DNA from: Larkinella rosea
GTDB taxonomy: Bacteria; Bacteroidota; Bacteroidia; Cytophagales; Spirosomataceae
Direction of reading: 5' to 3'
DNA length: 64,000 nt
Assembly (NCBI RefSeq): GCF_003858635.1
Contig: NZ_RQJO01000015.1
Span: 434,001-498,000, forward strand
The translations under genes and the position numbers were made by a program. Positions 1-64,000 of this stretch are shown one piece after another. Under the pieces are notes generated by a model, which was not told the DNA's origin, did not search any database, and was given only the letters and a program-made list of their open reading frames with translations. Position 1 is the first letter of the stretch. Each line of letters opens with the position of its first letter.

Positions 1-20
1 ACTTTTATCCACAGAAACTT

Positions 21-126
21 TGATAGGAACACAGATTTGACGGATTGAACGGATTTTCACGGATAACTCAGTTTTAATCCGTTGCATCCGTCCAATCGCA
101 TCGGCGACCCGGCCGCGTTCCTATCA
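21..126. repeat. Palindromic intergenic element downstream of nuoM
   Basis: The outer arms TGATAGGAAC (21-30) and GTTCCTATCA (117-126) are perfect inverted repeats. Inside them an imperfect pair built on GACGGATTGAACGGATT and AATCCGTTGCATCCGTC faces inward. The element ends three bases before the nuoM stop codon. The nested symmetry fits a REP- or MITE-like intergenic repeat or a long hairpin between nuoM and the next gene (nuoN would be expected, outside the window). Confidence 0.5.
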
Positions 127-128
127 TT

Positions 129-1790
129 TTATTCCACACTAAACCGCTGAATCCATTCTGCGACGGTGGAGTTGGTGAGGTTGAAAAGCAGATTGGGAAA
201 CAAACCGAGCAGTAGGGCCAAAGCCGCCAGCGGAATCAGCATGAGCCGTTCGCGGGTGTCGAGGTCGGTAAGTTGTCCGGCGGTTTCGGTGCGCGACCAG
301 AGGGGCCCGAAAAACATACGCTGGAGCGTCCAGAGGAAATACGCAGCCGCCAGAATGATGCCCAGCGTGGCCAGAGCCGTCATCCAGCCGGGTAGCCAGA
401 GCGACTGAAAACTGCCCATCAGCGTAAACAATTCGCCCACAAAACCGGAAAAACCGGGCAATCCCAGCGAGGCAAAAAACGCAATGGCGGTCAGGGCGGT
501 GTAGCTCGGCATGGCGCTGGCCAGCCCCCGGTAATTGTCGATGCGCCGGTCGTGGGTGCGGTCGTAGATGACGCCGGTCAGCAAAAACAGCATCGCCGAC
601 AACACGCCGTGGCTCGCCATTTGATAAACGGCCCCGTTGACACCTTCCGACGTCAGTGACGCAATCCCCAACAGAACAAAACCCATGTGCGATACCGAAG
701 AATAAGCGATCATTTTCTTGAGATCACTCTGCGCCAGGGCATTAAACCCGCCGTAGACAATCGAGATCACACCCAGACCGGCCAGCAGCAGGGCGTATTC
801 GGCAGCCCCGTCGGGGAACAAGCCCCAGCCGATTCGCAGAAAACCGTAGCCGCCAATTTTGAGCAAGACGCCCGCCAGCACCACCGAAACCGGCGTTGGA
901 GCTTCCACGTGAGCATCGGGAAGCCAGGTATGGAACGGCACGACCGGCAATTTGATGGCAAATCCGAGGAAAACACACAGAAACGCCAGCATCCGCGTCG
1001 GAATGCCGAACACAATACGTTCGCCGGTTGGACCCAGAAAGGAGTTGGGCAAATAATTGCTACCGTGGGCCATGTAGCGCAGATCGAACGTATGCACCAG
1101 TTGCTGCGACTGAATTTTGTAATCGGCGAGCAGAAACTGAACCTGTCGGATGATGGTGTCGGTGGCTTCTGACCGGTCGCCGATTAGCCCAATATTAATT
1201 GCCGTTTCAACCGGGTCCATGACTGATAAATACAGACTGATCATCACCAGCAGAATCAAAACCGAACCCGCCAGTGTGTAGAGAAAAAACTTGATGGAGG
1301 CATATTCCCGGCGCGGACCGCCCCATAGACCGATGAGAAAATACATCGGCAGCAGCATGAATTCGAAGAAGAGGAAGAACAGGAAAAAGTCGAGCGCAAT
1401 GAAACAGCCAATGATGGTGGCCGTCAGAAGCAGATACAGAGCGTGGTAGGCTTTTAACCGCTTGTCGATGGTCCAGGACGAGATCGCGCCGACGAGCATG
1501 ACTACGCCCGAGAGCAAAACCATCGGCAGGCTGATGCCGTCGATGCCGACCAGATAATCGATGGAAACCACGCCGAGCGACCCCAGTGGCAGGGTAATCC
1601 AGTCGACGCGTTCGAGAAGTTGGTAGTCGGCCAAAGCCGGATCGAAAGCGAGGTAAATGGCTCCGCAGACCAGCAACTCAAGGCTGCAAACCGCCAGCGT
1701 AATCCACTTATAAACGTTTTTCTGACTGTCTGGTAAAAGAACGACCAACAGCGAACCGAGCAAAGGAATAAAGATGAGTAATGACAGCAT
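129..1790 (-). CDS. nuoM: NADH-quinone oxidoreductase subunit M
   Basis: Membrane-arm, antiporter-like proton-pumping subunit of respiratory complex I. About 14 hydrophobic segments are visible. The essential glutamate of the family lies at about residue 143 (FFEFMLLP) and channel lysines at about 280 (FAIKLPVVPFHTWLPDAH) and 311. The protein has 553 residues against about 509 in E. coli. The extra length is mostly a polar loop at about residues 190-265 before the FHTWLPDAH block. The ATG start is directly followed by the first membrane helix. It lies 36 bp behind nuoL on the same strand, so the two are co-transcribed. The family assignment is certain; the role of the loop is unknown. Confidence 0.97.
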   Translation of the reverse strand: MLSLLIFIPLLGSLLVVLLPDSQKNVYKWITLAVCSLELLVCGAIYLAFDPALADYQLLERVDWITLPLGSLGVVSIDYLVGIDGISLPMVLLSGVVMLVGAISSWTIDKRLKAYHALYLLLTATIIGCFIALDFFLFFLFFEFMLLPMYFLIGLWGGPRREYASIKFFLYTLAGSVLILLVMISLYLSVMDPVETAINIGLIGDRSEATDTIIRQVQFLLADYKIQSQQLVHTFDLRYMAHGSNYLPNSFLGPTGERIVFGIPTRMLAFLCVFLGFAIKLPVVPFHTWLPDAHVEAPTPVSVVLAGVLLKIGGYGFLRIGWGLFPDGAAEYALLLAGLGVISIVYGGFNALAQSDLKKMIAYSSVSHMGFVLLGIASLTSEGVNGAVYQMASHGVLSAMLFLLTGVIYDRTHDRRIDNYRGLASAMPSYTALTAIAFFASLGLPGFSGFVGELFTLMGSFQSLWLPGWMTALATLGIILAAAYFLWTLQRMFFGPLWSRTETAGQLTDLDTRERLMLIPLAALALLLGLFPNLLFNLTNSTVAEWIQRFSVE

Positions 1791-1826
1791 AGCAGGGTGT
1801 CGGCAACAGCAATGGGCTGGTGTGGA

Positions 1827-3731
1827 CTAAATCAAAAACCAAAGAATGACTAACAAACCGACCACCGCACTGGCAATGTACGATTGAACCCGGCCATTTT
1901 GCACCGAACGCGTCAGATTACCCAGTCGGTGGGCGAGCCACGACGCGCCGTTGACCAGGCCATCGACAATGGCGCGATCGACCCAGCTGATCATGTGCGC
2001 CAGCACAACGTTGCCGATACCAATAAAATCGACCAGCCGGTCGATGATGCGTTGGTCGAACGCAAACGAAAACCGGGCCAGCCGCACAAACGGGCGCGCA
2101 ATCACGCGATTGTAAAAACCGTCGAGGTACCAGTTGTGCTCCGACAGGCGACTTAGGCTCGTTGATTTGGTCAAAACCGGTATTCGCCAGCCGAGCCAAA
2201 TGCCAATTGCCACGACGGTAATGGACAAAACCGCAATCCAAAGGTGTTCTTCGCTTTCGCTTACCGCGGGAAATAACCGGTAAAACCAGCCATGTTCGGC
2301 AGAGAATGGGTTGACGGCAAACACAAAACCGATCGACAAAACCGCCAGCATCAGGATGGGAACCGTGAGAATCGGACTGGATTCGTGCGCATGATGATCC
2401 GGGTTTCGGGATTCACCGAAGAAAACCAGTTTTCCCTGACGTGCCATGTAACAGGCGGTTAATCCGGAAGATAAAACCGCCACGACCGGAATAATGTAGG
2501 CAAAACCGCCCTGCTGGCTGGCCCAACCAAATGCGCCGGCCAGGATAGCTTCTTTCGATAAAAAACCGGAGAACAACGGAAAACCGGAAAGCGCGGCTGC
2601 ACAAACCGCCCAGCCGCTGAATGTAACGGGCATGACTTTTCGCAAACCGCCCATTTTTCGCATGTCCTGCGTATCGACGCCGTGAATGACCGACCCGGCG
2701 GCCAGAAACAGGCCGGCTTTGAAAAACGCGTGGGTGGTCAGGTGAAAGAGTGCGGCCGATCCGTTGCCGGTTCCCATACCGATCACCATCAGGCCCAGTT
2801 GCGAAACGGTGGAATAGGCCAGTACTTTTTTAATATCGGTTTGATACAGCGCCGAGTAAGCCGCCATCAGCATCGTAATGGTGCCAACAATGGTGATGAT
2901 TAATAAAGCGTCGGGCGTCAGTAAAAAGTGGATGCGGGCCAGCAGAAAAATTCCGGCGGCCACCATCGTAGCGGCATGGATGAGTGCCGAAACCGGCGTT
3001 GGGCCTTCCATCGCGTCGGGCAGCCAGGTGGTAAGCGGAAACTGGGCCGACTTGCCGATGCAACCGCAAAACAGGCAAAAACCGGTCAGCGTGGCCAGCC
3101 AGCCATTGGAGGTGAATTCGGTCGGGAGCGCGGCCAGTTCGGTGGTTCCGGCCTGGAAAAGCACCAGAAAAATACCGAGCAGAAAACCGGCATCGCCAAC
3201 GCGGTTCATGAGAAATGCCTTTTTGGCAGCCGCAGCCGCCTGCGGTTTTCGGAACCAGAAACCGATCAATAAATACGACGACAGGCCGACCAGTTCCCAG
3301 AAGGCGTAGAGTACAATCAGGTTTCCGGCCAGCACAATGCCGAGCATCGAACCAATAAACAGACTCAGGAAACCAAAATACCGGTAGCGATCGCGTTCGT
3401 CGTGGAGATAGGAAATGGAGTAAATCTGAACCAGCAGCGCAATGAAATGGACGACAATTAGCATGAGCAGCGTCAGGGCATCGATCCGGAACGAAATGGG
3501 GACGACGCGACCCGGCATGATGAGCCATTCCGTGCGTAAGGTCAGGATTTCGGTGCCGATTTGATTCGCCAGAAAAACCGATAACCCCAGTCCGGTCAGT
3601 GTTAGAACAGCGGCAGCCATTCCGACCCAATGATTGATTCGCCGACCCGCCAGCAACCACACACTACCGCTCAAAAAAGGCAGCAGCAACAGGAGCCAGA
3701 AAAGATTTCGGATGGTATTCTCGTCGAACAT
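1827..3731 (-). CDS. nuoL: NADH-quinone oxidoreductase subunit L
   Basis: Largest membrane subunit of complex I, distal proton pump with the lateral amphipathic helix. Visible hallmarks are the conserved glutamate at about residue 146 (FWELVGLSSYLLIGFW), the KKAFLMNRVGD block at about 170-180, and PLTTWLPDAMEGPTPVSALIHAATMVAAG, which carries the channel histidine and is given here only as a family landmark near residue 240. I start at the ATG at 3731 (MFDENTIRNLF), giving 634 residues, normal for NuoL. The reading frame stays open to 3818, but that extension is Arg/Pro-rich and unlike the family. No nuoK lies upstream; instead a SusCD operon and its terminator do, so nuoL starts its own transcription unit here. 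Confidence 0.95.
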   Translation of the reverse strand: MFDENTIRNLFWLLLLLPFLSGSVWLLAGRRINHWVGMAAAVLTLTGLGLSVFLANQIGTEILTLRTEWLIMPGRVVPISFRIDALTLLMLIVVHFIALLVQIYSISYLHDERDRYRYFGFLSLFIGSMLGIVLAGNLIVLYAFWELVGLSSYLLIGFWFRKPQAAAAAKKAFLMNRVGDAGFLLGIFLVLFQAGTTELAALPTEFTSNGWLATLTGFCLFCGCIGKSAQFPLTTWLPDAMEGPTPVSALIHAATMVAAGIFLLARIHFLLTPDALLIITIVGTITMLMAAYSALYQTDIKKVLAYSTVSQLGLMVIGMGTGNGSAALFHLTTHAFFKAGLFLAAGSVIHGVDTQDMRKMGGLRKVMPVTFSGWAVCAAALSGFPLFSGFLSKEAILAGAFGWASQQGGFAYIIPVVAVLSSGLTACYMARQGKLVFFGESRNPDHHAHESSPILTVPILMLAVLSIGFVFAVNPFSAEHGWFYRLFPAVSESEEHLWIAVLSITVVAIGIWLGWRIPVLTKSTSLSRLSEHNWYLDGFYNRVIARPFVRLARFSFAFDQRIIDRLVDFIGIGNVVLAHMISWVDRAIVDGLVNGASWLAHRLGNLTRSVQNGRVQSYIASAVVGLLVILWFLI

Positions 3732-3820
3732 CGCGCAAGATAACGCCGGACGCTCGCCGGGACAAATATCTGTACGAAACGGGCGTATAAAAATGCGAGT
3801 TGAACGAACAGCAAACAAAA

Positions 3821-3869
3821 CGGTTCCGGTTTTCGGGTGACCGAATCGATCACCCGAAAACCAGAACCG
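3821..3869 (-). terminator. Terminator of SusCD operon 1
   Basis: Two 20-base arms (3821-3840 and 3850-3869) are complementary with one mismatch and a 9-base loop. Read on the minus strand the stem is followed by TTTTGTTTG, a U-rich tract. It sits between the SusD stop (3912) and the nuoL start (3731). The stem contains CGGTTTTC/GAAAACC, the heptamer that is abundant across the window. Confidence 0.75.
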
Positions 3870-3911
3870 CCTGGGATGGATAGGAAAATGTGGGCCGAAA
3901 AACCGCCTTTG

Positions 3912-5387
3912 TTAATTTAGATTCGGGTTGATCGACGTATCTGTATACGGCAGCGGAAACCAGTAATTGGCTTTCGTAATGGGTTTGATCGGTTGCAGAT
4001 CGTCGGGACTTTTGGCGGCATTGGCGGCTTCGACGCGCTCGAGCCGGATCAGGTCGAACCAGCGGGTGCGCTCACACGCGAATTCCCAGGCGCGTTCCTG
4101 CACCACCTCGTCGGCAAACTGGGTTGCTGTCAATCCGTCGGCAGGCGACAACGCTTTCGTGCCGGTGGCCCAGCCGCGCAGCCGAATCTGGTTCAGGGCA
4201 TCGTAAGCCAGTTGGTCGGGACCGCCGGTTCCGCGCGCTTTGGCTTCGGCATAAATCGTCAGGACGTGCGGATACCGCATCATTACCGACGGCAGCGAAA
4301 TGCTGGAGGTCACGACGTTGCCTTTGATGTACCATTTCTGGTAATACGGGTGTTTGGTCAAACTCTGCTGCCAGGGAATTTTCGTAGCGCCCAACCCAAA
4401 CTCCGTCCGGAACGTGGCGGTTTTGCGGGGGCCGGCCGGAAAACTGTTGAAGAAGTTCAGCTCGGCAAACATATCGTCCCAGCCGCCTTCTTCGCCTGGC
4501 ATCGTCGTGTTACCATAGGTCGCGTTAGCCGTGCCGCTGCCACCCGTAAAACCGCTGATCTGGAAGACCGACTCCGGAATCGTCGCCACCGCCGGATCGT
4601 TCGCAAAAACCTCCGCAAACGTCGGCATCATCGCAAAACCGTAGGTCGCCCGGTTGTCAATCACCTCTTTTGCTTTGGCAGCCGCCAGGTCATACTTGTC
4701 GGTTTGCTTCAGCGGCCAGCCCGCCATCGTCAGGTAGACATCCGCCAGAAACGCCTTCGCCGAACCTGCGTTGGGCCGACCCGGATCGCGCCGGGTGTTG
4801 GGCAGCATGGTTTCCGCTTTTTTCAGGTCGTCCACAATCAGCGCGTAGACTTCGGCGGGCGTCGATTTCTTGATCGTCAGCAAGTCGGCCGAGTATTCAC
4901 CCGCCGTCACCAGCGGAATATTGCCGTAAAACCGGGTCAGCCAGTAGTACGAAAAACCGCGAATGAAATAGGCTTCGCCCGCAATGATGTCGATCGTCGC
5001 TTTGGTCCCAACGGTTTTTGTGTAGTTATTAATGACATTGTTGGCGCCCTGAATGGCTTTGTAACAGCCCGTGTAAACCGCTCCGGACCGCTGGTTGGTC
5101 GTCGAGACGTTAAACTGATCGAATTCCCGCCAGTCGGCCTTGTTGCTGGCCGGGTGGGTCGTCACGTCGTCGCTGCCGATGGTGGCGGCATTGGCCGAAG
5201 GGTGGATAAAACCGTAGCCCCACTGGTTGGCAAAGCCCCGGTAAGCCCCGGTCAGGGCCGATTCCAGACCGTCCTGGGTCGAGAGCACGTTCGGGCCGTA
5301 GAGCAAACCGGTGGTGTCTTCTTCCAGGTAATTTTTGCAGCCTGCTCCCAGCACGGCTACGAAAGCAAATAAGAGTATCTTTTTCAT
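3912..5387 (-). CDS. SusD/RagB-like outer-membrane nutrient-binding lipoprotein
   Basis: Surface lipoprotein that works as the lid of a SusC-type TonB-dependent channel and binds its glycan or other ligand. The N-terminus is a lipoprotein signal peptide with the lipobox cysteine at about residue 17 (LGAGCKNYLEED). The TPR-rich body follows, and the C-terminus has the family features ERAWEFACERTRWFDLIRL and NYWFPLPYTDTSINPNLN. The length of 491 residues is normal. It follows the SusC gene by 14 bp and is the last gene of the pair. No enzymes or sensor genes sit with this pair in the window, so the ligand cannot be inferred. Confidence 0.93.
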   Translation of the reverse strand: MKKILLFAFVAVLGAGCKNYLEEDTTGLLYGPNVLSTQDGLESALTGAYRGFANQWGYGFIHPSANAATIGSDDVTTHPASNKADWREFDQFNVSTTNQRSGAVYTGCYKAIQGANNVINNYTKTVGTKATIDIIAGEAYFIRGFSYYWLTRFYGNIPLVTAGEYSADLLTIKKSTPAEVYALIVDDLKKAETMLPNTRRDPGRPNAGSAKAFLADVYLTMAGWPLKQTDKYDLAAAKAKEVIDNRATYGFAMMPTFAEVFANDPAVATIPESVFQISGFTGGSGTANATYGNTTMPGEEGGWDDMFAELNFFNSFPAGPRKTATFRTEFGLGATKIPWQQSLTKHPYYQKWYIKGNVVTSSISLPSVMMRYPHVLTIYAEAKARGTGGPDQLAYDALNQIRLRGWATGTKALSPADGLTATQFADEVVQERAWEFACERTRWFDLIRLERVEAANAAKSPDDLQPIKPITKANYWFPLPYTDTSINPNLN

Positions 5388-5401
5388 GGATTGTCAGAAT
5401 T

Positions 5402-8392
5402 TTAGAAGCCCAGGTTGATGCCGAATGTGTACGTTTTTGCATTCGGATACGAACCGTAGTCGATCCCGATGGCGGTGTCCGTATTTGAACCCACCCGCGC
5501 TGATTCCGGATCGGGACCTTTGTACTTCGTGATCGTCAGCAGGTTGGTCGCGCTGGCAAAAACCCGGATGTTGGCTTTGTTGCGGATAAAACCGTTCGGG
5601 ATGTTGTAGGAAAGGCTGACGTTTTTCAGCCGTACGAAGCTACCATTTTCCAAAAACCGGCTCGACTGCGTAAAGGGCTGATACGTTTTCGTAAACGCTG
5701 GCACGTCGGAAGTTTCGTTGCCTGGCCGGTAGTAATCGCGGATTTCCGACAGGATGAACTGCCGCGCATCGCCCGAGCCCGACAGCGCAGCCGCCCGGGT
5801 GTAGTTCAGTTTATCGACACCAAATACGCCATTAAAGAACACGTTCAGCGTCAGGCCTTTGTACGAAAAGGTGTTGTTCCAGCCGCCGGTTCCTTTCGGG
5901 AATGCCCGGCCAATGATCTGGAAGTCGTCGGTCGTAATCGTGTTATCGCCATTCAGATCCTGGTAGTGCGGATCGCCCGGCACCCGGCCTTGTTTGGCGG
6001 CCTGATCGGCTTCATTCGGTTTCCAGGTACCTAGGTATTTCAGGCCCCAGTACGAACCCAGCGGTTCGCCCGGCATCAGCATAAACTCGTTGGTGGTCGA
6101 CATCCCCGCGCCCACGCCCGTACCGGTTCCCAGCCGGGGCAAACCGCCCAGACTCAGCACCTGGTTGCGCAGCGTCGAGAAGTTCAGGTTGGTTTCCCAG
6201 CGAAAACCGCCCTGATCAATCGGCGTTCCTCCGATGGAAAATTCAAACCCTTTGTTCTCCACTTCCCCTAAATTCCGGTATTGTGTACCGCCACCGGCGT
6301 AGCTCGGAATCGCGACATTCAGCAGCAGATCGGTGGTGTTTTTCTTGAAATAATCGGCTTCAATCCGCAGCCGACCGTTCCAGAATTCCATTTCCAGCCC
6401 CACATCCGTTTGTTTGGTTGTTTCCCACTTGAGGTTCGGATTGCCCGGATTCCCCAAAATCACTCCCGCCGTGGCCGCGCTGTTGTTGAAAGCCACCACC
6501 GTTGTTCCGTAGGTCGACAGGGTTGCGTACGGGTTAATGGCCTGGCTACCCGTCATCCCCCAGCTACCCCGCAGTTTCAGGTTGCTGAAGACGCCGAGAT
6601 TTTTGATGAAATCTTCTTCCGATAACCGCCAGCCGAGTGCCACCGACGGGAAAACACTGTACCGGTTGTCGGCGCCGAATTTAGACGAACCATCCCGCCG
6701 AACGGCCGCCGTCAGCAGGTATTTCTCTTTGTAGCTGTAATTTACCCGACCCAGCAACGAAAGCAAGGTCGATTTCTGGTAAGCCGATCCGACGGTCGCT
6801 GCGGTATTCCCGCCGATGTTGTCGTAACCCAACTGCGGAAACCGCAGCCCGGACGCACTCGCCGTAAAGTTCCGATCCGTAAACTGCTGCGTTTCCAAAA
6901 CCGCCACGGCGTTCAGCGAATGGTTGCCCACTTTGAGATCGTAATTCAGCGTGTTCGTGTTTTGCAACGTTACCTGTTCCGACGAATACCGGCTGGCGCT
7001 CGGTACGTTGTTGGACAGGCGTTTGCCCGTAAAGTTCAGGTTCTGAATGTCGAGGTAATTGACGGCATATTGCAAATCAATCGACAAGCCTTTGATGGGC
7101 AGTTTGTAATTCAAACCGCCGTTGACGTTCAGGCTCGCGCGTTTGGCGTCGATCGACTGATCGTAGAGGTAATCAATTGGGTTCCGGTAAACCGAACCGA
7201 TCGGGTCGGTAAACGTCGGCTGACCGTCGGTACCGTAAGCGGGCGTCGTCGGCGCCCAGGCCAGGGCCTGCACGATGGCGCCACCGTCGAGCGTATTGTG
7301 GTTTTTGGATTGTGTGCCCCACAAATTGATGCGGAACGAAAGCTTGTCGTTGACCTTCGTATTCAGGTTCGTCCGCAGGATGTACCGCTTAAAACCGCTG
7401 TTGTTGACAATCCCGTTCTGATCCAGGAAGTTACCTGAAATCAGGTAGGTCGTTTTGTCGCCCCCGCCCGAAACCGTCACCTGGTGCTGCTGTCCACCGC
7501 CGTTCCGGAAAACGAGATCTTGCCAGTCCGTTCCGCCGTTTTGTTTAAAATCGGCGATCTGAGCGGCTGTAAAGGGCAAATTCGAACCGGTGGCCGTCGC
7601 TCGGGCGTTCACGATTTCGGCAAATTCACCCGCCGGTAAAACGTCGTAGCGCTTGATGTTCTGCGCCACGCTGAACTGACCTTCGTAATTGACTTTCAGA
7701 CCACGCGCCCCTTTTTTGGTCGTGATGATCACCACGCCATTCGCACCCCGGCTTCCGTAGATCGAGGTCGAAGCCGCATCTTTCAGCACCTGAATGGTTT
7801 CAATGTCGCTGGGATTCACGAAGTTAAAGTCAGCGCCGACGTATCCATCGACGATGTAAAGCGGGTTGTTGTTGCCCAAAACCGAGTTGGCTCCCCGAAT
7901 CCGGATGCGGGCGTCACCACCGGGTGCGCCGTTGGTTTGCGTCACCTGTACCCCTGCCGCCCGGCCCTGCAGCACCTGATCCAGACGCGTAACGGGTTGT
8001 TGCGCAAATTCTTTCGTAGAGATGGCCGTCAGGGCGCCGGTTACGTCGGTTTTGCGCTGGGAACCATACCCAACCACCACGACTTCGTTCAGGGTTTTTA
8101 AATCTTCGATCAGTTGAATGTTAATCACCGATTGCCCGTTGACCGGGACGGTTTGGCTGACGTAGCCAATATTGGAAAAAACCAGCGAAGCATTGCTCGC
8201 AGCGTTCAGCGCGAAATTACCGGACGCGTCGGTGGCCGTTCCCAGCGTGGTGCCGCTGATCTGGACGTTGACCCCGGGAAGTCCCTGATTATCGACGCCG
8301 GTAACTTTGCCCGTCACCCGATTGCTCTGGGCAAACGCGTGGACCTGCCCCAGGAGTACCAGGAAAATGAAAAGTTTTACAGATTTTCTCAT
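5402..8392 (-). CDS. SusC/RagA-like TonB-dependent outer-membrane transporter
   Basis: TonB-dependent importer paired with the SusD gene that follows it. It has a signal peptide (about 1-22, ending AFAQ), a carboxypeptidase-regulatory-like domain (about 25-95), the TonB-box region LNEVVVVGYGSQRKTDVTGA at about 102-121, a plug domain with LYIVDG and STSIYGSRGANGVVIITTKKG blocks, and a beta-barrel ending in the aromatic residue of FGINLGF. The length of 996 residues is typical. The upstream 790 bp hold two near-identical candidate operators (8561-8580 and 8929-8947), so a LacI-type regulator encoded elsewhere is possible. Substrate unknown. Confidence 0.95.
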   Translation of the reverse strand: MRKSVKLFIFLVLLGQVHAFAQSNRVTGKVTGVDNQGLPGVNVQISGTTLGTATDASGNFALNAASNASLVFSNIGYVSQTVPVNGQSVINIQLIEDLKTLNEVVVVGYGSQRKTDVTGALTAISTKEFAQQPVTRLDQVLQGRAAGVQVTQTNGAPGGDARIRIRGANSVLGNNNPLYIVDGYVGADFNFVNPSDIETIQVLKDAASTSIYGSRGANGVVIITTKKGARGLKVNYEGQFSVAQNIKRYDVLPAGEFAEIVNARATATGSNLPFTAAQIADFKQNGGTDWQDLVFRNGGGQQHQVTVSGGGDKTTYLISGNFLDQNGIVNNSGFKRYILRTNLNTKVNDKLSFRINLWGTQSKNHNTLDGGAIVQALAWAPTTPAYGTDGQPTFTDPIGSVYRNPIDYLYDQSIDAKRASLNVNGGLNYKLPIKGLSIDLQYAVNYLDIQNLNFTGKRLSNNVPSASRYSSEQVTLQNTNTLNYDLKVGNHSLNAVAVLETQQFTDRNFTASASGLRFPQLGYDNIGGNTAATVGSAYQKSTLLSLLGRVNYSYKEKYLLTAAVRRDGSSKFGADNRYSVFPSVALGWRLSEEDFIKNLGVFSNLKLRGSWGMTGSQAINPYATLSTYGTTVVAFNNSAATAGVILGNPGNPNLKWETTKQTDVGLEMEFWNGRLRIEADYFKKNTTDLLLNVAIPSYAGGGTQYRNLGEVENKGFEFSIGGTPIDQGGFRWETNLNFSTLRNQVLSLGGLPRLGTGTGVGAGMSTTNEFMLMPGEPLGSYWGLKYLGTWKPNEADQAAKQGRVPGDPHYQDLNGDNTITTDDFQIIGRAFPKGTGGWNNTFSYKGLTLNVFFNGVFGVDKLNYTRAAALSGSGDARQFILSEIRDYYRPGNETSDVPAFTKTYQPFTQSSRFLENGSFVRLKNVSLSYNIPNGFIRNKANIRVFASATNLLTITKYKGPDPESARVGSNTDTAIGIDYGSYPNAKTYTFGINLGF

Positions 8393-8560
8393 GGTTGGAA
8401 ATGGGTTATTGGTAGGTAAAAAGGAAATGTAAAGGGTACTGCGGGCTCGATGCGGCCCACAACTGTACCTGGCGTTTGCTTTCCGGTAAGGTGGCGTACG
8501 CCGAATTGTGGTTTTTGTTCATAGGGTAACTGTTTTAGTTGAAACTGTTCATTAGGTAGC

Positions 8561-8580
8561 TTAATCGTTTAAGCAATCGA
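8561..8580. promoter_or_regulatory. Candidate LacI-type operator, copy 1
   Basis: TTAATCGTTTAAGCAATCGA, 169 bp upstream of the SusC start. It matches copy 2 at 16 of the first 18 bases and has CG-centred half-site symmetry (ATCG...CGAT-like) as in LacI/GalR operators. No LacI-family gene is in the window, so the regulator is inferred only. Confidence 0.35.
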
Positions 8581-8928
8581 TCAAAAGAAACTATTTTACA
8601 CGTATTTTTATGGTTCTGCAGGAGTTCAAAACCAATCTGCTTTCAGAAACCGGGCGAAGATTTTAGAATCTTGTGGTAGATTCCCGGTCGTTTTTAAATT
8701 AAGTTGATTGGTAGCTTAGGATAGGACTCTCGAAAATTCGTTCAGCTTTAGGCCGTTGGTTTTACAATATTCTTTAACGAAGTTTTTGTAGTACTCATTT
8801 ATTAGATTATGGCCTTCAAAACTATGCTTAATCCTTTAAACAAAAAAGTTTTTATCATTTTTTTTGTTTTTTTAATGACTAAATCAATTTAATAGGCGAG
8901 GAGTTTTACTGATTTGTGGGAGTGAGTT

Positions 8929-8947
8929 TTAATCGTTTGAGCGATAA
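8929..8947. promoter_or_regulatory. Candidate LacI-type operator, copy 2
   Basis: TTAATCGTTTGAGCGATAA, containing the inverted half sites ATCG and CGAT six bases apart. It is almost identical to the sequence at 8561-8580, in the same orientation, 368 bp away. The pair could allow looping across the SusC 1 promoter. Inference from sequence similarity only. Confidence 0.35.
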
Positions 8948-9179
8948 CTTATTGTTCGTCAGGAGGGAGGTAAGCGATCAGGAGAAGGACAAGGGCTAGT
9001 GCCGAACATTGATTTTGAGCTGCAAAATTATTTCACGGCCATATTCTGCCCGCTTAGGATGGATGCCCGGCGTTGGCAATCAACTGCTTCTCCCAAAGGC
9101 ACCGAAAACAAAAGATTCTTCAGGAATCTCGTCTGAAACACTATATTTAGTCCGATTCCCTACCGTAAACACAAACCAC

Positions 9180-10259
9180 ATGGTTGGCTATATTTTCGCC
9201 GTCATTACTACCGTATTCTTTATCGGCCTGACGTTGTTCACAGCTTCCAAACCCTCGCTGGTCGGCGAAAATACCATGGGCTACGGCCTGGGTCTGTTCT
9301 TTTGGGGCGCCGGTTTTGTCCTTTTCAGTCTGGGATTGACAATTGCACTCCATGTTCGGGGCGGATTCGACTGGCTTGTTCAGGGAAGCGGCACACGGAA
9401 TCTGCTTGTTTTTTCGGCCTGGCTGGCTGTGGCGTTAACGACGTTTTTTTGTGCGGTTTTCAAGTGGGAATGGCATACAGATACGCTCTACCCGGCTTTT
9501 TTGCACAGCATAGCCATTCGTCAGGGGCAATTCTGGTTACCGCTTTTCTGGCTCATTCCGTGTTTTCTCTCGCTTCCGGCCGCTGGCCCCTCCCTCATTC
9601 CGCTCACGTTCATCAGGGGTTCTTTTTGGGTGGGGATGGGTCTCGGTGCCGTCTTCAGCTTGGGATTGCTGGTGGGATACCTTCGGGAATCCGCCCAGGC
9701 TGCCGAGGCCGAAATGGCCCAGCGAGCTGCCGACGAGGACCGATGGCACCGGGAAAATCTGGAGACGATTGCGGCTCAGAAGCCCGAAGATCCCCTTATT
9801 GCGCTGCTGGCGTATTCCAACCGAAATCAACCCGATGACATTCGGCAGGCGGCTCTGGCCAAGATCAACGCGCATCCAAACCGGGAAGCCGAATTGATGG
9901 CGTTGCTCCAGACGGAAAGAGGGGCTAAAGAAGTTTATTATTTCCTGGATGGTAACCCGGTGGCGCATCCCGACCGGTTTGTTGGGCCTTTGAACCAGAG
10001 CATCGGCCAGCTGTCGACCCGCATCCGGGCGGATATCGTCGACAGCAACAACCTACAGCACTGGAGCTTCGATATGTATGGCATCGACCAGCTGCTGCGA
10101 GCACTGGATGATCAATTCCCAACCCGGAGTGCTGATTTTTACCCCAGCATTGTCAACCTCCGGAAAGCCCTGAATTCGCCCAAACCCGAGCGGTTTAAAG
10201 ACGTCCGGTTTTCGATCACCGGGGTTGTGGATCAGTGGCTGGTTAGGCATAAGAAATGA
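9180..10259 (+). CDS. Multi-pass membrane protein of unknown function
   Basis: I do not recognise this family. From the ATG at 9180 the 359-residue product opens with a hydrophobic helix (MVGYIFAVITTVFFIGLTLF), followed by about four more at roughly 34-56, 74-93, 118-140 and 145-168. A charged linker (about 170-195, rich in Ala, Glu and Arg) leads to a soluble C-terminal domain of about 160 residues. The frame is open upstream to 9009, but that part is polar and lacks homology signals, so I reject it. It is transcribed away from SusC 1. The arrangement, a membrane anchor plus a cytosolic helical domain, gives no clear function. Confidence 0.75.
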   Translation: MVGYIFAVITTVFFIGLTLFTASKPSLVGENTMGYGLGLFFWGAGFVLFSLGLTIALHVRGGFDWLVQGSGTRNLLVFSAWLAVALTTFFCAVFKWEWHTDTLYPAFLHSIAIRQGQFWLPLFWLIPCFLSLPAAGPSLIPLTFIRGSFWVGMGLGAVFSLGLLVGYLRESAQAAEAEMAQRAADEDRWHRENLETIAAQKPEDPLIALLAYSNRNQPDDIRQAALAKINAHPNREAELMALLQTERGAKEVYYFLDGNPVAHPDRFVGPLNQSIGQLSTRIRADIVDSNNLQHWSFDMYGIDQLLRALDDQFPTRSADFYPSIVNLRKALNSPKPERFKDVRFSITGVVDQWLVRHKK

Positions 10260-10296
10260 GGTAGGGCGGTTTTGTTTTACGGTGACAAAGTGGTAC

Positions 10297-10325
10297 TTGC
10301 GAGGTAAACTTGTATTTTAGCTTTG
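10297..10325 (+). promoter_or_regulatory. Bacteroidota-type promoter of the nucleotidyltransferase gene
   Basis: TTG at 10297-10299 and TAGCTTTG at 10318-10325, 18 bp apart, match the Bacteroidota -33/-7 consensus (TTTG, 19-21 bp, TAnnTTTG). The start codon at 10339 would give a very short leader. Confidence 0.5.
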
Positions 10326-10338
10326 CTATTTGACAATA

Positions 10339-10665
10339 ATGGACCAAATCACTATTCAGCCTTTATTGATTTCCTTCAAAGAAGAAGCCCGGCGGCTTTA
10401 TCAGGATCGTCTGGCAGCTCTGTATCTGTTTGGGTCCTATGCGCGTGGTGACGCTGGTGAGCATTCAGATGTGGATATTCTGGTTGTATTGAATGACAAA
10501 GCAATCTCGCCTTTTAAGGAACTCGACGCAATGGGTGATTTTGTTTTTGAATTGGAACTGGCTTATGAAAAATCGATTCAGATTGTTCCAACTACCAAAA
10601 AACAGTTTAACAAGCTAGCCAGTCCTTTGTATCATACTATCAAGCGGGAGGGCTCGGTATTATGA
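10339..10665 (+). CDS. MNT-type nucleotidyltransferase domain protein
   Basis: Small stand-alone nucleotidyltransferase of the DNA polymerase beta superfamily. The signature is visible at about residues 31-50: LFGSYARGDAGEHSDVDILV, i.e. GSxxxGxxxxxSDxD, with the metal-binding aspartates. In MNT-HEPN toxin-antitoxin modules such proteins inactivate the partner HEPN RNase by nucleotide transfer. The ATG at 10339 gives 108 residues. Its stop overlaps the ATG of the following HEPN-like gene (ATGA), the usual coupled arrangement. The partner here is truncated (next entry), so this may be an orphan antitoxin. Confidence 0.85.
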   Translation: MDQITIQPLLISFKEEARRLYQDRLAALYLFGSYARGDAGEHSDVDILVVLNDKAISPFKELDAMGDFVFELELAYEKSIQIVPTTKKQFNKLASPLYHTIKREGSVL

Positions 10666-10889
10666 ATGAGTTAATTACTCTTTTGCTGGAGAAATCTGAC
10701 AGAGCTCTGGAGGATGCACAATACCTCTATTTCGAGCGTAAAAGTTATGAATCTGCTATTTCCCGGATTCTTGAACAAACTATAAACTGGAAAAATGAAA
10801 AGCGATTTTTGCTTAACTTGCTTTTATGCTATTACCTTTTGCTGAACGGGCCATTGCCGATGATTCTAAATTTACAGACTACTGTTTGA
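10662..10889 (+). pseudogene. Truncated HEPN-domain protein (MNT-HEPN partner remnant)
   Basis: The first 34 or so residues look like the first helix and a half of a HEPN domain (MNELITLLLEKSDRALEDA, then YFERKSYESAISR). In intact proteins this leads into RAYYA-type sequence and the catalytic RxxxxH. Here the similarity stops after SAISR, and the remaining 40 residues (ILEQTINWKNEKR, then a Leu/Tyr-rich run) are not HEPN-like and lack an RxxxxH motif. The frame runs into the start of the next gene at 10826. I read this as a HEPN gene cut at about 10765 by insertion or recombination. The family call rests on context and the short N-terminal match. Confidence 0.6.
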
Positions 10890-11161
10890 ACACGGAGCAT
10901 CCTGTTGGCAAGCATAAAGCAAGAGTATTTCAGTCGGCATTGGGAATCAACCTAACCAATTGGGAAATCTTAAAAGACACAATTCTGGATGCAGTTCTTT
11001 TGAATCCCGCGGTTTATCAAGGCAAAAATTCCTATGGTGAGTTGTATTCAGTAATTTTTCAGATGAATTACACTAATAAGGACGCCATAATCTGCTCAAC
11101 CTGGATTATTCACGAGGATGAAAACTTTCCGCGTCTGACCAGTTGTTATGTAATTAGTTAA
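10826..11161 (+). CDS. DUF6883 domain protein
   Basis: The product of 111 residues matches the DUF6883 pattern: LPFAERAIADDSKFTDYCLN near the start, then HPVGKHKARVFQSALGI at about 26-42, and a C-terminal WIIHEDENFPRLTSCYV strand pair. Members of this family are found next to DUF4926 genes and as terminal domains in toxin-like proteins; their biochemical role is not established to my knowledge. It overlaps the truncated HEPN frame by 64 bp and precedes the DUF4926 gene by 11 bp. The pair behaves like a mobile two-gene cassette; a toxin-antitoxin role is inference. Confidence 0.8.
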   Translation: MLLPFAERAIADDSKFTDYCLNTEHPVGKHKARVFQSALGINLTNWEILKDTILDAVLLNPAVYQGKNSYGELYSVIFQMNYTNKDAIICSTWIIHEDENFPRLTSCYVIS

Positions 11162-11172
11162 TACTTAATCCA

Positions 11173-11388
11173 ATGGAAGATTTAAAGTTGCACGATATGG
11201 TGGCATTAACCGCAGCCTTACCCGAACACAACCTGCGCCGGGGCGAAATTGGCGTGATTGTAGATATTGGTCCGAAAAACCGGTATTTAGTGGAGTTTGT
11301 GGGAAAGAACGGCGTCCCGTACGCTATGCCGACGGTTTCCGCTGATGGGCTTATGAGGGTCTATTTGCAGGCTGATTTGGTGGATTGA
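11173..11388 (+). CDS. DUF4926 domain protein
   Basis: Small 71-residue protein with the DUF4926 pattern: LKLHDMVALTAALPEHNLRR, then GEIGVIVDI, a beta-rich core and a final hydrophobic strand. The fold is expected to be a small SH3-like barrel. It is 11 bp behind the DUF6883 gene and almost certainly co-transcribed. The recurring DUF6883-DUF4926 pairing suggests the two products act together, possibly as a toxin and its neutraliser, but which would be which is not known from sequence. Confidence 0.82.
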   Translation: MEDLKLHDMVALTAALPEHNLRRGEIGVIVDIGPKNRYLVEFVGKNGVPYAMPTVSADGLMRVYLQADLVD

Positions 11389-11420
11389 ATTAGATTTTAT
11401 CAAAACTGTAAACATTGGCT

Positions 11421-11687
11421 TTATTCTTTGCTATCAATATCATCTAAAAAATTTATTAAAAACTCAAATTCTGAGATTAGTTTATTCAATGTTCTAATTA
11501 TTTCTTTTCTTGCTTTAATCGATTTTGATGTCATTCCTGGCAGTTTAGTAACTTGTTCTTTAAGACCAATTAATGAAATTAAACTTCCGTTAATTGCATC
11601 TCGAAGAGATGACTTAACGCTCTCTATACAAAGTAGATCGATTTCACTACCAATCAATTTACGTATCGATAGGTCATTGCCCTTCAA
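11421..11687 (-). CDS. Small hypothetical helical protein
   Basis: I do not recognise it. The 88-residue frame begins with TTG and is strongly helical: Leu/Ile/Lys/Glu-rich, ending LNKLISEFEFLINFLDDIDSKE. No ATG lies in frame upstream before a stop at about 11726, so the start is weak and the gene could be a fragment. The overlapping plus-strand frame has a less protein-like composition. The region is AT-rich compared with its neighbours. Confidence 0.4.
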   Translation of the reverse strand: MKGNDLSIRKLIGSEIDLLCIESVKSSLRDAINGSLISLIGLKEQVTKLPGMTSKSIKARKEIIRTLNKLISEFEFLINFLDDIDSKE

Positions 11688-11727
11688 CCGAAAGCCTCTG
11701 ACTCTCTTTCCAGGTTTTTGTAGCTAA

Positions 11728-12027
11728 CTACCGCATATTACGACTTTGGGCAACCAGGTAGAAAACCACAACTACCATGTTTACCGGAATAAAGCAGGCT
11801 AGGGTCAGAATCAAATTTCGTTCACTCATGTCTTCGATTACGCAGCTCAGTACTAAAAAGCAACTTCCCAGAATCAACAAATAATAGAACGTCAGGCGAG
11901 TTGCCTTTTCTTTATCAATTACCCGGCTTCCGTCCACATTACTGAGCAGGTTGACAAGTCGAAACCGCCAAATAACAAACCCGGACAGAATAAGAAAAAT
12001 CCCTATTGAGCCTAAAATCCAGTTCAT
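11728..12027 (-). CDS. Small membrane protein, DUF3784-like
   Basis: A 99-residue protein with three predicted membrane helices at about 3-20, 46-63 and 72-93, separated by a charged loop (SRVIDKEKATRLTFYY). The pattern of an N-terminal helix, a loop with Asp/Lys/Arg and two more helices resembles DUF3784 proteins. It lies just upstream of the small helical frame on the same strand. Function unknown. Confidence 0.6.
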   Translation of the reverse strand: MNWILGSIGIFLILSGFVIWRFRLVNLLSNVDGSRVIDKEKATRLTFYYLLILGSCFLVLSCVIEDMSERNLILTLACFIPVNMVVVVFYLVAQSRNMR

Positions 12028-12110
12028 AACTAACTCATTCTTGCGTTGTCAAACAATGGTAAAGTAGATCAATTCAGCGCTTAAACCCAAATTTCGTAGA
12101 ATTATCTCAT

Positions 12111-12145
12111 CAATAAAAAAGCCCCTTCCAGCAAGAAAGGGGCTT
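12111..12145 (-). terminator. Terminator of nrdA
   Basis: AAGCCCCTT (12119-12127) pairs with AAGGGGCTT (12137-12145) around a 9-base loop. On the minus strand it is followed by TTTTTTATT. It lies 23 bp after the nrdA stop codon. Confidence 0.85.
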
Positions 12146-12167
12146 GTAATTATGCTAGTGAAACTCC

Positions 12168-14627
12168 TCAACTCCCGCAAGCCTCACAATCATCCTTGTT
12201 GTCAATCGAGCAGACCATCGCGGCATAGGCGGTTTCGGCTTCACTGACCTGCACCGGGTGCGCAGCAGCTCCTTCCTGGGCGTATTTCTCGTAATTCAGC
12301 GGTTTTTCCATCGTTTCGACCAGCACCGGCTGCAGTTGAGACTCGGCTTGTTTTTCCACCGTGAACTGGATGGCGTCGGCAGCGGCTTTCGTGCGGAGGT
12401 AATACATACCGGTTTTCAGTCCGCGCTTCCAGGCGTGGAAGTGCATCGATGTCAGTTTGCCGAAGTTGGCATCCACCATGTGAATGTTCAGCGACTGCGA
12501 CTGGCAGATGTACGCACCCCGGTCGGCGGCCATGTCGATGACGGTTTTTTGCTTGATCTCCCACACGGTTTTGTACAGATCCTTGATATTCTGCGGAATA
12601 CCCGGAATGTTCTGCACCGAGCCGTTGGCGGCAATCAGCATGTTTTTCATGCGGTCGTTCCACATGCCGAGCTTCACGAGGTCTTTCAGCAGGTATTTGT
12701 TCACGACCACAAACTCACCCGACAACACGCGACGGACGTAGATGTTGGACGTAAATGGCTCGAAACACTCGTTGTTGCCCAGGATCTGGCTGGTCGAAGC
12801 CGTTGGCATCGGCGCCAGCAGCAGCGAGTTCCGAACGCCGTGCTGAACGACTTCTTTCCGCAGCGACTCCCAATCCCAGCGACCCGAATCCGGCGTAACA
12901 CCCCACATATCGAACTGGAAGATGCCTTGCGAAATCGGCGAGCCTTTCCAGGTTTCGTACGGACCGTATTGTTGCGCCTGTTCCATCGACGCCGTCATGG
13001 CGGCAAAGTAAATCGTCTCGAAAATATCCTTGTTCAACTGCTTCGCTTCGTCCGATTCGAACGGCATCCGCAGCATGATGAACGCATCGGCCAGCCCCTG
13101 AACTCCCAAACCGATCGGGCGGTGGCGCATGTTCGAGCGCCGGGCCTCTTCCACCGGATAGTAGTTGATGTCGATGATCTTGTTCAGGTTCTTGGTGGCA
13201 ACCTTCGTGATCTCGTACAGCTTCTGGTGATCGAACCGCATAATGCCGTCAGCCCCTCTCACAATGTATTTCGGCAGCGCAATCGACGCCAGGTTACAAA
13301 CCGCCACTTCATCGGCCGAAGTATACTCGATGATTTCCGTGCAAAGGTTTGACGACTTGATCGTACCCAGGTTTTTCTGGTTCGATTTTGAGTTGGCCGC
13401 ATCCTTGAACAGCATGTACGGCGTACCGGTTTCGGTCTGCGATTCCAGAATTTCGTACCACAAATCCTGCGCTTTCACCTGCCGACGGAACCGGCCTTCG
13501 CGCTCGTATTGCTCGTAGAGTTCGACAAAGGCTTCTCCGTGCGTATCGGCCAGACCGGGGCATTCGTGCGGACACATCAGCGACCAGACGTCGTTGTCTT
13601 CCACGCGTTTCATGAACAAATCCGGTACCCAAAGGGCGTAGAACAGGTCACGGGCGCGGTTTTCTTCTTTGCCGTGGTTTTTCTTCAGTTGCAGGAAATC
13701 GAAAATATCGGCGTGCCAGGGTTCCAGATAAACCGCAAAAGAACCTTTGCGTTTTCCACCACCTTGGTCAACATAACGAGCCGTGTCGTTGAACACGCGC
13801 AGCATTGGGATGATCCCGTTCGAGGTGCCGTTGGTTCCTTTGATGTACGTACCGGTTGCGCGGATGTTGTGGATGCTCAGACCAATACCGCCCGCCGATT
13901 GCGAAATCTTGGCGGTTTGTTTCAGCGTATCGTAAATGCCTTCGATGCTGTCGTCTTTCATCGTCAGCAGGAAACAGCTCGACATCTGCGGTTTGGGCGT
14001 TCCGGCGTTGAACAGCGTCGGGGTTGCATGGGTAAACCACTTCTCCGACAGCAGGTTATAGGTTTCAACAGCCGCTTCGACATCGTTCATGTGAATCCCG
14101 ACGGCGACGCGCATCAGCATGTGCTGGGGACGTTCGGCAATTTTGCCTTCCATCTTCAGCAGATACGATTTCTCCAGCGTTTTGTACCCGAAATAATCAT
14201 ACCCGTAATCCCGGTCATAAATGATGGTAGAATCAAGCAGGGCGGCATTTTTCCGCACCACATCATAGACTTCCTTCGAGATCAGCGCGGCATTTTCCCC
14301 GGTTTTGGGGTCCACGTAGTTGTACAGCCGCTTGATGGTTCCCGAGAAGGATTTATTGGTCTCTTTGTGCAGGTTGGAGATGGCCATGCGGGCGGCCAGA
14401 ATCGCATAATCCGGGTGGCGGGTGGTCATCGAAGCCGCTGTCTCGGCCGCCAGATTGTCCAGTTCAGTCGTTTTGACACCGTCGTAGATTCCATTGACTA
14501 CTTTCATCGATACTTCGATCGGTTGAACGTAGGCGGGGTCCAGGCCGTAGCACAATTTCTCGATCCGGGCGGTGATTTTGTCGAGTTTAACCGATTCCCT
14601 GCGGCCGTCGCGCTTGAGTACGTACAT
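12168..14627 (-). CDS. nrdA: Ribonucleoside-diphosphate reductase, alpha subunit (class I)
   Basis: Catalytic large subunit that reduces ribonucleoside diphosphates to deoxy forms. The 819 residues start with an ATP-cone allosteric domain ([20 protein letters not shown], about 1-90). The barrel carries the redox cysteine in [15 protein letters not shown], the NLCTEI segment and the [16 protein letters not shown] block with the radical-site Asn-Cys-Glu. The C-terminal tail ends in the shuttle pair CEACGS. No nrdB lies next to it; it is a single-gene unit with a promoter at 14689-14720 and its own terminator. The small subunit must be encoded elsewhere. Confidence 0.96.
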
Positions 14628-14688
14628 AATATATGTGGAATGTTGTAGTAAATATATGTTGAATAGATGGACTCTTTCGATTGGTTCC

Positions 14689-14720
14689 TAAAGGTACTAT
14701 GGAGTATTACAACAAAGCAA
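14689..14720 (-). promoter_or_regulatory. Probable promoter of nrdA
   Basis: On the minus strand, TTG (14718-14720), 21 bp, then TACCTTTA (14689-14696) fit the Bacteroidota consensus with one mismatch in the -7 element. The start codon is about 60 bp downstream. Confidence 0.4.
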
Positions 14721-14992
14721 CGAGGAATGTTCACGCTTACCCGGACAACTTAGAAATGTTCTAACTTAGGGCCATGTTAAGAAACTGTTAAGAGCTTACG
14801 CAGAATTACTTATGAAAAGCCTATCGGGAAAACAGTCTAAAAAACTTGATAGGGATTATTTAGCTAACGGTACTGGCCCTTCATTAAAACACTGATTCTT
14901 ACTGAATTGTTACCCAAATTGCCGAAAAAGCAATAAAAAATCAATCAAGAGTAACATACTTTTTTTGATTAAAACAAAAGCGATCGAAGTGG

Positions 14993-15023
14993 TTGGAATC
15001 CAGTGAGAAAGTCTGTACCTTTG
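14993..15023 (+). promoter_or_regulatory. Promoter of rpmE2
   Basis: TTG at 14993-14995 and TACCTTTG at 15016-15023 with exactly 20 bp between them form a near-perfect Bacteroidota promoter. Transcription should begin at about 15030, giving a leader of about 80 nt before the ATG at 15112. Confidence 0.7.
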
Positions 15024-15111
15024 CACTCCTTAAATCCACTAGCGCAATTGGTTAGGCGGATAAAGCAATTCATTCAGGAACTGGTTTATTTTTGTAATAC
15101 TATATTTTGTC

Positions 15112-15354
15112 ATGAAAAAAGGCATACATCCGGAGTATAGAGAAGTGGTGTTCTGGGATCTGACCAGCGACCACAAATTTCTTTCCCGCTCTACCATTCA
15201 AACGAAGGATACAATCGAATACGAAGGGAATACCTATCCGGTTGTGAAAGTCGAAGTAAGTTCTGAGTCGCACCCGTTTTATACCGGCAAGAACGTTCTG
15301 CTCGACACCGCTGGTCGTGTTGACAAGTTCCTGAAGCGGTACGGTAAGAAGTAA
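15112..15354 (+). CDS. rpmE2: 50S ribosomal protein L31 type B
   Basis: Component of the large ribosomal subunit that bridges to the small-subunit head. The 80-residue sequence is the type B form: [16 protein letters not shown] at the N-terminus, then the [11 protein letters not shown] block. It lacks the zinc-binding cysteines of type A L31. It is monocistronic, with a strong promoter and about 80 nt of leader, and is followed by a strong terminator at 15370-15408. Confidence 0.95.
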
Positions 15355-15369
15355 TCCTATCTACCCCTG

Positions 15370-15408
15370 AAAAAACCGCCATTAGATCGTTCTGATGGCG
15401 GTTTTTTT
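15370..15408 (+). terminator. Terminator of rpmE2
   Basis: AAAAAACCGCCAT (15370-15382) and ATGGCGGTTTTTTT (15395-15408) form a 13-bp stem with a 12-base loop and a U-run. It is built from the AAAACCGC/GCGGTTTT pair seen in other hairpins here and could work in both directions. Confidence 0.85.
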
Positions 15409-15439
15409 GTTTTCTTTACGTGATCACTTTCCGGCCTTT

Positions 15440-16096
15440 ATGAAAATACTGTTACTCGGTGCCACCGGTCGTACGGGAAAACTACTCCTGGAACAGGCGT
15501 TGAAAGCCGGTATTGCGGTGCATGCGCTCGTCAGGGATACCGACAAAGTGAAGGTGATCGACCGAAATCTGAAACTCTACGAAAGCAAAACGCTCGACCG
15601 CACCGCGCTTCGGTTGGCCATGCAGGGCTGTGATGCGGTTTTGAGCACGTTAAGCATCTCCCGCAAATCCGAATTTCCGTGGAGCGGCCTGAAATCCCCG
15701 AAAGATTTTCTGTCGCACACGCTGCGCAACGTCCTCGAAATCGCGAACGAACTGCACATCAAACGCATCATCATCACCACGGCCTGGGGTGTTCACGAAA
15801 CCAAAAAAGACATTCCGGGCTGGTTCCGGTTTTTCATCGACTACAGCAACGTTGGCGCGGCCTATCGTGATCATGAAATCCAGGAGAACCTGCTGAGAGC
15901 CTCACCCATTGACTGGACGATCGTCCGGCCCGTCGGTCTGATCAATTCCCGGAAGAATCGAAAAATCAGGCTCACACTCGATAACCAGCCGAAACCGAGT
16001 CTGACCATCAGCCGGACGAACGTCGCTAAATTCATGGTTGAGATCTACAAAACCGGTGATTACAAGCAGGAAGCGGTTACGATTTCGGAGGTCTGA
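15440..16096 (+). CDS. NAD(P)H-binding SDR-family protein (NmrA/atypical SDR type)
   Basis: Rossmann-fold protein of the atypical short-chain dehydrogenase group (SDR_a5/NAD(P)-binding). The N-terminus carries the dinucleotide motif LLLGATGRTGKLLLEQAL (GATGxxG). IIITTAWGVHETKKDIPGWF lies at the usual active-site position, but no classical YxxxK is visible. The C-terminal part, DWTIVRPVGLINSRK, matches the family. I use the ATG at 15440 (218 residues), since the frame upstream overlaps the rpmE2 terminator. It is likely an NADPH-sensing or flavin-reductase-like protein; exact function unknown. Its stop abuts a REP-like repeat. Confidence 0.85.
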   Translation: MKILLLGATGRTGKLLLEQALKAGIAVHALVRDTDKVKVIDRNLKLYESKTLDRTALRLAMQGCDAVLSTLSISRKSEFPWSGLKSPKDFLSHTLRNVLEIANELHIKRIIITTAWGVHETKKDIPGWFRFFIDYSNVGAAYRDHEIQENLLRASPIDWTIVRPVGLINSRKNRKIRLTLDNQPKPSLTISRTNVAKFMVEIYKTGDYKQEAVTISEV

Positions 16097-16182
16097 CGTA
16101 CCCACGGACTTTAGTCCGTGTGATTCTTATTTTTTAGTCATTAGCGATGCCAAAAACTCACGGACTAAAGTCCGTGGGTACG
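16097..16182. repeat. REP-like inverted pair 1
   Basis: Two 24-base units (16097-16120 and 16159-16182) are exact inverted copies. Each contains its own hairpin, CACGGACTTTAGTCCGTG, next to the tail CGTACC. The 38-base spacer is not conserved. It lies between two convergent genes: the left unit starts right after the plus-strand stop TGA, and the right unit contains the last five codons and stop of the minus-strand lactonase gene. Two further pairs of the same family occur at about 17.1 and 26.0 kb. Confidence 0.85.
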
Positions 16183-17043
16183 TACACCTTTAATTCCCGT
16201 ATTTCTGACGACAAACAGACAACCGGCTAACGGCTGTTCCTGCGATTCCTGCTGACTCAGCCCGGTTTTGGCCGAGGTGATGTACAAATCCTCCAGTGAC
16301 TCGCCCCCGAAGGTGCAGGACGTAATCCGGGCGGCTGGCAGGTCAATCTGCTGAAGCCGTTCGCCGGTATTGGGGTTGCAGCGAATGACTTTCCAGCCAT
16401 CCCACAAAGCGATCCAGAGCATGCCTTTTTCATCGATCGTCATGCCATCGGGAAAACCGTCTTCTTCCTCAAACTGAATCACCACGCGTTTATTGGCAAT
16501 CGTGCCAGTGGTTATAGCATAATCATAGGCGACTACCTGCCGGGTTGGTGAGTCGATGTAATACAATAGCTGGTGGTCGAGGCTCCATGCCAGGCCGTTG
16601 GAACAGGTTACGTTTTCGACTTTGATGGAAACCGACTGATCATTGTCGAGCATGTACAACGCCCCGGCGCCGGGTTCGTCGGAGATTGACATGGTTCCCG
16701 CCCAAAACCGCCCGGCGGGGTCGCATTTCCCGTCGTTGAACCGGTTTTCGGGCAAATGAACTTCCGGATCGGCAATCGGAACGACGGTTTCGTTTTCCAG
16801 CGAAATCTCGTGAAAACCGTGTTGCAGAGCGGCAATGAAGTTTCCGGAAGGCAGGAGCGCAATCGCGCCCGTCATCTGACCGGTTTTGAAAATGCGGTGT
16901 TCACCGCTGGCCGGATAAAACGAATGGATTTCGCCCGGCAGAATATCCACCCATAAAATGCGTTGCTGATCCGCATCCCAAACCGGGCCTTCGCCCAACT
17001 GGCAGGCATGGTCCAGCACGACTTTCCAAGTTGTATTGTTCAT
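16165..17043 (-). CDS. SMP-30/gluconolactonase-family lactonase
   Basis: Six-bladed beta-propeller hydrolase that opens sugar lactones to aldonates. Metal-ligand positions of the family are visible: Glu in CQLGEGPVWD (about 18), Asn in RFNDGKCDPAGRFWAGTM (about 102), Asn in CSNGLAWS (about 149) and Asp in DGMTIDEKG (about 199). The length of 292 residues is normal and there is no signal peptide, so it is cytosolic. It is the last gene of the long minus-strand catabolic locus. The final residues R-T-H-G-L and the stop codon come from a REP-like repeat, so the natural C-terminus has been replaced or extended. Confidence 0.92.
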   Translation of the reverse strand: MNNTTWKVVLDHACQLGEGPVWDADQQRILWVDILPGEIHSFYPASGEHRIFKTGQMTGAIALLPSGNFIAALQHGFHEISLENETVVPIADPEVHLPENRFNDGKCDPAGRFWAGTMSISDEPGAGALYMLDNDQSVSIKVENVTCSNGLAWSLDHQLLYYIDSPTRQVVAYDYAITTGTIANKRVVIQFEEEDGFPDGMTIDEKGMLWIALWDGWKVIRCNPNTGERLQQIDLPAARITSCTFGGESLEDLYITSAKTGLSQQESQEQPLAGCLFVVRNTGIKGVRTHGL

Positions 17044-17056
17044 AAATCGCTTTTCA

Positions 17057-17143
17057 CGTACTCACGGACCGGCGGGCGCTCCCGTTTAGTCCGTGTTTTG
17101 CAATTGGATCACTAAAAAACACGGACTTTAGTCCGTGGGTACG
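17057..17143. repeat. REP-like inverted pair 2, with a variant unit
   Basis: The right unit (17120-17143) is identical to the units at 16.1 kb and ends exactly one base before the stop codon of the SSS symporter gene (17144). The left unit (17057-17095) is a variant: its hairpin is split by an extra CGGCGGGCGCTCCCG, which contains its own CGGG/CCCG stem. The pair fills most of the gap between the symporter and the lactonase genes. Confidence 0.8.
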
Positions 17144-18709
17144 CTAAGCATACCGGATGTAAAAGTACAGAACCATCGCGGTAACTAGGGCCCACCAGAT
17201 AAAAGGATTTCGCAAACCGCGCTGCTGGTCGCGTTCGGCGGGGAGAAGAGAGAGACTTTCTTTGTTCCAGATCAGGTCAGCCAGTTCGGCTTCGGGCTTG
17301 GGTTTGGTCACCAGACTCACTAAAACACAGAGCAGCATGCACGTCCAGAATACGATGCCGGTGCGGTTGAAAAACGGCATCGTCGGAAACAGGATTTCGA
17401 GCGCAATCGACAGCGGAATGGTCAGGATTCCGGCAGTCAGGGCGCCGGCGTGGGTGGTGCGTTTCCAGAGAATGCCGAGCAGGAACATCACAGCGATACC
17501 GGGCGTGAACAGGCCGTAGGCATTCATCAGGTACAGAAAAACCGGTTTGTCGGATTGGGTCATGAATAAACCCGTACACAAAATGCCGACGACAATGATC
17601 GTGGCTCCGGCAATTCGCCCAAACCGCACCGCCTGCGCGTCCGTTGCGTCTTTTTTGAAATACGTCAGGTAGACATCGACGGTCAGAATCGTGGTGCAGG
17701 AGTTGATGGCCCCGGAAAGGTGCGACATCACCGCCGAAATCAATCCGGCCATGACCAGCCCGACCAAACCGGCTGGCAGCAGATTTTCGACCAGCGTGGA
17801 AAATAGCAAATCCGGTTTGTCCAGATTCGGGAATAATTTGGGAGCCACCAGGGCCGGAACCGTGATAATAACCGGAATCAAAAACTTCAGGTAATCACCG
17901 AATACGACGCCCATCCGCGCATGCCACTCGTTTTTGGCTGCCAGCACCCGCTGCACGATAAACTGGTTCGTCGCGCAGTAGAAAACGCTGATGCAGAGCG
18001 TGCCGCCGAGGTACATCGTCCACGGAAAATCCGGGTCGCTGGCGGGCAGAATCAGGTCCCAGTCTTTGGACGTTTCGATGACGGCGTCAACGCCACCAGC
18101 CGCATTGACGGTCGCGATCGTCAGCGCCACACCTCCCAGCACCAGCACGATCAATTGCAGCATTTCGGTCCAGATCACCGCCCGCAAACCGCCCGCAATG
18201 GTGTAAATACCGGTAAAAACCGCCAACACCAGCACGCTGGCAACCACCGGAATTCCCAACAGCGAATGCAACGAGAGTGCGCCGAGGTACAAAACTGCCG
18301 CAATTTCCACGAAAACGTAGGTCAACAAAATCAGTGATGCGTAGGTTGTCCGGGCGGCTGCGCCGAAGCGTTTTTGTAAAAATTCGGGAATCGTGTAAAA
18401 ACCGTTGCGGATATAAAACGGCAGGAAAATCCAGAGCAGGGCGTTAAAACCGATCAGAATCGCCCCCCACTCCATCGCAATGGCCACAAAACCCCGGCTG
18501 TAGGCCACGCCCATTGCCCCGACCAGGTGATGGCTGCTGATGTTGGAGGCAATGATGCTGCCGCCGATCATCCACCACGGCAGTTTGTCACCCGCCAGAA
18601 AATAATCCCGCTTGGTTTTTTCGCCTTTGCGGGACGCATAAATGCCTAACGAAATAACCCCCAGGATGTAAACGCCAAAAATAATCAGGTCAAGCGTGGA
18701 TAGATTCAT
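17144..18709 (-). CDS. SSS-family sodium:solute symporter
   Basis: Inner-membrane symporter of the solute:sodium symporter family (SGLT/PutP type) with 13-14 hydrophobic segments in 521 residues. Visible family features are the first helix LDLIIFGVYILGVISLGIYA, GDKLPWWMIGGSIIASNISSHHLVGAMG in short form GSIIASNISSHH (about 50-62), and GLISAVMSHLSGAINSC around residue 320. Bacteroidota relatives often carry sugars or sugar acids. The start overlaps the end of the ceramidase-like gene by 20 bp, so translation is probably coupled. Likely imports a product of the locus; the substrate is unknown. Confidence 0.92.
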   Translation of the reverse strand: MNLSTLDLIIFGVYILGVISLGIYASRKGEKTKRDYFLAGDKLPWWMIGGSIIASNISSHHLVGAMGVAYSRGFVAIAMEWGAILIGFNALLWIFLPFYIRNGFYTIPEFLQKRFGAAARTTYASLILLTYVFVEIAAVLYLGALSLHSLLGIPVVASVLVLAVFTGIYTIAGGLRAVIWTEMLQLIVLVLGGVALTIATVNAAGGVDAVIETSKDWDLILPASDPDFPWTMYLGGTLCISVFYCATNQFIVQRVLAAKNEWHARMGVVFGDYLKFLIPVIITVPALVAPKLFPNLDKPDLLFSTLVENLLPAGLVGLVMAGLISAVMSHLSGAINSCTTILTVDVYLTYFKKDATDAQAVRFGRIAGATIIVVGILCTGLFMTQSDKPVFLYLMNAYGLFTPGIAVMFLLGILWKRTTHAGALTAGILTIPLSIALEILFPTMPFFNRTGIVFWTCMLLCVLVSLVTKPKPEAELADLIWNKESLSLLPAERDQQRGLRNPFIWWALVTAMVLYFYIRYA

Positions 18710-20090
18710 GTTGGATCAGCGAGCGGGTAATACGGATAGCGGTTTCGGTGAGTAGCTCCAACGAACCTTTTTCGAAGGGAGATTGCCAGACAGGGTAAAT
18801 ATCAGTGTCGTATAAATCGGTGGGGGGTAAATAACCGGTCGAGCCATTCACGATATTCATGACCGCGACCGCATTCGGAGCCAGTTTTTCCCGCAGGATT
18901 TGCTGAAATTCGGAATACGCTTCGTTCGGTTGACCGACCAGAAGCGCATCGCCAATTCGCCAGACCCAGAGCGGCATTTTAGTCGTGTCGCCATCGCCGA
19001 CGGTTTTCCGGATGCCGCGTTTCCGCCACAGCCGCTCTTTCAAAACATTGTCATTACACGCGGCCCATTGCGCTTCAATTTCGGCCAGTGATGGCAACGT
19101 TTTCAACGGCAATTCAACCTCAATCAGCTCGGTCAAAAGCGTACGGGAAGGCTCATAAGCGGTTTTCTTCCAGATTGCCAACGGTGCACCCGACTCGACG
19201 ACCCCGTCAAAAGCAAGGCGGTTTTTCGGCGGCAAAACCGCTTCCAGGGTCGACAAAACCGCATAGCCCAACTGCCGCCCGTACGCATCCGGAATGCTGA
19301 CATCCCCGACGTATTGTTCCCGTGGAGCCAGCTCTCCGCAAGCCCCCAGCAGAAACAGGGTGGGTGCGCTGGTGGCCGTTTCCACCACCTCGCGCATGGC
19401 CCCGATGTAGTCGGGCGAAATCAGGCGGTTTTGCCACGCCAGCGTCGTCGGGTGGCAGGCATAATTGACCAACGTTCCCATCGTTTTGCCCTCGTTGTTG
19501 ACGATTTGTCCGACAAGAAGTGTATCATCGGCACTTTTTTCGGGATTCCAGCCGCAGACGAAGCGGTCTTTATCGACGTCTGGTAAATCCCGGTTGCTGG
19601 CCAGATTGCATTTGCCGTAATTCCAGGTCAGCGTGGCCGGTTCGGTTTTGGCCAGCGCCGTTTGAATGGCCTGAATCGCCCGTTGCTGAACCAATTGGAG
19701 ATACGGTTCGACCAGATGCCCACCGGTTTTCGTGGCGTCATCCCGGCTGAGGCTCGGCCCGGCGTGGGTGTGCGACAGACAAAACAGCAGGCGTGATGCG
19801 TCCAGCGACACCGCTTCCAGAATGCCGTTGCGCAAAAACCGCTCGTCGTCGGAACTACGCCACCAGCCCAGATCGGCCCCGATCAACACCAGGGGTTGCG
19901 CTTCATAGGCGGTTTGAAATGTCACGCAGGTGAGCATCAGCGGGCGATGAATGCCTTCGGCGGCTTCGTGCGTAGCAGCCCCCCAATTGCGGGCGTAAAT
20001 GCCCACCGGCGGGGTAATATCTTCCTGTGCCACACCGATCAAACCGGTGAAGGAGGATTGTTTATAATCGGGGTATTTTTGCGATTCCAT
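18690..20090 (-). CDS. Neutral ceramidase-like amidohydrolase
   Basis: Protein of 466 residues related to the N-terminal domain of neutral/alkaline non-lysosomal ceramidases. Family features are GVAQEDITPPVGIYARNWG at about 19-37, FCLSHTHAGPS (about 103-113, zinc-ligand histidines), NYACHPTTLAW (about 209) and NGSTGYLPP near the C-terminus. It has no signal peptide and lacks the C-terminal domain of true ceramidases. In Bacteroidota such proteins are common in carbohydrate loci and their substrates are mostly unknown; an amide- or ester-bearing sugar derivative is possible here. It overlaps the following SSS gene by 20 bp. Confidence 0.85.
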   Translation of the reverse strand: MESQKYPDYKQSSFTGLIGVAQEDITPPVGIYARNWGAATHEAAEGIHRPLMLTCVTFQTAYEAQPLVLIGADLGWWRSSDDERFLRNGILEAVSLDASRLLFCLSHTHAGPSLSRDDATKTGGHLVEPYLQLVQQRAIQAIQTALAKTEPATLTWNYGKCNLASNRDLPDVDKDRFVCGWNPEKSADDTLLVGQIVNNEGKTMGTLVNYACHPTTLAWQNRLISPDYIGAMREVVETATSAPTLFLLGACGELAPREQYVGDVSIPDAYGRQLGYAVLSTLEAVLPPKNRLAFDGVVESGAPLAIWKKTAYEPSRTLLTELIEVELPLKTLPSLAEIEAQWAACNDNVLKERLWRKRGIRKTVGDGDTTKMPLWVWRIGDALLVGQPNEAYSEFQQILREKLAPNAVAVMNIVNGSTGYLPPTDLYDTDIYPVWQSPFEKGSLELLTETAIRITRSLIQHESIHA

Positions 20091-20121
20091 TCAACAAAAA
20101 TTTAATTCATTTTATACTTAT

Positions 20122-20266
20122 CAGCCCACGGTTTTAACCGTGGGACCAACGCCAATTTTATCAAATAGACATAAACCGTTTTAACGGTTTGAAAATTCTA
20201 AAACCGTTAAAACGGTTAGCATCCTACGATTTCGATTTGTGAACCCACGATTAAAATCGTGGGCTG
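20122..20266. repeat. Nested four-hairpin repeat array
   Basis: Four self-complementary units lie in mirror order. The outer left hairpin is at 20125-20144 (CCCACGGTTTTAACCGTGGG) and the outer right at 20244-20263 (CCCACGATTAAAATCGTGGG). The inner left is at 20173-20190 (AAACCGTTTTAACGGTTT) and the inner right at 20201-20217. The outer two differ at one base pair by a compensated G:C to A:T change on both sides of the stem, so hairpin pairing is conserved. It separates the ceramidase-like and MFS genes. Confidence 0.8.
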
Positions 20267-20300
20267 TTATTTTTCACACAATCATCCATATTCCACATTA

Positions 20301-21677
20301 CTATTCGGTTTTTCGGGTTAACAACCGTTCAATTTCTTCCAATGATTTTCCTTTCGTTTCGGGAACGGTGATGGCAATAAATACGAAATAAACCAGCAGC
20401 AAAACCGCATAAATTCCGAAGGTAACCGGCATTCCGAACTGCGATTTCATAACGGGAAACGAGCCAATTACCAGAAAATTCGCCAGCCACAACGACAAAG
20501 TTGCCAGCGACATGGCACTTCCCCGAATGCGATTGGGAAAAACTTCGGAGAGAATAACCCACGTAACCGGGCCAATGGTGGCGGCATAACCGGCAATAAA
20601 AACCAGGATAAAAAACAAAGCCCAGTAACCGGAAAGCTGGAAGGAAAAGGCGAGCGACAACGCCAGAATATCGGCCGCCAGCAGTGCCGATCCAAATAAC
20701 AAAAGCTTTTTTCGGCCCGCTTTGTCGATGGTGGCAATGGCGACAAACGTAAATATGCAGAGTATAACGCCCAGAATAACCGATTGCAGAAAAGCCGAAT
20801 CTTCCGCAATACCGACCTGTTTAAAGATCTCAGGCGCGTAGGCAACGAGTGGGCCGCCCAATTGGGAAGCAAACGCAATGACCATCCCGGTCAGGACGAT
20901 ATGGAAAACATCTTTCCGAAATACCTGACCGATATTTTCTTTTATACTGGTCGAAAAACTGGCACGAATGGCGGCACTTTCGGTTTCGGCGTACGCTATC
21001 CCACCGATTTGATCCAGCACGGTTCGGGCTTCAGTTTCTTTCTTTTTACTGATTAACCAGCGTGGGCTTTCCGAAACAAAAAACAAACCGAAAAAGAACA
21101 ATAAAGCCGGGACCGACTGCGACGAAAACATCCATCGCCAGTTGTTATCGCCGGTGTATAAAAGCAGATAATTGGAAAGATAAGCCAGCAAAACACCGAT
21201 CGTAACGGCCAGTTGGTAGAACGAAACCAGCCGTCCGCGCAGGTAGGCCGGGGCCATTTCGGCGATGTAGATCGGGCAGACCAGAGCCGCACAGCCGATG
21301 GCCATACCGCTTAAAACCCGAAAAGCCACAAACAACGAAAAAGTGGTTGCCCAACCCGTACCAACACCGGTAATCGCAAACAGAAAAGCACTGATTAACA
21401 GCATTTTCTTCCGGCCCACCCGATCGCTCAGCCGACCGGAACCCAGTGCTCCGATGGCGGCTCCGATGCTGATGGAGCCGACCGCCCAGCCGGTTTGCAG
21501 GTCGTCGAGCTGAAAATGCTGGCTGAAAAAGTGAATCGTTCCCGAAATAATGGCCGTGTCGAAACCGAACAGAATGCCACCCAACGCGGCTATCGCATTG
21601 ATCCGATAAATAAATCCTTTGTTATAAAGAAAATTGCCGGAAGAAGCGGTCTCGGTTGTCACCAGTACCAAAGCCAT
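20301..21677 (-). CDS. MFS sugar porter (sugar:proton symporter family)
   Basis: Twelve-helix major facilitator of the sugar porter family, 458 residues. Diagnostic motifs are GGILFGFDTAIISG (about 33-46), the loop 2-3 motif GRLSDRVGRKKML (about 82-94), YLRGRLVSFYQ in the middle, FVSESPRWLI (about 203) before the central loop, and PETKGKSLEEIERL at the C-terminus. It is similar in layout to xylose, arabinose and myo-inositol proton symporters. It lies 24 bp behind the PhyH gene in the same operon. Probable role: import across the inner membrane of a sugar released or modified in the periplasm. Confidence 0.93.
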   Translation of the reverse strand: MALVLVTTETASSGNFLYNKGFIYRINAIAALGGILFGFDTAIISGTIHFFSQHFQLDDLQTGWAVGSISIGAAIGALGSGRLSDRVGRKKMLLISAFLFAITGVGTGWATTFSLFVAFRVLSGMAIGCAALVCPIYIAEMAPAYLRGRLVSFYQLAVTIGVLLAYLSNYLLLYTGDNNWRWMFSSQSVPALLFFFGLFFVSESPRWLISKKKETEARTVLDQIGGIAYAETESAAIRASFSTSIKENIGQVFRKDVFHIVLTGMVIAFASQLGGPLVAYAPEIFKQVGIAEDSAFLQSVILGVILCIFTFVAIATIDKAGRKKLLLFGSALLAADILALSLAFSFQLSGYWALFFILVFIAGYAATIGPVTWVILSEVFPNRIRGSAMSLATLSLWLANFLVIGSFPVMKSQFGMPVTFGIYAVLLLVYFVFIAITVPETKGKSLEEIERLLTRKTE

Positions 21678-21701
21678 TTTACGTACAGTTAGGTGGGCAT
21701 T

Positions 21702-22529
21702 CTACTTCGCTTTTGCCTTTTCTACACTCAGAAATTGAGTCGTATTTTCCAGAATACCGGACGCATCGTCGTGAAGGAATAAAGCATCATCCGGCACGGT
21801 TTGCAAAGGGGTAATACTGGAGGGTGTTTCCGTAATGTAAGGTGGATTCGACTGGCGGTTATACGCCGAAATGAGCGACCAACGGGGCGTATCGGAGAGA
21901 TTCGCTTCGGAACGGTGTAAAATATTGCTGTGAAAGAAGAGCAGATCACCCGGTTTTAATTCGACGTAAACCAGCTCCATCGTTTGCAGGGCAAACTCGA
22001 CATACTGCATCGACGCGCCGACCTGCTCGCCGGAAAAACCGTGTTCGACCCGGCCCATTTTGTGCGACTTTTTAATGACCTGCAAACAGCCGTTTTCTTG
22101 CGTCGCTTCGGTAATAGCCACCATCACCGAAATCAGCTGATCCGGAAATAAATAGCCGTTTTTATACCAATATCCGTAATCCTGATGCCACTCCCAAGCC
22201 CCGCCAACCTTCGGTTCTTTCTGCATCAATTTGGAATGAAAATGACAAACCGGAGCCTTTCCATCCAGCAGTTTATTTACCGAATCGACCATGCGTTCGC
22301 TGCGGGTCAGTAAACCGTATACGTCATCGCCCGGCGTAAACCACAACGCTAGTTTCGTTTTTTTACCGGCTTTATCGTCCAGATCAAAACTGTTTTTCTG
22401 AATCGCTTTGTCTTCAATCGCGACCCGGTACAGCTTCGCAACTTCGGTTTCGTTTAAAAAACCGGGAATAATTAAATACCCATTTTCCTGAAAAGATTCA
22501 ACTTGTTCGTCGGTCAGCATAAAGGCCAT
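21702..22529 (-). CDS. Phytanoyl-CoA dioxygenase (PhyH) family oxygenase
   Basis: Fe(II)/2-oxoglutarate-dependent dioxygenase. The metal-binding facial triad is visible as WHQDYGYW (HxD, about residue 112) and the distal histidine in FFHSNILHRSEANLS (about 207), with the 2-oxoglutarate-binding arginine in RWSLISAYNR. The N-terminus QVESFQENGYLIIPGFL is typical of the family. I begin at the ATG at 22529 (275 residues), 11 bp after the SDR stop; the frame is open further but overlaps the SDR gene. It presumably hydroxylates a pathway intermediate. PhyH proteins act on many small molecules, so the substrate is open. Confidence 0.9.
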   Translation of the reverse strand: MAFMLTDEQVESFQENGYLIIPGFLNETEVAKLYRVAIEDKAIQKNSFDLDDKAGKKTKLALWFTPGDDVYGLLTRSERMVDSVNKLLDGKAPVCHFHSKLMQKEPKVGGAWEWHQDYGYWYKNGYLFPDQLISVMVAITEATQENGCLQVIKKSHKMGRVEHGFSGEQVGASMQYVEFALQTMELVYVELKPGDLLFFHSNILHRSEANLSDTPRWSLISAYNRQSNPPYITETPSSITPLQTVPDDALFLHDDASGILENTTQFLSVEKAKAK

Positions 22530-22540
22530 ATCAGTACGGG

Positions 22541-23308
22541 TTAAGTCAGTAAGGAAAGTCCGCCATCCATCAGCAGGGTGCTGCCGGTCATGTGTTCGTT
22601 CGCCGGGTGACAAAGCTGCACGACCTGTCCGGCCACCGCTTCGGCACTGATCAGTTTTTTGATCGGAACCCGGTTTCGGGCCTCCTCGCTCAGTTCGGGG
22701 TCTTTTTCCCAAAACCGGGCGCTTAAACCGGCATTCACGTAACCGGGCGCAATTTCGTTGACCAGAATCTGGTGCGGGGCCAGTTCCAGCGCCAGACACT
22801 GGCAGAGCATCCGCAAACCGGCTTTGGAAACGCTGTAGGCCGGAATGTGGGTATGAACCGAGTGGGCTGCCCAACTCCCGATGAACACCACCCGCCCCGG
22901 AAGCTGGTGGGCCAGCAGCCGGGCGGTGGCACTTTGGGTTAGGAAAAAAGCACCGTTCAGATTGACGTTGAGTTCGTTTGTCCACTGCTCCGCCGTGATT
23001 TCGTGAATCCCACCCACGGTGACGGTGGCGGCATTGGCGATGATGATGTCCGCAACTCCAAGGCTATTTTCCACCTCCGATACCCAGTTCTGTACGGCTT
23101 TTGCGTCCGACACATCGACCTGGGTGTAATGGGTGGCTATTCCGAGTTGCTCCAATTCGTCGAGAAACGCTGCGGCTTTCGCCGGTGGGCTGATGTCGCC
23201 GAGGGCGATGGCGGCTCCTTGCCGGGCAAATTCCAGCGCGGTGGCCCGGCCGATGTCACCCAGTCCACCACTAATCAGGACGATTCGTTTCGTAAATAAG
23301 TTGTCCAC
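22541..23308 (-). CDS. Short-chain dehydrogenase/reductase
   Basis: Classical SDR oxidoreductase, 255 residues. The cofactor motif is SGGLGDIGRATALEF (GGxGxxGR) near residue 12, NAAT lies at about 88, the catalytic Ser is in VFIGSWAAHS, and YSVSK (about 155) carries Tyr and Lys. EIAPGYVNAGLS and GSTLLMDGGLS follow. The best start is the GTG at 23308 (VDNLFTKRIVLISGG), because the upstream frame has no SDR sequence and overlaps the neighbouring gene. Such enzymes in sugar-acid loci oxidise or reduce a hydroxyl of the sugar, often to a lactone or keto-acid. It sits between the enolase-family and PhyH genes. Confidence 0.9.
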   Translation of the reverse strand: MDNLFTKRIVLISGGLGDIGRATALEFARQGAAIALGDISPPAKAAAFLDELEQLGIATHYTQVDVSDAKAVQNWVSEVENSLGVADIIIANAATVTVGGIHEITAEQWTNELNVNLNGAFFLTQSATARLLAHQLPGRVVFIGSWAAHSVHTHIPAYSVSKAGLRMLCQCLALELAPHQILVNEIAPGYVNAGLSARFWEKDPELSEEARNRVPIKKLISAEAVAGQVVQLCHPANEHMTGSTLLMDGGLSLLT

Positions 23309-23348
23309 TATTCGTACGGTTTTCCCTTCTTGTAAATTTGAGCCGCTG

Positions 23349-24527
23349 CTACCAATCGCCCACGCTTCCGTCTTTGTAGAAAGTCCGTTGCAGCACTTCC
23401 TGCTCGAAAGGATGTTTTTTGACTTCGTCTTCGTTGATTTCGATGCCCAGCCCCGGCCGTTGATTTGGACGGACAATCCGGCCTTTTTCCTCAACCGTAA
23501 ATCCTTCGCTCACCACATCGGTCCGCCAGGGAACGTCGTTGTGGACACTTTCGCAAATGATGTAGGAGGGAGAGGAAAAGCCAAATTCAATCGACGCGGC
23601 CGTGCTGACGGGCCCCTGTGGATTGTGTGGTGCAATGGATACCCGGTAGGCTTCGGCCAGAGCCGCAATCCGGCGGACTTCGGTCAGGCCACCGCAGTGC
23701 GTAATATCCGGCTGAATGACGCTGACGGCCCGTTTTTCCAGCATTTCGCGGAAGGCATGAACGCCAATCAGTCGCTCCCCGCTGGCAATCGGCGTTTTGA
23801 CGGCCCGCTGAATCAGGGCAATGTCGTCCATCGTTTCGGGCCAGCACGGTTCTTCGAAAAAGTATAAACCGTACGGTTCCAGGGCTTTGGCAAACTGCAT
23901 GCCCATGCGCGGGGACGGGCGGGCGTGGCAATCGACCATGATGTCGATACTGTCGCCGACGGCTTCGCGCATCGCTTTCACGCAGGCTTCGGCGTAATGA
24001 ACCGGTTGCAGTCCTTCCAGCGACATCGTTTCGGGAACGGCCATCGATTTGAAGGCCGTAAAACCGTCGGCGACGGCTTGTTGGGCCAGTTCGCCAAAGC
24101 GGTTGGCATCGTCGGGTTTGGTCTGGTAAAAATCTTCCATTTTGCCGCCCCCCAAATGGCAGTACAGCCGGATGTAATCCCGAACCCGACCGCCCCACAA
24201 CTCGTGGCAGGGAACGCCGTGGATTTTCCCGAGAATATCCCACAACGCAATGTCAATACCGCTGATGGCGGTGCCGCGCACAATGCCGTTGCCGTGCCAG
24301 AAATGCTGGCGGTACATCATCTGCCAGAGGTGTTCGATGCGCCGGGGATCTTCGCCGATCAGCAGTTGCGACAGGTCTTCGATTGCCCCAACCACCGCCC
24401 GCGTGTGCCATTCGAGCGTCGCTTCGCCCCAGCCCCATAAACCGGGTTGATCGGTTATTACTTTCACAAAAATCCAATTCCGCATCCGGGCATGGCAAAC
24501 CTGGGTTTCAATGGCCGTAATCTTCAT
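23349..24527 (-). CDS. Enolase-superfamily sugar-acid dehydratase, galactonate dehydratase-like
   Basis: Mandelate racemase/muconate lactonizing enzyme family protein of 392 residues, close in pattern to D-galactonate dehydratase (DgoD). It shares MKIT at the N-terminus, [30 protein letters not shown], the metal-ligand Asp and general-acid His in MVDCHARPS (about 209), [27 protein letters not shown] and APHNPQGP (catalytic His), and the end SVGDW against SVAEW. Expected reaction: dehydration of a six-carbon aldonate to 2-keto-3-deoxy-aldonate. No KDG kinase or aldolase lies in the locus, so the next steps must be elsewhere. Confidence 0.88.
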
Positions 24528-24544
24528 TCGTAGTTTACTGTTAA

Positions 24545-25897
24545 TCAGGCGATTTGGGTGGACAGCGTTTTTTTGAACAGGTGACTGACAACATCCTCGG
24601 TTCGTTCGAGCGTTTCTTCAATATCCTGCACGCTGTGGGCGAACGAAATGCTGCCCTGTTTGATCGGAAGCGGGAAGTTAAAAATTCCTTTTTCGATCAG
24701 CTTCACGCGGTAGGTTTTATCCAGCGCAAAATCGTGGTGTTCGGCAATATCGTGAAAATCGACGGGCGCGTGGTCCATAAAATAGAGGCAATACGCCGAA
24801 CCCTGCCGGGCCAGGTGGAACGGTCGTCCGGTTGCCGAAAAGATCGTGTTCAGGCCATCTTCCAGCATCTGACCGAGCGTGTTGACGTGTTCGTAGACGT
24901 TATGAACCGGCGACGTCAGTTTTTGCAGGGTTGCAATGGCGGCCACGGTGGTTAGCGGAAAGGCGTTGTACGTTCCCGCAATCAACACGCGTTTGGCCTT
25001 ATCGGGATGGACGAAATAGTCCAGGTATTCTTTTTTGCCGCCAATGACGCCCAGCGGATACCCATTGGCGACCGCTTTTCCAAACGTACTTAAATCAGGT
25101 TGTATGCCACAAATGCTTTGGTAACCGCCGATGGCGTGGCGAAAACCGGTTTTTACTTCGTCGAAAATGAGCAGAAAACCGGCCTCGTCGGCCAGTTTCC
25201 GCAGGCCTTCCAAATAACCGGGTTGCGGTTTGACGATGCCGATATTCTGCAAAATGGGCTCGATGATCAGACAGGCGACCGGAAACCGCTTCAGAATATA
25301 CCGAACGGAGTCGAGGTCGTTGTAGTTGATGACGTGAACCAGCGATTTATGCACCTCCGGAATCCCGGCCGACATGGCATCGAACGGGTATTCTCCGGGG
25401 CTCACCCGTGGTCCCACATCGGCCAGGCTACTGATGACGTTGCCGGCCACATCGTTGTGCCAGCCGTTGTAACCGCCCTGAATAATAATCACGTGATCGC
25501 GGCCCGTCACGGCGCGGGCGATCCGCATGGCGTGGTATGTAGCTTCCGAACCGGTGGACGTGATCTGGAGGCTTTCGACGGTCGGCACGTTTTTACAAAA
25601 CAACTCCGCGAACCGTCCTTCCAGATTCGTCGGGCCAGCCCCCATCAAAACCGTATCGGAGCTCAGCGCCTGCCGAACGGCTTCGTTGATATCCGGATCG
25701 TTGTGCCCCAGGAAAGTAGCCGCAAAACCAGCCTGATAATCAATGTATTCATTTCCTTCAATATCCCACACCCGGCTCCCGTTTCCTCGCGTAAAACAGA
25801 TATTAGGGTCCGATTTCCGGTTCAGAGATACAACTCCGCCCGGTATCCATTGCTCGTTGGTTTTGAGAACTTCCTCTGATTTCGGCCACTTATTCAT
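24545..25897 (-). CDS. Class III aminotransferase, glutamate-1-semialdehyde aminomutase-like
   Basis: PLP-dependent aminotransferase of 450 residues. The N-terminal part matches glutamate-1-semialdehyde aminomutases ([37 protein letters not shown]). The cofactor sites are visible: [14 protein letters not shown] (about 111), FDEVKTGFR (about 243) with the PLP-binding Asp, and the Schiff-base lysine in [14 protein letters not shown] (about 272). Being in a catabolic locus rather than with hem genes, it is unlikely to serve haem synthesis. It more likely removes or adds an amino group on a sugar-derived aldehyde or ketone. It is 17 bp upstream of the dehydratase. Confidence 0.9.
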
Positions 25898-25954
25898 TGT
25901 TAATTCAGGTTTATTCAGTTGATGTTTTTATGTTGACGGTATTCACGTGGTTAA

Positions 25955-26033
25955 CGTACCCACGGACTTTAGTCCGTGTTTTTATTCACTCAATGAGTTA
26001 GCAGGATCTCACGGGCTAAAGTCCGTGGGTACG
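25955..26033. repeat. REP-like inverted pair 3
   Basis: The left unit (25955-25978) is identical to the 24-base unit at 16097. The right unit (26010-26033) is its inverted copy with one change (ACGGGCT for ACGGACT). It lies between the first oxidoreductase gene and the aminotransferase gene, inside the long operon, where it could act as an attenuator or mRNA-stabilising hairpin. Confidence 0.85.
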
Positions 26034-26056
26034 TCAGTCACCGAAACCGGTTACCG

Positions 26057-27298
26057 TTAATCAAAACTGGGGATTTTCAAATATTCGCCGTCTTTCAGGG
26101 CCGACTGGTGAGCCACGATACCCGGCGCGGTATAAGCCAGCGCTTCGTGAATGTTGACCAGCGGCTGACGGTTGTTGACGATCGCGTCGATGAATTCGTG
26201 GGTGATGAACGTGTGCGATCCGCCGTGGCCGCTGTTGTGACGCAGAGGGGCGGGCATCAGATCGGTTTCCCACCACATGGGCTGTTTGTAGGTTTCCACG
26301 ACATTTTTGGCCACCTGAAAACCGCCGTGATCCAGTCCTTCTTTCGCTTCAGACCGGACAATCGTTGATTCGCCCGGTTCGGACTGCGGCATAAAAAAGC
26401 TCATTTTCTCGCCCCGCCATTCGCCCCGCTCCACGTTGCGCAGCGCCCCGCGCCAGTTGACTTCCACCCGAAACGGCGTGTTCTTATTGGTCTGGAAAAA
26501 AGCAGTTTCGTTCCAGAACGGATTTTTGTAGGGATTGCCTTTCAAAACCGGGCTGTCGTCGCCCCAGCCGACCCCGCTGACGCTCGTCAGTCGCTCGCCC
26601 GTGACCGAAATCAGGAACGAGGTGCAGTGCGTCGGGTACAGCATGGGTGGCAAACCGTGTCGCCAGGTCGGTTTTTTGTCCTCAAAATAAAGCACTTCCA
26701 AACCGGGGTGGTTGTATTCCGCAGCCGCGCTGAACAGCTTTCCGAATTCACCGGCCTTATACATTTTCCGAACCGACAAGGTCGTCTGCATGAAGGCGCT
26801 GGTTTCGGCCATCATGTAGGTTAACCCGCTTTTTTTGACGGCATCCCGCAGTTTGGCGCAGTCCTCCAGATTCAGAGCCGCCGGAACCGCGCACAACACG
26901 TGTTTTCCGGCTTTTAAACTGGCCAGTACGTGATTCGCGTGGTCGGGTGCGGGTGTTGCCAGAAAAACCGCTTCGATTTTGGGATCCTGCAGCAGTTTCT
27001 CCAGCGATTCGTAGCTTTTCGTACACTTGTACGTTTTCATCAGCGCATCCCGGCGCTCGGGACGCAAATCGCTGACGGCTTCGACAATGCAATTTGGATG
27101 TTCGTGGAAATAAAAACCGAGGCCAAACCGGCCACCGATAATGCCAATCCGCACTTTCCGATCCGCCGAGCGGTTTCCGGCAAACGCAAACCGGGAGGAC
27201 ACCGACAATGCGGCCGCCGATGTCCCGGCGATACTCAGAAATTGGCGACGATTGAGTGAAGGCTTCGTTCCGTTGTTAGTCATACCATTGAGATTCAA
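26057..27298 (-). CDS. Tat-exported Gfo/Idh/MocA-family oxidoreductase A
   Basis: NAD(P)-dependent oxidoreductase family with a Rossmann N-terminal half (RIGIIGGRFGLGFYF at about 50) and a C-terminal GFO-like domain, 413 residues. The leader LNRRQFLSIAGTSAAALSVS has a twin-arginine motif and an FAFAG cleavage region, so the protein should be folded with its cofactor and exported by Tat. FLATPAPDHANHVLASLKAGKHVLC is the usual second conserved block, cited here only in part as TPAPDHANH. It is 33 bp downstream of a paralogue. Exported members act on glycosides or sugars in the periplasm in other Bacteroidota; substrate unknown. Confidence 0.9.
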   Translation of the reverse strand: MNLNGMTNNGTKPSLNRRQFLSIAGTSAAALSVSSRFAFAGNRSADRKVRIGIIGGRFGLGFYFHEHPNCIVEAVSDLRPERRDALMKTYKCTKSYESLEKLLQDPKIEAVFLATPAPDHANHVLASLKAGKHVLCAVPAALNLEDCAKLRDAVKKSGLTYMMAETSAFMQTTLSVRKMYKAGEFGKLFSAAAEYNHPGLEVLYFEDKKPTWRHGLPPMLYPTHCTSFLISVTGERLTSVSGVGWGDDSPVLKGNPYKNPFWNETAFFQTNKNTPFRVEVNWRGALRNVERGEWRGEKMSFFMPQSEPGESTIVRSEAKEGLDHGGFQVAKNVVETYKQPMWWETDLMPAPLRHNSGHGGSHTFITHEFIDAIVNNRQPLVNIHEALAYTAPGIVAHQSALKDGEYLKIPSFD

Positions 27299-27331
27299 TC
27301 AGAAAAATCGGGTTTAGGAATAAAATCAGCC

Positions 27332-28618
27332 TTACACATTCCAAAGTTTGTACTGCGGAATCTTCAGCGTTTCGCCATCTTTCACCGCCGACTGGTGGGC
27401 GACAATTCCCGAAACGGTCAGGTTCAGCGCCATCGCGATGTTAACGAGCGGGTGACGATCCTGCAGGATTGCCGTAATGAATTCGTCGGTCAGCCGTCCG
27501 TGCGATCCACCGTGACCACCGGATTCGACACCGGGCGGCAACGCCGGACGAGCCAGATCGGGCAGTGTTTTCACCAGTCCTTCGTATTTACCGTAAAACG
27601 AGCCTTTCTGCCCGCGAATCCGGCCCCGTTCGCCGTGGTCGCCGGGCGTGTCCCAACTGACGGCCATCCGCGACGTACCGCCTTCGCTGGTGCGGAACAT
27701 GGCGATTTCAGAGCCGAAAATGTTGTTGTAGCGGTTATTACCGGGTTGCATTTGCTTGATGATACTCGGCATTCCCTGGCAGGAAACTTCCGTAAAACTG
27801 CCGCCGGTCACGCCCACGTAATAGGCGTTGGAGTGCGTCGGATAGAATTGGGGTGGCAAACCGACCCGCCATTCTTTGTAGGACGGCAGTGGATCGTCCA
27901 TGTAGTGGTAATATTCACCTTCCGAATAAATGAGTTTGCCCAAACCGCCCGCATTGTAAATCTGGCGCATGGCGTACAAATCCTCGTGAAAGCACGACGT
28001 TTCGAACATCATGTATTTTTTGCCGCTGGATTTCACCGCTTCGTACAGCGCATCGGCATCTTCCAGCGACCCGAAAACCGCCGGAACCGCCGTGGCAACA
28101 TGCTTGCCGTGCTTCAGCGCCAGTATGGCGTGTTTGGCGTGACTCGGGGCATCGGTTGCGATAAAAACCGCTTCAATGTTGTCGTCTTTAACGAGTTCTT
28201 CGATCGACGGATACGTTTTGGAGCAGTTACACGCCTTCGCCAGTTCGGCGCACCGATCTGGAAACAGATCGCTGACGGCCACTACTTCGACGTTCGGGTG
28301 GTTCTGGAAACCGAAGGCTGAGCCGAATTTGCAGAGGCCGTAACCAATGATACCGACGCGGATTTTCCGATTCGAAACCGCCACCCACTTTTTGGCACTG
28401 GCGGCTTCCTCGGTTTTCTCAAATCCCTGAATGGCCGGTTTGGCGGTTGCCGCCTGAGCGGTTTTCTTTCCGGTCGAACAGCCCGGCAGAACGCTCAGCG
28501 CCGTTACGCCCAGCCCCAGCGAATGCAGAAACGAACGCCGGTTGAACGGACTGGTTTCTTTTGGTGCTTTGTCCGATCCGCCGGACGAAGCCTGAGGGTT
28601 AATTTGATCGTTGATCAT
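27332..28618 (-). CDS. Tat-exported Gfo/Idh/MocA-family oxidoreductase B, probable lipoprotein
   Basis: Paralogue of the next gene, 428 residues. The leader has FNRRSFLHSLGLGVTALSVL followed by PGC: a twin-arginine motif with a lipobox-like cysteine at about residue 48, suggesting a Tat-exported lipoprotein. The Rossmann motif is RVGIIGYGLCKFGSAFGF (about 87) and the second conserved block is TDAPSHAKHAI. The C-terminus SAVKDGETLKIPQYKLWNV closely matches SALKDGEYLKIPSFD of its partner. SusD lies 24 bp upstream in the operon, so the enzyme is likely to act on the imported ligand in the periplasm. Confidence 0.9.
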   Translation of the reverse strand: MINDQINPQASSGGSDKAPKETSPFNRRSFLHSLGLGVTALSVLPGCSTGKKTAQAATAKPAIQGFEKTEEAASAKKWVAVSNRKIRVGIIGYGLCKFGSAFGFQNHPNVEVVAVSDLFPDRCAELAKACNCSKTYPSIEELVKDDNIEAVFIATDAPSHAKHAILALKHGKHVATAVPAVFGSLEDADALYEAVKSSGKKYMMFETSCFHEDLYAMRQIYNAGGLGKLIYSEGEYYHYMDDPLPSYKEWRVGLPPQFYPTHSNAYYVGVTGGSFTEVSCQGMPSIIKQMQPGNNRYNNIFGSEIAMFRTSEGGTSRMAVSWDTPGDHGERGRIRGQKGSFYGKYEGLVKTLPDLARPALPPGVESGGHGGSHGRLTDEFITAILQDRHPLVNIAMALNLTVSGIVAHQSAVKDGETLKIPQYKLWNV

Positions 28619-28642
28619 GGCGGAAATAGTCAGAAAATCAGA

Positions 28643-30421
28643 TTAATAACCTGGGTTTTGTTTTAAAGTCGGTTTTCCATCTTTTGTACTCAAATCGATC
28701 TGAGCCTGCGGAATCGGGTAGATTTCGTTTTTGCCCTTCGTAAAGAATGCGCCCTTCATGTAATCCTGATTGAAATACTTCGGAACCGCAGCTTCGTACT
28801 TTAAATACTTGTTCAGATACGTCGCCATGTAACCGCTTCCGTTGTCGTAGCGTTGCAGGTCGAAAAACCGGTGGTGTTCGAGGGCCAGTTCGAGTTTCCG
28901 CTCAAACCGGACGGATTCGCGGGCGAACTCCTTGCCTTTCTGCACAAATTGACCCGTATACAAACCAACTTTGTAATTGGCCGCCGGTTCGTTCGTAAAT
29001 CCTTTCAGCGGGGCGGAGTTGTCGATGTATTTCTTGACAAAACCGGCCGGATTGGCGGCCCGCGCCCGAATCATGTTCACGTACGTTTCGGCCTGCGCCA
29101 GACTACCAATTTCCACTTCAACCTCAGCCGCCCAGAGCAGCACGTCCGCAAACCGGATCAGGCTGTACGGGTTGTTGGTGTTCGCATTTTCGCGGTCGGT
29201 GGCAATCCGGGCCTGCCAGGCAATGTTTTTGATGACGCTGTACGGTCCACCGGTATTTTGCTGCCGAATCCAGGCCATGCCCGGGTGAATGCCCCAATCC
29301 AGATACGGAATACCCCGGCGACCCACCACCCAGTCCAGACGCGCATCCAGGTTACCGGCGTAGGGCGTAAACGGCGCCGACGACTGCAATCCTTGGTCGT
29401 TGGTTACCAGGTTATTATTGTAGGTATCGATCATCGGCAAGCCGTTGGCGTCGGTCTGGTAGGAATTGACCAGATCGAACGAAGGTTGTAACCAGCCGTA
29501 GCAACACGACGGCGGACCGCCAAACGGGCCGTTGTACATATCGGCGGCATTCCCATTACCCCCGTTCGCGCCGTCGTAAACCGACATCTGGACGGTAAAA
29601 ACCGCTTCCGGGCCGTGTTTCTTGTCGGTTTTAAAGTTGTCGATATACTGCTCGGCCAGCGCATATTTCTTCCCGTTTGACGTAACCCCACTGGCAATAA
29701 TTTCGGCCAGCAGCGGTTTTGCTTCCGTGAATTTTTGCTGAAACATGTAGACCTTCGCCAGGAAAGCTTTGGCGGCCCATTTGTTCGCCCGGCCCACGTC
29801 GGATTTGGTCGGCGTCAGATTATCGGCGGCATACTTGAAATCCGCTTCAATTTTCGGCCAGATCGGATCGGTATTAGAAACGTTGAAGTTTCCGGCATCA
29901 TACGTAACTGATTCATCCAGAAAAGGCACATTCCGCCAGAGTTTGGCCGCTTCGAAATGATACACAGCGCGCAGAAAAATGGCTTCGGCTTTCGTCTGAG
30001 CCGCTTCATCGGCGGTCAACTCGGTAACCTTGGGTATTAAACGCAAGACATCATTGGTCCGCTGAACAGCCGCATATAGAAACTGCCACCGCTCATTGGT
30101 CGACGAACTCGTCGGATCGTGCGTATAGGCTTCGTATGATGCCAGCAAGCCATTCGGTTCCGTTCCGACGTGTGCATCGCTGGACGCCATACTCGACAAA
30201 ACCGTCGGGCTGCTCCAGAAACTTCCGCCTACTGCGCCAACGCCATCCAGCAGTGAATACGCGCCAATCAATACGCCTTTGATCCCGGATTTAGTGGCTA
30301 ACGTACTTTCGCTGATGGAACCGATCGGCTCCTTTTCCAGAAATTCTTCTTTACAGGCTGATAAAGATAAAAGGGTGACGAAACAGCCTGTTAAAACCGG
30401 TTTTAAATAAATGCTTTTCAT
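28643..30421 (-). CDS. SusD/RagB-like lipoprotein of the catabolic locus
   Basis: Outer-membrane ligand-binding lipoprotein, 592 residues, larger than the average SusD. It has a signal peptide ending in SLSACKEEFLEKEP with the lipid-modified cysteine at about residue 23, TPR-type helices, and the family block LELALEHHRFFDLQRYDNG at about 520, then IYPIPQAQIDLS. It follows SusC by 26 bp. Together they should import the substrate that the downstream enzymes process. Confidence 0.93.
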   Translation of the reverse strand: MKSIYLKPVLTGCFVTLLSLSACKEEFLEKEPIGSISESTLATKSGIKGVLIGAYSLLDGVGAVGGSFWSSPTVLSSMASSDAHVGTEPNGLLASYEAYTHDPTSSSTNERWQFLYAAVQRTNDVLRLIPKVTELTADEAAQTKAEAIFLRAVYHFEAAKLWRNVPFLDESVTYDAGNFNVSNTDPIWPKIEADFKYAADNLTPTKSDVGRANKWAAKAFLAKVYMFQQKFTEAKPLLAEIIASGVTSNGKKYALAEQYIDNFKTDKKHGPEAVFTVQMSVYDGANGGNGNAADMYNGPFGGPPSCCYGWLQPSFDLVNSYQTDANGLPMIDTYNNNLVTNDQGLQSSAPFTPYAGNLDARLDWVVGRRGIPYLDWGIHPGMAWIRQQNTGGPYSVIKNIAWQARIATDRENANTNNPYSLIRFADVLLWAAEVEVEIGSLAQAETYVNMIRARAANPAGFVKKYIDNSAPLKGFTNEPAANYKVGLYTGQFVQKGKEFARESVRFERKLELALEHHRFFDLQRYDNGSGYMATYLNKYLKYEAAVPKYFNQDYMKGAFFTKGKNEIYPIPQAQIDLSTKDGKPTLKQNPGY

Positions 30422-30447
30422 GATTTTAATTTTTAACAGGATTTGTT

Positions 30448-33400
30448 TTAGAAGGAGAGGTTAACGCCGAGAAGAAAATTCCGCTGGTTGTTTGGATAGT
30501 TACCAAAATCAACCCCAAAAGCCGAGCTGCTGCCGCCTAACTCCGGATCTAAACCGGTGTATTTTGTGATGGTAAACAAGTTGGCAGCCTGTGCATACAC
30601 CCGCAGTTTTCCGACACCTATTTTTTGTAAAACGCTTGAAGGAAACGTATATCCGAGAATTAACGACCGCATTCGCAGATACGAGCCGTCTTCAATAAAG
30701 TATGAGTTTAATGCACCGGATGTACTTAACGAAGCACCGGTTTCGATAATGGGAACCGTCGTATTCGTATTTTGAGGAGTCCACGCATTCAGTAACACGT
30801 TGCTTTTATTCCCGACGTATCCGGCGTAAAAATGCGTATACGAACGGATGGTATTAACGATTTCATTGCCTTGTGATCCGTACAGAATGGTTGATAAATC
30901 AAAGCCTTTGTAGTTAAAGCCGAGGTTTATCCCGTAGGTAAAATCCGGATTCGGGCTACCCAAAAACGTGCGGTCGTCGGGCGTAATCACACCGTCACCG
31001 TTCACATCCCGGTATTTAAAACGACCCGGTGCGGCACCACTTTGGGCCGGTGATTCGGCCACTTCGGCGGCTGAATTGAAAAGTCCGAGGATGTCATACC
31101 CGAAGAACGAACTGACGGCCTGACCTTCCTGATTCCGAACCAAATTGCCCATGCCCTGCAAGCTTGAGGTTTCAAAATAACCGGGATTCGGAATGTCGAC
31201 CACCAGGTTTTTATACGTCGTGATGTTGGCTCCGATCGAGAATTGCAAGCCGTCGGTGATCGTGCCGCGATAGGTTACTGAAGCGTCAACCCCTTTATTT
31301 TGGATATCTCCGATATTGACGACCGGCGCAGTAGCCCCCCCAACTGTAGCTGGCAGCGGCTGCGTGAACAATAAACCGTTGATCGATTTCTTGTAGTATT
31401 CGACCGAAACGTCCAATTTGTTATTAAGAATAGTCGCGTCAAGTCCAAAATTGGAAACGATATTTTCTTCCCAACCCGCCTTTGGGTTGCCAATCCGGGT
31501 TTGGATAAATCCTTGTTGAACCGTGTTGCTGGTTCCGGCAATGTCGTAGTAGGCCGTGCCATAACCGCCACCGTACAGGCTGAACGCATTTTCCGGCGCA
31601 ACGTTGTTCTGAGACCCTAAAATGCCGTAACTGCCTCTGATTTTCAGGTCATTGACCCAACTAACATCTTTCATGAAAGCTTCGTTGGAAACCCGCCAGC
31701 CCACCGAAACCGATGGAAAGACGCCATATCGGCTTTCACTCCCGAAGCGGGATGAACCGTCCCGGCGAATGGTGGCACCGATCAGATATTTGTCATCGTA
31801 GGCGTAATCAACCCGGCCAAAGAGCGAAAATAAGCTGTTGATATAGCCATTGCTGGAGTTCGTAACGCCCGTGGTTCCGTTGCCCAGAATCAGGTAGTTG
31901 TAATTGGTGGAGAAGAACCGTTGCGAACCACCCGCGAGGCCCCGCCCCGAACTTTTAATGGCTTCCGAGCCAACCAGCGCCTGAATCGAATGTTTGCCAA
32001 GCTGCGTGCCGTATTTCAGGGTATTGGTCCACGTCAAGACACTGTTAAAACTGGCGCTTTCCGAATAACTGTTGGGACTGCTGTTGCCCTGTTTATTTTC
32101 GTATTGGGTGAAGTTAAAACTCTGGGCGTAATTATTATCGATCGTGGCGCCAAAGCTGGTACGGGCCGTAAAGTTTTTCAGGAAGTCAACTTCAGCGTAC
32201 GCATTCCCGACAATATTCCAGGAATATGTGCGGTTATTGATGTTCCGTTTCTGCATCGCTACCGGGTTTTGGTTACTCCCTAAACCGGGACCGGCAAAGG
32301 TTCCACCGTAATTACCTTTGATGTCGTAAACCGGAATGATCGGCATCATTTTATAAACGGCCGAAAGCGTTCCAAATTCGGCCTGATTTCCAAAACCGGG
32401 CGCATCTTTATAAAAAACGTTTGCATTCTGTCCAATCCGGGCATTTTTGCCAATTTTAAAAGCGGTATTGACCCGGGCTGAATACCGTTTTAAATACGTT
32501 TCCATCAACGTTCCCTGCTGGTTGATATAGCCGAGAGAGAGCAGGTAATTGGACTTATCGGTTCCACCGCTGGCCGTCAGGTTATGACTGGTCATGGGAG
32601 CCGGGTTAAAGAGTTCCTGAAACCAGTTTGTTCCGGTTTTATTGACTTGCTGAATCAAATAATTATTGGCGGTATTGATCGGATCGTAACTGTATTTCGC
32701 CGGATCGACGGCGGGATCACCGGTTTTTGCGACGCCGGCAACCCCTGGTCCTGCATACAAATAATCCGGCATTCCGTTAGCAAAAAGGATGTTATTCGGC
32801 GTGGCGATTTTCACCACTTTCATAAAATCCTCGGAATTCAGCAGATCGAACGGGTTGCCGGGCAGGGGCATTTGCATGCCGTAATAGGCGTCGTAGGTGA
32901 TGGTCGGTTTGCCGGATTTTCCTTTTTTGGTGGTAACGATCAGTACCCCATTCGAGCCCCGAACCCCGTAAATGGCGGCCGCTCCGGCGTCTTTCAACAC
33001 CTGGATCGATTCAATATCGTCGGCGCTGATGTTATTCAGATCAGCCTGAATTCCGTCTACCAGAACCAGCGGCTGCGTATTTCCGAAGGAAGTGACCCCA
33101 CGCACGAAGATGTTACTACTGGCGCCCGGTACTCCGGACGTGATTACATTGACCCCGGAAGCCTGTCCCTGAAGGGCCTGAACCGCCGAACCCGCCGGAA
33201 AGGATTTCACACCCTTCATGTCGACAACCGCGACGGAACCGGTAATATCTTTCTTGCGCTGACTGGAATAACCCGTTACGACGACTTCGTTAAGCGACTG
33301 TACATCAGCGGATAAATCAATATTAATAGTCGTTTGGTTGTTTACCGTTACTTCTTTGGTGACGTAACCGATAAACGAAAAAATCAACACGTCACTCGGT

Positions 33401-33621
33401 TTGGCATTAATCGTATACTGCCCGCTGGCGCCCGTTGCAGTACCTCTGCTCGTTCCTTTTATGACGACGTTGACACCGGGTAGCGGAGTCTGACCCGCAT
33501 TGTCCAGCACAACTCCCTGTATTTGGGCATCCTGAGCGGCCAGTTGCCCGTACGTACAGAGAAAAAAGGCAAGCAACAGGACATAGCACGGCCCTATCTG
33601 GTAAAATTTTCTTCGTTTCAT
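30448..33621 (-). CDS. SusC/RagA-like TonB-dependent transporter of the catabolic locus
   Basis: Outer-membrane importer, 1057 residues from the ATG at 33621 (MKRRKFYQIGPCYVLLLAFF signal peptide, QLAAQ cleavage region). The carboxypeptidase-regulatory domain lies at about 30-105, the TonB box and plug entry at LNEVVVTGYSSQRKKDITGS, then plug blocks PLVLVDG and AAIYGVRGSNGVLIVTTKKG, then the barrel ending LLGVNLSF. It is the first structural gene after the GntR regulator. The leader is unusually long: the putative regulator site lies 325-340 bp upstream of the start codon. Substrate unknown. Confidence 0.94.
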   Translation of the reverse strand: MKRRKFYQIGPCYVLLLAFFLCTYGQLAAQDAQIQGVVLDNAGQTPLPGVNVVIKGTSRGTATGASGQYTINAKPSDVLIFSFIGYVTKEVTVNNQTTINIDLSADVQSLNEVVVTGYSSQRKKDITGSVAVVDMKGVKSFPAGSAVQALQGQASGVNVITSGVPGASSNIFVRGVTSFGNTQPLVLVDGIQADLNNISADDIESIQVLKDAGAAAIYGVRGSNGVLIVTTKKGKSGKPTITYDAYYGMQMPLPGNPFDLLNSEDFMKVVKIATPNNILFANGMPDYLYAGPGVAGVAKTGDPAVDPAKYSYDPINTANNYLIQQVNKTGTNWFQELFNPAPMTSHNLTASGGTDKSNYLLSLGYINQQGTLMETYLKRYSARVNTAFKIGKNARIGQNANVFYKDAPGFGNQAEFGTLSAVYKMMPIIPVYDIKGNYGGTFAGPGLGSNQNPVAMQKRNINNRTYSWNIVGNAYAEVDFLKNFTARTSFGATIDNNYAQSFNFTQYENKQGNSSPNSYSESASFNSVLTWTNTLKYGTQLGKHSIQALVGSEAIKSSGRGLAGGSQRFFSTNYNYLILGNGTTGVTNSSNGYINSLFSLFGRVDYAYDDKYLIGATIRRDGSSRFGSESRYGVFPSVSVGWRVSNEAFMKDVSWVNDLKIRGSYGILGSQNNVAPENAFSLYGGGYGTAYYDIAGTSNTVQQGFIQTRIGNPKAGWEENIVSNFGLDATILNNKLDVSVEYYKKSINGLLFTQPLPATVGGATAPVVNIGDIQNKGVDASVTYRGTITDGLQFSIGANITTYKNLVVDIPNPGYFETSSLQGMGNLVRNQEGQAVSSFFGYDILGLFNSAAEVAESPAQSGAAPGRFKYRDVNGDGVITPDDRTFLGSPNPDFTYGINLGFNYKGFDLSTILYGSQGNEIVNTIRSYTHFYAGYVGNKSNVLLNAWTPQNTNTTVPIIETGASLSTSGALNSYFIEDGSYLRMRSLILGYTFPSSVLQKIGVGKLRVYAQAANLFTITKYTGLDPELGGSSSAFGVDFGNYPNNQRNFLLGVNLSF

Positions 33622-33890
33622 AGACCAATACGTTTTGAGGTTGATTAAGGAATATTGACTAACTGATTCGCAATTCGTACTCAGCACACTATTTCTTTGA
33701 TTCCCGGTTTCAGGAATTGGCTATGGATACAGTCTAATCAGAAAGAAATCGTAAACAAATCCTGAATCGCTAGATCCAGGTTTGTTAGGGAGTTTATGGT
33801 ACCAAATGGCTTTTCGATTCCTGCAGTAATCACCATATTTCGGGAAGATCGCACCGATAAAAGCCTTTCATACGCTGTACTGTAATTGGA

Positions 33891-33900
33891 TTTGTAAACG
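33891..33900. promoter_or_regulatory. Possible GntR operator half/variant site
   Basis: TTTGTAAACG, a degenerate match to the TTTGTnnACAAA palindrome found 48 bp to the right and upstream of gntR. Weak alone; listed because of the clustering. Confidence 0.3.
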
Positions 33901-33947
33901 CAGGCGGATATTTTAAAATCAAATTATGCTTACAAATATATTGCAAA

Positions 33948-33959
33948 TTTGTTTACAAA
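33948..33959. promoter_or_regulatory. Candidate GntR operator upstream of SusC 2
   Basis: TTTGTTTACAAA is a perfect 5-bp-arm palindrome with a two-base centre, a shape typical of GntR/FadR-type sites. The same core occurs in reverse complement 10 bp upstream of the regulator's own start codon. Placement next to a -7-like element suggests repression of SusCD by the GntR protein. Confidence 0.5.
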
Positions 33960-34198
33960 AAATATTATCTATTATTTTTTTTCAGTTTGAAAGAAGATCG
34001 ACTTTCACAAGTGAGGATATGGCAAATAATACCGAAGCAAGCAGCTTCGGCGAAGCATGTTGGGATACCGAATTTATAGGTACGGCAGTAAAAAAGAGTT
34101 TATTTTTCTTGCCAGAAAGAAAACAGGGGAGGACGGACTCGTTTAAAATCCGTGCTGAAAGCTGGGTAGCTGAAGTGGAAGCAGGAAATAACCGGTTT

Positions 34199-34837
34199 TT
34201 AATCGAGGTCGAGCGAGGATACTTCGCCCCGGATCAGGTGTCGGGTAAGCGTTTCTTCGGCTAATTTGAGGTCCTTTTCCTTGAGGGCTTTCAGAATTTG
34301 CCGGTGTTCCATATCGGTTAATTCGTAATCGTCCATATGGGTCTGAGTTTGCCCGAGTTTCTGGTGGAAAAGGGGAATGTTGCCGGATTGGTAGAGATTT
34401 CTCAGTTTTTCGTTGTCGGCACTGTCAATCAGCGTTTCGTGAAATTTCACGTCGGCTTCGCAGGCTCCGCCGAAATAACCACGCTGAATCATGGACGTAA
34501 AATCATCGCAGATGCGCTCCAGTTCATCGATATGCTCATTGTCAATTTTCTGAATCGCCAGCCGGATTGCACCGAGCTCCAGAATTTCCCGTAACTCCCG
34601 AATCTGTTGAATATCAGCCGCCACCAGCGATTTGACGAAAAAACCGCCTTTTTCACCCAAAACGACCAACTGTTCGCCCAGCAGTCGGGTGAGGGCTTCG
34701 CGAATGGCCATGCGGTTGACATCCAGTCGGGTCGCCCAAATGTCTTCTTTCAGCCGGGTGCCGGATACAACCTGGTTTGACAATATCTTTTTCCGTAATT
34801 CAGTATATGCTTTATTGGCCAGCGAATCTTCTTTCAT
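34199..34837 (-). CDS. GntR-family transcriptional regulator, FadR/FCD subfamily
   Basis: DNA-binding regulator, 212 residues. The winged helix occupies about 5-70: LANKAYTELRKKILSNQVVSG, then RLDVNRMAIREALTRLLGE (recognition helix) and GGFFVKSL (wing). The all-helical FCD ligand-binding domain follows, with its metal-site residues Asp in DVKFHETLID (about 131) and histidines in HQKLGQTQTHMDDY and MEHRQILKAL. FCD domains bind small carboxylates or sugar acids. It heads the catabolic locus on the same strand, so it most likely controls it in response to a pathway acid. Matching palindromes lie before it and before SusC. Confidence 0.92.
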   Translation of the reverse strand: MKEDSLANKAYTELRKKILSNQVVSGTRLKEDIWATRLDVNRMAIREALTRLLGEQLVVLGEKGGFFVKSLVAADIQQIRELREILELGAIRLAIQKIDNEHIDELERICDDFTSMIQRGYFGGACEADVKFHETLIDSADNEKLRNLYQSGNIPLFHQKLGQTQTHMDDYELTDMEHRQILKALKEKDLKLAEETLTRHLIRGEVSSLDLD

Positions 34838-34846
34838 TATCTTATT

Positions 34847-34857
34847 TTTGTAAACAA
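34847..34857. promoter_or_regulatory. Candidate GntR autoregulatory site
   Basis: TTTGTAAACAA lies 10 bp upstream of the gntR start codon and is the reverse complement of the core at 33948-33959. A site so close to the start codon would block transcription of the regulator itself. Confidence 0.5.
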
Positions 34858-35024
34858 TATATAAATACTAAAGTAAACGAAAAATAGTTTTCTTGTAAAA
34901 ATAGTCAATAAGTTTGAGTGGAGCAAAGAAGATGCCGGATGCGATTTGACAGTTATTTTGAGGTAACGTATTTGCAGGCTATACGCTCAGGCAGGCTGGT
35001 TTTAGTTGGGAAGCGGTTTGATAC

Positions 35025-36071
35025 TTAGTGCCGTTTTAGCCACTCGAAATAATCTTTTGCCACCGCTGTCCCATTATACACTTTGTTAACCACCTTACCT
35101 TCAGGGCTATAAATTAGTTTATGGAATGTGTGATCGTGGTTGGGATAGACCTTCAGCGTAAGATTGGTCTTGCCGCGACGCGCAAATTCCATCGGTAAAA
35201 TATCGTTGGACGTAGAACCGATATCGGCAGTACCATAAGCGATACAAATCGGAATAGTCAATGCCAGCAAAAAGTCTTTGTTGTGCCCGTGAGAGAACGA
35301 ATACGTCGTCCGGTTTGGATCGCCGAGCGTTGCGGTTGCATTCAATGAATCCTGGCAAATAGCTGCCCACTGCTGTTGCCAAGCCTCAACGCTGCGCTGG
35401 GCTTCTTCCTGGGTAGATTCGCCCGTGTATCCTTTCATTCGTTCCTGACGTATGATGGATTGCTGGCGGCCCTCCAGACCACCCGAAAAAGCAATTAAAT
35501 GAGTTACCTTTCTGTTCGTAAAAGCGGTTTTAATCGCTACATGATACCCTTCCGAACCGCCCGTTAAAACAACGCGTTTTGGATCAGCCCAGGGCTGGCT
35601 GAGGACAAACTGCAGAACGGCATTGGTCTGATCAACGTAATAATCAAGGTAGTTACTTGACTGATAAACAGGTGGATACATCGTTGACTTTGGGGTACTT
35701 CGGGAGCTGAACAATGTATCCAGGTAGGAATCCTTGACAACCAACGGCAAACCGGGTTTGGCAATCATGATGCTATAGTATTCTGCTCCATGGTCGTAAC
35801 AGATTGTGGGCAGTTCCGTTAAGGCTGGTCGGTTAGTCTTGGGATTGATCGTAAACAACGGAATCGGCAAGGAACCTTGTCGAAATAGAAAAATGGGTTT
35901 CTTTTTGCTCAGTTCTCCTCTTTTAGCGACCACGGCGAACGTGATGGAATCACCCTTGGATGGAATGGTGAAAACCGTGCAATCGCCAACGTCCTGCTGG
36001 CGGTGCTGACAAAAAGCCGGACGGAGAAGCGCGGTACTGAATAAAAGGGCGAGAAGGTATTTCACGGCCAA
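35025..36071 (-). CDS. Secreted alpha/beta-hydrolase-like protein
   Basis: Product of 348 residues with a signal peptide (MAVKYLLALLFSTALLRPAFC). The core looks like a serine hydrolase: VVLTGGSEGYHVAIK at about residue 170 is a nucleophile elbow (GGSEG), TIPICIAYGTADIGSTSND (about 274) supplies the late Asp region, and YPNHDHTFHKL (about 307) the catalytic His. The exact family is not recognised; it resembles dienelactone hydrolase/prolyl-oligopeptidase-like esterases. It stands alone between the GntR gene and SusCD 3, with its own promoter at 36092-36123. It is probably periplasmic or, if lipidated at the Cys near residue 21, membrane-attached. Confidence 0.75.
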   Translation of the reverse strand: MAVKYLLALLFSTALLRPAFCQHRQQDVGDCTVFTIPSKGDSITFAVVAKRGELSKKKPIFLFRQGSLPIPLFTINPKTNRPALTELPTICYDHGAEYYSIMIAKPGLPLVVKDSYLDTLFSSRSTPKSTMYPPVYQSSNYLDYYVDQTNAVLQFVLSQPWADPKRVVLTGGSEGYHVAIKTAFTNRKVTHLIAFSGGLEGRQQSIIRQERMKGYTGESTQEEAQRSVEAWQQQWAAICQDSLNATATLGDPNRTTYSFSHGHNKDFLLALTIPICIAYGTADIGSTSNDILPMEFARRGKTNLTLKVYPNHDHTFHKLIYSPEGKVVNKVYNGTAVAKDYFEWLKRH

Positions 36072-36091
36072 AGTCGGTTGTGGTACGTTGT

Positions 36092-36123
36092 TAAAGATAG
36101 ATGGCGTTGTCCGCTCCGTCCAA
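36092..36123 (-). promoter_or_regulatory. Probable promoter of the secreted hydrolase gene
   Basis: On the minus strand TTG (36121-36123), 21 bp, TATCTTTA (36092-36099) matches the Bacteroidota consensus except for the last base. The start codon lies 21 bp downstream of the -7 element. Confidence 0.45.
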
Positions 36124-36146
36124 GTTAAGATTTGTTAAACAACGAA

Positions 36147-36170
36147 CCCCGCCGGATGGCTCCGGCGGGG
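36147..36170 (-). terminator. GC-rich hairpin after SusD 3
   Basis: CCCCGCCGGA and TCCGGCGGGG form a perfect 10-bp stem with a 4-base loop. On the minus strand it is followed by TTCGTTGTTT, moderately U-rich. It lies 34 bp after the SusD 3 stop and probably ends the SusCD 3 transcript. Confidence 0.7.
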
Positions 36171-36203
36171 TGAACGTTCGATTTAGATTAGGCAGGAAAA
36201 AGA

Positions 36204-37721
36204 TCAAAAACCGGGATTCTGCACCAGGTTGCGGTTGTTATTGATTTCGCGCAACGGAATCGGTAGCAGCAACTGATTGGCTGTAAATGTTTTACCATAA
36301 ACCGTCTTGTGACCGACAAAATCGTCCCATTGCTTGGTAATGTCGTTGCGCACTTTCCGCGTCCGGATCATGTCGAACCACATCTTGTCTTCGTAAGCCA
36401 GTTCAAAATACCGTTCCGCCCAAACCGCCTGCTCAAATTCGTCGACGTTGGTGGTGGTTACCGGAGCCAGTTTGGCCCGCGCCCGAATGTCGTTGAGTGC
36501 TTTGGCGGCCTGCGCATTCGGTTTACCCTCTGCCCGGTTCGACGCTTCGGCATACATCAGCATCACGTCTGCCAACCGGTAGATCGTGAAGTTGATATTG
36601 GCTTTGGCGTCGTTGTCAACGGCCTGCACATCAAAATATTTGTAGATGTAATAACCGCCCAGATCCAGCCGCTCCCGGCGCGGGTCGCCCAGCGGATAAT
36701 CCGACGGGTGGCCTTTGTAGAACGTATAGTAGAACTGCTTTTCCTGCGTGCGTTTGTCCCCTTTTTCGTAGCTCTCCACAAACTCCTTGCGCGGAATCAG
36801 ACCACCGTATTCGTCTGAATACGAAGCAATACCGCGCAGCGTGGGCAAAATAACCGGCGTCATCCCGTTGTTCCGAATGTCCTTTTCGTGTTGCACCTGC
36901 AAAATGAATTCCTTCGTGTTGCGGTTAGCGGGATTGATCATGTCCGTATATTCCGGGAACAGCGTGTACGTGCCGTTGTCGAGGAGTTCTTTCGAACGCT
37001 TGGCCGATTCGGTATACGCCGGGACACCCGCTTTTACCGGAAAACCGGCATAGGTCAAATACACGTCCGCCAGAATCGACTTAATCGCCCCCATCGAAAT
37101 CCGCCCCCCCGCATCACGCCAGGGCAAAGTCGATTTCTCGGCTTCCAGCAGGTCGGGAATGATGATTTCGTCGTAGATTTCCTTCACCGGCGACCGTTTG
37201 GTGGCCACCTGCCCCAGTTCCGTCACCAACGTCGTCAATTTCGGAACGTCGCCAAACATCCGCACCAACTGGAAATAATAAAGCGCCCGCATGGTTTTTA
37301 CCTCGGCAATCATATTGGTTTTGGTCGCTGCGGGCAAGGTCGCGATTTCGCCAATTTTCTGAATCGCGAGGTTGGCGCGGGCAATGCCCGAGAACATGCC
37401 CGACCACCAGTTGTCGATGTAAAACGCGTTGGAGGTGTATTCCAGGTTGTAAAACTTGAAGGCTTCGGTCTGCGAATTGCCGTCGGCTTTCCCCGTCATG
37501 TATTCGAGCAGCGACGCATTGTTGCCGCCCCAGCCACCACCGCCGTTGTTCCAGGTGGTGATGTTCGAGTAAGCGCCGTCCGCAAAGGCGCGGGCAATTT
37601 CCGGGCTGGAAACCGACGAACCGGTCGTCAGGGAGCCGGTTGGATGTTCTTTCAGGAAATCCTCGCAGGAAGCCAGCGTTAAACCGGCGGCCAGTATGGG
37701 TAAAATAAGGTGTTTTTTCAT
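36204..37721 (-). CDS. SusD/RagB-like lipoprotein of the sigma/FecR-controlled system
   Basis: Outer-membrane ligand-binding lipoprotein of 505 residues. From the ATG at 37721 the signal peptide MKKHLILPILAAGLTLASC ends with the lipobox cysteine at residue 19. Family blocks include ALYYFQLVRMFGDVPKLT (about 128), QAAKALNDIRARAKL (about 408), WAERYFELAYEDKMWFDMIR (about 432) and LLPIPLREINNN near the end. It is the second gene after the STN-type SusC, separated by 70 bp that hold an inverted repeat. Confidence 0.93.
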   Translation of the reverse strand: MKKHLILPILAAGLTLASCEDFLKEHPTGSLTTGSSVSSPEIARAFADGAYSNITTWNNGGGGWGGNNASLLEYMTGKADGNSQTEAFKFYNLEYTSNAFYIDNWWSGMFSGIARANLAIQKIGEIATLPAATKTNMIAEVKTMRALYYFQLVRMFGDVPKLTTLVTELGQVATKRSPVKEIYDEIIIPDLLEAEKSTLPWRDAGGRISMGAIKSILADVYLTYAGFPVKAGVPAYTESAKRSKELLDNGTYTLFPEYTDMINPANRNTKEFILQVQHEKDIRNNGMTPVILPTLRGIASYSDEYGGLIPRKEFVESYEKGDKRTQEKQFYYTFYKGHPSDYPLGDPRRERLDLGGYYIYKYFDVQAVDNDAKANINFTIYRLADVMLMYAEASNRAEGKPNAQAAKALNDIRARAKLAPVTTTNVDEFEQAVWAERYFELAYEDKMWFDMIRTRKVRNDITKQWDDFVGHKTVYGKTFTANQLLLPIPLREINNNRNLVQNPGF

Positions 37722-37744
37722 GATCAAAGTTTATAGTTCTCGGC

Positions 37745-37788
37745 TTACGGTTTTCGGTTTACTGTAAACTGAAAACCGTGAACCGTAA
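37745..37788. repeat. Inverted repeat between SusC 3 and SusD 3
   Basis: TTACGGTTTTCGGTTTAC (37745-37762) faces a complementary sequence that reads GTAAACTGAAAACCG and then ends in ACCGTAA, with a 7-base bulge and one mismatch. It could lower expression of the distal gene or protect the mRNA end. The arms resemble those of the repeat at 49316-49402. Confidence 0.6.
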
Positions 37789-37791
37789 ACG

Positions 37792-40700
37792 TTAGAATGT
37801 CACATTCAAACCCAGGCTAAACGTACGCGGGCGCGGGTACTGGAAAAATTCCATGTTGGCCACCAGCTGTCCGCCAAAACCGGTCAGCGCTTCGGGGTCG
37901 TAGCCCGAGTAGTTGTCGCTCAGGAAGAAATTCTGCGCGCTGGCGTATACCCGTAACCGCTGGAAATTCACTTTGCCGAATTTGGTCGGTAGCGAGTAGC
38001 CTAAAACCGCATTCTGTCCGCGAATGAACGAGCCATCTTCCATCCACCAGTCGTCCATGTGCGTCGAATAACCGGCGTTGTACTGGCGAATCTCGGCAAT
38101 CATACTGTTCTGGTTTTCAGGCGTCCACGCACCTAAAACCGTCCGGGAGCTACTGGCGATGGCCTGCCGGTCTTCCACCGAGTGCTTTGTGGCATTTACG
38201 GTATTGACGCCCATCACAAACCGGATGTCGAACGACAGATCGAACTTGCCAAACTGGAACGAGTTGCCAATATTCATCGTCCATTTCGGATACGACCGGC
38301 CAATAATGCCCTCGTCCTGTGCGTCGATTTTGCCGTCGTTGTTCAAATCCGCCCATTTCAAATCACCCGGCCGCTTGTTGTATTTGGCCGCCAGATCGGC
38401 TTCGCTCGTCCCGAAAACACCCAGTCGTTTGTAACCCCAGATCGTACCGATCGGATAACCGATGCGCAGGATATTGGTGTTACCCAGGAAATTCGGGCCG
38501 GGGAAAATGTCGTCGCCGTTCGCACCCAGCTTCAGGATTTTGTTCTTGTTGGTCGAAAACGCAATGTTCGTCGACCAGTTGAACTTGCTGGTACTGATGT
38601 TGCGCGTATTAATGCCCAGTTCAAACCCTTTGTTTTCGACCGAACCGATGTTTTGCGTCACGGTGCTCAAACCGGTCGACCACGGAATGGGCGCGTTCAG
38701 CAGCAGGTCTTTCGTGATCTTGTGGTAATAGTCCAGCGTCAGATCGACCCGGTTATTGAACAGACCGATGTCAGCACCAATGTCCAGCTGATTGGTAAAC
38801 TCCCAGCGCAAATCCGGGTTCCCGAACGAACTCCGCCAGATTCCGGTCGAGCGCGCACCGCCCAGCAGAATGGTTCCTGTGCCGAGGAACTGCTGCGACG
38901 CGTACTGCCCGATTTCCTGGTTACCGGTTTTTCCGTAACTGGCGCGGATTTTCAGGTTCGACAGCCAGGTGGCCGATTTCAGAAATTCCTCCTGCGAAAC
39001 GTTCCAGGCCACGGCCGCCGACGGGAAAAAGGCGTATTTGTTGTTGACCCCGAACTTGGACGAACCATCGTAACGACCCGTGAAGGTCACCAGGTATTTG
39101 TCTTTAAAGTTGTAGTTTAACCGACCGAAATACGAGTTCAGCGACCATTCGCCATCGCCCGACGACGGCGTTTGCAAACTCGTTCCAACGCCAAGGTTGT
39201 GATACCCCCAGAAATCGTCGATGAAGTTCTGCGACGAAGCCGTGTAGTTTTCGTAGTGCCGTTCCTGCCACGACAAACCCGCCAGCGCCGTTACCGTGTG
39301 GTCGCCGTAGGTTTTGTTCCAGTTCAGGTAATTCTCAAACTGCCAGTAGGTTTCCTGGTTCGAGTTGATTTCGGCCACCCCTTTCTGGTCCGCCGACAGC
39401 GCGTTCAGATCACGGCCGGAGTAGAAATTGCGTTTGTAAAACAGCAGGTCATATCCCAGACTGGAACGCAGCGTCAGATTCGGCGCGAAATTGATCAACG
39501 AATACACCTGCCCCAACACCTGCGTGTTGTAGTTAAACCGCTGGCGTTGGAGCGTAATCCGAACCGGGTTTTCGCCCCCTTCCATGCCGGGCCAGTCTTT
39601 GTTGCGGCCCCAGCTTCCGTCGGGGTAATTGATCGGCAAAATGGGAATGGCTTCCATCACCATTCGCGGCACGTTCAAACCGCCGGATGCGTCGTCGGCT
39701 TCTTTCTGGCTCGATTTGTTCAGGAAAATACTGCCGCCAAACTTCAGCCATTTGTTCACCTGGTTGTCCAGCGTAAACTTGGCCGAATAGCGTTTATACC
39801 ACGAATTGATCATCAAACCGCCCTGATCGGTGTAGCCCAGCGAAATGCTGTACGACGTTTTATCGGTGCCGCCCCGAACGCCCAGCTCATGGTTTTGCGA
39901 ACCCGTCGGTTTATACACTTCGCGTTCCCAGTCGGTGTTATAGAGCGGTTTTCCGTTGGAATCGAACAGATTCGGGAAGCTTTTCGGATCGTTGCGCACG
40001 AATTTGCCGCTGGCAAAACCGGCCGGATCGTACTTGGCCGCGTTATCGAACGCTTTGTTGTAGACGTACATGAATTCGTCGGCGCTCAACGTACCCAGAT
40101 ACCGGGCGGGCGTAATCAACGACGCCCAGGTGTCGTAGGAAACCTGCGTGGCCCCCGATTTTCCGCGTTTGGTCGAAATGATAATCACGCCGTTGGCACC
40201 GCGCGCGCCATAAATGGCCGTCGCCGATGCGTCTTTCAATACTTCCAGCGATTCGATATCGTTGGGATTCAGCAGGTTGGCATTTGTTACCCCAATGATT
40301 CCATCGACTACATACAGCGGTTCGAGACTCGAGTTGATGGAGCCAACCCCCCGAATCCGAACGCGGGGTTGATACCCCGGCGCGGAGGAATTCACCATAA
40401 CATCGACGCCCGGAATCCGGCCCTGAAGCGACTGCGCCACGTTATTGGCCTGCCGATCCAGCAGTTTATCGCCTTTAATAGCCGCTACCGAACCAGTCAG
40501 GTCACTTTTCCGAACCGTTCCGTAGCCGATCACCACCACTTCGTCGAGGTTGCGGTTATCGATCGCCATGCTCACGGTCATAGTGCTCTGGTTTCCAACG
40601 GCCACTTCCTGTTTGAGGTAACCAATCGAACTGAATACCAGCGTGGCATTACCGTCCGTAACGTCCAGTTGAAAGGCGCCGTTCGCATCGGTATTCGTGC

Positions 40701-41235
40701 CCCGGCTGGTGCCTTTTTCCACCACGTTAACGCCCGGCAGCGGATTCCCGGCGGCTTCTTTCACCACCCCTTTTACCGTAAAAACGACAGCCTGCGCTGG
40801 CTTCACTTCGGCGGTGTTTTCGACGGGTGTCGTTGGCGCGGTTTCGGTTGCCGATGTTTCTTTTTTCGACAATACAATCTGGTTATCAACCAGTTCATAC
40901 GAAATATTGAGTGGCATCAGCAGTTTATCCAGCACATCGGCCAACCGACCACCCTGGGTGTGGAAACTGACCCGCTGTTCCTGAATAATCCGGCTGCTGT
41001 ACACAAACTTGATGTGCGTCTTTCGTTCGATTTGCAGCAGGGCATCCCGCAGCGTCACGTTTTCAACTTTCAAAACTACTTTTCGGCTGAGTTCATCCTG
41101 GCCCGGCCTATCCAGGCCGGGCCGGTTTCCGGCAAACGACGCGGATGATAAAACAACCACCAAAAACAGGTGGACAAGCGTCTGCCGGAAGGAAAATGCC
41201 ATGCCGCCTGGTGGAGCGTAAAATTGATTGCTCAT
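37792..41235 (-). CDS. SusC-like TonB-dependent transporter with STN signalling domain
   Basis: Outer-membrane importer of 1147 residues. A signal peptide (best from the internal Met at 41202, MAFSFRQTLVHLFLVVVLSS) precedes an STN domain at about 50-125 (ALLQIERKTHIKFVYSSRII, LADVLDKLLMPLNISYELVD), which contacts the FecR anti-sigma factor. A carboxypeptidase-regulatory domain (about 150-235), the TonB-box region VVVIGYGTVRKSDLTGS, plug (PLYVVDG, TAIYGARGANGVIIISTKRG) and barrel ending FSLGLNVTF follow. Import would trigger the sigma factor encoded upstream. It lies about 50 bp after fecR. Confidence 0.95.
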   Translation of the reverse strand: MSNQFYAPPGGMAFSFRQTLVHLFLVVVLSSASFAGNRPGLDRPGQDELSRKVVLKVENVTLRDALLQIERKTHIKFVYSSRIIQEQRVSFHTQGGRLADVLDKLLMPLNISYELVDNQIVLSKKETSATETAPTTPVENTAEVKPAQAVVFTVKGVVKEAAGNPLPGVNVVEKGTSRGTNTDANGAFQLDVTDGNATLVFSSIGYLKQEVAVGNQSTMTVSMAIDNRNLDEVVVIGYGTVRKSDLTGSVAAIKGDKLLDRQANNVAQSLQGRIPGVDVMVNSSAPGYQPRVRIRGVGSINSSLEPLYVVDGIIGVTNANLLNPNDIESLEVLKDASATAIYGARGANGVIIISTKRGKSGATQVSYDTWASLITPARYLGTLSADEFMYVYNKAFDNAAKYDPAGFASGKFVRNDPKSFPNLFDSNGKPLYNTDWEREVYKPTGSQNHELGVRGGTDKTSYSISLGYTDQGGLMINSWYKRYSAKFTLDNQVNKWLKFGGSIFLNKSSQKEADDASGGLNVPRMVMEAIPILPINYPDGSWGRNKDWPGMEGGENPVRITLQRQRFNYNTQVLGQVYSLINFAPNLTLRSSLGYDLLFYKRNFYSGRDLNALSADQKGVAEINSNQETYWQFENYLNWNKTYGDHTVTALAGLSWQERHYENYTASSQNFIDDFWGYHNLGVGTSLQTPSSGDGEWSLNSYFGRLNYNFKDKYLVTFTGRYDGSSKFGVNNKYAFFPSAAVAWNVSQEEFLKSATWLSNLKIRASYGKTGNQEIGQYASQQFLGTGTILLGGARSTGIWRSSFGNPDLRWEFTNQLDIGADIGLFNNRVDLTLDYYHKITKDLLLNAPIPWSTGLSTVTQNIGSVENKGFELGINTRNISTSKFNWSTNIAFSTNKNKILKLGANGDDIFPGPNFLGNTNILRIGYPIGTIWGYKRLGVFGTSEADLAAKYNKRPGDLKWADLNNDGKIDAQDEGIIGRSYPKWTMNIGNSFQFGKFDLSFDIRFVMGVNTVNATKHSVEDRQAIASSSRTVLGAWTPENQNSMIAEIRQYNAGYSTHMDDWWMEDGSFIRGQNAVLGYSLPTKFGKVNFQRLRVYASAQNFFLSDNYSGYDPEALTGFGGQLVANMEFFQYPRPRTFSLGLNVTF

Positions 41236-41286
41236 AGCAGTATAGTGAAACAGGTTTAAAAGTGGATAGATAAAAAAAGCGCGTAA

Positions 41287-42294
41287 TTAAGGGCAACCCA
41301 GGCCATCGAGTTCGATGTTCTGGCCATCAAGTGTATACGACGCGTCGGTCGTTTTACAGAGTAAATTCAGGATAACGGGCAAGCGCATGTTTGTAAAATC
41401 GGCTCGCAGTTTGCAATTCTGGAGCGCCGGATTCCGAAATTGAATCCGGACGCCGAACGTTTCTTCCAGCGCATCGGCTACCTGCCGGAGCGACGCCCAT
41501 TCGAAGGCAATCGTGGCCGGTTCCCACGGTTTGGGTTTGGCAAAACGCGGCAGTTTCGTTTTGGCGAGCGACTCGGCTTTCGGGTTAAAAACCGCCTGCT
41601 GGCGGGCCGTCAGTAAAACCGGTTGTTGGTTGGCGACACTCACGGCCACTTTTCCGGTGACAACCGATACCTCGAACCGGGCGCTGTTGCGGTAGGCGCG
41701 GACGTTGAAAGTCGTGCCCAGCACTTCGGTTTTGAGCTTCCCGGTCTGAATGACAAACGGGCGGGTCGTATCCCGGTGAACTTCAAAAAAAGCTTCCCCT
41801 TCCAGTTGCACAATCCGTTGCGAGGCCGCAAACCGCTCCGGGAAATGCAATTTCGTCGCGGGACTCAGCCAGACCACACTGCCGTCCGGCAGTTCACGCC
41901 GTAGAATCGTTCTGGTTTTATTCTCCAGCGTTCGTTCCGCCATTTTCGGGCTAACTGATACCGGTTTTTCCGTGGTTTCGATGCGTTGAAATTGCCAGAA
42001 CCCCAACGTCAGGACAAGTAAGGCTGCCGCCACACCACCGAGCGCCCAGAACCAATTTCGGCCAAACCGCAGCGGACGCACCGGATTCGGTTCGGCGTTC
42101 TCGATGCGCTGACGGATTTGTTGCAGGATTCTCCGGGAATAGGCCGATTCCTGCGTCTGGGGGTGCTTTTCGGCTAAATCCGGGCGGTTTTCAAACGAAT
42201 CGTACCAACGTTCGACCCGCTGAGCTTCGTCGGGGGAGCAACGGCCGGAGAGGTATTTTTCCAGTAATTCAGGTGAAGGGTAGTTGTCGTCCAT
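41287..42294 (-). CDS. FecR-family anti-sigma factor
   Basis: Inner-membrane sensor of 335 residues. The cytosolic N-terminal part (about 1-80, PSPELLEKYLSGRCSPDEAQ) should hold the sigma factor. One membrane helix lies at about 84-104 (FWALGGVAAALLVLTLGFWQF region). The periplasmic FecR domain follows (RRELPDGSVVWLSPATKLHF at about 133, EGEAFFEVHRDTTRPFVIQT, VLGTTFNVRAY), then a C-terminal DUF4974-type domain (FEWASLRQVADALEETFGV). It is upstream of and co-directional with the STN-SusC gene, the standard partner. Confidence 0.94.
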   Translation of the reverse strand: MDDNYPSPELLEKYLSGRCSPDEAQRVERWYDSFENRPDLAEKHPQTQESAYSRRILQQIRQRIENAEPNPVRPLRFGRNWFWALGGVAAALLVLTLGFWQFQRIETTEKPVSVSPKMAERTLENKTRTILRRELPDGSVVWLSPATKLHFPERFAASQRIVQLEGEAFFEVHRDTTRPFVIQTGKLKTEVLGTTFNVRAYRNSARFEVSVVTGKVAVSVANQQPVLLTARQQAVFNPKAESLAKTKLPRFAKPKPWEPATIAFEWASLRQVADALEETFGVRIQFRNPALQNCKLRADFTNMRLPVILNLLCKTTDASYTLDGQNIELDGLGCP

Positions 42295-42474
42295 TCTCGT
42301 CAGATTGATAGATTAAGATGGTAAAATCCAATCCATTTCCCTTAAGACGAACAAACCGCGCAAAAACCTTAGTCAGTTGCGGACAATTTTGAAAAAAAGT
42401 CAGCATTCCCGATCCATCATTGATTTGTACCACACAAGCCCGACTTTATCTTTTTCACAAACCCAATCGGCTGG

Positions 42475-42482
42475 TATCTTTG
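42475..42482 (+). promoter_or_regulatory. -7 element of the metallophosphoesterase gene
   Basis: TATCTTTG matches TAnnTTTG; the -33 position about 19 bp upstream has only a T-run rather than TTG. Transcription would start at about 42489, 16 nt before the ATG. Confidence 0.45.
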
Positions 42483-42504
42483 TCCGTACCGTTTATTCCC
42501 TTTT

Positions 42505-43275
42505 ATGTTGAAAATTGCGGTTATTAGTGACATTCATGCGAATCTCCCGGCTTTGAAAACCGTTTTAAACGACATCGAAAACCGGCGGGCTGATCAAGTG
42601 TATTGCCTGGGCGATCTGGTTGACTTTGCACCCTGGCCCAATGAAGTGATCGATCTGATTCGCCAAAACCGCATTCCGACCCTGATGGGCAACCACGACG
42701 AACGCATTGCATTCGATCTGCCGGTTGTTCCGCTGCTCAAACACGGCCCCTTCGAAACGCAGTGCCGGATGGCCGCCATCGACTTCACCCGGAATGCCAT
42801 CACCAAAGAAAATAAAGCTTTTCTGGCGACGCTGCCCCGTCACATTCAATTGACGTTCGGTTTTTCGGACCGGGATGTTCGTTTACTGCTGGTACACGCC
42901 AGTCCGCGTTCCATCGACGAATACATTTATGTGGATCACGACGGGGAAGAGGTAGCGTCGATGATGGCCGAAAAAAACGCCGATGTACTGGTGATGGGCC
43001 ATACGCACCAGTCGTACATTCGCGCTATTCCGGGGCCGACCGTGAAAACCGCTATCAATTGCGGGTCGGTGGGCCGGTCCAAAGAAGCCGATCGGCTGGC
43101 GACGTATTTGCTCATCACCGTTGCCGATTCGAAAACCGCCTTTCGCCCCGATTCCCTGCAATTCGAGTTAATTAAGGTTGATTACAAAATCGAAGAAACG
43201 ATCGGAGCCATTCGCCAAAGCCCGATTCCGGACTTCTACGCGGATTTTTTGTCAGTCGGTGAGGTCGTGAAGTAA
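42505..43275 (+). CDS. Calcineurin-like metallophosphoesterase
   Basis: Soluble 256-residue phosphoesterase of the YfcE/MPP-like kind. All metal-binding motifs are present in order: DIHAN (about 9-13), GDLVD (about 36-40), GNHDE (about 62-66), HASPRS (about 133) and GHTHQ (about 164-168). No signal peptide. The substrate may be a phosphodiester or phosphoprotein. It is transcribed against its neighbours, splitting an ECF sigma gene from its fecR partner, with its own promoter; it is probably unrelated to that system, though an inserted position is unusual. Confidence 0.9.
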   Translation: MLKIAVISDIHANLPALKTVLNDIENRRADQVYCLGDLVDFAPWPNEVIDLIRQNRIPTLMGNHDERIAFDLPVVPLLKHGPFETQCRMAAIDFTRNAITKENKAFLATLPRHIQLTFGFSDRDVRLLLVHASPRSIDEYIYVDHDGEEVASMMAEKNADVLVMGHTHQSYIRAIPGPTVKTAINCGSVGRSKEADRLATYLLITVADSKTAFRPDSLQFELIKVDYKIEETIGAIRQSPIPDFYADFLSVGEVVK

Positions 43276-43309
43276 AAGCGAAATATCCCCCAAATGGAGA
43301 ACCGGCGGA

Positions 43310-43900
43310 TTAAAAAACGAAGTTGAACAACGCGACAGCCACCGCCGAATAGTCTTTCAGCACGTGCCGCAGCGTTTGATGCGCTTTCAGTAAATGGCTT
43401 TCAACGGTTTTGGGGGCAATCTGAAGCTGATCGGCAATGTCGGCCACCGACCGGCCCTGCTGGTGGAGCGCGTAAACCTGACGGCATTTGTCCGGCAGTT
43501 GACCGATCGTCGATTCGTAAGCTTGCTGTAAATCAGCGTATAAGATATGTTGTTCGGTGGCGTTGACAATCTGGCGATCCGGCTGAGCCAGCATCTCGGC
43601 GGCAAAACCGTCCTGCCGGGCCCGCGCCCGAAACCAGTCGATCACCGAATTCCGAAGCAGCGTCTGGAGGTAACTTTCGGGCTGTTTCAGCTCCGGGAGC
43701 CGGTGGCGTTTCAGCCAGAGATTGACAAATAATTCCTGCACGATTTCCTCGGTCATTTCCCGATCCTGAAGCCGTTTAAAAGCCGTATTGGACAGTTTCA
43801 GAAAATACCGGTTGTAAATTTCTTCAAAGGCCAGAGGGTCGTCCTGCTGCATTCGCTGAAACAACCCAATATCCTCTTCCTGCTGGTAATATCGTTTCAT
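43310..43900 (-). CDS. ECF-type RNA polymerase sigma factor
   Basis: Sigma-70 family factor of the Bacteroidota FecI-like group, 196 residues from the ATG at 43900. Region 2 is visible at about 22-90 (DPLAFEEIYNRYFLKLSNTAF, then IVQELFVNLWLKR for -10 recognition), and region 4 at about 125-180 (LPDKCRQVYALHQQGRSVADI, then LQIAPKTVESHLLKA as the helix-turn-helix). It should activate the STN-SusC/SusD 3 genes when FecR releases it. The gene ends 35 bp from the convergent metallophosphoesterase gene and is not contiguous with fecR. Confidence 0.94.
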   Translation of the reverse strand: MKRYYQQEEDIGLFQRMQQDDPLAFEEIYNRYFLKLSNTAFKRLQDREMTEEIVQELFVNLWLKRHRLPELKQPESYLQTLLRNSVIDWFRARARQDGFAAEMLAQPDRQIVNATEQHILYADLQQAYESTIGQLPDKCRQVYALHQQGRSVADIADQLQIAPKTVESHLLKAHQTLRHVLKDYSAVAVALFNFVF

Positions 43901-44128
43901 TGTCACGTTTTTAATAGAGACTGGCGTGGTAAAAACCGGTCCTAAAATATCATTTTTTTTAGTAATCCTACTACCGTTTAAATAAGAAAATGACAGTAAT
44001 CAGACCAAAATAAAAAACCGCTTCCCCCATTTCAGGTGATTAATCGGTAGTTGATAATCCGGGCTTTATTTTTAACTTACCCATCCTGATTTCCGCCCGT
44101 TATCAATTCCTAACCTTGCCGATTCGAT

Positions 44129-45637
44129 ATGCCCACAAATACCGCAGAAATTCAAAACCCGCTTCCTTCTTCCGCTCTTTACAGCGAAGACCTCGCGCCG
44201 ATTCCGGTTGACAAACGCACCTGGACCACCTGGAATTACGCAGCCCTGTGGATCAGCATGAGTCTGTGCATTCCAACCTACATGCTCGCCAGTTCGCTTA
44301 TTGAAGGCGGGATGAACTGGTGGCAGGCCATTCTGACCATCTTCATCGGCAACACGATTGTGCTGATTCCGATGGTATTAAACGGACACGCGGGAGCGAA
44401 ATACGGTATTCCATTCCCGGTGCTGGCCCGCGCCAGTTTCGGCACCAGCGGAGCGAACATTCCCGCCCTGCTGAGGGCCATTGTTGCCTGCGGCTGGTTC
44501 GGCATTCAGACCTGGATTGGCGGTTTTGCGTTGTACCAGATGTTCCGGCTCTGGTTTCCGGTGTTGGAAACCCTACCTGCGGTTTTTCCGGATTCATTCG
44601 GTTTACAAACCGGTCCGGCTATCTGCTTCTTTTTCTTTTGGTTACTGAATATGTACGTCATTTACCTGGGTGTCGAAAGCATCAAAAAACTGCTGGTTTT
44701 CAAAGCGTTCTTTCTGCCCGTAGCCGCGTTTGCCTTATTATTCTGGGCCATTTCGGCCGGAAACGGTCTAGGCCCGATTCTGGAACAACCGTCTAAATTT
44801 GTAACGACAGCCGATTTTTTCGCATTTTTCTTCCCGGCCTTAACCGGAATGGTCGGTTTCTGGGCGACGTTATCGCTGAACATTCCTGACTTTACGCGTT
44901 ACGCCAAAAGCCAGAAAGCGCAGATCAATGGCCAGATTATCGGACTGCCTCCGTCGATGACTTTGTTCTCCTTCATTGGTGTGGTGGTCACTTCAGCCAC
45001 GACGATTATTTACGGCACCACGATCTGGGACCCGCTGGTGCTGGCCGGAAAATTCGAGAATAAACTCATCGTCAGCATCGCCATGATCGCCGTCGCCATT
45101 TCGACCCTGGCTACCAACATTGCGGCCAATATGGTGAGTCCGGCCAACGATTTCGCCAACCTGGCGCCTTCCAAAATCGACTTTCGGAAAGGCGGTTACA
45201 TCACCGGCGTCATCGGAATTCTGATTTTTCCGTGGAAACTTATTGCCGATCCGAGTGGCTATATCTTTACGTGGCTGGTCGGTTATTCGAGTCTGCTCGG
45301 GCCGGTTGGCGGCATTATGATTGCGGATTATTTCTTCGTTCGGAAACAGCAATTAATCACTAGTGAATTATACCGGTCGAACGGGATTTACAGCTTTAAA
45401 ACCGGTTTTAATCCGGCGGCTATTGTTGCGCTGCTGGCCGGTATTCTGCCCAACGTTCCCGGATTTCTGACGACTATTCAACTGATCCCTTCGGACAGCG
45501 TTCCGGCCTGGATTTCACACCTGTATCATTACGCCTGGTTTGTCGGTTTTCTGGTCAGCGGACTGGTTTATCTGGTCATGATGCGATCGTATCAACCCAC
45601 AACGTCAACCGAACTGCCGCATGTCGCTTTTGATTAA
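44129..45637 (+). CDS. NCS1-family nucleobase:cation symporter
   Basis: Inner-membrane transporter for uracil, thymine, allantoin or hydantoin-like compounds, 502 residues with about 12 helices. Family landmarks are WTTWNYAALWISMSLCIPTY at about 31-50, GAKYGIPFPVLARASFGTSG at about 90-109, and FTRYAKSQKAQINGQIIGLP at about 255. It is the first gene of the pyrimidine degradation cluster and overlaps the dihydropyrimidinase gene by 17 bp, which indicates coupled expression. The context makes uracil/thymine the most likely substrates. Confidence 0.93.
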   Translation: MPTNTAEIQNPLPSSALYSEDLAPIPVDKRTWTTWNYAALWISMSLCIPTYMLASSLIEGGMNWWQAILTIFIGNTIVLIPMVLNGHAGAKYGIPFPVLARASFGTSGANIPALLRAIVACGWFGIQTWIGGFALYQMFRLWFPVLETLPAVFPDSFGLQTGPAICFFFFWLLNMYVIYLGVESIKKLLVFKAFFLPVAAFALLFWAISAGNGLGPILEQPSKFVTTADFFAFFFPALTGMVGFWATLSLNIPDFTRYAKSQKAQINGQIIGLPPSMTLFSFIGVVVTSATTIIYGTTIWDPLVLAGKFENKLIVSIAMIAVAISTLATNIAANMVSPANDFANLAPSKIDFRKGGYITGVIGILIFPWKLIADPSGYIFTWLVGYSSLLGPVGGIMIADYFFVRKQQLITSELYRSNGIYSFKTGFNPAAIVALLAGILPNVPGFLTTIQLIPSDSVPAWISHLYHYAWFVGFLVSGLVYLVMMRSYQPTTSTELPHVAFD

Positions 45638-47003
45638 AAATGGACGGATCGTCACGGCGACGGATGATTATGTGGCCGACATTTGGGTGGAGGGCGAAAC
45701 CGTTCAGGCCATCGGAAAAGACCTGCCGTTTCGGGCCAACAATGTGATCGATGCCACCGGATTGCTGGTGTTTCCCGGCGGTGTGGATCCGCACGTTCAC
45801 CTCGATATGCCGTTCATGGGTACGTTCTCGAGCGATACGCACGAAACCGGCACCCGCGCAGCGTTGCACGGCGGCACCACCACCGTCATCGATTTTGTCC
45901 TGCAAAAACAGGGACATTCGTTAAAAGAAGCGTTAGCTGAGTGGAACTCCCGGGCCCGTGGAACCGCCGTGGGTGACTACAGTTTCCACATGGCCGTCAC
46001 GGATTTCAACGAAAACACGCGCGACGAAATCCGGGAGATGATTGATAATGAAGGTATTACTTCGTTTAAGACCTTCATGGCGTACAAGGGTGCGCTGATG
46101 ATTGACGACCGGCAGATGGTAGCGCTGATGCAGGAAGTGAAAAAACAGGGCGGCCTGGTGACGGTTCATGCCACCAACGGCGACGTCATCGATTACCTCA
46201 CGGCCAAACACCGCGCCGAAGGGAAACTAACCCCACTTTACCACTACCTTTCGCAGCCGGAAATGACCGAAGCCGAAGCCAGCGGCCGGTTTGCCGACAT
46301 GGCCGACTACACGGGCTGCCCCGGTTACATCGTCCACATGACCTGCGAGGGCGCGCTGAATGCCGTTCGGAACGCGACTCGGCGCAACCAGAAAGTATTT
46401 GTAGAAACCTGCATTCAGTATCTGATTCTGGACGCGTCGCTCTACGAAAACGCTGCGGAAGGCGCCAAGTGGGTGATGAGTCCGCCCCTGCGCGAGAAAA
46501 AAGACCAGACGACGCTCTGGGCCGGGATCAATCAGGGGCTGGTGCAGGTCGTAGCCACCGATCATTGTCCGTTTAAGTGGGAACAGAAATTGATGGGCAA
46601 AGACGATTTTTCCAAGATTCCCAACGGCCATCCCGCCATCGAAAACCGCCTGGAATTGCTCTATAGCGAGGGCGTTCATAGCGGAAAAATATCACTGAAT
46701 AAATTCGTCGAAGTGGCGTGTACGAATCCGGCAAAGATCTTCGGCATGTTTCCGCGAAAAGGGACCATTGCCGTGGGCAGCGATGCGGATTTAGTCATTT
46801 TTGACCCCACTACAAAGCATCGTCTTTCGGCGGAAACACACCACATGAATGTCGATTATTCGGCATATGAAGGCTGGGAAATAACCGGAAAAGTAAAAAC
46901 CGTATTGTTGCGCGGAAAGGTTGTTATTGACGACGGAACCTGTCTGGCCGAAAAAGGATATGGCCAGTTTATCAAACGAAATAAAGTAAGCGGTACGATT
47001 TAA
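45621..47003 (+). CDS. hydA: Dihydropyrimidinase
   Basis: Cyclic amidohydrolase that opens 5,6-dihydrouracil to N-carbamoyl-beta-alanine (second step of reductive pyrimidine breakdown). Of 460 residues, the metal site is visible as DPHVHLDM (about 56), the carboxylated lysine in SFKTFMAYKG (about 152), His in VTVHATNGD (about 180), His in YIVHMTCEGA (about 236) and Asp in ATDHCPF (about 312). The length and motif spacing match bacterial dihydropyrimidinases/D-hydantoinases. It lies between the transporter and the ureidopropionase gene (11 bp gap), so the assignment to pyrimidine breakdown rather than hydantoin use is firm. Confidence 0.95.
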   Translation: MSLLIKNGRIVTATDDYVADIWVEGETVQAIGKDLPFRANNVIDATGLLVFPGGVDPHVHLDMPFMGTFSSDTHETGTRAALHGGTTTVIDFVLQKQGHSLKEALAEWNSRARGTAVGDYSFHMAVTDFNENTRDEIREMIDNEGITSFKTFMAYKGALMIDDRQMVALMQEVKKQGGLVTVHATNGDVIDYLTAKHRAEGKLTPLYHYLSQPEMTEAEASGRFADMADYTGCPGYIVHMTCEGALNAVRNATRRNQKVFVETCIQYLILDASLYENAAEGAKWVMSPPLREKKDQTTLWAGINQGLVQVVATDHCPFKWEQKLMGKDDFSKIPNGHPAIENRLELLYSEGVHSGKISLNKFVEVACTNPAKIFGMFPRKGTIAVGSDADLVIFDPTTKHRLSAETHHMNVDYSAYEGWEITGKVKTVLLRGKVVIDDGTCLAEKGYGQFIKRNKVSGTI

Positions 47004-47014
47004 TCCACAGCCTT

Positions 47015-47881
47015 ATGCCACGAATTATCAAATCGGGATTGATCCAAATGAGTCTGCCGCTGACCGAAGGCGAAGGTACGATTGCGGAAATTAAAGAAGC
47101 GATGGTGCAAAAACACCTGCCGCTCATCGACGAAGCCGGGCAAAAAGGCGTGCAGATTCTGTGCTTGCAGGAAATATTCAATACGCCCTATTTCTGCCCG
47201 GGACAAGACCGCGAATGGTACAAATCGGCGGAAACCATTCCCGGCCCAACGATCGATCAGATGGCGGAATATGCCAAAAAATACAGCATGGTGATGATCG
47301 TTCCGATCTTCGAAAAAGAGCAGGCTGGCGTGCTGTACAATACGGCGGCTGTGATCGACGCAGACGGAACGTATCTGGGGAAATACCGCAAGAACCACAT
47401 TCCGCATACGTCCGGTTTTTGGGAGAAATTCTTCTTTAAGCCCGGCAACCTGGGTTACCCGGTTTTCCAGACCCGCTACGCCAAAATTGGGGTTTACATC
47501 TGCTACGACCGTCATTTTCCGGATGGGGCGCGGTGTCTGGGATTAAATGGCGCAGAAATTGTATACAATCCTTCGGCGACGGTGGCCGGTTTGTCCCAAT
47601 ACCTCTGGAAGCTGGAACAACCCGCCCATGCAGCGGCCAATGGGTATTTTATGGGGTGCATCAACCGGGTGGGCGAAGAAAAACCCTGGAACCTGGGGCG
47701 GTTTTATGGTTCGTCGTATTTCGTCGATCCGCGCGGGCAAATTTTTGCCACAGCTTCGGAAGATAAAGACGAGCTGCTGATCGCCGAATTTGACCTCGAT
47801 CTGATCGAAGAAGTCCGCAGCGTCTGGCAGTTTTTCCGCGACCGCAGACCGGAAACGTATCATAAATTGGTGGAACTCTAA
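47015..47881 (+). CDS. Beta-ureidopropionase (nitrilase superfamily)
   Basis: Nitrilase-fold amidohydrolase of 288 residues that should hydrolyse N-carbamoyl-beta-alanine to beta-alanine, CO2 and ammonia. The Glu-Lys-Cys triad is visible: ILCLQEIFNTPY (Glu, about 52), GKYRKNHIPH (Lys, about 127) and GVYICYDRHFPD (Cys, about 160). The YDRHFP context and RRPETY near the C-terminus are typical of beta-ureidopropionases and N-carbamoylputrescine amidases; the neighbours favour the former. It is 11 bp behind dihydropyrimidinase. Confidence 0.92.
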   Translation: MPRIIKSGLIQMSLPLTEGEGTIAEIKEAMVQKHLPLIDEAGQKGVQILCLQEIFNTPYFCPGQDREWYKSAETIPGPTIDQMAEYAKKYSMVMIVPIFEKEQAGVLYNTAAVIDADGTYLGKYRKNHIPHTSGFWEKFFFKPGNLGYPVFQTRYAKIGVYICYDRHFPDGARCLGLNGAEIVYNPSATVAGLSQYLWKLEQPAHAAANGYFMGCINRVGEEKPWNLGRFYGSSYFVDPRGQIFATASEDKDELLIAEFDLDLIEEVRSVWQFFRDRRPETYHKLVEL

Positions 47882-47889
47882 TGAGTTAA

Positions 47890-47963
47890 GAATTAAGAGT
47901 TATGACGGGGCCGTCCGGCGGTTGGCTGACGCACGCTAATTTTTACCTCTTCACTCTTAATTC
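47890..47963. repeat. Intergenic inverted repeat A in the pyrimidine cluster
   Basis: GAATTAAGAGT (47890-47900) and ACTCTTAATTC (47953-47963) are perfect inverted arms. The 33-base core from 47908 (starting GGGCCGTC and ending ACGCTAAT) matches the core at 54887-54919 at 23 of 33 positions. It lies between the ureidopropionase and preT genes. Confidence 0.65.
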
Positions 47964-47977
47964 TGAACACTTACACT

Positions 47978-49315
47978 ATGGCAATCGTCAATAATCGGTT
48001 AACGGCTGAGCAATACGAAGCGAATTTCAGCGACATTCACCCGCCGTTTGAAACGCGGAATGCGGCTTTGGTGGAAGCCAATCGCTGCCTGTTTTGTTAC
48101 GATGCACCCTGCGTTAAAAGCTGTCCGACAAGTATCGATATTCCGAAGTTTATCCGGCAGATTACCACTGATAATCTGAAGGGGTCGGCGCATACGATTT
48201 TCAGCGCCAATATCATGGGGGGCGGCTGCTCGAAAGTCTGTCCGGTCGAGAAATTATGCGAGGGTTCCTGCGTCTATACTCTGATGGACGAACCGCCGAT
48301 TCCGATTGCTAAACTGCAACGGTTGTCGACCGAAAAAGCGATTGCCGAAAAGTGGCCGTTGTTTCAGCGAAAACCGTCACAAAATAAGAACGTGGCGGTT
48401 GTTGGAGCCGGTCCGGCGGGGTTGAGCTGCGCCCACACGCTGAGTCGCGAAGGCATCGACGTGACGGTTTTCGAGAAAGAAAGCAAAGGGGGGGGCTTGA
48501 TGACGTACGGGATTGCGGCTTACAAAGTGACACCCCAGTTTTGCGAAGACGAAGTCAATTTCATCACCTCATTGGGCGGCATTGTCATTCAGTACAATCA
48601 GGAATTGGGAAAAACCGTCTCACTCAGTGACTTGCAACAAAATTACGATGCGGTTTATTTGAGCGTTGGTGTTGGGCTGGCGCGACAATTGGACATCCCA
48701 GGAGAAAATCTCAGGGGCGTTGAAGACGCGATCCGGTTTATTTACGACATCCGAACCAGCGGTTTTCCGTCCATACCCGTCGGCGATAGAGTCGCAGTAA
48801 TTGGTCTGGGCATGACGGCCATCGACGCGGCTACGCAGGCCAAACGGCTGGGAGCCAGCGAAGTAACCATCATTTACCGCCGAACACAGGACGAAATGCC
48901 CTGCACCGAAGTTGAATTGGATCTGGCGAAGCTGGACGGCTGCCGAATCGTCTGGCTGGCGGCTCCGCAGGAAATAGTCGGTCAAAACGGGCAGGTTACG
49001 CAACTGATTTGCAATCGGATGCGCCTGGGCGAACCCGACGCCAGCGGTCGCCGGTCGCCGGTCGAAACCGGAGAGACGATCACGCTGGACGTCGATATGG
49101 TGATCAAAGCCGCCGGGCAAATGCCGTTTGAAGAGCTGGTCAGCATCAATCAACTGGAAAACCGGAAAGGAAAAATTACGATTGACGGGGCGTGTTCAAC
49201 GAACCTCAACGGTGTTTTCGCCGGTGGCGACTGCGTCAACGGCGGCAAGGAAGTCGTTGACGCGGTTCAGGCCGGGAAAGACGGTGCGAAGGCGATTCTG
49301 GCGTTTTTAAAATAA
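47978..49315 (+). CDS. preT: NAD-dependent dihydropyrimidine dehydrogenase, subunit PreT
   Basis: FAD/Fe-S electron-input subunit of dihydropyrimidine dehydrogenase, 445 residues, related to the glutamate synthase small chain. Two cysteine clusters near the N-terminus, CLFCYDAPCVKSCPTSIDI (about 35-53) and GGGCSKVCPVEKLCEGSC (about 84-101), hold the 4Fe-4S centres. FAD binds at VVGAGPAGLSCA (about 139), NAD(P) at VIGLGMTAIDAA (about 272), and VFAGGDCVNGG lies near the C-terminus. With PreA it reduces uracil and thymine to their dihydro forms using NADH. Confidence 0.95.
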   Translation: MAIVNNRLTAEQYEANFSDIHPPFETRNAALVEANRCLFCYDAPCVKSCPTSIDIPKFIRQITTDNLKGSAHTIFSANIMGGGCSKVCPVEKLCEGSCVYTLMDEPPIPIAKLQRLSTEKAIAEKWPLFQRKPSQNKNVAVVGAGPAGLSCAHTLSREGIDVTVFEKESKGGGLMTYGIAAYKVTPQFCEDEVNFITSLGGIVIQYNQELGKTVSLSDLQQNYDAVYLSVGVGLARQLDIPGENLRGVEDAIRFIYDIRTSGFPSIPVGDRVAVIGLGMTAIDAATQAKRLGASEVTIIYRRTQDEMPCTEVELDLAKLDGCRIVWLAAPQEIVGQNGQVTQLICNRMRLGEPDASGRRSPVETGETITLDVDMVIKAAGQMPFEELVSINQLENRKGKITIDGACSTNLNGVFAGGDCVNGGKEVVDAVQAGKDGAKAILAFLK

Positions 49316-49402
49316 TATACGGTTTTCGGTGGCTGATGCGTTCCAGCTACCGCAATGTATAAACTTGTCAGAAAGCGCGCGTCAGCCACCGAAAACCGTA
49401 TA
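49316..49402. repeat. Intergenic inverted repeat B between preT and preA
   Basis: Two 21-base arms (49316-49336 and 49382-49402) are perfectly complementary and contain ACGGTTTTCGGTGGCTGA; outside them the right side repeats TACTGAAAACCGTAAA. The arms carry the abundant CGGTTTT heptamer. The stem could uncouple preA from preT expression or stabilise the upstream mRNA. Confidence 0.8.
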
Positions 49403-49442
49403 CTGAAAACCGTAAACCCAAACCCATAAACTAACTCGTCTC

Positions 49443-50711
49443 ATGGCGGATTTATCGGCAAATTTTCTGGGCATCAAATCCCCTAATCCGTACTGGCTGG
49501 CGAGTGCTCCGCCGACGGACAAGCAATACAACGTCCTGCGGGCCTTTGAAGCAGGCTGGGGGGGCGTGGTCTGGAAAACACTGGGAAGTCAGATCAAAAA
49601 TGTCTCATCGCGCTATTCGTCCGTCAATTACAACGGAAACCGCATGATGGGTTTCAACAACATTGAACTGATTTCGGACCGACCGCTGGACATTAACCTC
49701 CGCGAAATTGCCGAATGTGTCCGTCTGTTTCCAGACCGTGCAATGGTGGTTTCGCTCATGGCCGACAACAGCCGCGAGAAATGGCACGAGCTGATTGCGC
49801 AGGTGGAAGACACGGGTGCCCACGGCCTGGAGCTCAATTTTGGCTGTCCGCACGGTATGACCGAGCGCGGCATGGGCGCGGCCGTGGGGCAGGACCCCGA
49901 CATTGCACGGATGGTGGTGGAATGGGTTATGGAAAAAGCCACGATTCCGGTGATTACCAAACTGACCCCCAATGTGCATTCCGTGGTGCCGTCGGGCCGG
50001 GCGTCGGTGGAAGGCGGCACCAACGGTTTGTCACTGATCAATACCATTCAGTCGATTACGGGCGTCGATCTCGATACCTTGGTACCCAATCCGTACGTAG
50101 CCGGAAAATCCGTTTTTGGCGGGTATTGCGGTCCGGCGGTCAAACCGGTCGCGTTGAAAATGCTGACAACCTTGAGCCAGGACCCGGTTACGTCGCGGGT
50201 GCCGATTTCCGGAATTGGTGGCATCAGCACCTGGAAAGATGCGGCTGAGTTTATGCTGCTGGGTGCGACGACCGTGCAGGTTTGTACGGCGGTGATGAAA
50301 CACGGTTTTCGGATCATCGAAGACTTGTGCGAAGGGCTCAGCAACTGGATGGACGACAAGGGCTTCCAGACCACCGATGACTTTATCGGAAAGTCCGTCC
50401 CGACCATCACGCACTGGGAAGATCTGGACATCAATTACCACATTGTGGCCCACATCAACCCCGACAAGTGCATTCGCTGCGGCCTCTGTTACATCGCCTG
50501 CGAAGATGCGTCGCATCAATCGATCAACCTTGCCTACGGAAAACCGTACAATACCTATTCGATTATCGAGGACAAATGCGTCGGCTGTAACCTCTGTAAA
50601 CTGGTTTGCCCGGTGGATAACTGCATCACGATGGTGGAGCAGCGCAAGGGTGACGACTACCTCAACTGGAAAGAATTTCAGCGCAGAGGGTTGCCGTTGA
50701 ACGATCATTGA
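49443..50711 (+). CDS. preA: NAD-dependent dihydropyrimidine dehydrogenase, subunit PreA
   Basis: FMN-containing catalytic subunit that reduces the pyrimidine ring, 422 residues. The TIM barrel (about 1-320) has the family start LSANFLGIKSPNPYWLASAPPT, ELNFGCPHGM with the catalytic-loop cysteine (about 137), and GIGGISTWKDAAEFMLLGAT (about 260). The C-terminal ferredoxin-like part carries two 4Fe-4S motifs: CIRCGLCYIACEDA (about 344) and CVGCNLCKLVCPVDNC (about 380). It is the last gene of the cluster and forms the enzyme with PreT. Confidence 0.96.
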   Translation: MADLSANFLGIKSPNPYWLASAPPTDKQYNVLRAFEAGWGGVVWKTLGSQIKNVSSRYSSVNYNGNRMMGFNNIELISDRPLDINLREIAECVRLFPDRAMVVSLMADNSREKWHELIAQVEDTGAHGLELNFGCPHGMTERGMGAAVGQDPDIARMVVEWVMEKATIPVITKLTPNVHSVVPSGRASVEGGTNGLSLINTIQSITGVDLDTLVPNPYVAGKSVFGGYCGPAVKPVALKMLTTLSQDPVTSRVPISGIGGISTWKDAAEFMLLGATTVQVCTAVMKHGFRIIEDLCEGLSNWMDDKGFQTTDDFIGKSVPTITHWEDLDINYHIVAHINPDKCIRCGLCYIACEDASHQSINLAYGKPYNTYSIIEDKCVGCNLCKLVCPVDNCITMVEQRKGDDYLNWKEFQRRGLPLNDH

Positions 50712-50871
50712 CGAATAAAAAGACAGTTTCGGGGTAAAAATCGCCTGACAGACAGGTAATTATTCGAGAATTTTGGGCTTTTTTTTGCACTTAGCATAAT
50801 TTTTTGCCCCGATGTGACGAACTACCGGGAAGAAACCGTTACTTTACATCTCCATTTTATTCCTGAAAATC

Positions 50872-51066
50872 ATGCCAACGGGTACAGTTAAGTTTTTTAA
50901 TGAAAACAAAGGATTCGGGTTTATCGTACCCGATGATGCAAGTGGAGACATTTTCGTCCATGTATCTGCCTGCCAAGATCAATTACGGGAGCATGACAAA
51001 GTTACTTTCGAAGTAGAGCGCGGCCCAAAAGGGTTGAATGCAACGAACGTAAAACGCGCCCGGTAA
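50872..51066 (+). CDS. Cold-shock domain protein (CspA family)
   Basis: Small RNA/ssDNA chaperone of 64 residues. Both nucleic-acid binding motifs are present: [10 protein letters not shown] (RNP1-like, about 13-22) and IFVHVSAC (RNP2-like, about 26-33). It is preceded by 160 bp of AT-rich non-coding DNA, leaving room for the long structured leader common in cold-shock genes, and followed by a clear terminator, so it is monocistronic. Confidence 0.95.
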
Positions 51067-51072
51067 CCAACG

Positions 51073-51130
51073 GCCGGTTAGCTTTCGAAGAATTGCGATT
51101 GTTCAAAACTAACCGGCTTTCTTTTTTCTT
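51073..51130 (+). terminator. Terminator of the cold-shock gene
   Basis: GCCGGTTAG (51073-51081) pairs with CTAACCGGC (51109-51117); the latter is followed by TTTCTTTTTTCTT. It begins 6 bp after the stop codon. Confidence 0.75.
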
Positions 51131-51275
51131 CCTTTCAACGTCACAAACGCCGGTTGTAGGGCGTATTTTTTGTGACCTCACCCGCCGAAACTTTTCTGGT
51201 TGTCAAGAAAACTGTTGCTTCTCCGGCATTGGGTAGACAAATATGGTCCTAAGGTTGAGCTAACAACGGGTAAAT

Positions 51276-51857
51276 TTACGGCACTCGCCGGGCGGTTCGA
51301 ATCATAACCGGTTTTTTCAATGTCTGCGCCAGATTGGCTTCCGATCCGGTTTCGCCTTTTTGAATCTGGCGGACCACTTCCATGCCCGCTACCACGCGTC
51401 CAAAAGCCGCAAACCCCTGCCCGTCCGGATTTCGTTTTCCGCCAAAATCCAGTTCGGGCTGATCGTTGAGGCAGATAAAAAACTCCGAGGTCTCGCTGTT
51501 GGGCTGAGTCCGCGCCATCGAAAGTGTGCCATTCAAATGTTTCAGACCGGTTTTTTGCGTCGTTTCCTGCAAAATGGGTGGCAGACGCCGGGTCGAATCA
51601 TCCTGTAATCCGCCCTGAATCACTTCAATTTTTACCGGACTGCTTGCCTGATTATCCAGCCGGACCACGCGGTAAAATCGGCTTCCATCAAAGCGTTTTT
51701 CATCGACATACCGCAGAAAATTGGCTACGGTACCGGGCGCTTTATCGGCGTATAACTCAAGCGTGATCGGGCCCGCTTCGGTTTCCAGCCGGACGCGCTG
51801 GGCAAGAGCGTTCCAGGCGGTCAGAAAAAGGAGGAGAAAAAGTAGAAGATGCTTCAT
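51276..51857 (-). CDS. Peptidyl-prolyl cis-trans isomerase, cyclophilin type, exported
   Basis: Protein-folding catalyst of 193 residues with a signal peptide (MKHLLLFLLLFLTAWNALAQ), so periplasmic. The cyclophilin domain starts at RVRLETEAGPITLELYADKA, with FDGSRFYRVVR (active-site Arg/Phe region, about 55) and SEFFICLNDQPELDFGGKRN (about 125), then AFGRVVAGMEVVRQIQ. Single gene; nothing nearby suggests a dedicated client. Confidence 0.92.
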   Translation of the reverse strand: MKHLLLFLLLFLTAWNALAQRVRLETEAGPITLELYADKAPGTVANFLRYVDEKRFDGSRFYRVVRLDNQASSPVKIEVIQGGLQDDSTRRLPPILQETTQKTGLKHLNGTLSMARTQPNSETSEFFICLNDQPELDFGGKRNPDGQGFAAFGRVVAGMEVVRQIQKGETGSEANLAQTLKKPVMIRTARRVP

Positions 51858-52031
51858 CGCGTTACGGGGTCAATCACCGGAGATCGGTAAACTTACTGAT
51901 AGGGCTAAAAAGACGGTTGCAATACAGAATCATCAATTGTTAAATTTTTATAAAATATACAAATAAGAACATTTATTGCTGAAAATTGCATTAGCGAATC
52001 CGAGTGATCAAAATACAATCATAAACCGAAG

Positions 52032-52715
52032 ATGAAAACGTTTCAACCCTTTTTGCTGGTCGGCTTATGGCTATATGCTATATCCTCAAAAGCTCAAATT
52101 TTCAGGAATACTAGTTGGGGTATAACGGCGGGGATTTCCAATACCAATGTTGGCTATATCAACCCATTTTCCCGCAATTCCATAACCGGTTTTAAAATCG
52201 GGATATATGGAATGAAAGCCATCAATACTAATTATGAACTGGCCTTTGCGCTCAATGTATCACGTTATGGTGCAAGAACTTATTTAACAACAAGAGTTAT
52301 TTCCCCGCCCCATTTCGATACAACTTTTTATAATATGTCGGAAGAATATTTTACATACCTTAATTTCCATCCTCAATTAAGGTATTATCCGTTAAAATTC
52401 GGAAAGATTAAGCCTTTTATTGGATTTGGTTTATTTGCTGGGTATTTAATAAAGTCAAAAGGTTTTTCTTATACCGGAGATGGTCAATTAATCAGCACAA
52501 CTGTCCAAACGCGCGGTTTTTATCGGCTAAACTATGGCGTAAATCTTGACTTGGGATTTAAAATTCATTCAGGAAAACGAAAGAGACCGGTTTGGGTTGC
52601 TCTTTCCTACGAGCCTGGTCTTGCAGATATTATACATTCCCGGAGCAAAAATCCCGGATTTACTCACAAAACCAGAGCATATAGTTTGAACGTTTATTAT
52701 CCTGTTTCGCGCTAG
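52032..52715 (+). CDS. Porin-like outer-membrane beta-barrel protein
   Basis: Exported protein of 227 residues with a signal peptide (about 1-22, ending SSKAQ) and an alternating-residue beta pattern: FRNTSWGITAGISNTNVGYI at the start and TRAYSLNVYYPVS at the end. This layout fits the PorT/outer-membrane-beta-barrel group of Bacteroidota. The gene is clearly AT-richer than its neighbours, which hints at recent acquisition. Exact function not recognised. Confidence 0.75.
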   Translation: MKTFQPFLLVGLWLYAISSKAQIFRNTSWGITAGISNTNVGYINPFSRNSITGFKIGIYGMKAINTNYELAFALNVSRYGARTYLTTRVISPPHFDTTFYNMSEEYFTYLNFHPQLRYYPLKFGKIKPFIGFGLFAGYLIKSKGFSYTGDGQLISTTVQTRGFYRLNYGVNLDLGFKIHSGKRKRPVWVALSYEPGLADIIHSRSKNPGFTHKTRAYSLNVYYPVSR

Positions 52716-52747
52716 CTTATTTTCTGACCAACTCCCCAATCATTATA

Positions 52748-52800
52748 TAAAAAAACCGGTCGGCTAATCGGAAAATTAATTTCCCCGATCAACCGACCGA
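52748..52800 (-). terminator. Terminator of the comA-dedA operon
   Basis: CGGTCGG and a following ATCGG pair with CCGAT and CCGACCG to form a long imperfect stem. On the minus strand the stem is followed by TTTTTTTATATAA. It lies 26 bp after the dedA stop. Confidence 0.8.
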
Positions 52801-52825
52801 TTGCTTGGACTCAAGTCAAAATGAA

Positions 52826-53476
52826 TCAGGCGGTGGCCCGAGTCAGTTTCGACTTGATGAATTGAAAAATAATCGGTGCCACTGACAAACCGATGATTCC
52901 GAAAATTACCAGTTCAAAATTATTTTTGATAATCGGCAGATTACCAAATAGATAGCCTAACATACTAACACCAACCACCCACAGAATGGCCCCGGCCACG
53001 CAGTAGCCGATGTACTTGGAATAGTTCATACTACCCGCACCGGCAACGAAAGGCGCAATTGTGCGGACGATGGGAATAAACCGGGCCATGATGACGGTTT
53101 TGCCGCCGTGTTTGTGGTAAAAGTTCTCCGTTTCGGTAATGTATTCCCGTTTAAAGAATAGGATTCGCTCCCGCATTTTGATCTGCCCGCCGAGAAATTT
53201 ACCAACGAAATAATTAACGTTATCGCCCAGCAAAGCCGCAATAATCAACAATGGAATCATGATTTTCATATCCAGTGCGCCGGTTGAAGCCGCGAGTGCT
53301 CCGGCGGCAAACAGCAGCGAGTCACCCGGCAGCAACGGCATGACGATCAGACCGGTTTCTACGAAAATGATCAGAAACAGAATGGCGTAGGTTAGCGTGC
53401 CGTATTCATTGATGATGTCGGCCAGATGCTTGTCCAGGTGCAAAAAGAAGTCGAGAATCGACTGAATAACTTCCAT
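52826..53476 (-). CDS. DedA-family membrane protein
   Basis: Inner-membrane protein of 216 residues in the DedA/VTT family, whose members move lipids or polyprenyl phosphate across the membrane. Family features: the re-entrant FVETGLIVMPLLPGDSLLFAAG region (about 36-57; conserved Glu and Gly-Asp), then GDNVNYFVGKFLGG (about 83), KHGGKTVIMARFIPIVRT (about 119) and VAGAGSMNYSKYIGY. It lies 17 bp behind the phosphosulfolactate synthase gene in one operon, which raises the possibility that it serves a lipid made from sulfolactate or cysteate. Confidence 0.93.
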   Translation of the reverse strand: MEVIQSILDFFLHLDKHLADIINEYGTLTYAILFLIIFVETGLIVMPLLPGDSLLFAAGALAASTGALDMKIMIPLLIIAALLGDNVNYFVGKFLGGQIKMRERILFFKREYITETENFYHKHGGKTVIMARFIPIVRTIAPFVAGAGSMNYSKYIGYCVAGAILWVVGVSMLGYLFGNLPIIKNNFELVIFGIIGLSVAPIIFQFIKSKLTRATA

Positions 53477-53493
53477 AGGTGTGAATAGGTTGA

Positions 53494-54270
53494 TTAGTGG
53501 GATAGCCCAAGGCCGTTCAGAAAATGAGAAAATGTATCACCGCGCAGCCCTAACCGAATGGTTTCCAGCGGGATCGCTTCATTGGGTGAAATATTGCCCA
53601 GGTTGACATTGGCACCGAGCAGTTTAACAAACCAGACTTGCTGTTCTTTCTGGGGAGCCTCCCAGATGATTTTTTCGGAGGGAATTTGCGTCAGAATTTC
53701 TTCCACCAGCCCCTGCCGAACTTCGCCACTGGCCCGGAACAGGCCGACGGTTCCGCCTTCACGCGCTTCGCCAATGACTTTCCAGGCACCGGCTTCCAGC
53801 TCGGCTTTCATGAGCTGAATCCACTTGTAAGGTGGGATAATCTTGGCTTCGTCTTTGGAACCTACTTCCGATAAAACCGTCACTTGTTTAGCTAATTCGC
53901 TGATATAGTGACATTTGTCGTCGAGATTCATTTCGATGGAACCATCCGACACTTCGGCATATTGCAGATCGAAGGTGTCGAGCAGTCGCCGGTAGTCATC
54001 GAATTGGCCTCGAACCACAAAAGCTTCAAACAGCGTACCACCGAAATAGGCCGGAATACCGGCGTCTTTATAAACTTTCAGTTTCTCTTTCAAGTGGGGC
54101 GTAACGAATGACGTTGCCCAGCCTAGCTTCACAATATCAGTATATTCAGCCGATGTAGACAGAAAATCTTCAACCTGTCTGATACTAAGCCCCTTGTCCA
54201 TAACCATCGTCAGGCCGTGCTGCCGGGGTTTTACGGTCCGTTCCGGGATGTGGGAAAGCGTGTAATTCAT
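53494..54270 (-). CDS. comA: Phosphosulfolactate synthase
   Basis: TIM-barrel enzyme that adds sulfite to phosphoenolpyruvate to give phosphosulfolactate. Features: GLTMVMDKGLSIRQVEDFL (about 19-37), DIVKLGWATSF (about 45), YFGGTLFEAFVVRGQFDDY (about 75), EVSDGSIEMN (about 105) and SEVGSKDEAKI (about 134). Known roles are coenzyme M synthesis in archaea and sulfolactate in Bacillus spores. In a gliding Bacteroidota, sulfonolipid precursor supply is a fair guess. The ATG at 54270 (258 residues) is supported by a promoter at 54305-54335 that lies inside the longer open frame, ruling out the start at 54318. Confidence 0.92.
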   Translation of the reverse strand: MNYTLSHIPERTVKPRQHGLTMVMDKGLSIRQVEDFLSTSAEYTDIVKLGWATSFVTPHLKEKLKVYKDAGIPAYFGGTLFEAFVVRGQFDDYRRLLDTFDLQYAEVSDGSIEMNLDDKCHYISELAKQVTVLSEVGSKDEAKIIPPYKWIQLMKAELEAGAWKVIGEAREGGTVGLFRASGEVRQGLVEEILTQIPSEKIIWEAPQKEQQVWFVKLLGANVNLGNISPNEAIPLETIRLGLRGDTFSHFLNGLGLSH

Positions 54271-54304
54271 TTTGAGGGGAAAGCGGATTTGCGCAAAAAA
54301 CGCC

Positions 54305-54335
54305 CAAAAGTAACACAAGTCGGGCTACCTCCCAA
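54305..54335 (-). promoter_or_regulatory. Promoter of the comA-dedA operon
   Basis: On the minus strand, TTG (54333-54335), exactly 20 bp, TACTTTTG (54305-54312): a full match to the Bacteroidota consensus. It fixes the comA start at the ATG 35 bp downstream. Confidence 0.65.
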
Positions 54336-54410
54336 GAAAATCCACAGATTATACTTGATTAAACCGTTTTTCACTTGGTTAAATGCTATTTTTGTGGAAA
54401 AATTTAGTGT

Positions 54411-54857
54411 ATGTCTACCCCCGAAACCAACGCCCGGCTGCTTTTTTTCCAATCCATGATCGGCCAGGATATGCGCCAGAGTCCGTCGCCCCTCGGTCGC
54501 TGGCTTAACGGCACCGTGCTGGCAGCTGAAGCGGGCTCACTGACGGTGGCCTATGAGGTAAAGGAAGACATGACCAACCCGATGCGGATTCTGCACGGCG
54601 GAGCCGCAGCCGCCATTGCCGACGAATTGATTGGGACGACGGTTTACGCGCTGGGTCGGGAGCATATTTACACCTCCGTGAACCTGAACGTCGATTTTCT
54701 GCACAGCGCCAAACTGGGCGAAACCGTCACGGCCCGGACGCGGGTGGTGCGGGCCGGCAAAAATATCGTTCACGCCGAATGCGTCATCACAGCCGCCGAT
54801 GGCAAAATTATCGCCAAAGCCGCTTCGAACTTGATTCAGACTTCAATCAAGCATTAG
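54411..54857 (+). CDS. PaaI-family acyl-CoA thioesterase
   Basis: Hotdog-fold thioesterase of 148 residues. The active-site block MRILHGGAAAAIADELIGTT (about 57-76, with HGG and the catalytic acidic residue) is clear, followed by YTSVNLNVDFLHSAKLGETV and a final strand pair. A TATTTTTG element at 54387-54394 gives a short leader before the ATG. It is divergent from comA. The specific acyl-CoA is unknown. Confidence 0.92.
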   Translation: MSTPETNARLLFFQSMIGQDMRQSPSPLGRWLNGTVLAAEAGSLTVAYEVKEDMTNPMRILHGGAAAAIADELIGTTVYALGREHIYTSVNLNVDFLHSAKLGETVTARTRVVRAGKNIVHAECVITAADGKIIAKAASNLIQTSIKH

Positions 54858-54859
54858 TC

Positions 54860-54957
54860 TGCGGTTTTCAGTATATGGTTTACGCCGGGCCGTCGCTACG
54901 GTGGTTAACGCGTGCTAATGGCTGAATACGTCAACCACCACCAACTACCGGAACCGC
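54860..54957. repeat. Intergenic inverted repeat C
   Basis: GTGGTTAACG (54901-54910) and CGTCAACCAC (54929-54938) face each other with one mismatch. The 33-base core from 54887 (GGGCCGTC to GCTAAT) is related to the core of repeat A at 47908. The left flank GCGGTTTTCAGTATA resembles the arms of repeat B. The three copies appear to be one family. Confidence 0.55.
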
Positions 54958-55072
54958 TCTTCATCCTGACGAAACCGATGCATCACCGCCGTACCGGAAA
55001 ATGATCAACCGAGGCAGCGTGTTGTTCCAACCGGCGGAAATGGGAAAAACCGCCCTGTTGCTGAAGGGCCGG

Positions 55073-55195
55073 TTAGCGGTTGGTAGGCTGAATTTTTTGT
55101 TTGCCGGATGTAATGTGTTTAAAATCGTCAGAGCTGGTAAAATACTCGATTCCTAAAACCAATAAGATGGAATAGATAAAGAATACTTTCTGCAT
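55073..55195 (-). CDS. Putative 40-residue small membrane protein
   Basis: A short frame, ATG to TAA, encodes MQKVFFIYSILLVLGIEYF followed by a polar tail (TSSDDFKHITSGKQKIQ, then PTNR). The positively charged start, 15-residue hydrophobic helix and hydrophilic tail look like a single-pass small protein or a secreted peptide. It is the only gene-like feature in the 560-bp gap between the thioesterase and the first reductase. The opposite-strand frame there is less plausible. No RBS or strong promoter could be assigned. Confidence 0.4.
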   Translation of the reverse strand: MQKVFFIYSILLVLGIEYFTSSDDFKHITSGKQKIQPTNR

Positions 55196-55419
55196 AATGG
55201 CTAATAAATCCAAACTTCCTGCGCCATATAAGTAGAGGGTAAAATAAAAGAGGAACCGGGGCGAAGTAAAGATACAAAAGCTTCTGATTCATTCGGCCGT
55301 TTGGGGTTATTCGGCTGATGAACGGGTTGGAGGGTCGAAGCGGCCGAAAAATGAAGTCTTTATCCGTCGGCCACCCGATTGCTAAACGGCCTGTTTCTGT
55401 CTGGAAGCGGGCCTATTGG

Positions 55420-55986
55420 CTATGATTTTCTGATTTCGTACCACAACTCCACCATACCGGTTTTGTAGGCGGTTACGTCTCTTAAGTGTAAGATTTGTTC
55501 CGGGACGATCTGGTCAAAAAACCGGGTTCCTTCTCCTAAAAGAATCGGCAAAATGGATAACCGAATGTCGTCCGCCAATTTTAAACGGATGAACTCGCGG
55601 GCCAGCACGGCACCTCCGACCACCCAGACATTCGTGTAGCGCGGTTTTAGCCGTTCCACCAGGTAGCGCAGGTCGCCCGCGTAAAACGCGATGTTTGGTC
55701 TTTCAACCGGCAGCTTTCGGTTCGTGACGACAAAGGTTGGCGTGTCGCCATAGGCCCAGCCGTACGATTTTGAAAGCGCCAGGGCGTGCTCGTAGGTGCG
55801 GGCGCCCATGAGGTAGCAATCGATGGTTTTCAGAAACTCTTCCGGGTCCTGTCCGGTAACGCCTTTCTCGTAATGGTCGGGTGTATCAAACCACGCAACG
55901 CTATTGTCTTTTTTGGCAATAATACCGTCCAGACTCGAAACCATGTGGATCGTTACGTTAAAGGCGTCCGTTGTCATTGATCTCAT
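55420..55986 (-). CDS. Dihydrofolate reductase/RibD C-terminal-like protein 1
   Basis: NADPH-dependent reductase fold (RibD C-terminal domain), 188 residues from the ATG at 55986 (a second ATG at 55977 is equally possible). Family features: VTIHMVSSLDGIIAKKDNSV near the start, YLMGARTYEHAL (about 80), and VWVVGGAVLAREFIRLKLAD (about 130), then LPILLGEGTRFF. Bacterial stand-alone proteins of this type (YyaP/YwjB-like) have unknown substrates. It is the first of three related genes here. Confidence 0.88.
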   Translation of the reverse strand: MRSMTTDAFNVTIHMVSSLDGIIAKKDNSVAWFDTPDHYEKGVTGQDPEEFLKTIDCYLMGARTYEHALALSKSYGWAYGDTPTFVVTNRKLPVERPNIAFYAGDLRYLVERLKPRYTNVWVVGGAVLAREFIRLKLADDIRLSILPILLGEGTRFFDQIVPEQILHLRDVTAYKTGMVELWYEIRKS

Positions 55987-56047
55987 TTGATTTTTCGGGC
56001 GTTGGAGAAACCGATTGGTGAAAAAGAACACCCCAACTTATGGGTTG

Positions 56048-56614
56048 TTACTGATCCACACCCAACCTGGCCGGCTCGTAATAATGAATGACGACACCGC
56101 ATTCGAATGGTTTGGTTTTCAGGAGTTTAAGATCAATTCTTTCCCTGATGTTTTTGAATAAGGGTAAGCCACTTCCTACAACCACTGGGTGAATGGCCAG
56201 CTGGTATTCATCAATCAAGCCCAGTTGCGTGAAGGCGCCGATTAAACCGGGGCTGCCCACAAAAAGATGCTTACCCGCTTGTTGCTTGAGCGCTAAAATT
56301 TCTTCTGCCGTAATTTCCTTTTTCAATAGTGTATTTTTCCAGTCAACCTCTTGAAGCGTGCGGGAAAAAACAATCTTTGGAATGTTGTCGATCAGTACGG
56401 CAAATTCATCCGTTGGCTGGTTGCCGGTGGGGTTTTTTACGACAGCTGGCCAATAATGTTCCATGAGCTGGTAGGTTACCCTTCCGTAGAGAAGGGCACC
56501 GGCGTCCCGTAGCAGCTGATTGTAATGTTGATGGGTTTCGTCATTCGCAATCCCGGCCGTGTGATCGCAAAAACCATCCAGTGTCATGTTGATGGCGGCA
56601 ATTAGCTTTCTCAT
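56048..56614 (-). CDS. Dihydrofolate reductase/RibD C-terminal-like protein 2
   Basis: RibD C-terminal fold protein of 188 residues: MRKLIAAINMTLDGFCDHTA at the N-terminus, LLYGRVTYQLMEHYWP (about 37), HLFVGSPGLIGAFTQLGLID (about 115) and HPVVVGSGLPLFKNI (about 141). Only moderately similar to the neighbour at 55.4 kb, so this is an old family rather than a fresh duplication. Substrate unknown. The same strand and close spacing suggest co-expression with the genes on either side. Confidence 0.9.
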   Translation of the reverse strand: MRKLIAAINMTLDGFCDHTAGIANDETHQHYNQLLRDAGALLYGRVTYQLMEHYWPAVVKNPTGNQPTDEFAVLIDNIPKIVFSRTLQEVDWKNTLLKKEITAEEILALKQQAGKHLFVGSPGLIGAFTQLGLIDEYQLAIHPVVVGSGLPLFKNIRERIDLKLLKTKPFECGVVIHYYEPARLGVDQ

Positions 56615-56677
56615 CGTTTGTTCGTTTACTGCTTTTCGTCCTGAAATTAGTGCAGATGGATTACCGGTTTTTGGGAT

Positions 56678-57046
56678 TTAATCCGTATTCCGCAATACCT
56701 TCTCCATCTTTTTGCCTTTCGCCAGTTCGTCGACCAGCTTGTCTAAATACCGTACCTGTTTCGTTAACGGGTTTTCGATTTCTTCGACCCGGTAGCCGCA
56801 TATTACGCCCGTGATGAGGGAGGCATTCGGATGTAGCCGGGCCTGCTGAAAGAAGGTTTCAAAGGTCACTTTCCCGTCAATCAGTTCCTGCCGTTTTTGC
56901 TCATCAAAACCGGTCAGCCATTCGATGACCTGATCCAGTTCGGCTTTGGTCCGGCCTTTTCGTTCTACTTTGGTGATGTAGAGCGGATACACCGACGCGA
57001 ACGTCATTTTCGCCATTCGCTCATCGTGTTCGGGAGTTGCTTTCAT
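56678..57046 (-). CDS. DUF2200 family protein
   Basis: Protein of 122 residues matching DUF2200: MTFASVYPLYITKVERKGRT (about 14-33), then VIEWLTGFDEQ, and TGVICGYRVEEIENPLTKQV, RYLDKLVDELAKGK in the C-terminal half. DUF2200 proteins are small, cytosolic and uncharacterised; they often sit beside YdeI/DHFR-like stress genes, as here. Confidence 0.9.
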   Translation of the reverse strand: MKATPEHDERMAKMTFASVYPLYITKVERKGRTKAELDQVIEWLTGFDEQKRQELIDGKVTFETFFQQARLHPNASLITGVICGYRVEEIENPLTKQVRYLDKLVDELAKGKKMEKVLRNTD

Positions 57047-57158
57047 GCCTTTTGGGATAGATAGTTAAACAAAAGCGCGTCGATGAACGACAAATTGGTT
57101 AAAAATCAATACAATACCCGTTTATCGATGCGCTTTCTTCTTTTGTCTGCTTCTGTTT

Positions 57159-57752
57159 TTAAGCGATAACATCGCCGGTTTTCACATCGCCAGCCCGTTT
57201 GTAATTGGCAATAAACACCCCGGTTGGCGTCACAACGCTTTCGGCTACGGTAAATGCGGCCGGAATCGGGCCATTGTCAAACAACTTTTTGCCCTGACCA
57301 AGCGTCAGGGGGTGAATCTGGAGCCAGAGTTCGTCCACCAGATCATGCTTCAGGAGCGATTGAATCAGGTTACCACTGCCCCAGACGGTAAGATCGGAAC
57401 CTTCCGAATTTTTGAGCTTTTCGATTTCGGCCAGGCTGTCGAGGAAAACGGAGTTTTGCCAGTCGGAGGTTGTCAGGGTCGTGGATACGACGTATTTGGT
57501 GACATCGTTGATACTGGGCCAAAAGTCGGTGTGTTGCGGCCAGTAGCCCGCCCAGATATCAAATGTTTTTCGGCCTAACAAAAGATCGGATGGTTGCATC
57601 AGTTTTCCCATGACCTTGCCCATCACCTCATCCCCGTAGGGCGCGCTCCACCCACCGAATTCGAAACCGCCGGAGGTATCTTCTTGCGCTCCACCGGGTC
57701 CCTGCAATACACCATCTAAGGTAATCATGGAGATAACAATTATTTTTCTCAT
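57159..57752 (-). CDS. Dihydrofolate reductase/RibD C-terminal-like protein 3
   Basis: Third RibD C-terminal-like reductase, 197 residues from the ATG at 57752 (MRKIIVISMITLDGVLQGPG). Features: DLLLGRKTFDIWAGYWPQH (about 64), LTVWGSGNLIQSLLKHDLVD (about 127) and LGQGKKLFDNG. The upstream frame extension to 57824 is polar and not family-like. A candidate TetR-type palindrome lies 250 bp upstream. Confidence 0.9.
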   Translation of the reverse strand: MRKIIVISMITLDGVLQGPGGAQEDTSGGFEFGGWSAPYGDEVMGKVMGKLMQPSDLLLGRKTFDIWAGYWPQHTDFWPSINDVTKYVVSTTLTTSDWQNSVFLDSLAEIEKLKNSEGSDLTVWGSGNLIQSLLKHDLVDELWLQIHPLTLGQGKKLFDNGPIPAAFTVAESVVTPTGVFIANYKRAGDVKTGDVIA

Positions 57753-58104
57753 GACATTGGGCTGTTTTGGTACGATACAAAGCTCGCCAACAAACCGGAT
57801 TTCATGGCAGTGTAAATGCGACAATTCGGGTGGCTGAATGCGACAAGTGGGGAGCCGTCCAGCGTAGTTTAGTCAAGTGCGGGGATGGGCCGGAAGCTCT
57901 GTGAATAGGAGCCACCCGCGGCAATGAGTTCAGCAATGTATGGGTTTCAAATAAGTTTAAATAAAGAAACCAACCGGCATAGACACTTGAATAAAAAAGA
58001 TCTAATGACCGGTCATGATTAATGATTTTTCCAAATTTGTCAACTTTATTAGGTTTTAGTCTCCCTTAATGGTGCCTGGAATACAGCTGGAAATGCTGCC
58101 TATT
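57753..58104. other. Intergenic region with a degenerate repeat and a palindrome
   Basis: No gene is supported. Around 57880-57930 is a diverged copy of the right half of the element at 63111-63254 (shared GGGCCGGA, GTGAATAGGAG/GTGGATAGGAG and CGCGGCA blocks). At 58005-58016 there is a perfect 12-bp palindrome. Confidence 0.45.
58005..58016. promoter_or_regulatory. TetR-type palindrome
   Basis: ATGACCGGTCAT is a perfect palindrome identical to sites bound by many TetR/AcrR repressors. No TetR gene is nearby; the nearest possible target is the reductase gene starting at 57752. Confidence 0.35.
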
Positions 58105-58299
58105 TCAATGTCTTATAAAACGTGTTGCCCAGGCGAGTACCGAAACAGCTGATACAATCCCCAACAGTTTAAACCGTATATCGGCCAGGTTCTTATAATT
58201 TGAATTTACTTCGGCATAAAGTAATTTGAGTAAATCGACTTGTTTTGTTTCGTCTCCGGGCGTGCTGCTGTCAAATTTTTTAGTATCAATCGTTGGCAA
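58105..58299 (-). pseudogene. Small hypothetical protein, probably a truncated membrane protein
   Basis: A 64-residue frame with a polar N-terminus (MPTIDTKKFDSSTPGDETKQ), a helix with YKNLADIRFKLLGIVSAVSV and a partial membrane helix that breaks off at RFIRH. The pattern resembles the N-terminus of longer membrane proteins in which this helix is followed by one or more others. No continuation is visible in the other frames downstream, so it may be a remnant. Family not recognised. Confidence 0.4.
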
Positions 58300-58794
58300 A
58301 TTAGTTAATTCGTATCTCCGTTCTCTATTATCATCTTACGATTCCCCATCTTCTGTTTGCTTGAAAGTTCTATCGTTAAATGATACCAATTCATATCTTC
58401 ATTCCGGGTTTCTGGTAGGCATATGATCGCCAATGAAAAACCGTATCTGGAAGCAAATTAAGAAATTATAGTACGATTCAACCGCCGGGCGGTTTTTGTC
58501 TTTTCAACGTATAAAATGAAAAGAACGCCGAGTATATACGTTCCCAGACCCGATTGACGTATTGCAGAACTTCCAGCGTATAAGAAAACAGTAAAACGCC
58601 GAAACTGCTGTGTTCAGGAGGGAGTGGAGAAAGCGATCAATTAAAATAACCACGATGAAATCCCCAGGTAGGGCCGGATGATTTCATCGTGGACAAATAG
58701 AACGATTAAAACTTCAGTGATGAAGAGGATTGTGCTGATGAAGGGGTAAGGTCGGAAGATTAGCAAGGTGTTAGCGGGGGTGTTTGAGAAATTG
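58300..58794. other. Intergenic region without a clear gene
   Basis: Nothing convincing in 495 bp. At about 58310-58333 the sequence TTCGTATCTCCGTTCTC resembles the left boundary of the repeat at 63836 (TTCGTATCTCTGTTGTC). A short frame on the minus strand at about 58450-58580 has a hydrophobic stretch but no start codon. Confidence 0.4.
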
Positions 58795-59307
58795 CTATTG
58801 TTCTTCCGGGGCGGTTTTCGTCCGTTCTAATAATTCTTCCAGTTCATTTAATGTTACGGTGAATCCTTCTTTGAATCCCATTTCAATCATTTTCTCCATG
58901 CGTTCAAGGGAATCATTGTAAATAGTAATGCTGACTTTGGTTTTTCCGTTTTGTTCACTGAAATTAAAATCCCAATCAGAACCAGGCAAATACGGGTTTT
59001 CATCTTTGTCCGCAAACGCATTCAGGTATTTGAAATTGGTTTTTGGCGTAATGGAAGTGTATTTGTGAATGGCCCACATCTCCTGCCCTTCGGGGCTTAC
59101 CATCGCATAAAACCGTCTTCCACCAACTTTAAAGTCCATTGATTTAGTTTTGGATGTAAAAGGCTTTGGAGCCCACCACTGGTCGAGGATTTCCTGTTTT
59201 GTAAATGCATCCCAAACCAATGGAAGTTCGGCTGCAAATTCTCTGGTTACAAATACCGTTTTTGTTGTTTTGTCAACGGTAAAATCAACTAGCAGACTGG
59301 TTTTCAT
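58795..59307 (-). CDS. SRPBCC/AHSA1-family protein
   Basis: START-like cavity protein of 170 residues: [20 protein letters not shown] (about 20), [16 protein letters not shown] (about 43), [20 protein letters not shown] (about 61) and a C-terminal helix ([20 protein letters not shown]). Such proteins bind hydrophobic ligands or act as Hsp90-activator-like factors; the true role is unknown. The start overlaps the ArsR-type gene by 23 bp, a very common gene pair, so both are one operon under the regulator. Confidence 0.92.
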
Positions 59308-59659
59308 CTTTTCTTGTTTTAATGGTTACTAATACATCGTCAAGTTGATTGAACCGGCTTTCCCAAACCGTTTTGAATTGTTCTAACCACTTGTCGATTT
59401 CTTTCATTTTGTCCATTTCGAGAGAGTAAAAAATCTCTCTTCCTTTGTGTTCCTGTTTTACGATTTCGCATTCGGTCAAAATGCGTAAATGTTTTGACAC
59501 TGCTTGCCGTGTTGTATGGAAGTTGTCGGCAATGGCGTTGGGTGTCATTGCCTGTACTGCAAGTAAGACGATGATTGCTCGTCTTGTGGGGTCAGCCACG
59601 GCCTGAAAAATATCTCTACGCATTTGTCTACCTGTATTAATGAAATCAATCGGTTGCAT
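59285..59659 (-). CDS. ArsR-family winged-helix regulator
   Basis: DNA-binding repressor of 124 residues from the ATG at 59659. Helix-turn-helix region: [20 protein letters not shown] (about 17-36), [40 protein letters not shown]. It lacks the CVC metal-binding motif of ArsR/SmtB, as is usual for members paired with AHSA1 proteins. A -7 element (seen as CAAATTTA on the plus strand, 59685-59692) lies 26 bp upstream. Confidence 0.9.
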
Positions 59660-59684
59660 ATATACGCGCAACTAATTGGTTTCG

Positions 59685-59692
59685 CAAATTTA
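59685..59692 (-). promoter_or_regulatory. -7 element of the arsR-AHSA1 operon
   Basis: TAAATTTG on the minus strand matches TAnnTTTG. No TTG lies at the expected -33 distance, so only half the promoter is supported. Confidence 0.35.
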
Positions 59693-59719
59693 TTTTCAAT
59701 TTTTTTTGAGGAATAAAGG

Positions 59720-59870
59720 TGGGGAAATGCAAAGGCGCAGGGTGGTGCTGCCGCCCGGCGGCCCGGCAAAAGAGGCAAACTCGGCTGCTTTTCCTACAAA
59801 CATTCGGTCGCTGGGCGACCCCAAAAGATGTGTATATATAATGCCGAAGGTGCGAGGAATTGCACCCACC
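59720..59870. other. Intergenic stretch with small hairpins
   Basis: No gene seen. Two short stems are visible: GGTCGC/GCGACC (about 59808-59822) and GGTGC/GCACC (about 59850-59867), with GC-rich runs at about 59745-59770 unlike the AT-rich surroundings. It could be an old repeat element. Confidence 0.35.
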
Positions 59871-59944
59871 AAAACCGCTGATCGAACAATTTTAGGAAAA
59901 ACATGCGAAGATAATTTTCCTAAAATTGTTCGATCAGCGGTTTT
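59871..59944. terminator. 30-bp perfect inverted repeat, bidirectional terminator
   Basis: Arms at 59871-59900 and 59915-59944 are exactly complementary over 30 bases with a 14-base loop. The stem opens with AAAACCGCTGATCG and ends with TTTT on both strands. It ends one base before the stop codon of the DUF6326 gene. It probably ends that gene's transcript and, from the other side, anything read on the plus strand. Confidence 0.75.
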
Positions 59945-60376
59945 TCATGTTTCAATACGAGGCCATTTCCAGGCATAGCGGATAATTAGACCAAGAAGAA
60001 TCACTTCTACAACAGCGCCAAACACCATATGCATCCAGGCTTCGCCTGCCAGATTAAACAACATATAAGGAATGTGAATCGCGGCCACGATGAGGTTTGT
60101 CCAGCGATTTACGTTAGCCGGTAAGGCGACAGAGAGAAAAATCATGAGCGCCGGAATCGTCACAGCAGCGAGTACGATCAAAAGAAATGCTTGCGTAATT
60201 TCAAACACAAATGCCTTGCCTGCTAACAGATCTTCCAGTGCACCCGGCATAAATAAGTGAAAATAATCGACATAGAGGTAGAGAAACATAAAACTCGCCC
60301 ACAACGCTGCCAATTTCAGTTTCAAATTAACCTTGATGTCTTCCAGTGCATTTTGGGGTATTTTTTGTGTATCCAT
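59945..60376 (-). CDS. DUF6326 family membrane protein
   Basis: Protein of 143 residues with four predicted membrane helices (about 22-45, 58-80, 88-110, 116-135). Family landmarks: ALWASFMFLYLYVDYFHLFM after a charged start, MPGALEDLLAG, PANVNRWTN and LAGEAWMHMVFG. Function unknown. It is 10 bp downstream of the porin-like gene and co-directional. Confidence 0.88.
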   Translation of the reverse strand: MDTQKIPQNALEDIKVNLKLKLAALWASFMFLYLYVDYFHLFMPGALEDLLAGKAFVFEITQAFLLIVLAAVTIPALMIFLSVALPANVNRWTNLIVAAIHIPYMLFNLAGEAWMHMVFGAVVEVILLGLIIRYAWKWPRIET

Positions 60377-60386
60377 AAATGATCAC

Positions 60387-61013
60387 CTAAAAGTTAAACC
60401 CAAAATGAAATCCCGGTTCTCCGAAGACAAATTTCGACCATTTATCGTCTAACTGTTTAAATCCATCCGGCATTTTGGTGTGATAAGGACGGTGGGTAAT
60501 GGCAATGGAGGGTTGAATAAAAAACCGGTCCTTAAAAAGTTTGATGTGATAACCAACGCGGTACGTATTGAAAAACTGAAATCCATTGTCAATTTTTTTA
60601 CCGTCAGCATTCACAAAAGTTTGCCAGGTAGGCATGACATTCAATTCGGTATATAGACCTTTCCAAAAAAATCGTTGGTAAGCCACGGAGAAGCCATACT
60701 CACGAATATACCCCGGAAATTTTTCTTCCGGCTTTCCGTATGAGTTGTTTAAAAAGGGGTGAATACCATTCGGCCAGGCATATTTCCAGGTTTTTGGTTC
60801 TAGTGCAATGACATCTTTCCCGGTAATACGATAGCCTACATTGAGTTGAAAAAAGTCGGGTGGGTTTGTCGTTGCCAAATTACCCAATAAAAATATGGTG
60901 CTCCCAACGAACCACCGTTTATACGTGCTGTCTGTCTTAGCATATTGGGCTTTGAGGGGAAGCGTACTCGTCATTAGTAAGACAAAACCAATGAATAAAA
61001 TTTTCTTTTGCAT
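60387..61013 (-). CDS. Outer-membrane-like protein, paralogue 1
   Basis: Exported protein of 208 residues (signal MQKKILFIGFVLLMTSTLPL, cleavage KAQ). The mature part starts YAKTDSTYKRWFVGSTIFLL and has alternating hydrophobic strands ending GFHFGFNF, typical of a small beta-barrel. It is clearly paralogous to the gene at 61640, sharing DSTYKRWFVGS, QLN-GYRIT-KDV and the F-F-F-rich strands. Function not recognised. The pair flanks a DUF6567 lipoprotein. Confidence 0.8.
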   Translation of the reverse strand: MQKKILFIGFVLLMTSTLPLKAQYAKTDSTYKRWFVGSTIFLLGNLATTNPPDFFQLNVGYRITGKDVIALEPKTWKYAWPNGIHPFLNNSYGKPEEKFPGYIREYGFSVAYQRFFWKGLYTELNVMPTWQTFVNADGKKIDNGFQFFNTYRVGYHIKLFKDRFFIQPSIAITHRPYHTKMPDGFKQLDDKWSKFVFGEPGFHFGFNF

Positions 61014-61092
61014 GTCTTTTTATTTCCTGTTAAACGATGCTGAAAAAGGAGATAAGTGAGAGATACTAAATCCACTGCCAACGTAATTAAAC

Positions 61093-61464
61093 TTACCTCG
61101 TAAATTCAACTACCTGAGCACTCACCGTTATGGTTCTTCTGACAAAGAAAGGGGCAAAACCACTGACGTGTTCCTCCGTCATTACGTTGATGATGGCTTT
61201 GGAACCATTCAACAAGTTGGCTTTCTTCATCATCGCTGAATACGCATTTTCGTACAACTGCCTTTTGTTCATCCCTCCAATGGCCAATACATAAGAGACC
61301 TCCGAACTTCCGCTTACCTGATCAATTACGTTGAAGTTGTTGCCACTTAAGTGTACCTCGGTGGCGTTTTGATTGTGGTTGGTAACAAGGGCGTGGCCGA
61401 TGCCACATGAACTAAGGAATGCCGCGAACAATACCAACACGGAATAAATGCCGATCTTTTTCAT
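61093..61464 (-). CDS. DUF6567 family lipoprotein
   Basis: Small lipoprotein of 123 residues: signal MKKIGIYSVLVLFAAFLSSC with the lipobox cysteine at residue 20. The mature part has NQNATEVHLSGNNFNVIDQV, then GGMNKRQLYENAYSAMMKKA and a final strand (FFVRRTITVSAQVVEF), the DUF6567 layout (TRL-like fold possible). It probably sits in the outer membrane. Function unknown; lies between two paralogous exported proteins. Confidence 0.85.
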   Translation of the reverse strand: MKKIGIYSVLVLFAAFLSSCGIGHALVTNHNQNATEVHLSGNNFNVIDQVSGSSEVSYVLAIGGMNKRQLYENAYSAMMKKANLLNGSKAIINVMTEEHVSGFAPFFVRRTITVSAQVVEFTR

Positions 61465-61639
61465 TGTAGTAAGTAATTATGGTTATACAGGTGTTAAAAT
61501 TTCCGGCCTATTGATGCACACGGGACGGAAAGTAGCCGCGATGGAAGGTTCTATAAAAAACCGATTCCTGAACAGGAGAGACTGTTGTTGGGGGATTTAG
61601 TATGTTGAAAGGGATCCGGTTAATTTCCGGCGAAGGATG

Positions 61640-62257
61640 CTAAATGTTAAACCCGAAATTAAAACCCGGTTGAATAAAGTAGTTGTTCCATTTTTTCTCT
61701 ACTGATTTAAAAGATTCCGGAACATGGGTTCTTACAGGCCAATAACTACATCCAATCGCTGGTTCAAAAAAGAAGCGGTTTTTGAAAAATTTAAGCTGGT
61801 AACCCAAATGGAAGTTCAGATATAACGTGTATCCATTACCAATCTTTCTTTTATTCTCGTCCAGGTATTTTTCAAAAGCATTCAATGCATGAACGGATGT
61901 AAAGACTCCTTTCCACCAGAAACGCTGGTATCCTATTGTCGGGGCAAGTATGCGGGCATGTCCGGGATAGTTTAGCCCCGGTTTATCAAAAGAGGGTCCA
62001 AAAGGGATACCGATGGGCCAGGAATAAATGGATCTTTTAAAATCAAGGGAAAGTACATCTTTCGGTGTGATTCGATAACCCAAATTTAATTGCACATACT
62101 CCGGGTTATTTACTTTGGCAAAATTTCCCAACATATAGAGTGAACTTCCAACGAACCACCGTTTATACGTACTATCTTGGTTGGCATATTGGGCATTCAC
62201 CTGTAAACGGCTTGCCAACACGAGGGCAAGTCCAATCCATACAATCTTCTTTTGCAT
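61640..62257 (-). CDS. Outer-membrane-like protein, paralogue 2
   Basis: Exported protein of 205 residues (signal MQKKIVWIGLALVLASRLQV, cleavage NAQ), paralogous to the gene at 60387. Shared elements: DSTYKRWFVGSSLYMLGNFA, VQLNLGYRITPKDVLSLDF, YQRFWWKGVFTSVHALNAFE and the ending QPGFNFGFNI. The two genes also share near-identical DNA over the DSTYKRWFVGS part, indicating a fairly recent tandem duplication. Function unknown. Confidence 0.8.
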   Translation of the reverse strand: MQKKIVWIGLALVLASRLQVNAQYANQDSTYKRWFVGSSLYMLGNFAKVNNPEYVQLNLGYRITPKDVLSLDFKRSIYSWPIGIPFGPSFDKPGLNYPGHARILAPTIGYQRFWWKGVFTSVHALNAFEKYLDENKRKIGNGYTLYLNFHLGYQLKFFKNRFFFEPAIGCSYWPVRTHVPESFKSVEKKWNNYFIQPGFNFGFNI

Positions 62258-62340
62258 ATCTTTTTAATTGATCTTAAACGATATGGCAAAGATGGATTGG
62301 CAATCGGCTTGAAATCGTTCACTTAAGTTAAGAAATGAAG

Positions 62341-62922
62341 TTACCCTTTGCTTTTTTCCAAAATCCGTGCTCTTAATCGACTCAGGGATTGTGGTTTGAT
62401 ACCCAGGTAACTTGATAATTGGTGTTGTGGCACACGTTGAATAAGGTCGGGTCTATTTTGCAGTAAGTTCAGGTAGCGCTGTTCAGGGGAAGAAGTCTTG
62501 AACTCGTCAAAATTGATTTGTTGCCGGGCCAACAGTTCTTCGGCCATTAGTCGACACATCAGGTCAAATTTTGGAAACTTGGCATTTACTTCAACGCCCA
62601 TATCCGGGTTTGTAACTATCAATATGGTATTCTCTACACAACTGATGAAATACTCAGACGGATCATTATTTTTTACACAATGGGGTGTCAATGCGTCCAT
62701 TTCTGTAAAAAAGGCGGTTGTTTTTTCTTCCCCATCGATGATGTAATATTTTCGCAGGCATCCTTTCAGGACAAAATACTCATCGCGCGATTTCTGTCCT
62801 TCTTTGAGTAAAATAGTCCCCTTCTTAACCGAGCGGAACAGGTCTAACGAAAGGAGTACGTTCTTCTCCTCTTCCGTCAGAGAAATGTATTTTGCTATGA
62901 AGTCAAATAGGATGTCCTGCAT
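62341..62922 (-). CDS. Crp/Fnr-family transcriptional regulator
   Basis: Protein of 193 residues from the ATG at 62922 with an N-terminal cyclic-nucleotide-binding-type domain (LFRSVKKGTILLKEGQKSRD, FVLKGCLRKYYIIDGEEKTT) and a C-terminal helix-turn-helix (PEQRYLNLLQNRPDLIQRVP, then QHQLSSYLGIKPQSLSRLRA). The layout is that of the small Bacteroidota Crp-like regulators, which usually lack the cAMP-contact residues. It sits upstream of, and co-directional with, the DUF6567/paralogue/DUF6326 set, and may control them. Confidence 0.9.
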   Translation of the reverse strand: MQDILFDFIAKYISLTEEEKNVLLSLDLFRSVKKGTILLKEGQKSRDEYFVLKGCLRKYYIIDGEEKTTAFFTEMDALTPHCVKNNDPSEYFISCVENTILIVTNPDMGVEVNAKFPKFDLMCRLMAEELLARQQINFDEFKTSSPEQRYLNLLQNRPDLIQRVPQHQLSSYLGIKPQSLSRLRARILEKSKG

Positions 62923-63344
62923 TGTTTTGCTGTTGTTACTGTCGTCTGTTATATGGGCCACCACCATTCGGGCTTTGTGCCGTTGGGGAATTGACCAACC
63001 GGCCGCCCGGAAACGAAGCTAAATTAACAAACAAAAGTTGAAGTTTAGAACGAATACCGAACAGAATTCCGTCCGCCGAAACGACAGCCTGGATAGGCAC
63101 TGCCGATGATCTCCGTTCGCGTGTCGCGAGTGCGGACTAGTCGTAAGGGCTTCCCGCCCGAAGCCGGTTTTAGCATACATTTTCAGCTTATTGCGAGGAC
63201 GGGCCGGAGGATTTGTGGATAGGAGTCACTCGCGGCACGCGAGCGAGAACGGAGAAATGGTGGGGCATTTGAAAACCGTCTGCCCCCTATTGCCGATGCG
63301 ATTTTAGCGGTAGTAGGTTTGCTATTTGCTTCGCTATCGCTTAT
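62923..63344. other. Intergenic region containing a MITE-like element
   Basis: No gene is supported. Most of the stretch from 63111 to 63254 is the repeat described separately. The remainder, 63255-63344, is the downstream flank of the NTF2-like gene. Confidence 0.45.
63111..63254. repeat. MITE-like repeat, copy 1
   Basis: A 144-bp element. Its left end CTCCGTTCGCGTGTCGCGAG is an imperfect inverted copy of its right end (CTCGCGGCACGCGAGC, then GAGAACGGAG). The right 91 bp (63164-63254) are 88/91 identical to 63880-63970. There is no coding capacity. Confidence 0.7.
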
Positions 63345-63710
63345 TTATTTAATGTCCAAAAACAGATACAGCGATTTTATCAAGTCATTGTCAATAAAAG
63401 CAACGTCCATTCCTGTGGCAATTGGTGTCGCCCCTTTTGGTCCAAGGTTCCAGGAAACAATCTGTGTTGCATGGTTTATTTGGGATGGCTTGTTCAATTC
63501 GAATTGAAATTCAATTGCCCATTCTGTCTGCAATTTTGCTATCAGTTCGTTAATCGCTGTGTGTCCAACAATGGCTTCCCCGGTATTGCTTTCGTAAAAG
63601 TGAATGTCAGGTGCATAAATTTCCTGCATGGCCTTCAACCGATTGTCTGCATTTCGGTCATTCCAAATGACAAGTAAGCTGTCTTCCAGGAGTTTCGCCG
63701 TTGTTGCCAT
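63345..63710 (-). CDS. NTF2-like / SnoaL-like protein
   Basis: Cone-shaped alpha+beta barrel protein of 121 residues: LLEDSLLVIWNDRNADNRLK (about 7-26), then IYAPDIHFYESNTGEAIVGH, IVSWNLGPKGATPIATGMDV and a final strand with FLDIK. The family covers many ligand-binding and enzymatic proteins; nothing indicates a specific substrate. It lies between the two copies of the MITE-like repeat. Confidence 0.87.
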   Translation of the reverse strand: MATTAKLLEDSLLVIWNDRNADNRLKAMQEIYAPDIHFYESNTGEAIVGHTAINELIAKLQTEWAIEFQFELNKPSQINHATQIVSWNLGPKGATPIATGMDVAFIDNDLIKSLYLFLDIK

Positions 63711-64000
63711 ACATTTTATTGTTTTTGTTGTATTTTATTTCCGTTGTTACGTCTTACGGCTTTAAACTAAGTCATTTTTCGGACCTTCACCACATTACCG
63801 CAAAGGATTTGCTTGTATCCTTGTTTTTTTCGTATCTCTGTTGTCGTGATTGAGAGTAAGAAGGGCTCCCAGCCCAAATCCGGTTTTAGCGTACATTTTC
63901 AGCTCATTGCGAGGACGGGCCGGAGGATTTGTGGACAGGAGTCACTCGCGGCACGCGAGCGAGAACGGAGACACCGAGTTAACCGCAGCGCTTATGATCG
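63711..64000. other. Right-edge intergenic region
   Basis: The last 290 bp contain repeat copy 2 and no supported gene. The final bases after 63970 (ACACCGAGTTAACC onward) continue beyond the window. Confidence 0.4.
63836..63970. repeat. MITE-like repeat, copy 2
   Basis: Same element as at 63111-63254 and in the same orientation; the right 91 bp (63880-63970) differ at only three positions, all transitions. The left end (CTCTGTTGTCGTGATTGAG) is more degraded. The two copies form 0.7-kb-spaced direct repeats flanking the NTF2-like gene. Confidence 0.7.

Follow-up and report, generated by a model that had tools for sequence, protein, structure and literature searches.

The heptamer AAAACCG/CGGTTTT is over-represented throughout the genome, and this excess is a genuine feature of the DNA itself. 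One genus, related to Spirosoma, shares a highly iterated word with AAACCG as its core, and AAAACCG is the version that fits it best. Our Markov, codon-shuffle, reading-phase, intergenic, related-genome and substitution analyses uphold the genome-wide, DNA-level signal proposed in a preliminary description of a stretch of 64,000 nucleotides (the window). In the species compared, the word disappears at a lower rate than others do, which suggests a cellular factor that reads it. With a probability of about one half, we propose that AAACCG is a genus-wide iterated word kept by weak selection or drive through a putative abundant, sequence-specific DNA reader.

Abundance and shape of the word

The plus strand of the window carries 102 AAAACCG and 78 CGGTTTT, while the third-order Markov model suggested in the preliminary description predicts 57.6 of these 180 copies. 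The hexamer AAACCG, with 322 copies against 158.4 expected at the same order, has the highest excess score among the window hexamers under Markov orders 1, 2 and 3 alike. Since an order-5 model, which takes the hexamers within the heptamer as its input, accounts for 161 of the 180 copies, the special unit is AAACCG with graded flanks rather than a discrete heptamer. The genome-wide abundance claimed from the window was borne out: the 8.17 Mb whole genome G000 holds 19,544 copies (9,738 AAAACCG and 9,806 CGGTTTT), against 1,501 + 1,483 for the reversed control. Copies occur on either strand, within and between genes, at a density of about 2.4 per kb. Locally, the ten AAAACCG reported between 2161 and 3240 are present and the single CGGTTTT reported with them is not, while the estimate of about six in each orientation between 18001 and 20100 was exact (Table 1).

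Within the core, CCG is strict, the A-tract is graded and the 5' side is A/T-rich. The following base is preferably G or C, and T in some species; this flank preference drifts inside the window's genus, from CCGC/G in the window's subclade to CCGT in G100 and G043. The excess grows gradually as the word lengthens, and a scan of gapped trimer pairs (gaps 0–8) revealed none that outdoes contiguous AAACCG.

Table 1. Features of the window that bear on the word
Feature	Position	Strand	Remarks
AAAACCG/CGGTTTT copies, n = 180	1..64000	both orientations	149 inside called genes, 31 intergenic; order-3 Markov 57.6
nuoL-like gene	1827..3818	-	Pfam PF00361/PF00662; 14 word copies, all three codon phases
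Dense stretch	2161..3240	+	10 AAAACCG, 0 CGGTTTT, by count
Inverted repeat AAAAAACCGCCAT / ATGGCGGTTTTTT, loop 12	15370..15407	.	second arm overlaps the mechanical start of ORF 15395-16096
Mixed stretch	18001..20100	both	6 AAAACCG, 6 CGGTTTT, by count
Inverted repeat AACCGTTTTAACGGTTT, loop 10	20174..20217	.	between called genes
Inverted repeat TATACGGTTTTCGGTGGCTGA / TCAGCCACCGAAAACCGTATA, loop ~45	49316..49402	.	read from sequence
30-base inverted repeat, outer ends AAAACCGC / GCGGTTTT, loop 14	59871..59944	.	outer arms read from sequence

Coding and intergenic copies

AAA, ACC, AAC, CGG and CCG are the most used codons of their amino acids here, so ordinary codon usage and protein composition might produce the excess. 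We therefore took 634 genes from contig 13, as called by our own ORF caller, and permuted their synonymous codons. With protein and codon usage kept, 447 copies were predicted and 1,723 were seen (3.85-fold, z 79); a stricter shuffle that also kept the dinucleotides at codon boundaries predicted 745 (2.31-fold, z 46). The shuffles thus yield just 26% and 43% of the copies, and the reversed control GCCAAAA reached only 1.30-fold and 1.05-fold, respectively. All six reading phases hold copies in these genes. Neither the codon shuffle nor the single-frame test, each named in the preliminary description as able to overturn the signal, did so. Codon usage also leaves the equal intergenic enrichment unexplained. 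We reject this explanation and give it almost no credence. At the protein level, some word-spelling dipeptides of contig 13 exceed both their reversals and other genera (Asn-Arg 1.38 vs Arg-Asn 1.08, for example); for Lys-Pro, two other genera match the enrichment, and Val-Leu and Val-Phe show none.

The nuoL-like gene illustrates this indifference to frame. Its coding strand carries one AAAACCG and 13 CGGTTTT, read as X-Gly-Phe, Ala/Pro-Val-Leu, Ser-Val-Phe, Arg-Phe-Ser or Arg-Lys-Pro, and the two reading frames reported for the word in this gene hold but understate the case. The closest named NuoL among the matches listed is that of Spirosoma sp. 48-14, at 57% identity.

Outside genes, the density is 2.24/kb, compared with 2.48/kb in coding DNA, and the excess over an order-1 Markov model is 7.0-fold and 6.35-fold, respectively, with similar flank preferences. 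Convergent intergenic regions reach 7.28-fold, against 6.83- to 6.94-fold elsewhere. Intergenic pairs no more than 30 bases apart comprise 16 converging, 9 diverging and 14 same-direction pairs; the excess of converging pairs, which bears on a possible terminator role for AAAACCG, is only mild. Non-coding hairpins with the word in their stems had been reported at four places. Inverted repeats do occur at all four, but arms of the form AAAACCGC...GCGGTTTT are found only at 15370 and 59871, and not at 20173 (AACCGTTTTAACGGTTT) or 49316, where the arms read TATACGGTTTT...AAAACCGTATA.

On 858 kb of one contig, the two orientations number 1071 and 1025 (P = 0.33). The strand bias that had been proposed as a check is absent from this stretch, which leads us to reject strand-oriented signals and disfavours the segregation-type site suggested earlier, together with Chi-type sites. 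Regular spacing was not seen, the copies being unevenly spaced (CV 1.25), and no phasing appeared in 10-base bins.

Relatives, and the gain and loss of copies

Relatives, whose genes came from our ORF caller as well, were read as stretches of 60–400 kb (60–858 kb over all genomes of the genus), with one genome per species. Ranked by excess score, AAACCG leads all hexamers in the stretches read from each of the nine genomes belonging to the window's genus (observed/expected 1.86–3.02); for three other genera the same codon-corrected test, which covered 12 genomes overall, gave 0.96, 1.09 and 1.29. On this measure the excess is strong in every genus member read, and weak or missing in the three others. 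Whole-genome counts, and the codon-corrected test in the 12 genomes, place the strong over-representation in this lineage within the family, and AAAACCG density varies about 3-fold inside the genus. Another genus, g18, has a gapped word of its own, ACGTANCG, with 5,380 and 4,968 copies in its genomes against 758 for the control in each; the remaining 59 genomes hold at most 1,805 copies. Outside the family, some distant Bacteroidota show a similar raw excess of AAAACCG over the reversed control (G164 1,363/220, G278 1,215/210 and G389 1,184/210; outliers of the phylum survey chosen by eye), with ratios above those of sparser genus members such as G100 (6,407 vs 1,954). Among the literature matches listed, none reports the AAAACCG or AAACCG word, which is not proof that no such report exists.

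A further finding concerns GMGGCG, which is nearly absent across a group of four genera; restriction-like palindromes also drop to zero in short stretches of some relatives.

Polarised synonymous changes in triples of close species revealed that these species continue to maintain AAACCG. In the first triple (41 genes), 29 losses were observed against 65.9 expected (P = 2.7e-7), the strongest deficit among 815 hexamers, together with 17 gains against 8.7 (P = 0.008), a gain excess that lies outside the twelve strongest in this triple alone. The second triple, which includes the window's genome (14 genes), gave 19 losses against 42.9, ranking first of 152, and the triple G100/G043/G058 showed a weak deficit (35 vs 50.5, rank 13 of 583). 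Pooling yielded 83 losses against 159 and 43 gains against 24.3 (rank 3 of 1,907), but the triples share G058 and maybe genes and are not independent, and we rely on the first. A previous comparison of G000 and G071 by permuted words (90 of 176 copies kept, against 456 of 1,311 for pooled permutations) is superseded because its pairs had no identity cut-off.

Fewer losses and more gains than expected argue for weak selection or drive on AAACCG. Fixation formulas give for S of 1.2–1.5 a loss ratio of 0.52–0.43 and a gain ratio of 1.72–1.93, close to the observed 0.52 and 1.77 (pooled) and 0.44 and 1.95 (first triple); S of 1.5 corresponds to an equilibrium enrichment of 4.5, above the 2.4–2.6 of AAACCG in the first triple. 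When the three triples are pooled, protection extends to each position of the word, with loss ratios of 0.34–0.62. The pooled ratios are 0.44 for transitions and 0.66 for transversions, while A>C (9 vs 10.3) and A>T (5 vs 4.7) losses are not suppressed. By orientation and frame, the ratio is 0.33–0.39 in four of six classes and 0.71–0.73 in the other two.

Candidate explanations and known systems

According to our preferred reading, the putative DNA reader would work better on DNA rich in AAACCG, and each copy would be retained by weak selection or selection-like drive. The reader would most likely be a nucleoid or chromosome-organising protein and, next, a repair or recombination factor. The nucleoid-binding role listed among the functions first suggested, or another DNA-reader site, is accordingly the one we prefer.

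A functionless, context-dependent mutation or repair bias of unusually long context would, at equilibrium, likewise depress losses and raise gains. It would also fit the similar coding and intergenic enrichment, the independence of the copies, the absence of strand bias, the gradual rise of the excess with word length and the loss types that are not suppressed. What speaks against it is that no position of the word lacks protection, uneven though this protection is. Moreover, the C>T and G>A neighbours are not depleted relative to the shuffle (AAAATCG 0.99, AAAACTG 1.14, AAAACCA 1.55; stricter shuffle 0.86, 0.98 and 1.09), the lowest CCG variant being AAAACGG (0.74 and 0.57), and the word of neighbouring g18 is gapped. 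Vsr, the T:G context repair enzyme, is patchy, occurring in two of five genus genomes and two of seven others, one of these partial; Vsr-type repair was rejected, as the enzyme's presence does not track AAAACCG, nor are the neighbours that such repair predicts particularly depleted. We hold such a bias to be unlikely, though deserving of serious consideration.

A DNA-uptake word, spread by transformation and recombination because an extracellular receptor prefers AAAACCG-rich DNA, appears less probable. The dialect-like words of different genera, the lack of strand bias and the selection-like gain and loss would suit it, and a strict three-base core with graded flanks resembles the CTG core of DUS (excerpt of PMC3630211). 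ComEC (PF03772) is present in all 12 genomes tested, but equally in genera without the word. The secretin PF00263 was detected in none of the 12, and with it no canonical type IV pilus exit, against 6 of 14 control genomes, which argues against Neisseria-type uptake; the Bacteroides control was also negative, so the absence may be phylum-general, and a divergent secretin could escape. The word is also short and graded, and convergent regions show no concentration of it. Together with the intergenic densities and pair orientations, this leaves the parallel once drawn with Neisseria uptake terminators weak.

An orphan methyltransferase site serving regulation or repair is more doubtful again. 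HIP1 and alternate HIPs are precedents of lineage-specific iterated words with matching methyltransferases (excerpt of PMC4390886), but AAAACCG is non-palindromic and needs no palindromic extension: in the codon shuffle AAAACCGC (4.77-fold) exceeds AAAACCGG (3.93-fold), both being enriched. A long shot is a self/non-self DNA code, in which the family would obey paired word rules, a genus self word (AAACCG, or ACGTANCG in g18) and a forbidden GMGGCG; a reader would favour self-word DNA, and GMGGCG would be lethal through an unprotected nuclease or some comparable agent. The loss of restriction-like palindromes from short stretches of some relatives makes this reading slightly less probable.

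If a reader exists, the roughly 3-fold density range, the different word of another genus and the protected single copies provide a comparative system for finding it through presence/absence comparisons and biochemistry. A DNA word that shapes codon choice genome-wide is also relevant to codon-usage studies.

Among known systems, Chi/KOPS-type motifs are likewise over-represented short words, but they are strand-biased along the replichore, and the strand symmetry of AAAACCG argues against this class. The A-rich octamers of most bacteria share A-tracts, over-representation, frame indifference and a chromosome-wide distribution, but they are homopurine/homopyrimidine and widespread (excerpt of PMC2843746), while AAAACCG contains CCG and, within its family, is concentrated in a single genus. 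Neisseriaceae DUS and Pasteurellaceae USS are similarly non-palindromic, with a strict short core, graded flanks and dialects among relatives (excerpt of PMC3630211), and AAAACCG is, like them, over-represented on both strands, in and between genes. It is nevertheless shorter and fuzzier, with a mild converging-pair excess, no secretin and a hypothetical receptor and transformation. HIP1 and the alternate HIPs of cyanobacteria (GCGATCGC) resemble AAACCG in being short, lineage-specific and present in thousands of copies, with relatives using different words instead. Unlike AAACCG, which is asymmetric and whose reader is putative, HIP1 is a palindrome linked to known methyltransferases; the function of such iterated words is described as still little known (both in the excerpt of PMC4390886). 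AAACCG adds a second, independent and non-palindromic case, in another phylum.

The favoured word in the source genome

The window (G+C 50.5%) holds 102 copies of AAAACCG and 78 of CGGTTTT, in agreement with the over-representation claimed in the preliminary description. Six copies of each were counted at 18001-20100, as claimed, and the ten plus-strand AAAACCG copies claimed for 2161-3240 were recovered, while the single CGGTTTT copy reported there is absent (0). The excess outlasts the third-order Markov model proposed as the test against it, which predicts 57.6 copies against the 180 counted. At Markov orders 1, 2 and 3, AAACCG has the top excess score among the window's hexamers (322 copies against 76, 128 and 158 expected). 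The embedded hexamers alone predict 161 of the 180 heptamer copies, and the unit is therefore AAACCG with graded neighbours. The source assembly comprises 8.17 Mb in 18 contigs. Its SusC/SusD-type genes point to Bacteroidota, and the closest named NuoL among the matches listed, that of Spirosoma sp. 48-14 (57% identity), marks the genome as a relative of Spirosoma.

Synonymous codons were shuffled within each gene of contig 13 (858 kb read, 634 genes called, 694 kb coding), retaining protein and codon usage. Codon usage was rejected as the cause, since the 1,723 AAAACCG copies observed exceed the 447 (sd 16) obtained by this shuffle and the 745 (sd 21) obtained when codon-boundary dinucleotides were also retained. 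The reversed control, GCCAAAA, gave 292 copies against 225 and 278, and with either null AAACCG had the largest excess score of any hexamer. By codon phase 0/1/2, the coding copies are distributed 377/180/222 for AAAACCG and 119/388/437 for CGGTTTT. The 123 kb of intergenic DNA holds 275 copies, an enrichment of 7.0-fold over an order-1 model against 6.35-fold in coding DNA. Flank preferences agree between the two compartments: before the core, A is preferred and T disfavoured; after it, G comes first and C second, and A is disfavoured.

Along the contig, the word shows no strand bias (1071 vs 1025, P 0.33, over 858 kb of mostly positive GC skew), no regular spacing (CV 1.25) and no phasing between copy pairs in 10-base bins. 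Even the six lowest O/E values among 43 coding bins of 20 kb (1.67-2.43) are all above 1; four of these bins begin at 80-140 kb, a range including a low-GC stretch, and two lie elsewhere.

Locations and readings of individual features in the source genome (G000)
Location	Feature	Reading
Window, 49316-49402	Long inverted repeat, arms 21 bases, word included	Could be a small mobile or terminator element
Window, 59871-59944	Long inverted repeat, arms 30 bases, word included	Could be a small mobile or terminator element
Contig 13, ~100-136 kb (loci L006, L007)	Low GC, word-poor, gaps up to 10 kb; one copy of the rare GCGGCG	Probably acquired DNA
G000:C10:751135-751347	Vsr-family endonuclease gene; not found in 3 of 4 other members of the genus tested

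Lineage distribution and dialects

All nine genomes of the genus (g1) carry 5,351-19,544 copies of the word (776-2,391 per Mb), while the other 141 of the 150 family genomes carry at most 3,445. In a phylum sample of 296 genomes, three of them also in the family set, the densest genome outside g1, picked by eye (G155, 771 per Mb), just touches the sparsest g1 member (G016) in raw density. Several small genomes of f17, another and distant family of Bacteroidota, have raw word/control ratios of about 6 (for example G164, 1,363 vs 220; G278, 1,215 vs 210; G389, 1,184 vs 210), as has G000 (19,544 vs 2,984), and exceed the sparser g1 members; from these raw counts, an independent excess outside the family is possible. 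The correction for protein and codon usage covers twelve genomes: AAACCG is the top-excess hexamer in the stretches read of all nine g1 genomes (O/E 3.02, 2.86, 2.64, 2.40, 2.40, 2.38, 2.18, 1.98 and 1.86), while its O/E in three further genera from the same family is 0.96, 1.09 and 1.29.

Related clades favour different words. By the same shuffle test, the top words of another genus, g18 (G044), are AACGTA, ACGTAG and CGTAGC, which merge into the iterated gapped word ACGTANCG; it occurs 5,380 and 4,968 times in the whole genomes of G018 and G044 (for example at loci L210-L216). The reversed control numbers 758 in each of the two, and none of the other 59 genomes exceeds 1,805 copies of the word. 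No comparable word stood out in the one genome read of g5 (G004). Within g1, the flank after the core drifts, from C or G in the subclade of G000 to T in G100 and G043, where AATACCG and AAAGCCG are also favoured. Such differences suggest a recognising protein whose preference has shifted.

Gain and loss between species, and a near-absent word

Changes were polarised by majority within species triples, with expected rates that depended on position in the codon and on the two adjacent bases. In the first triple, made up of close species (G082, G091, G108; fourfold-site identity 0.81-0.82; 41 genes, 52.7 kb), 65.9 synonymous losses of AAACCG were expected and 29 were seen; none of the 815 hexamers had a more significant deficit (P 2.7e-7, with 2e-4 for the runner-up). 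Gains numbered 17 against 8.7 (P 0.008), outside the twelve strongest hexamer gains. The triple with G000 (14 genes) gave 19 losses against 42.9 (rank 1 of 152) and 3 gains against 2.7, and a third triple with fewer copies of the word, G100/G043/G058 (37 genes), gave 35 losses against 50.5 (rank 13 of 583) and 23 gains against 12.9. Pooled figures, non-independent because G058 was used twice, are 83 losses against 159.3 (rank 1 of 796) and 43 gains against 24.3 (rank 3 of 1,907). The word is thus still under maintenance in the species compared.

Under fixation formulas, a scaled strength of 1.2-1.5 gives a loss ratio of 0.43-0.52 and a gain ratio of 1.7-1.9, so that weak selection of this strength would come close to the observations; at equilibrium it would produce an enrichment of 3.3-4.5, a little more than the 2.4-2.6 measured in the first triple. 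Biased conversion or an uptake drive would give the same gain and loss pattern. Mutation bias could also be held responsible for the low loss and high gain, but it would need a long context lowering change at every word position; pooled loss ratios per position are 0.34-0.62, with 44 transitions against 99.8 expected and 39 transversions against 59.5. Two kinds of loss escape suppression, A>C (9 vs 10.3) and A>T (5 vs 4.7), the latter fitting the enrichment of AATACCG and ATAACCG.

A second word, GMGGCG (GCGGCG and GAGGCG), looks like a forbidden one. On 858 kb there are 2 GCGGCG and 0 GAGGCG, where an order-2 model predicts 797 and 247; GTGGCG (454) and GGGGCG (529), by contrast, occur frequently. 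The whole of G000 (8.17 Mb) holds 16 and 10, against 4,006 of the control GCGGAG. All three triples were devoid of new copies, where about 22, 13 and 20 had been expected before rescaling. Among 61 family genomes sampled, the near-absence was seen in the twelve from g1, g3, g5 and g18; the remaining 32 genera do not show it. Being wider than the AAACCG excess, the near-absence is probably older. Of the 16 GCGGCG copies left in G000, ten sit in loci some 3 kb long that have at most three AAAACCG against 7.2 expected, as would be the case for DNA acquired recently, and six in loci with 6-16. A restriction-type cause may apply, since restriction-like palindromes reach zero in short stretches of some relatives (CTGCAG in G043, 0 of 36 expected; CAGCTG in G082; GGATCC in G026 and G043), although in G000 they are avoided more mildly than GMGGCG (GCCGGC 0.23, CTGCAG 0.29). 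Coding DNA of contig 13 strongly avoids GCCGGC, CCGCGG, CTGCAG and CAGCTG (O/E 0.22-0.36), which is typical of a restriction-modification history. The near-absence of GMGGCG merits study of its own.

A candidate reader and known systems

We put at about one half the probability that AAACCG is read by a candidate sequence-specific DNA reader under weak selection; a nucleoid-type protein is our first guess. Vsr is patchy (two of five g1 genomes tested, two of seven others). ComEC was present in all twelve genomes tested, word-free genera included, and therefore does not discriminate. AAACCG resembles DNA uptake sequences (DUS) in its strict three-base core, CCG, its graded flanks and its dialects (PMC3630211); its genomes differ in that no secretin was detected in the twelve tested, a Bacteroides control genome also being without a match. 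AAACCG falls outside the strict definition of a HIP because it is non-palindromic, but it shares with HIP the features of iteration and confinement to a lineage (PMC4390886).
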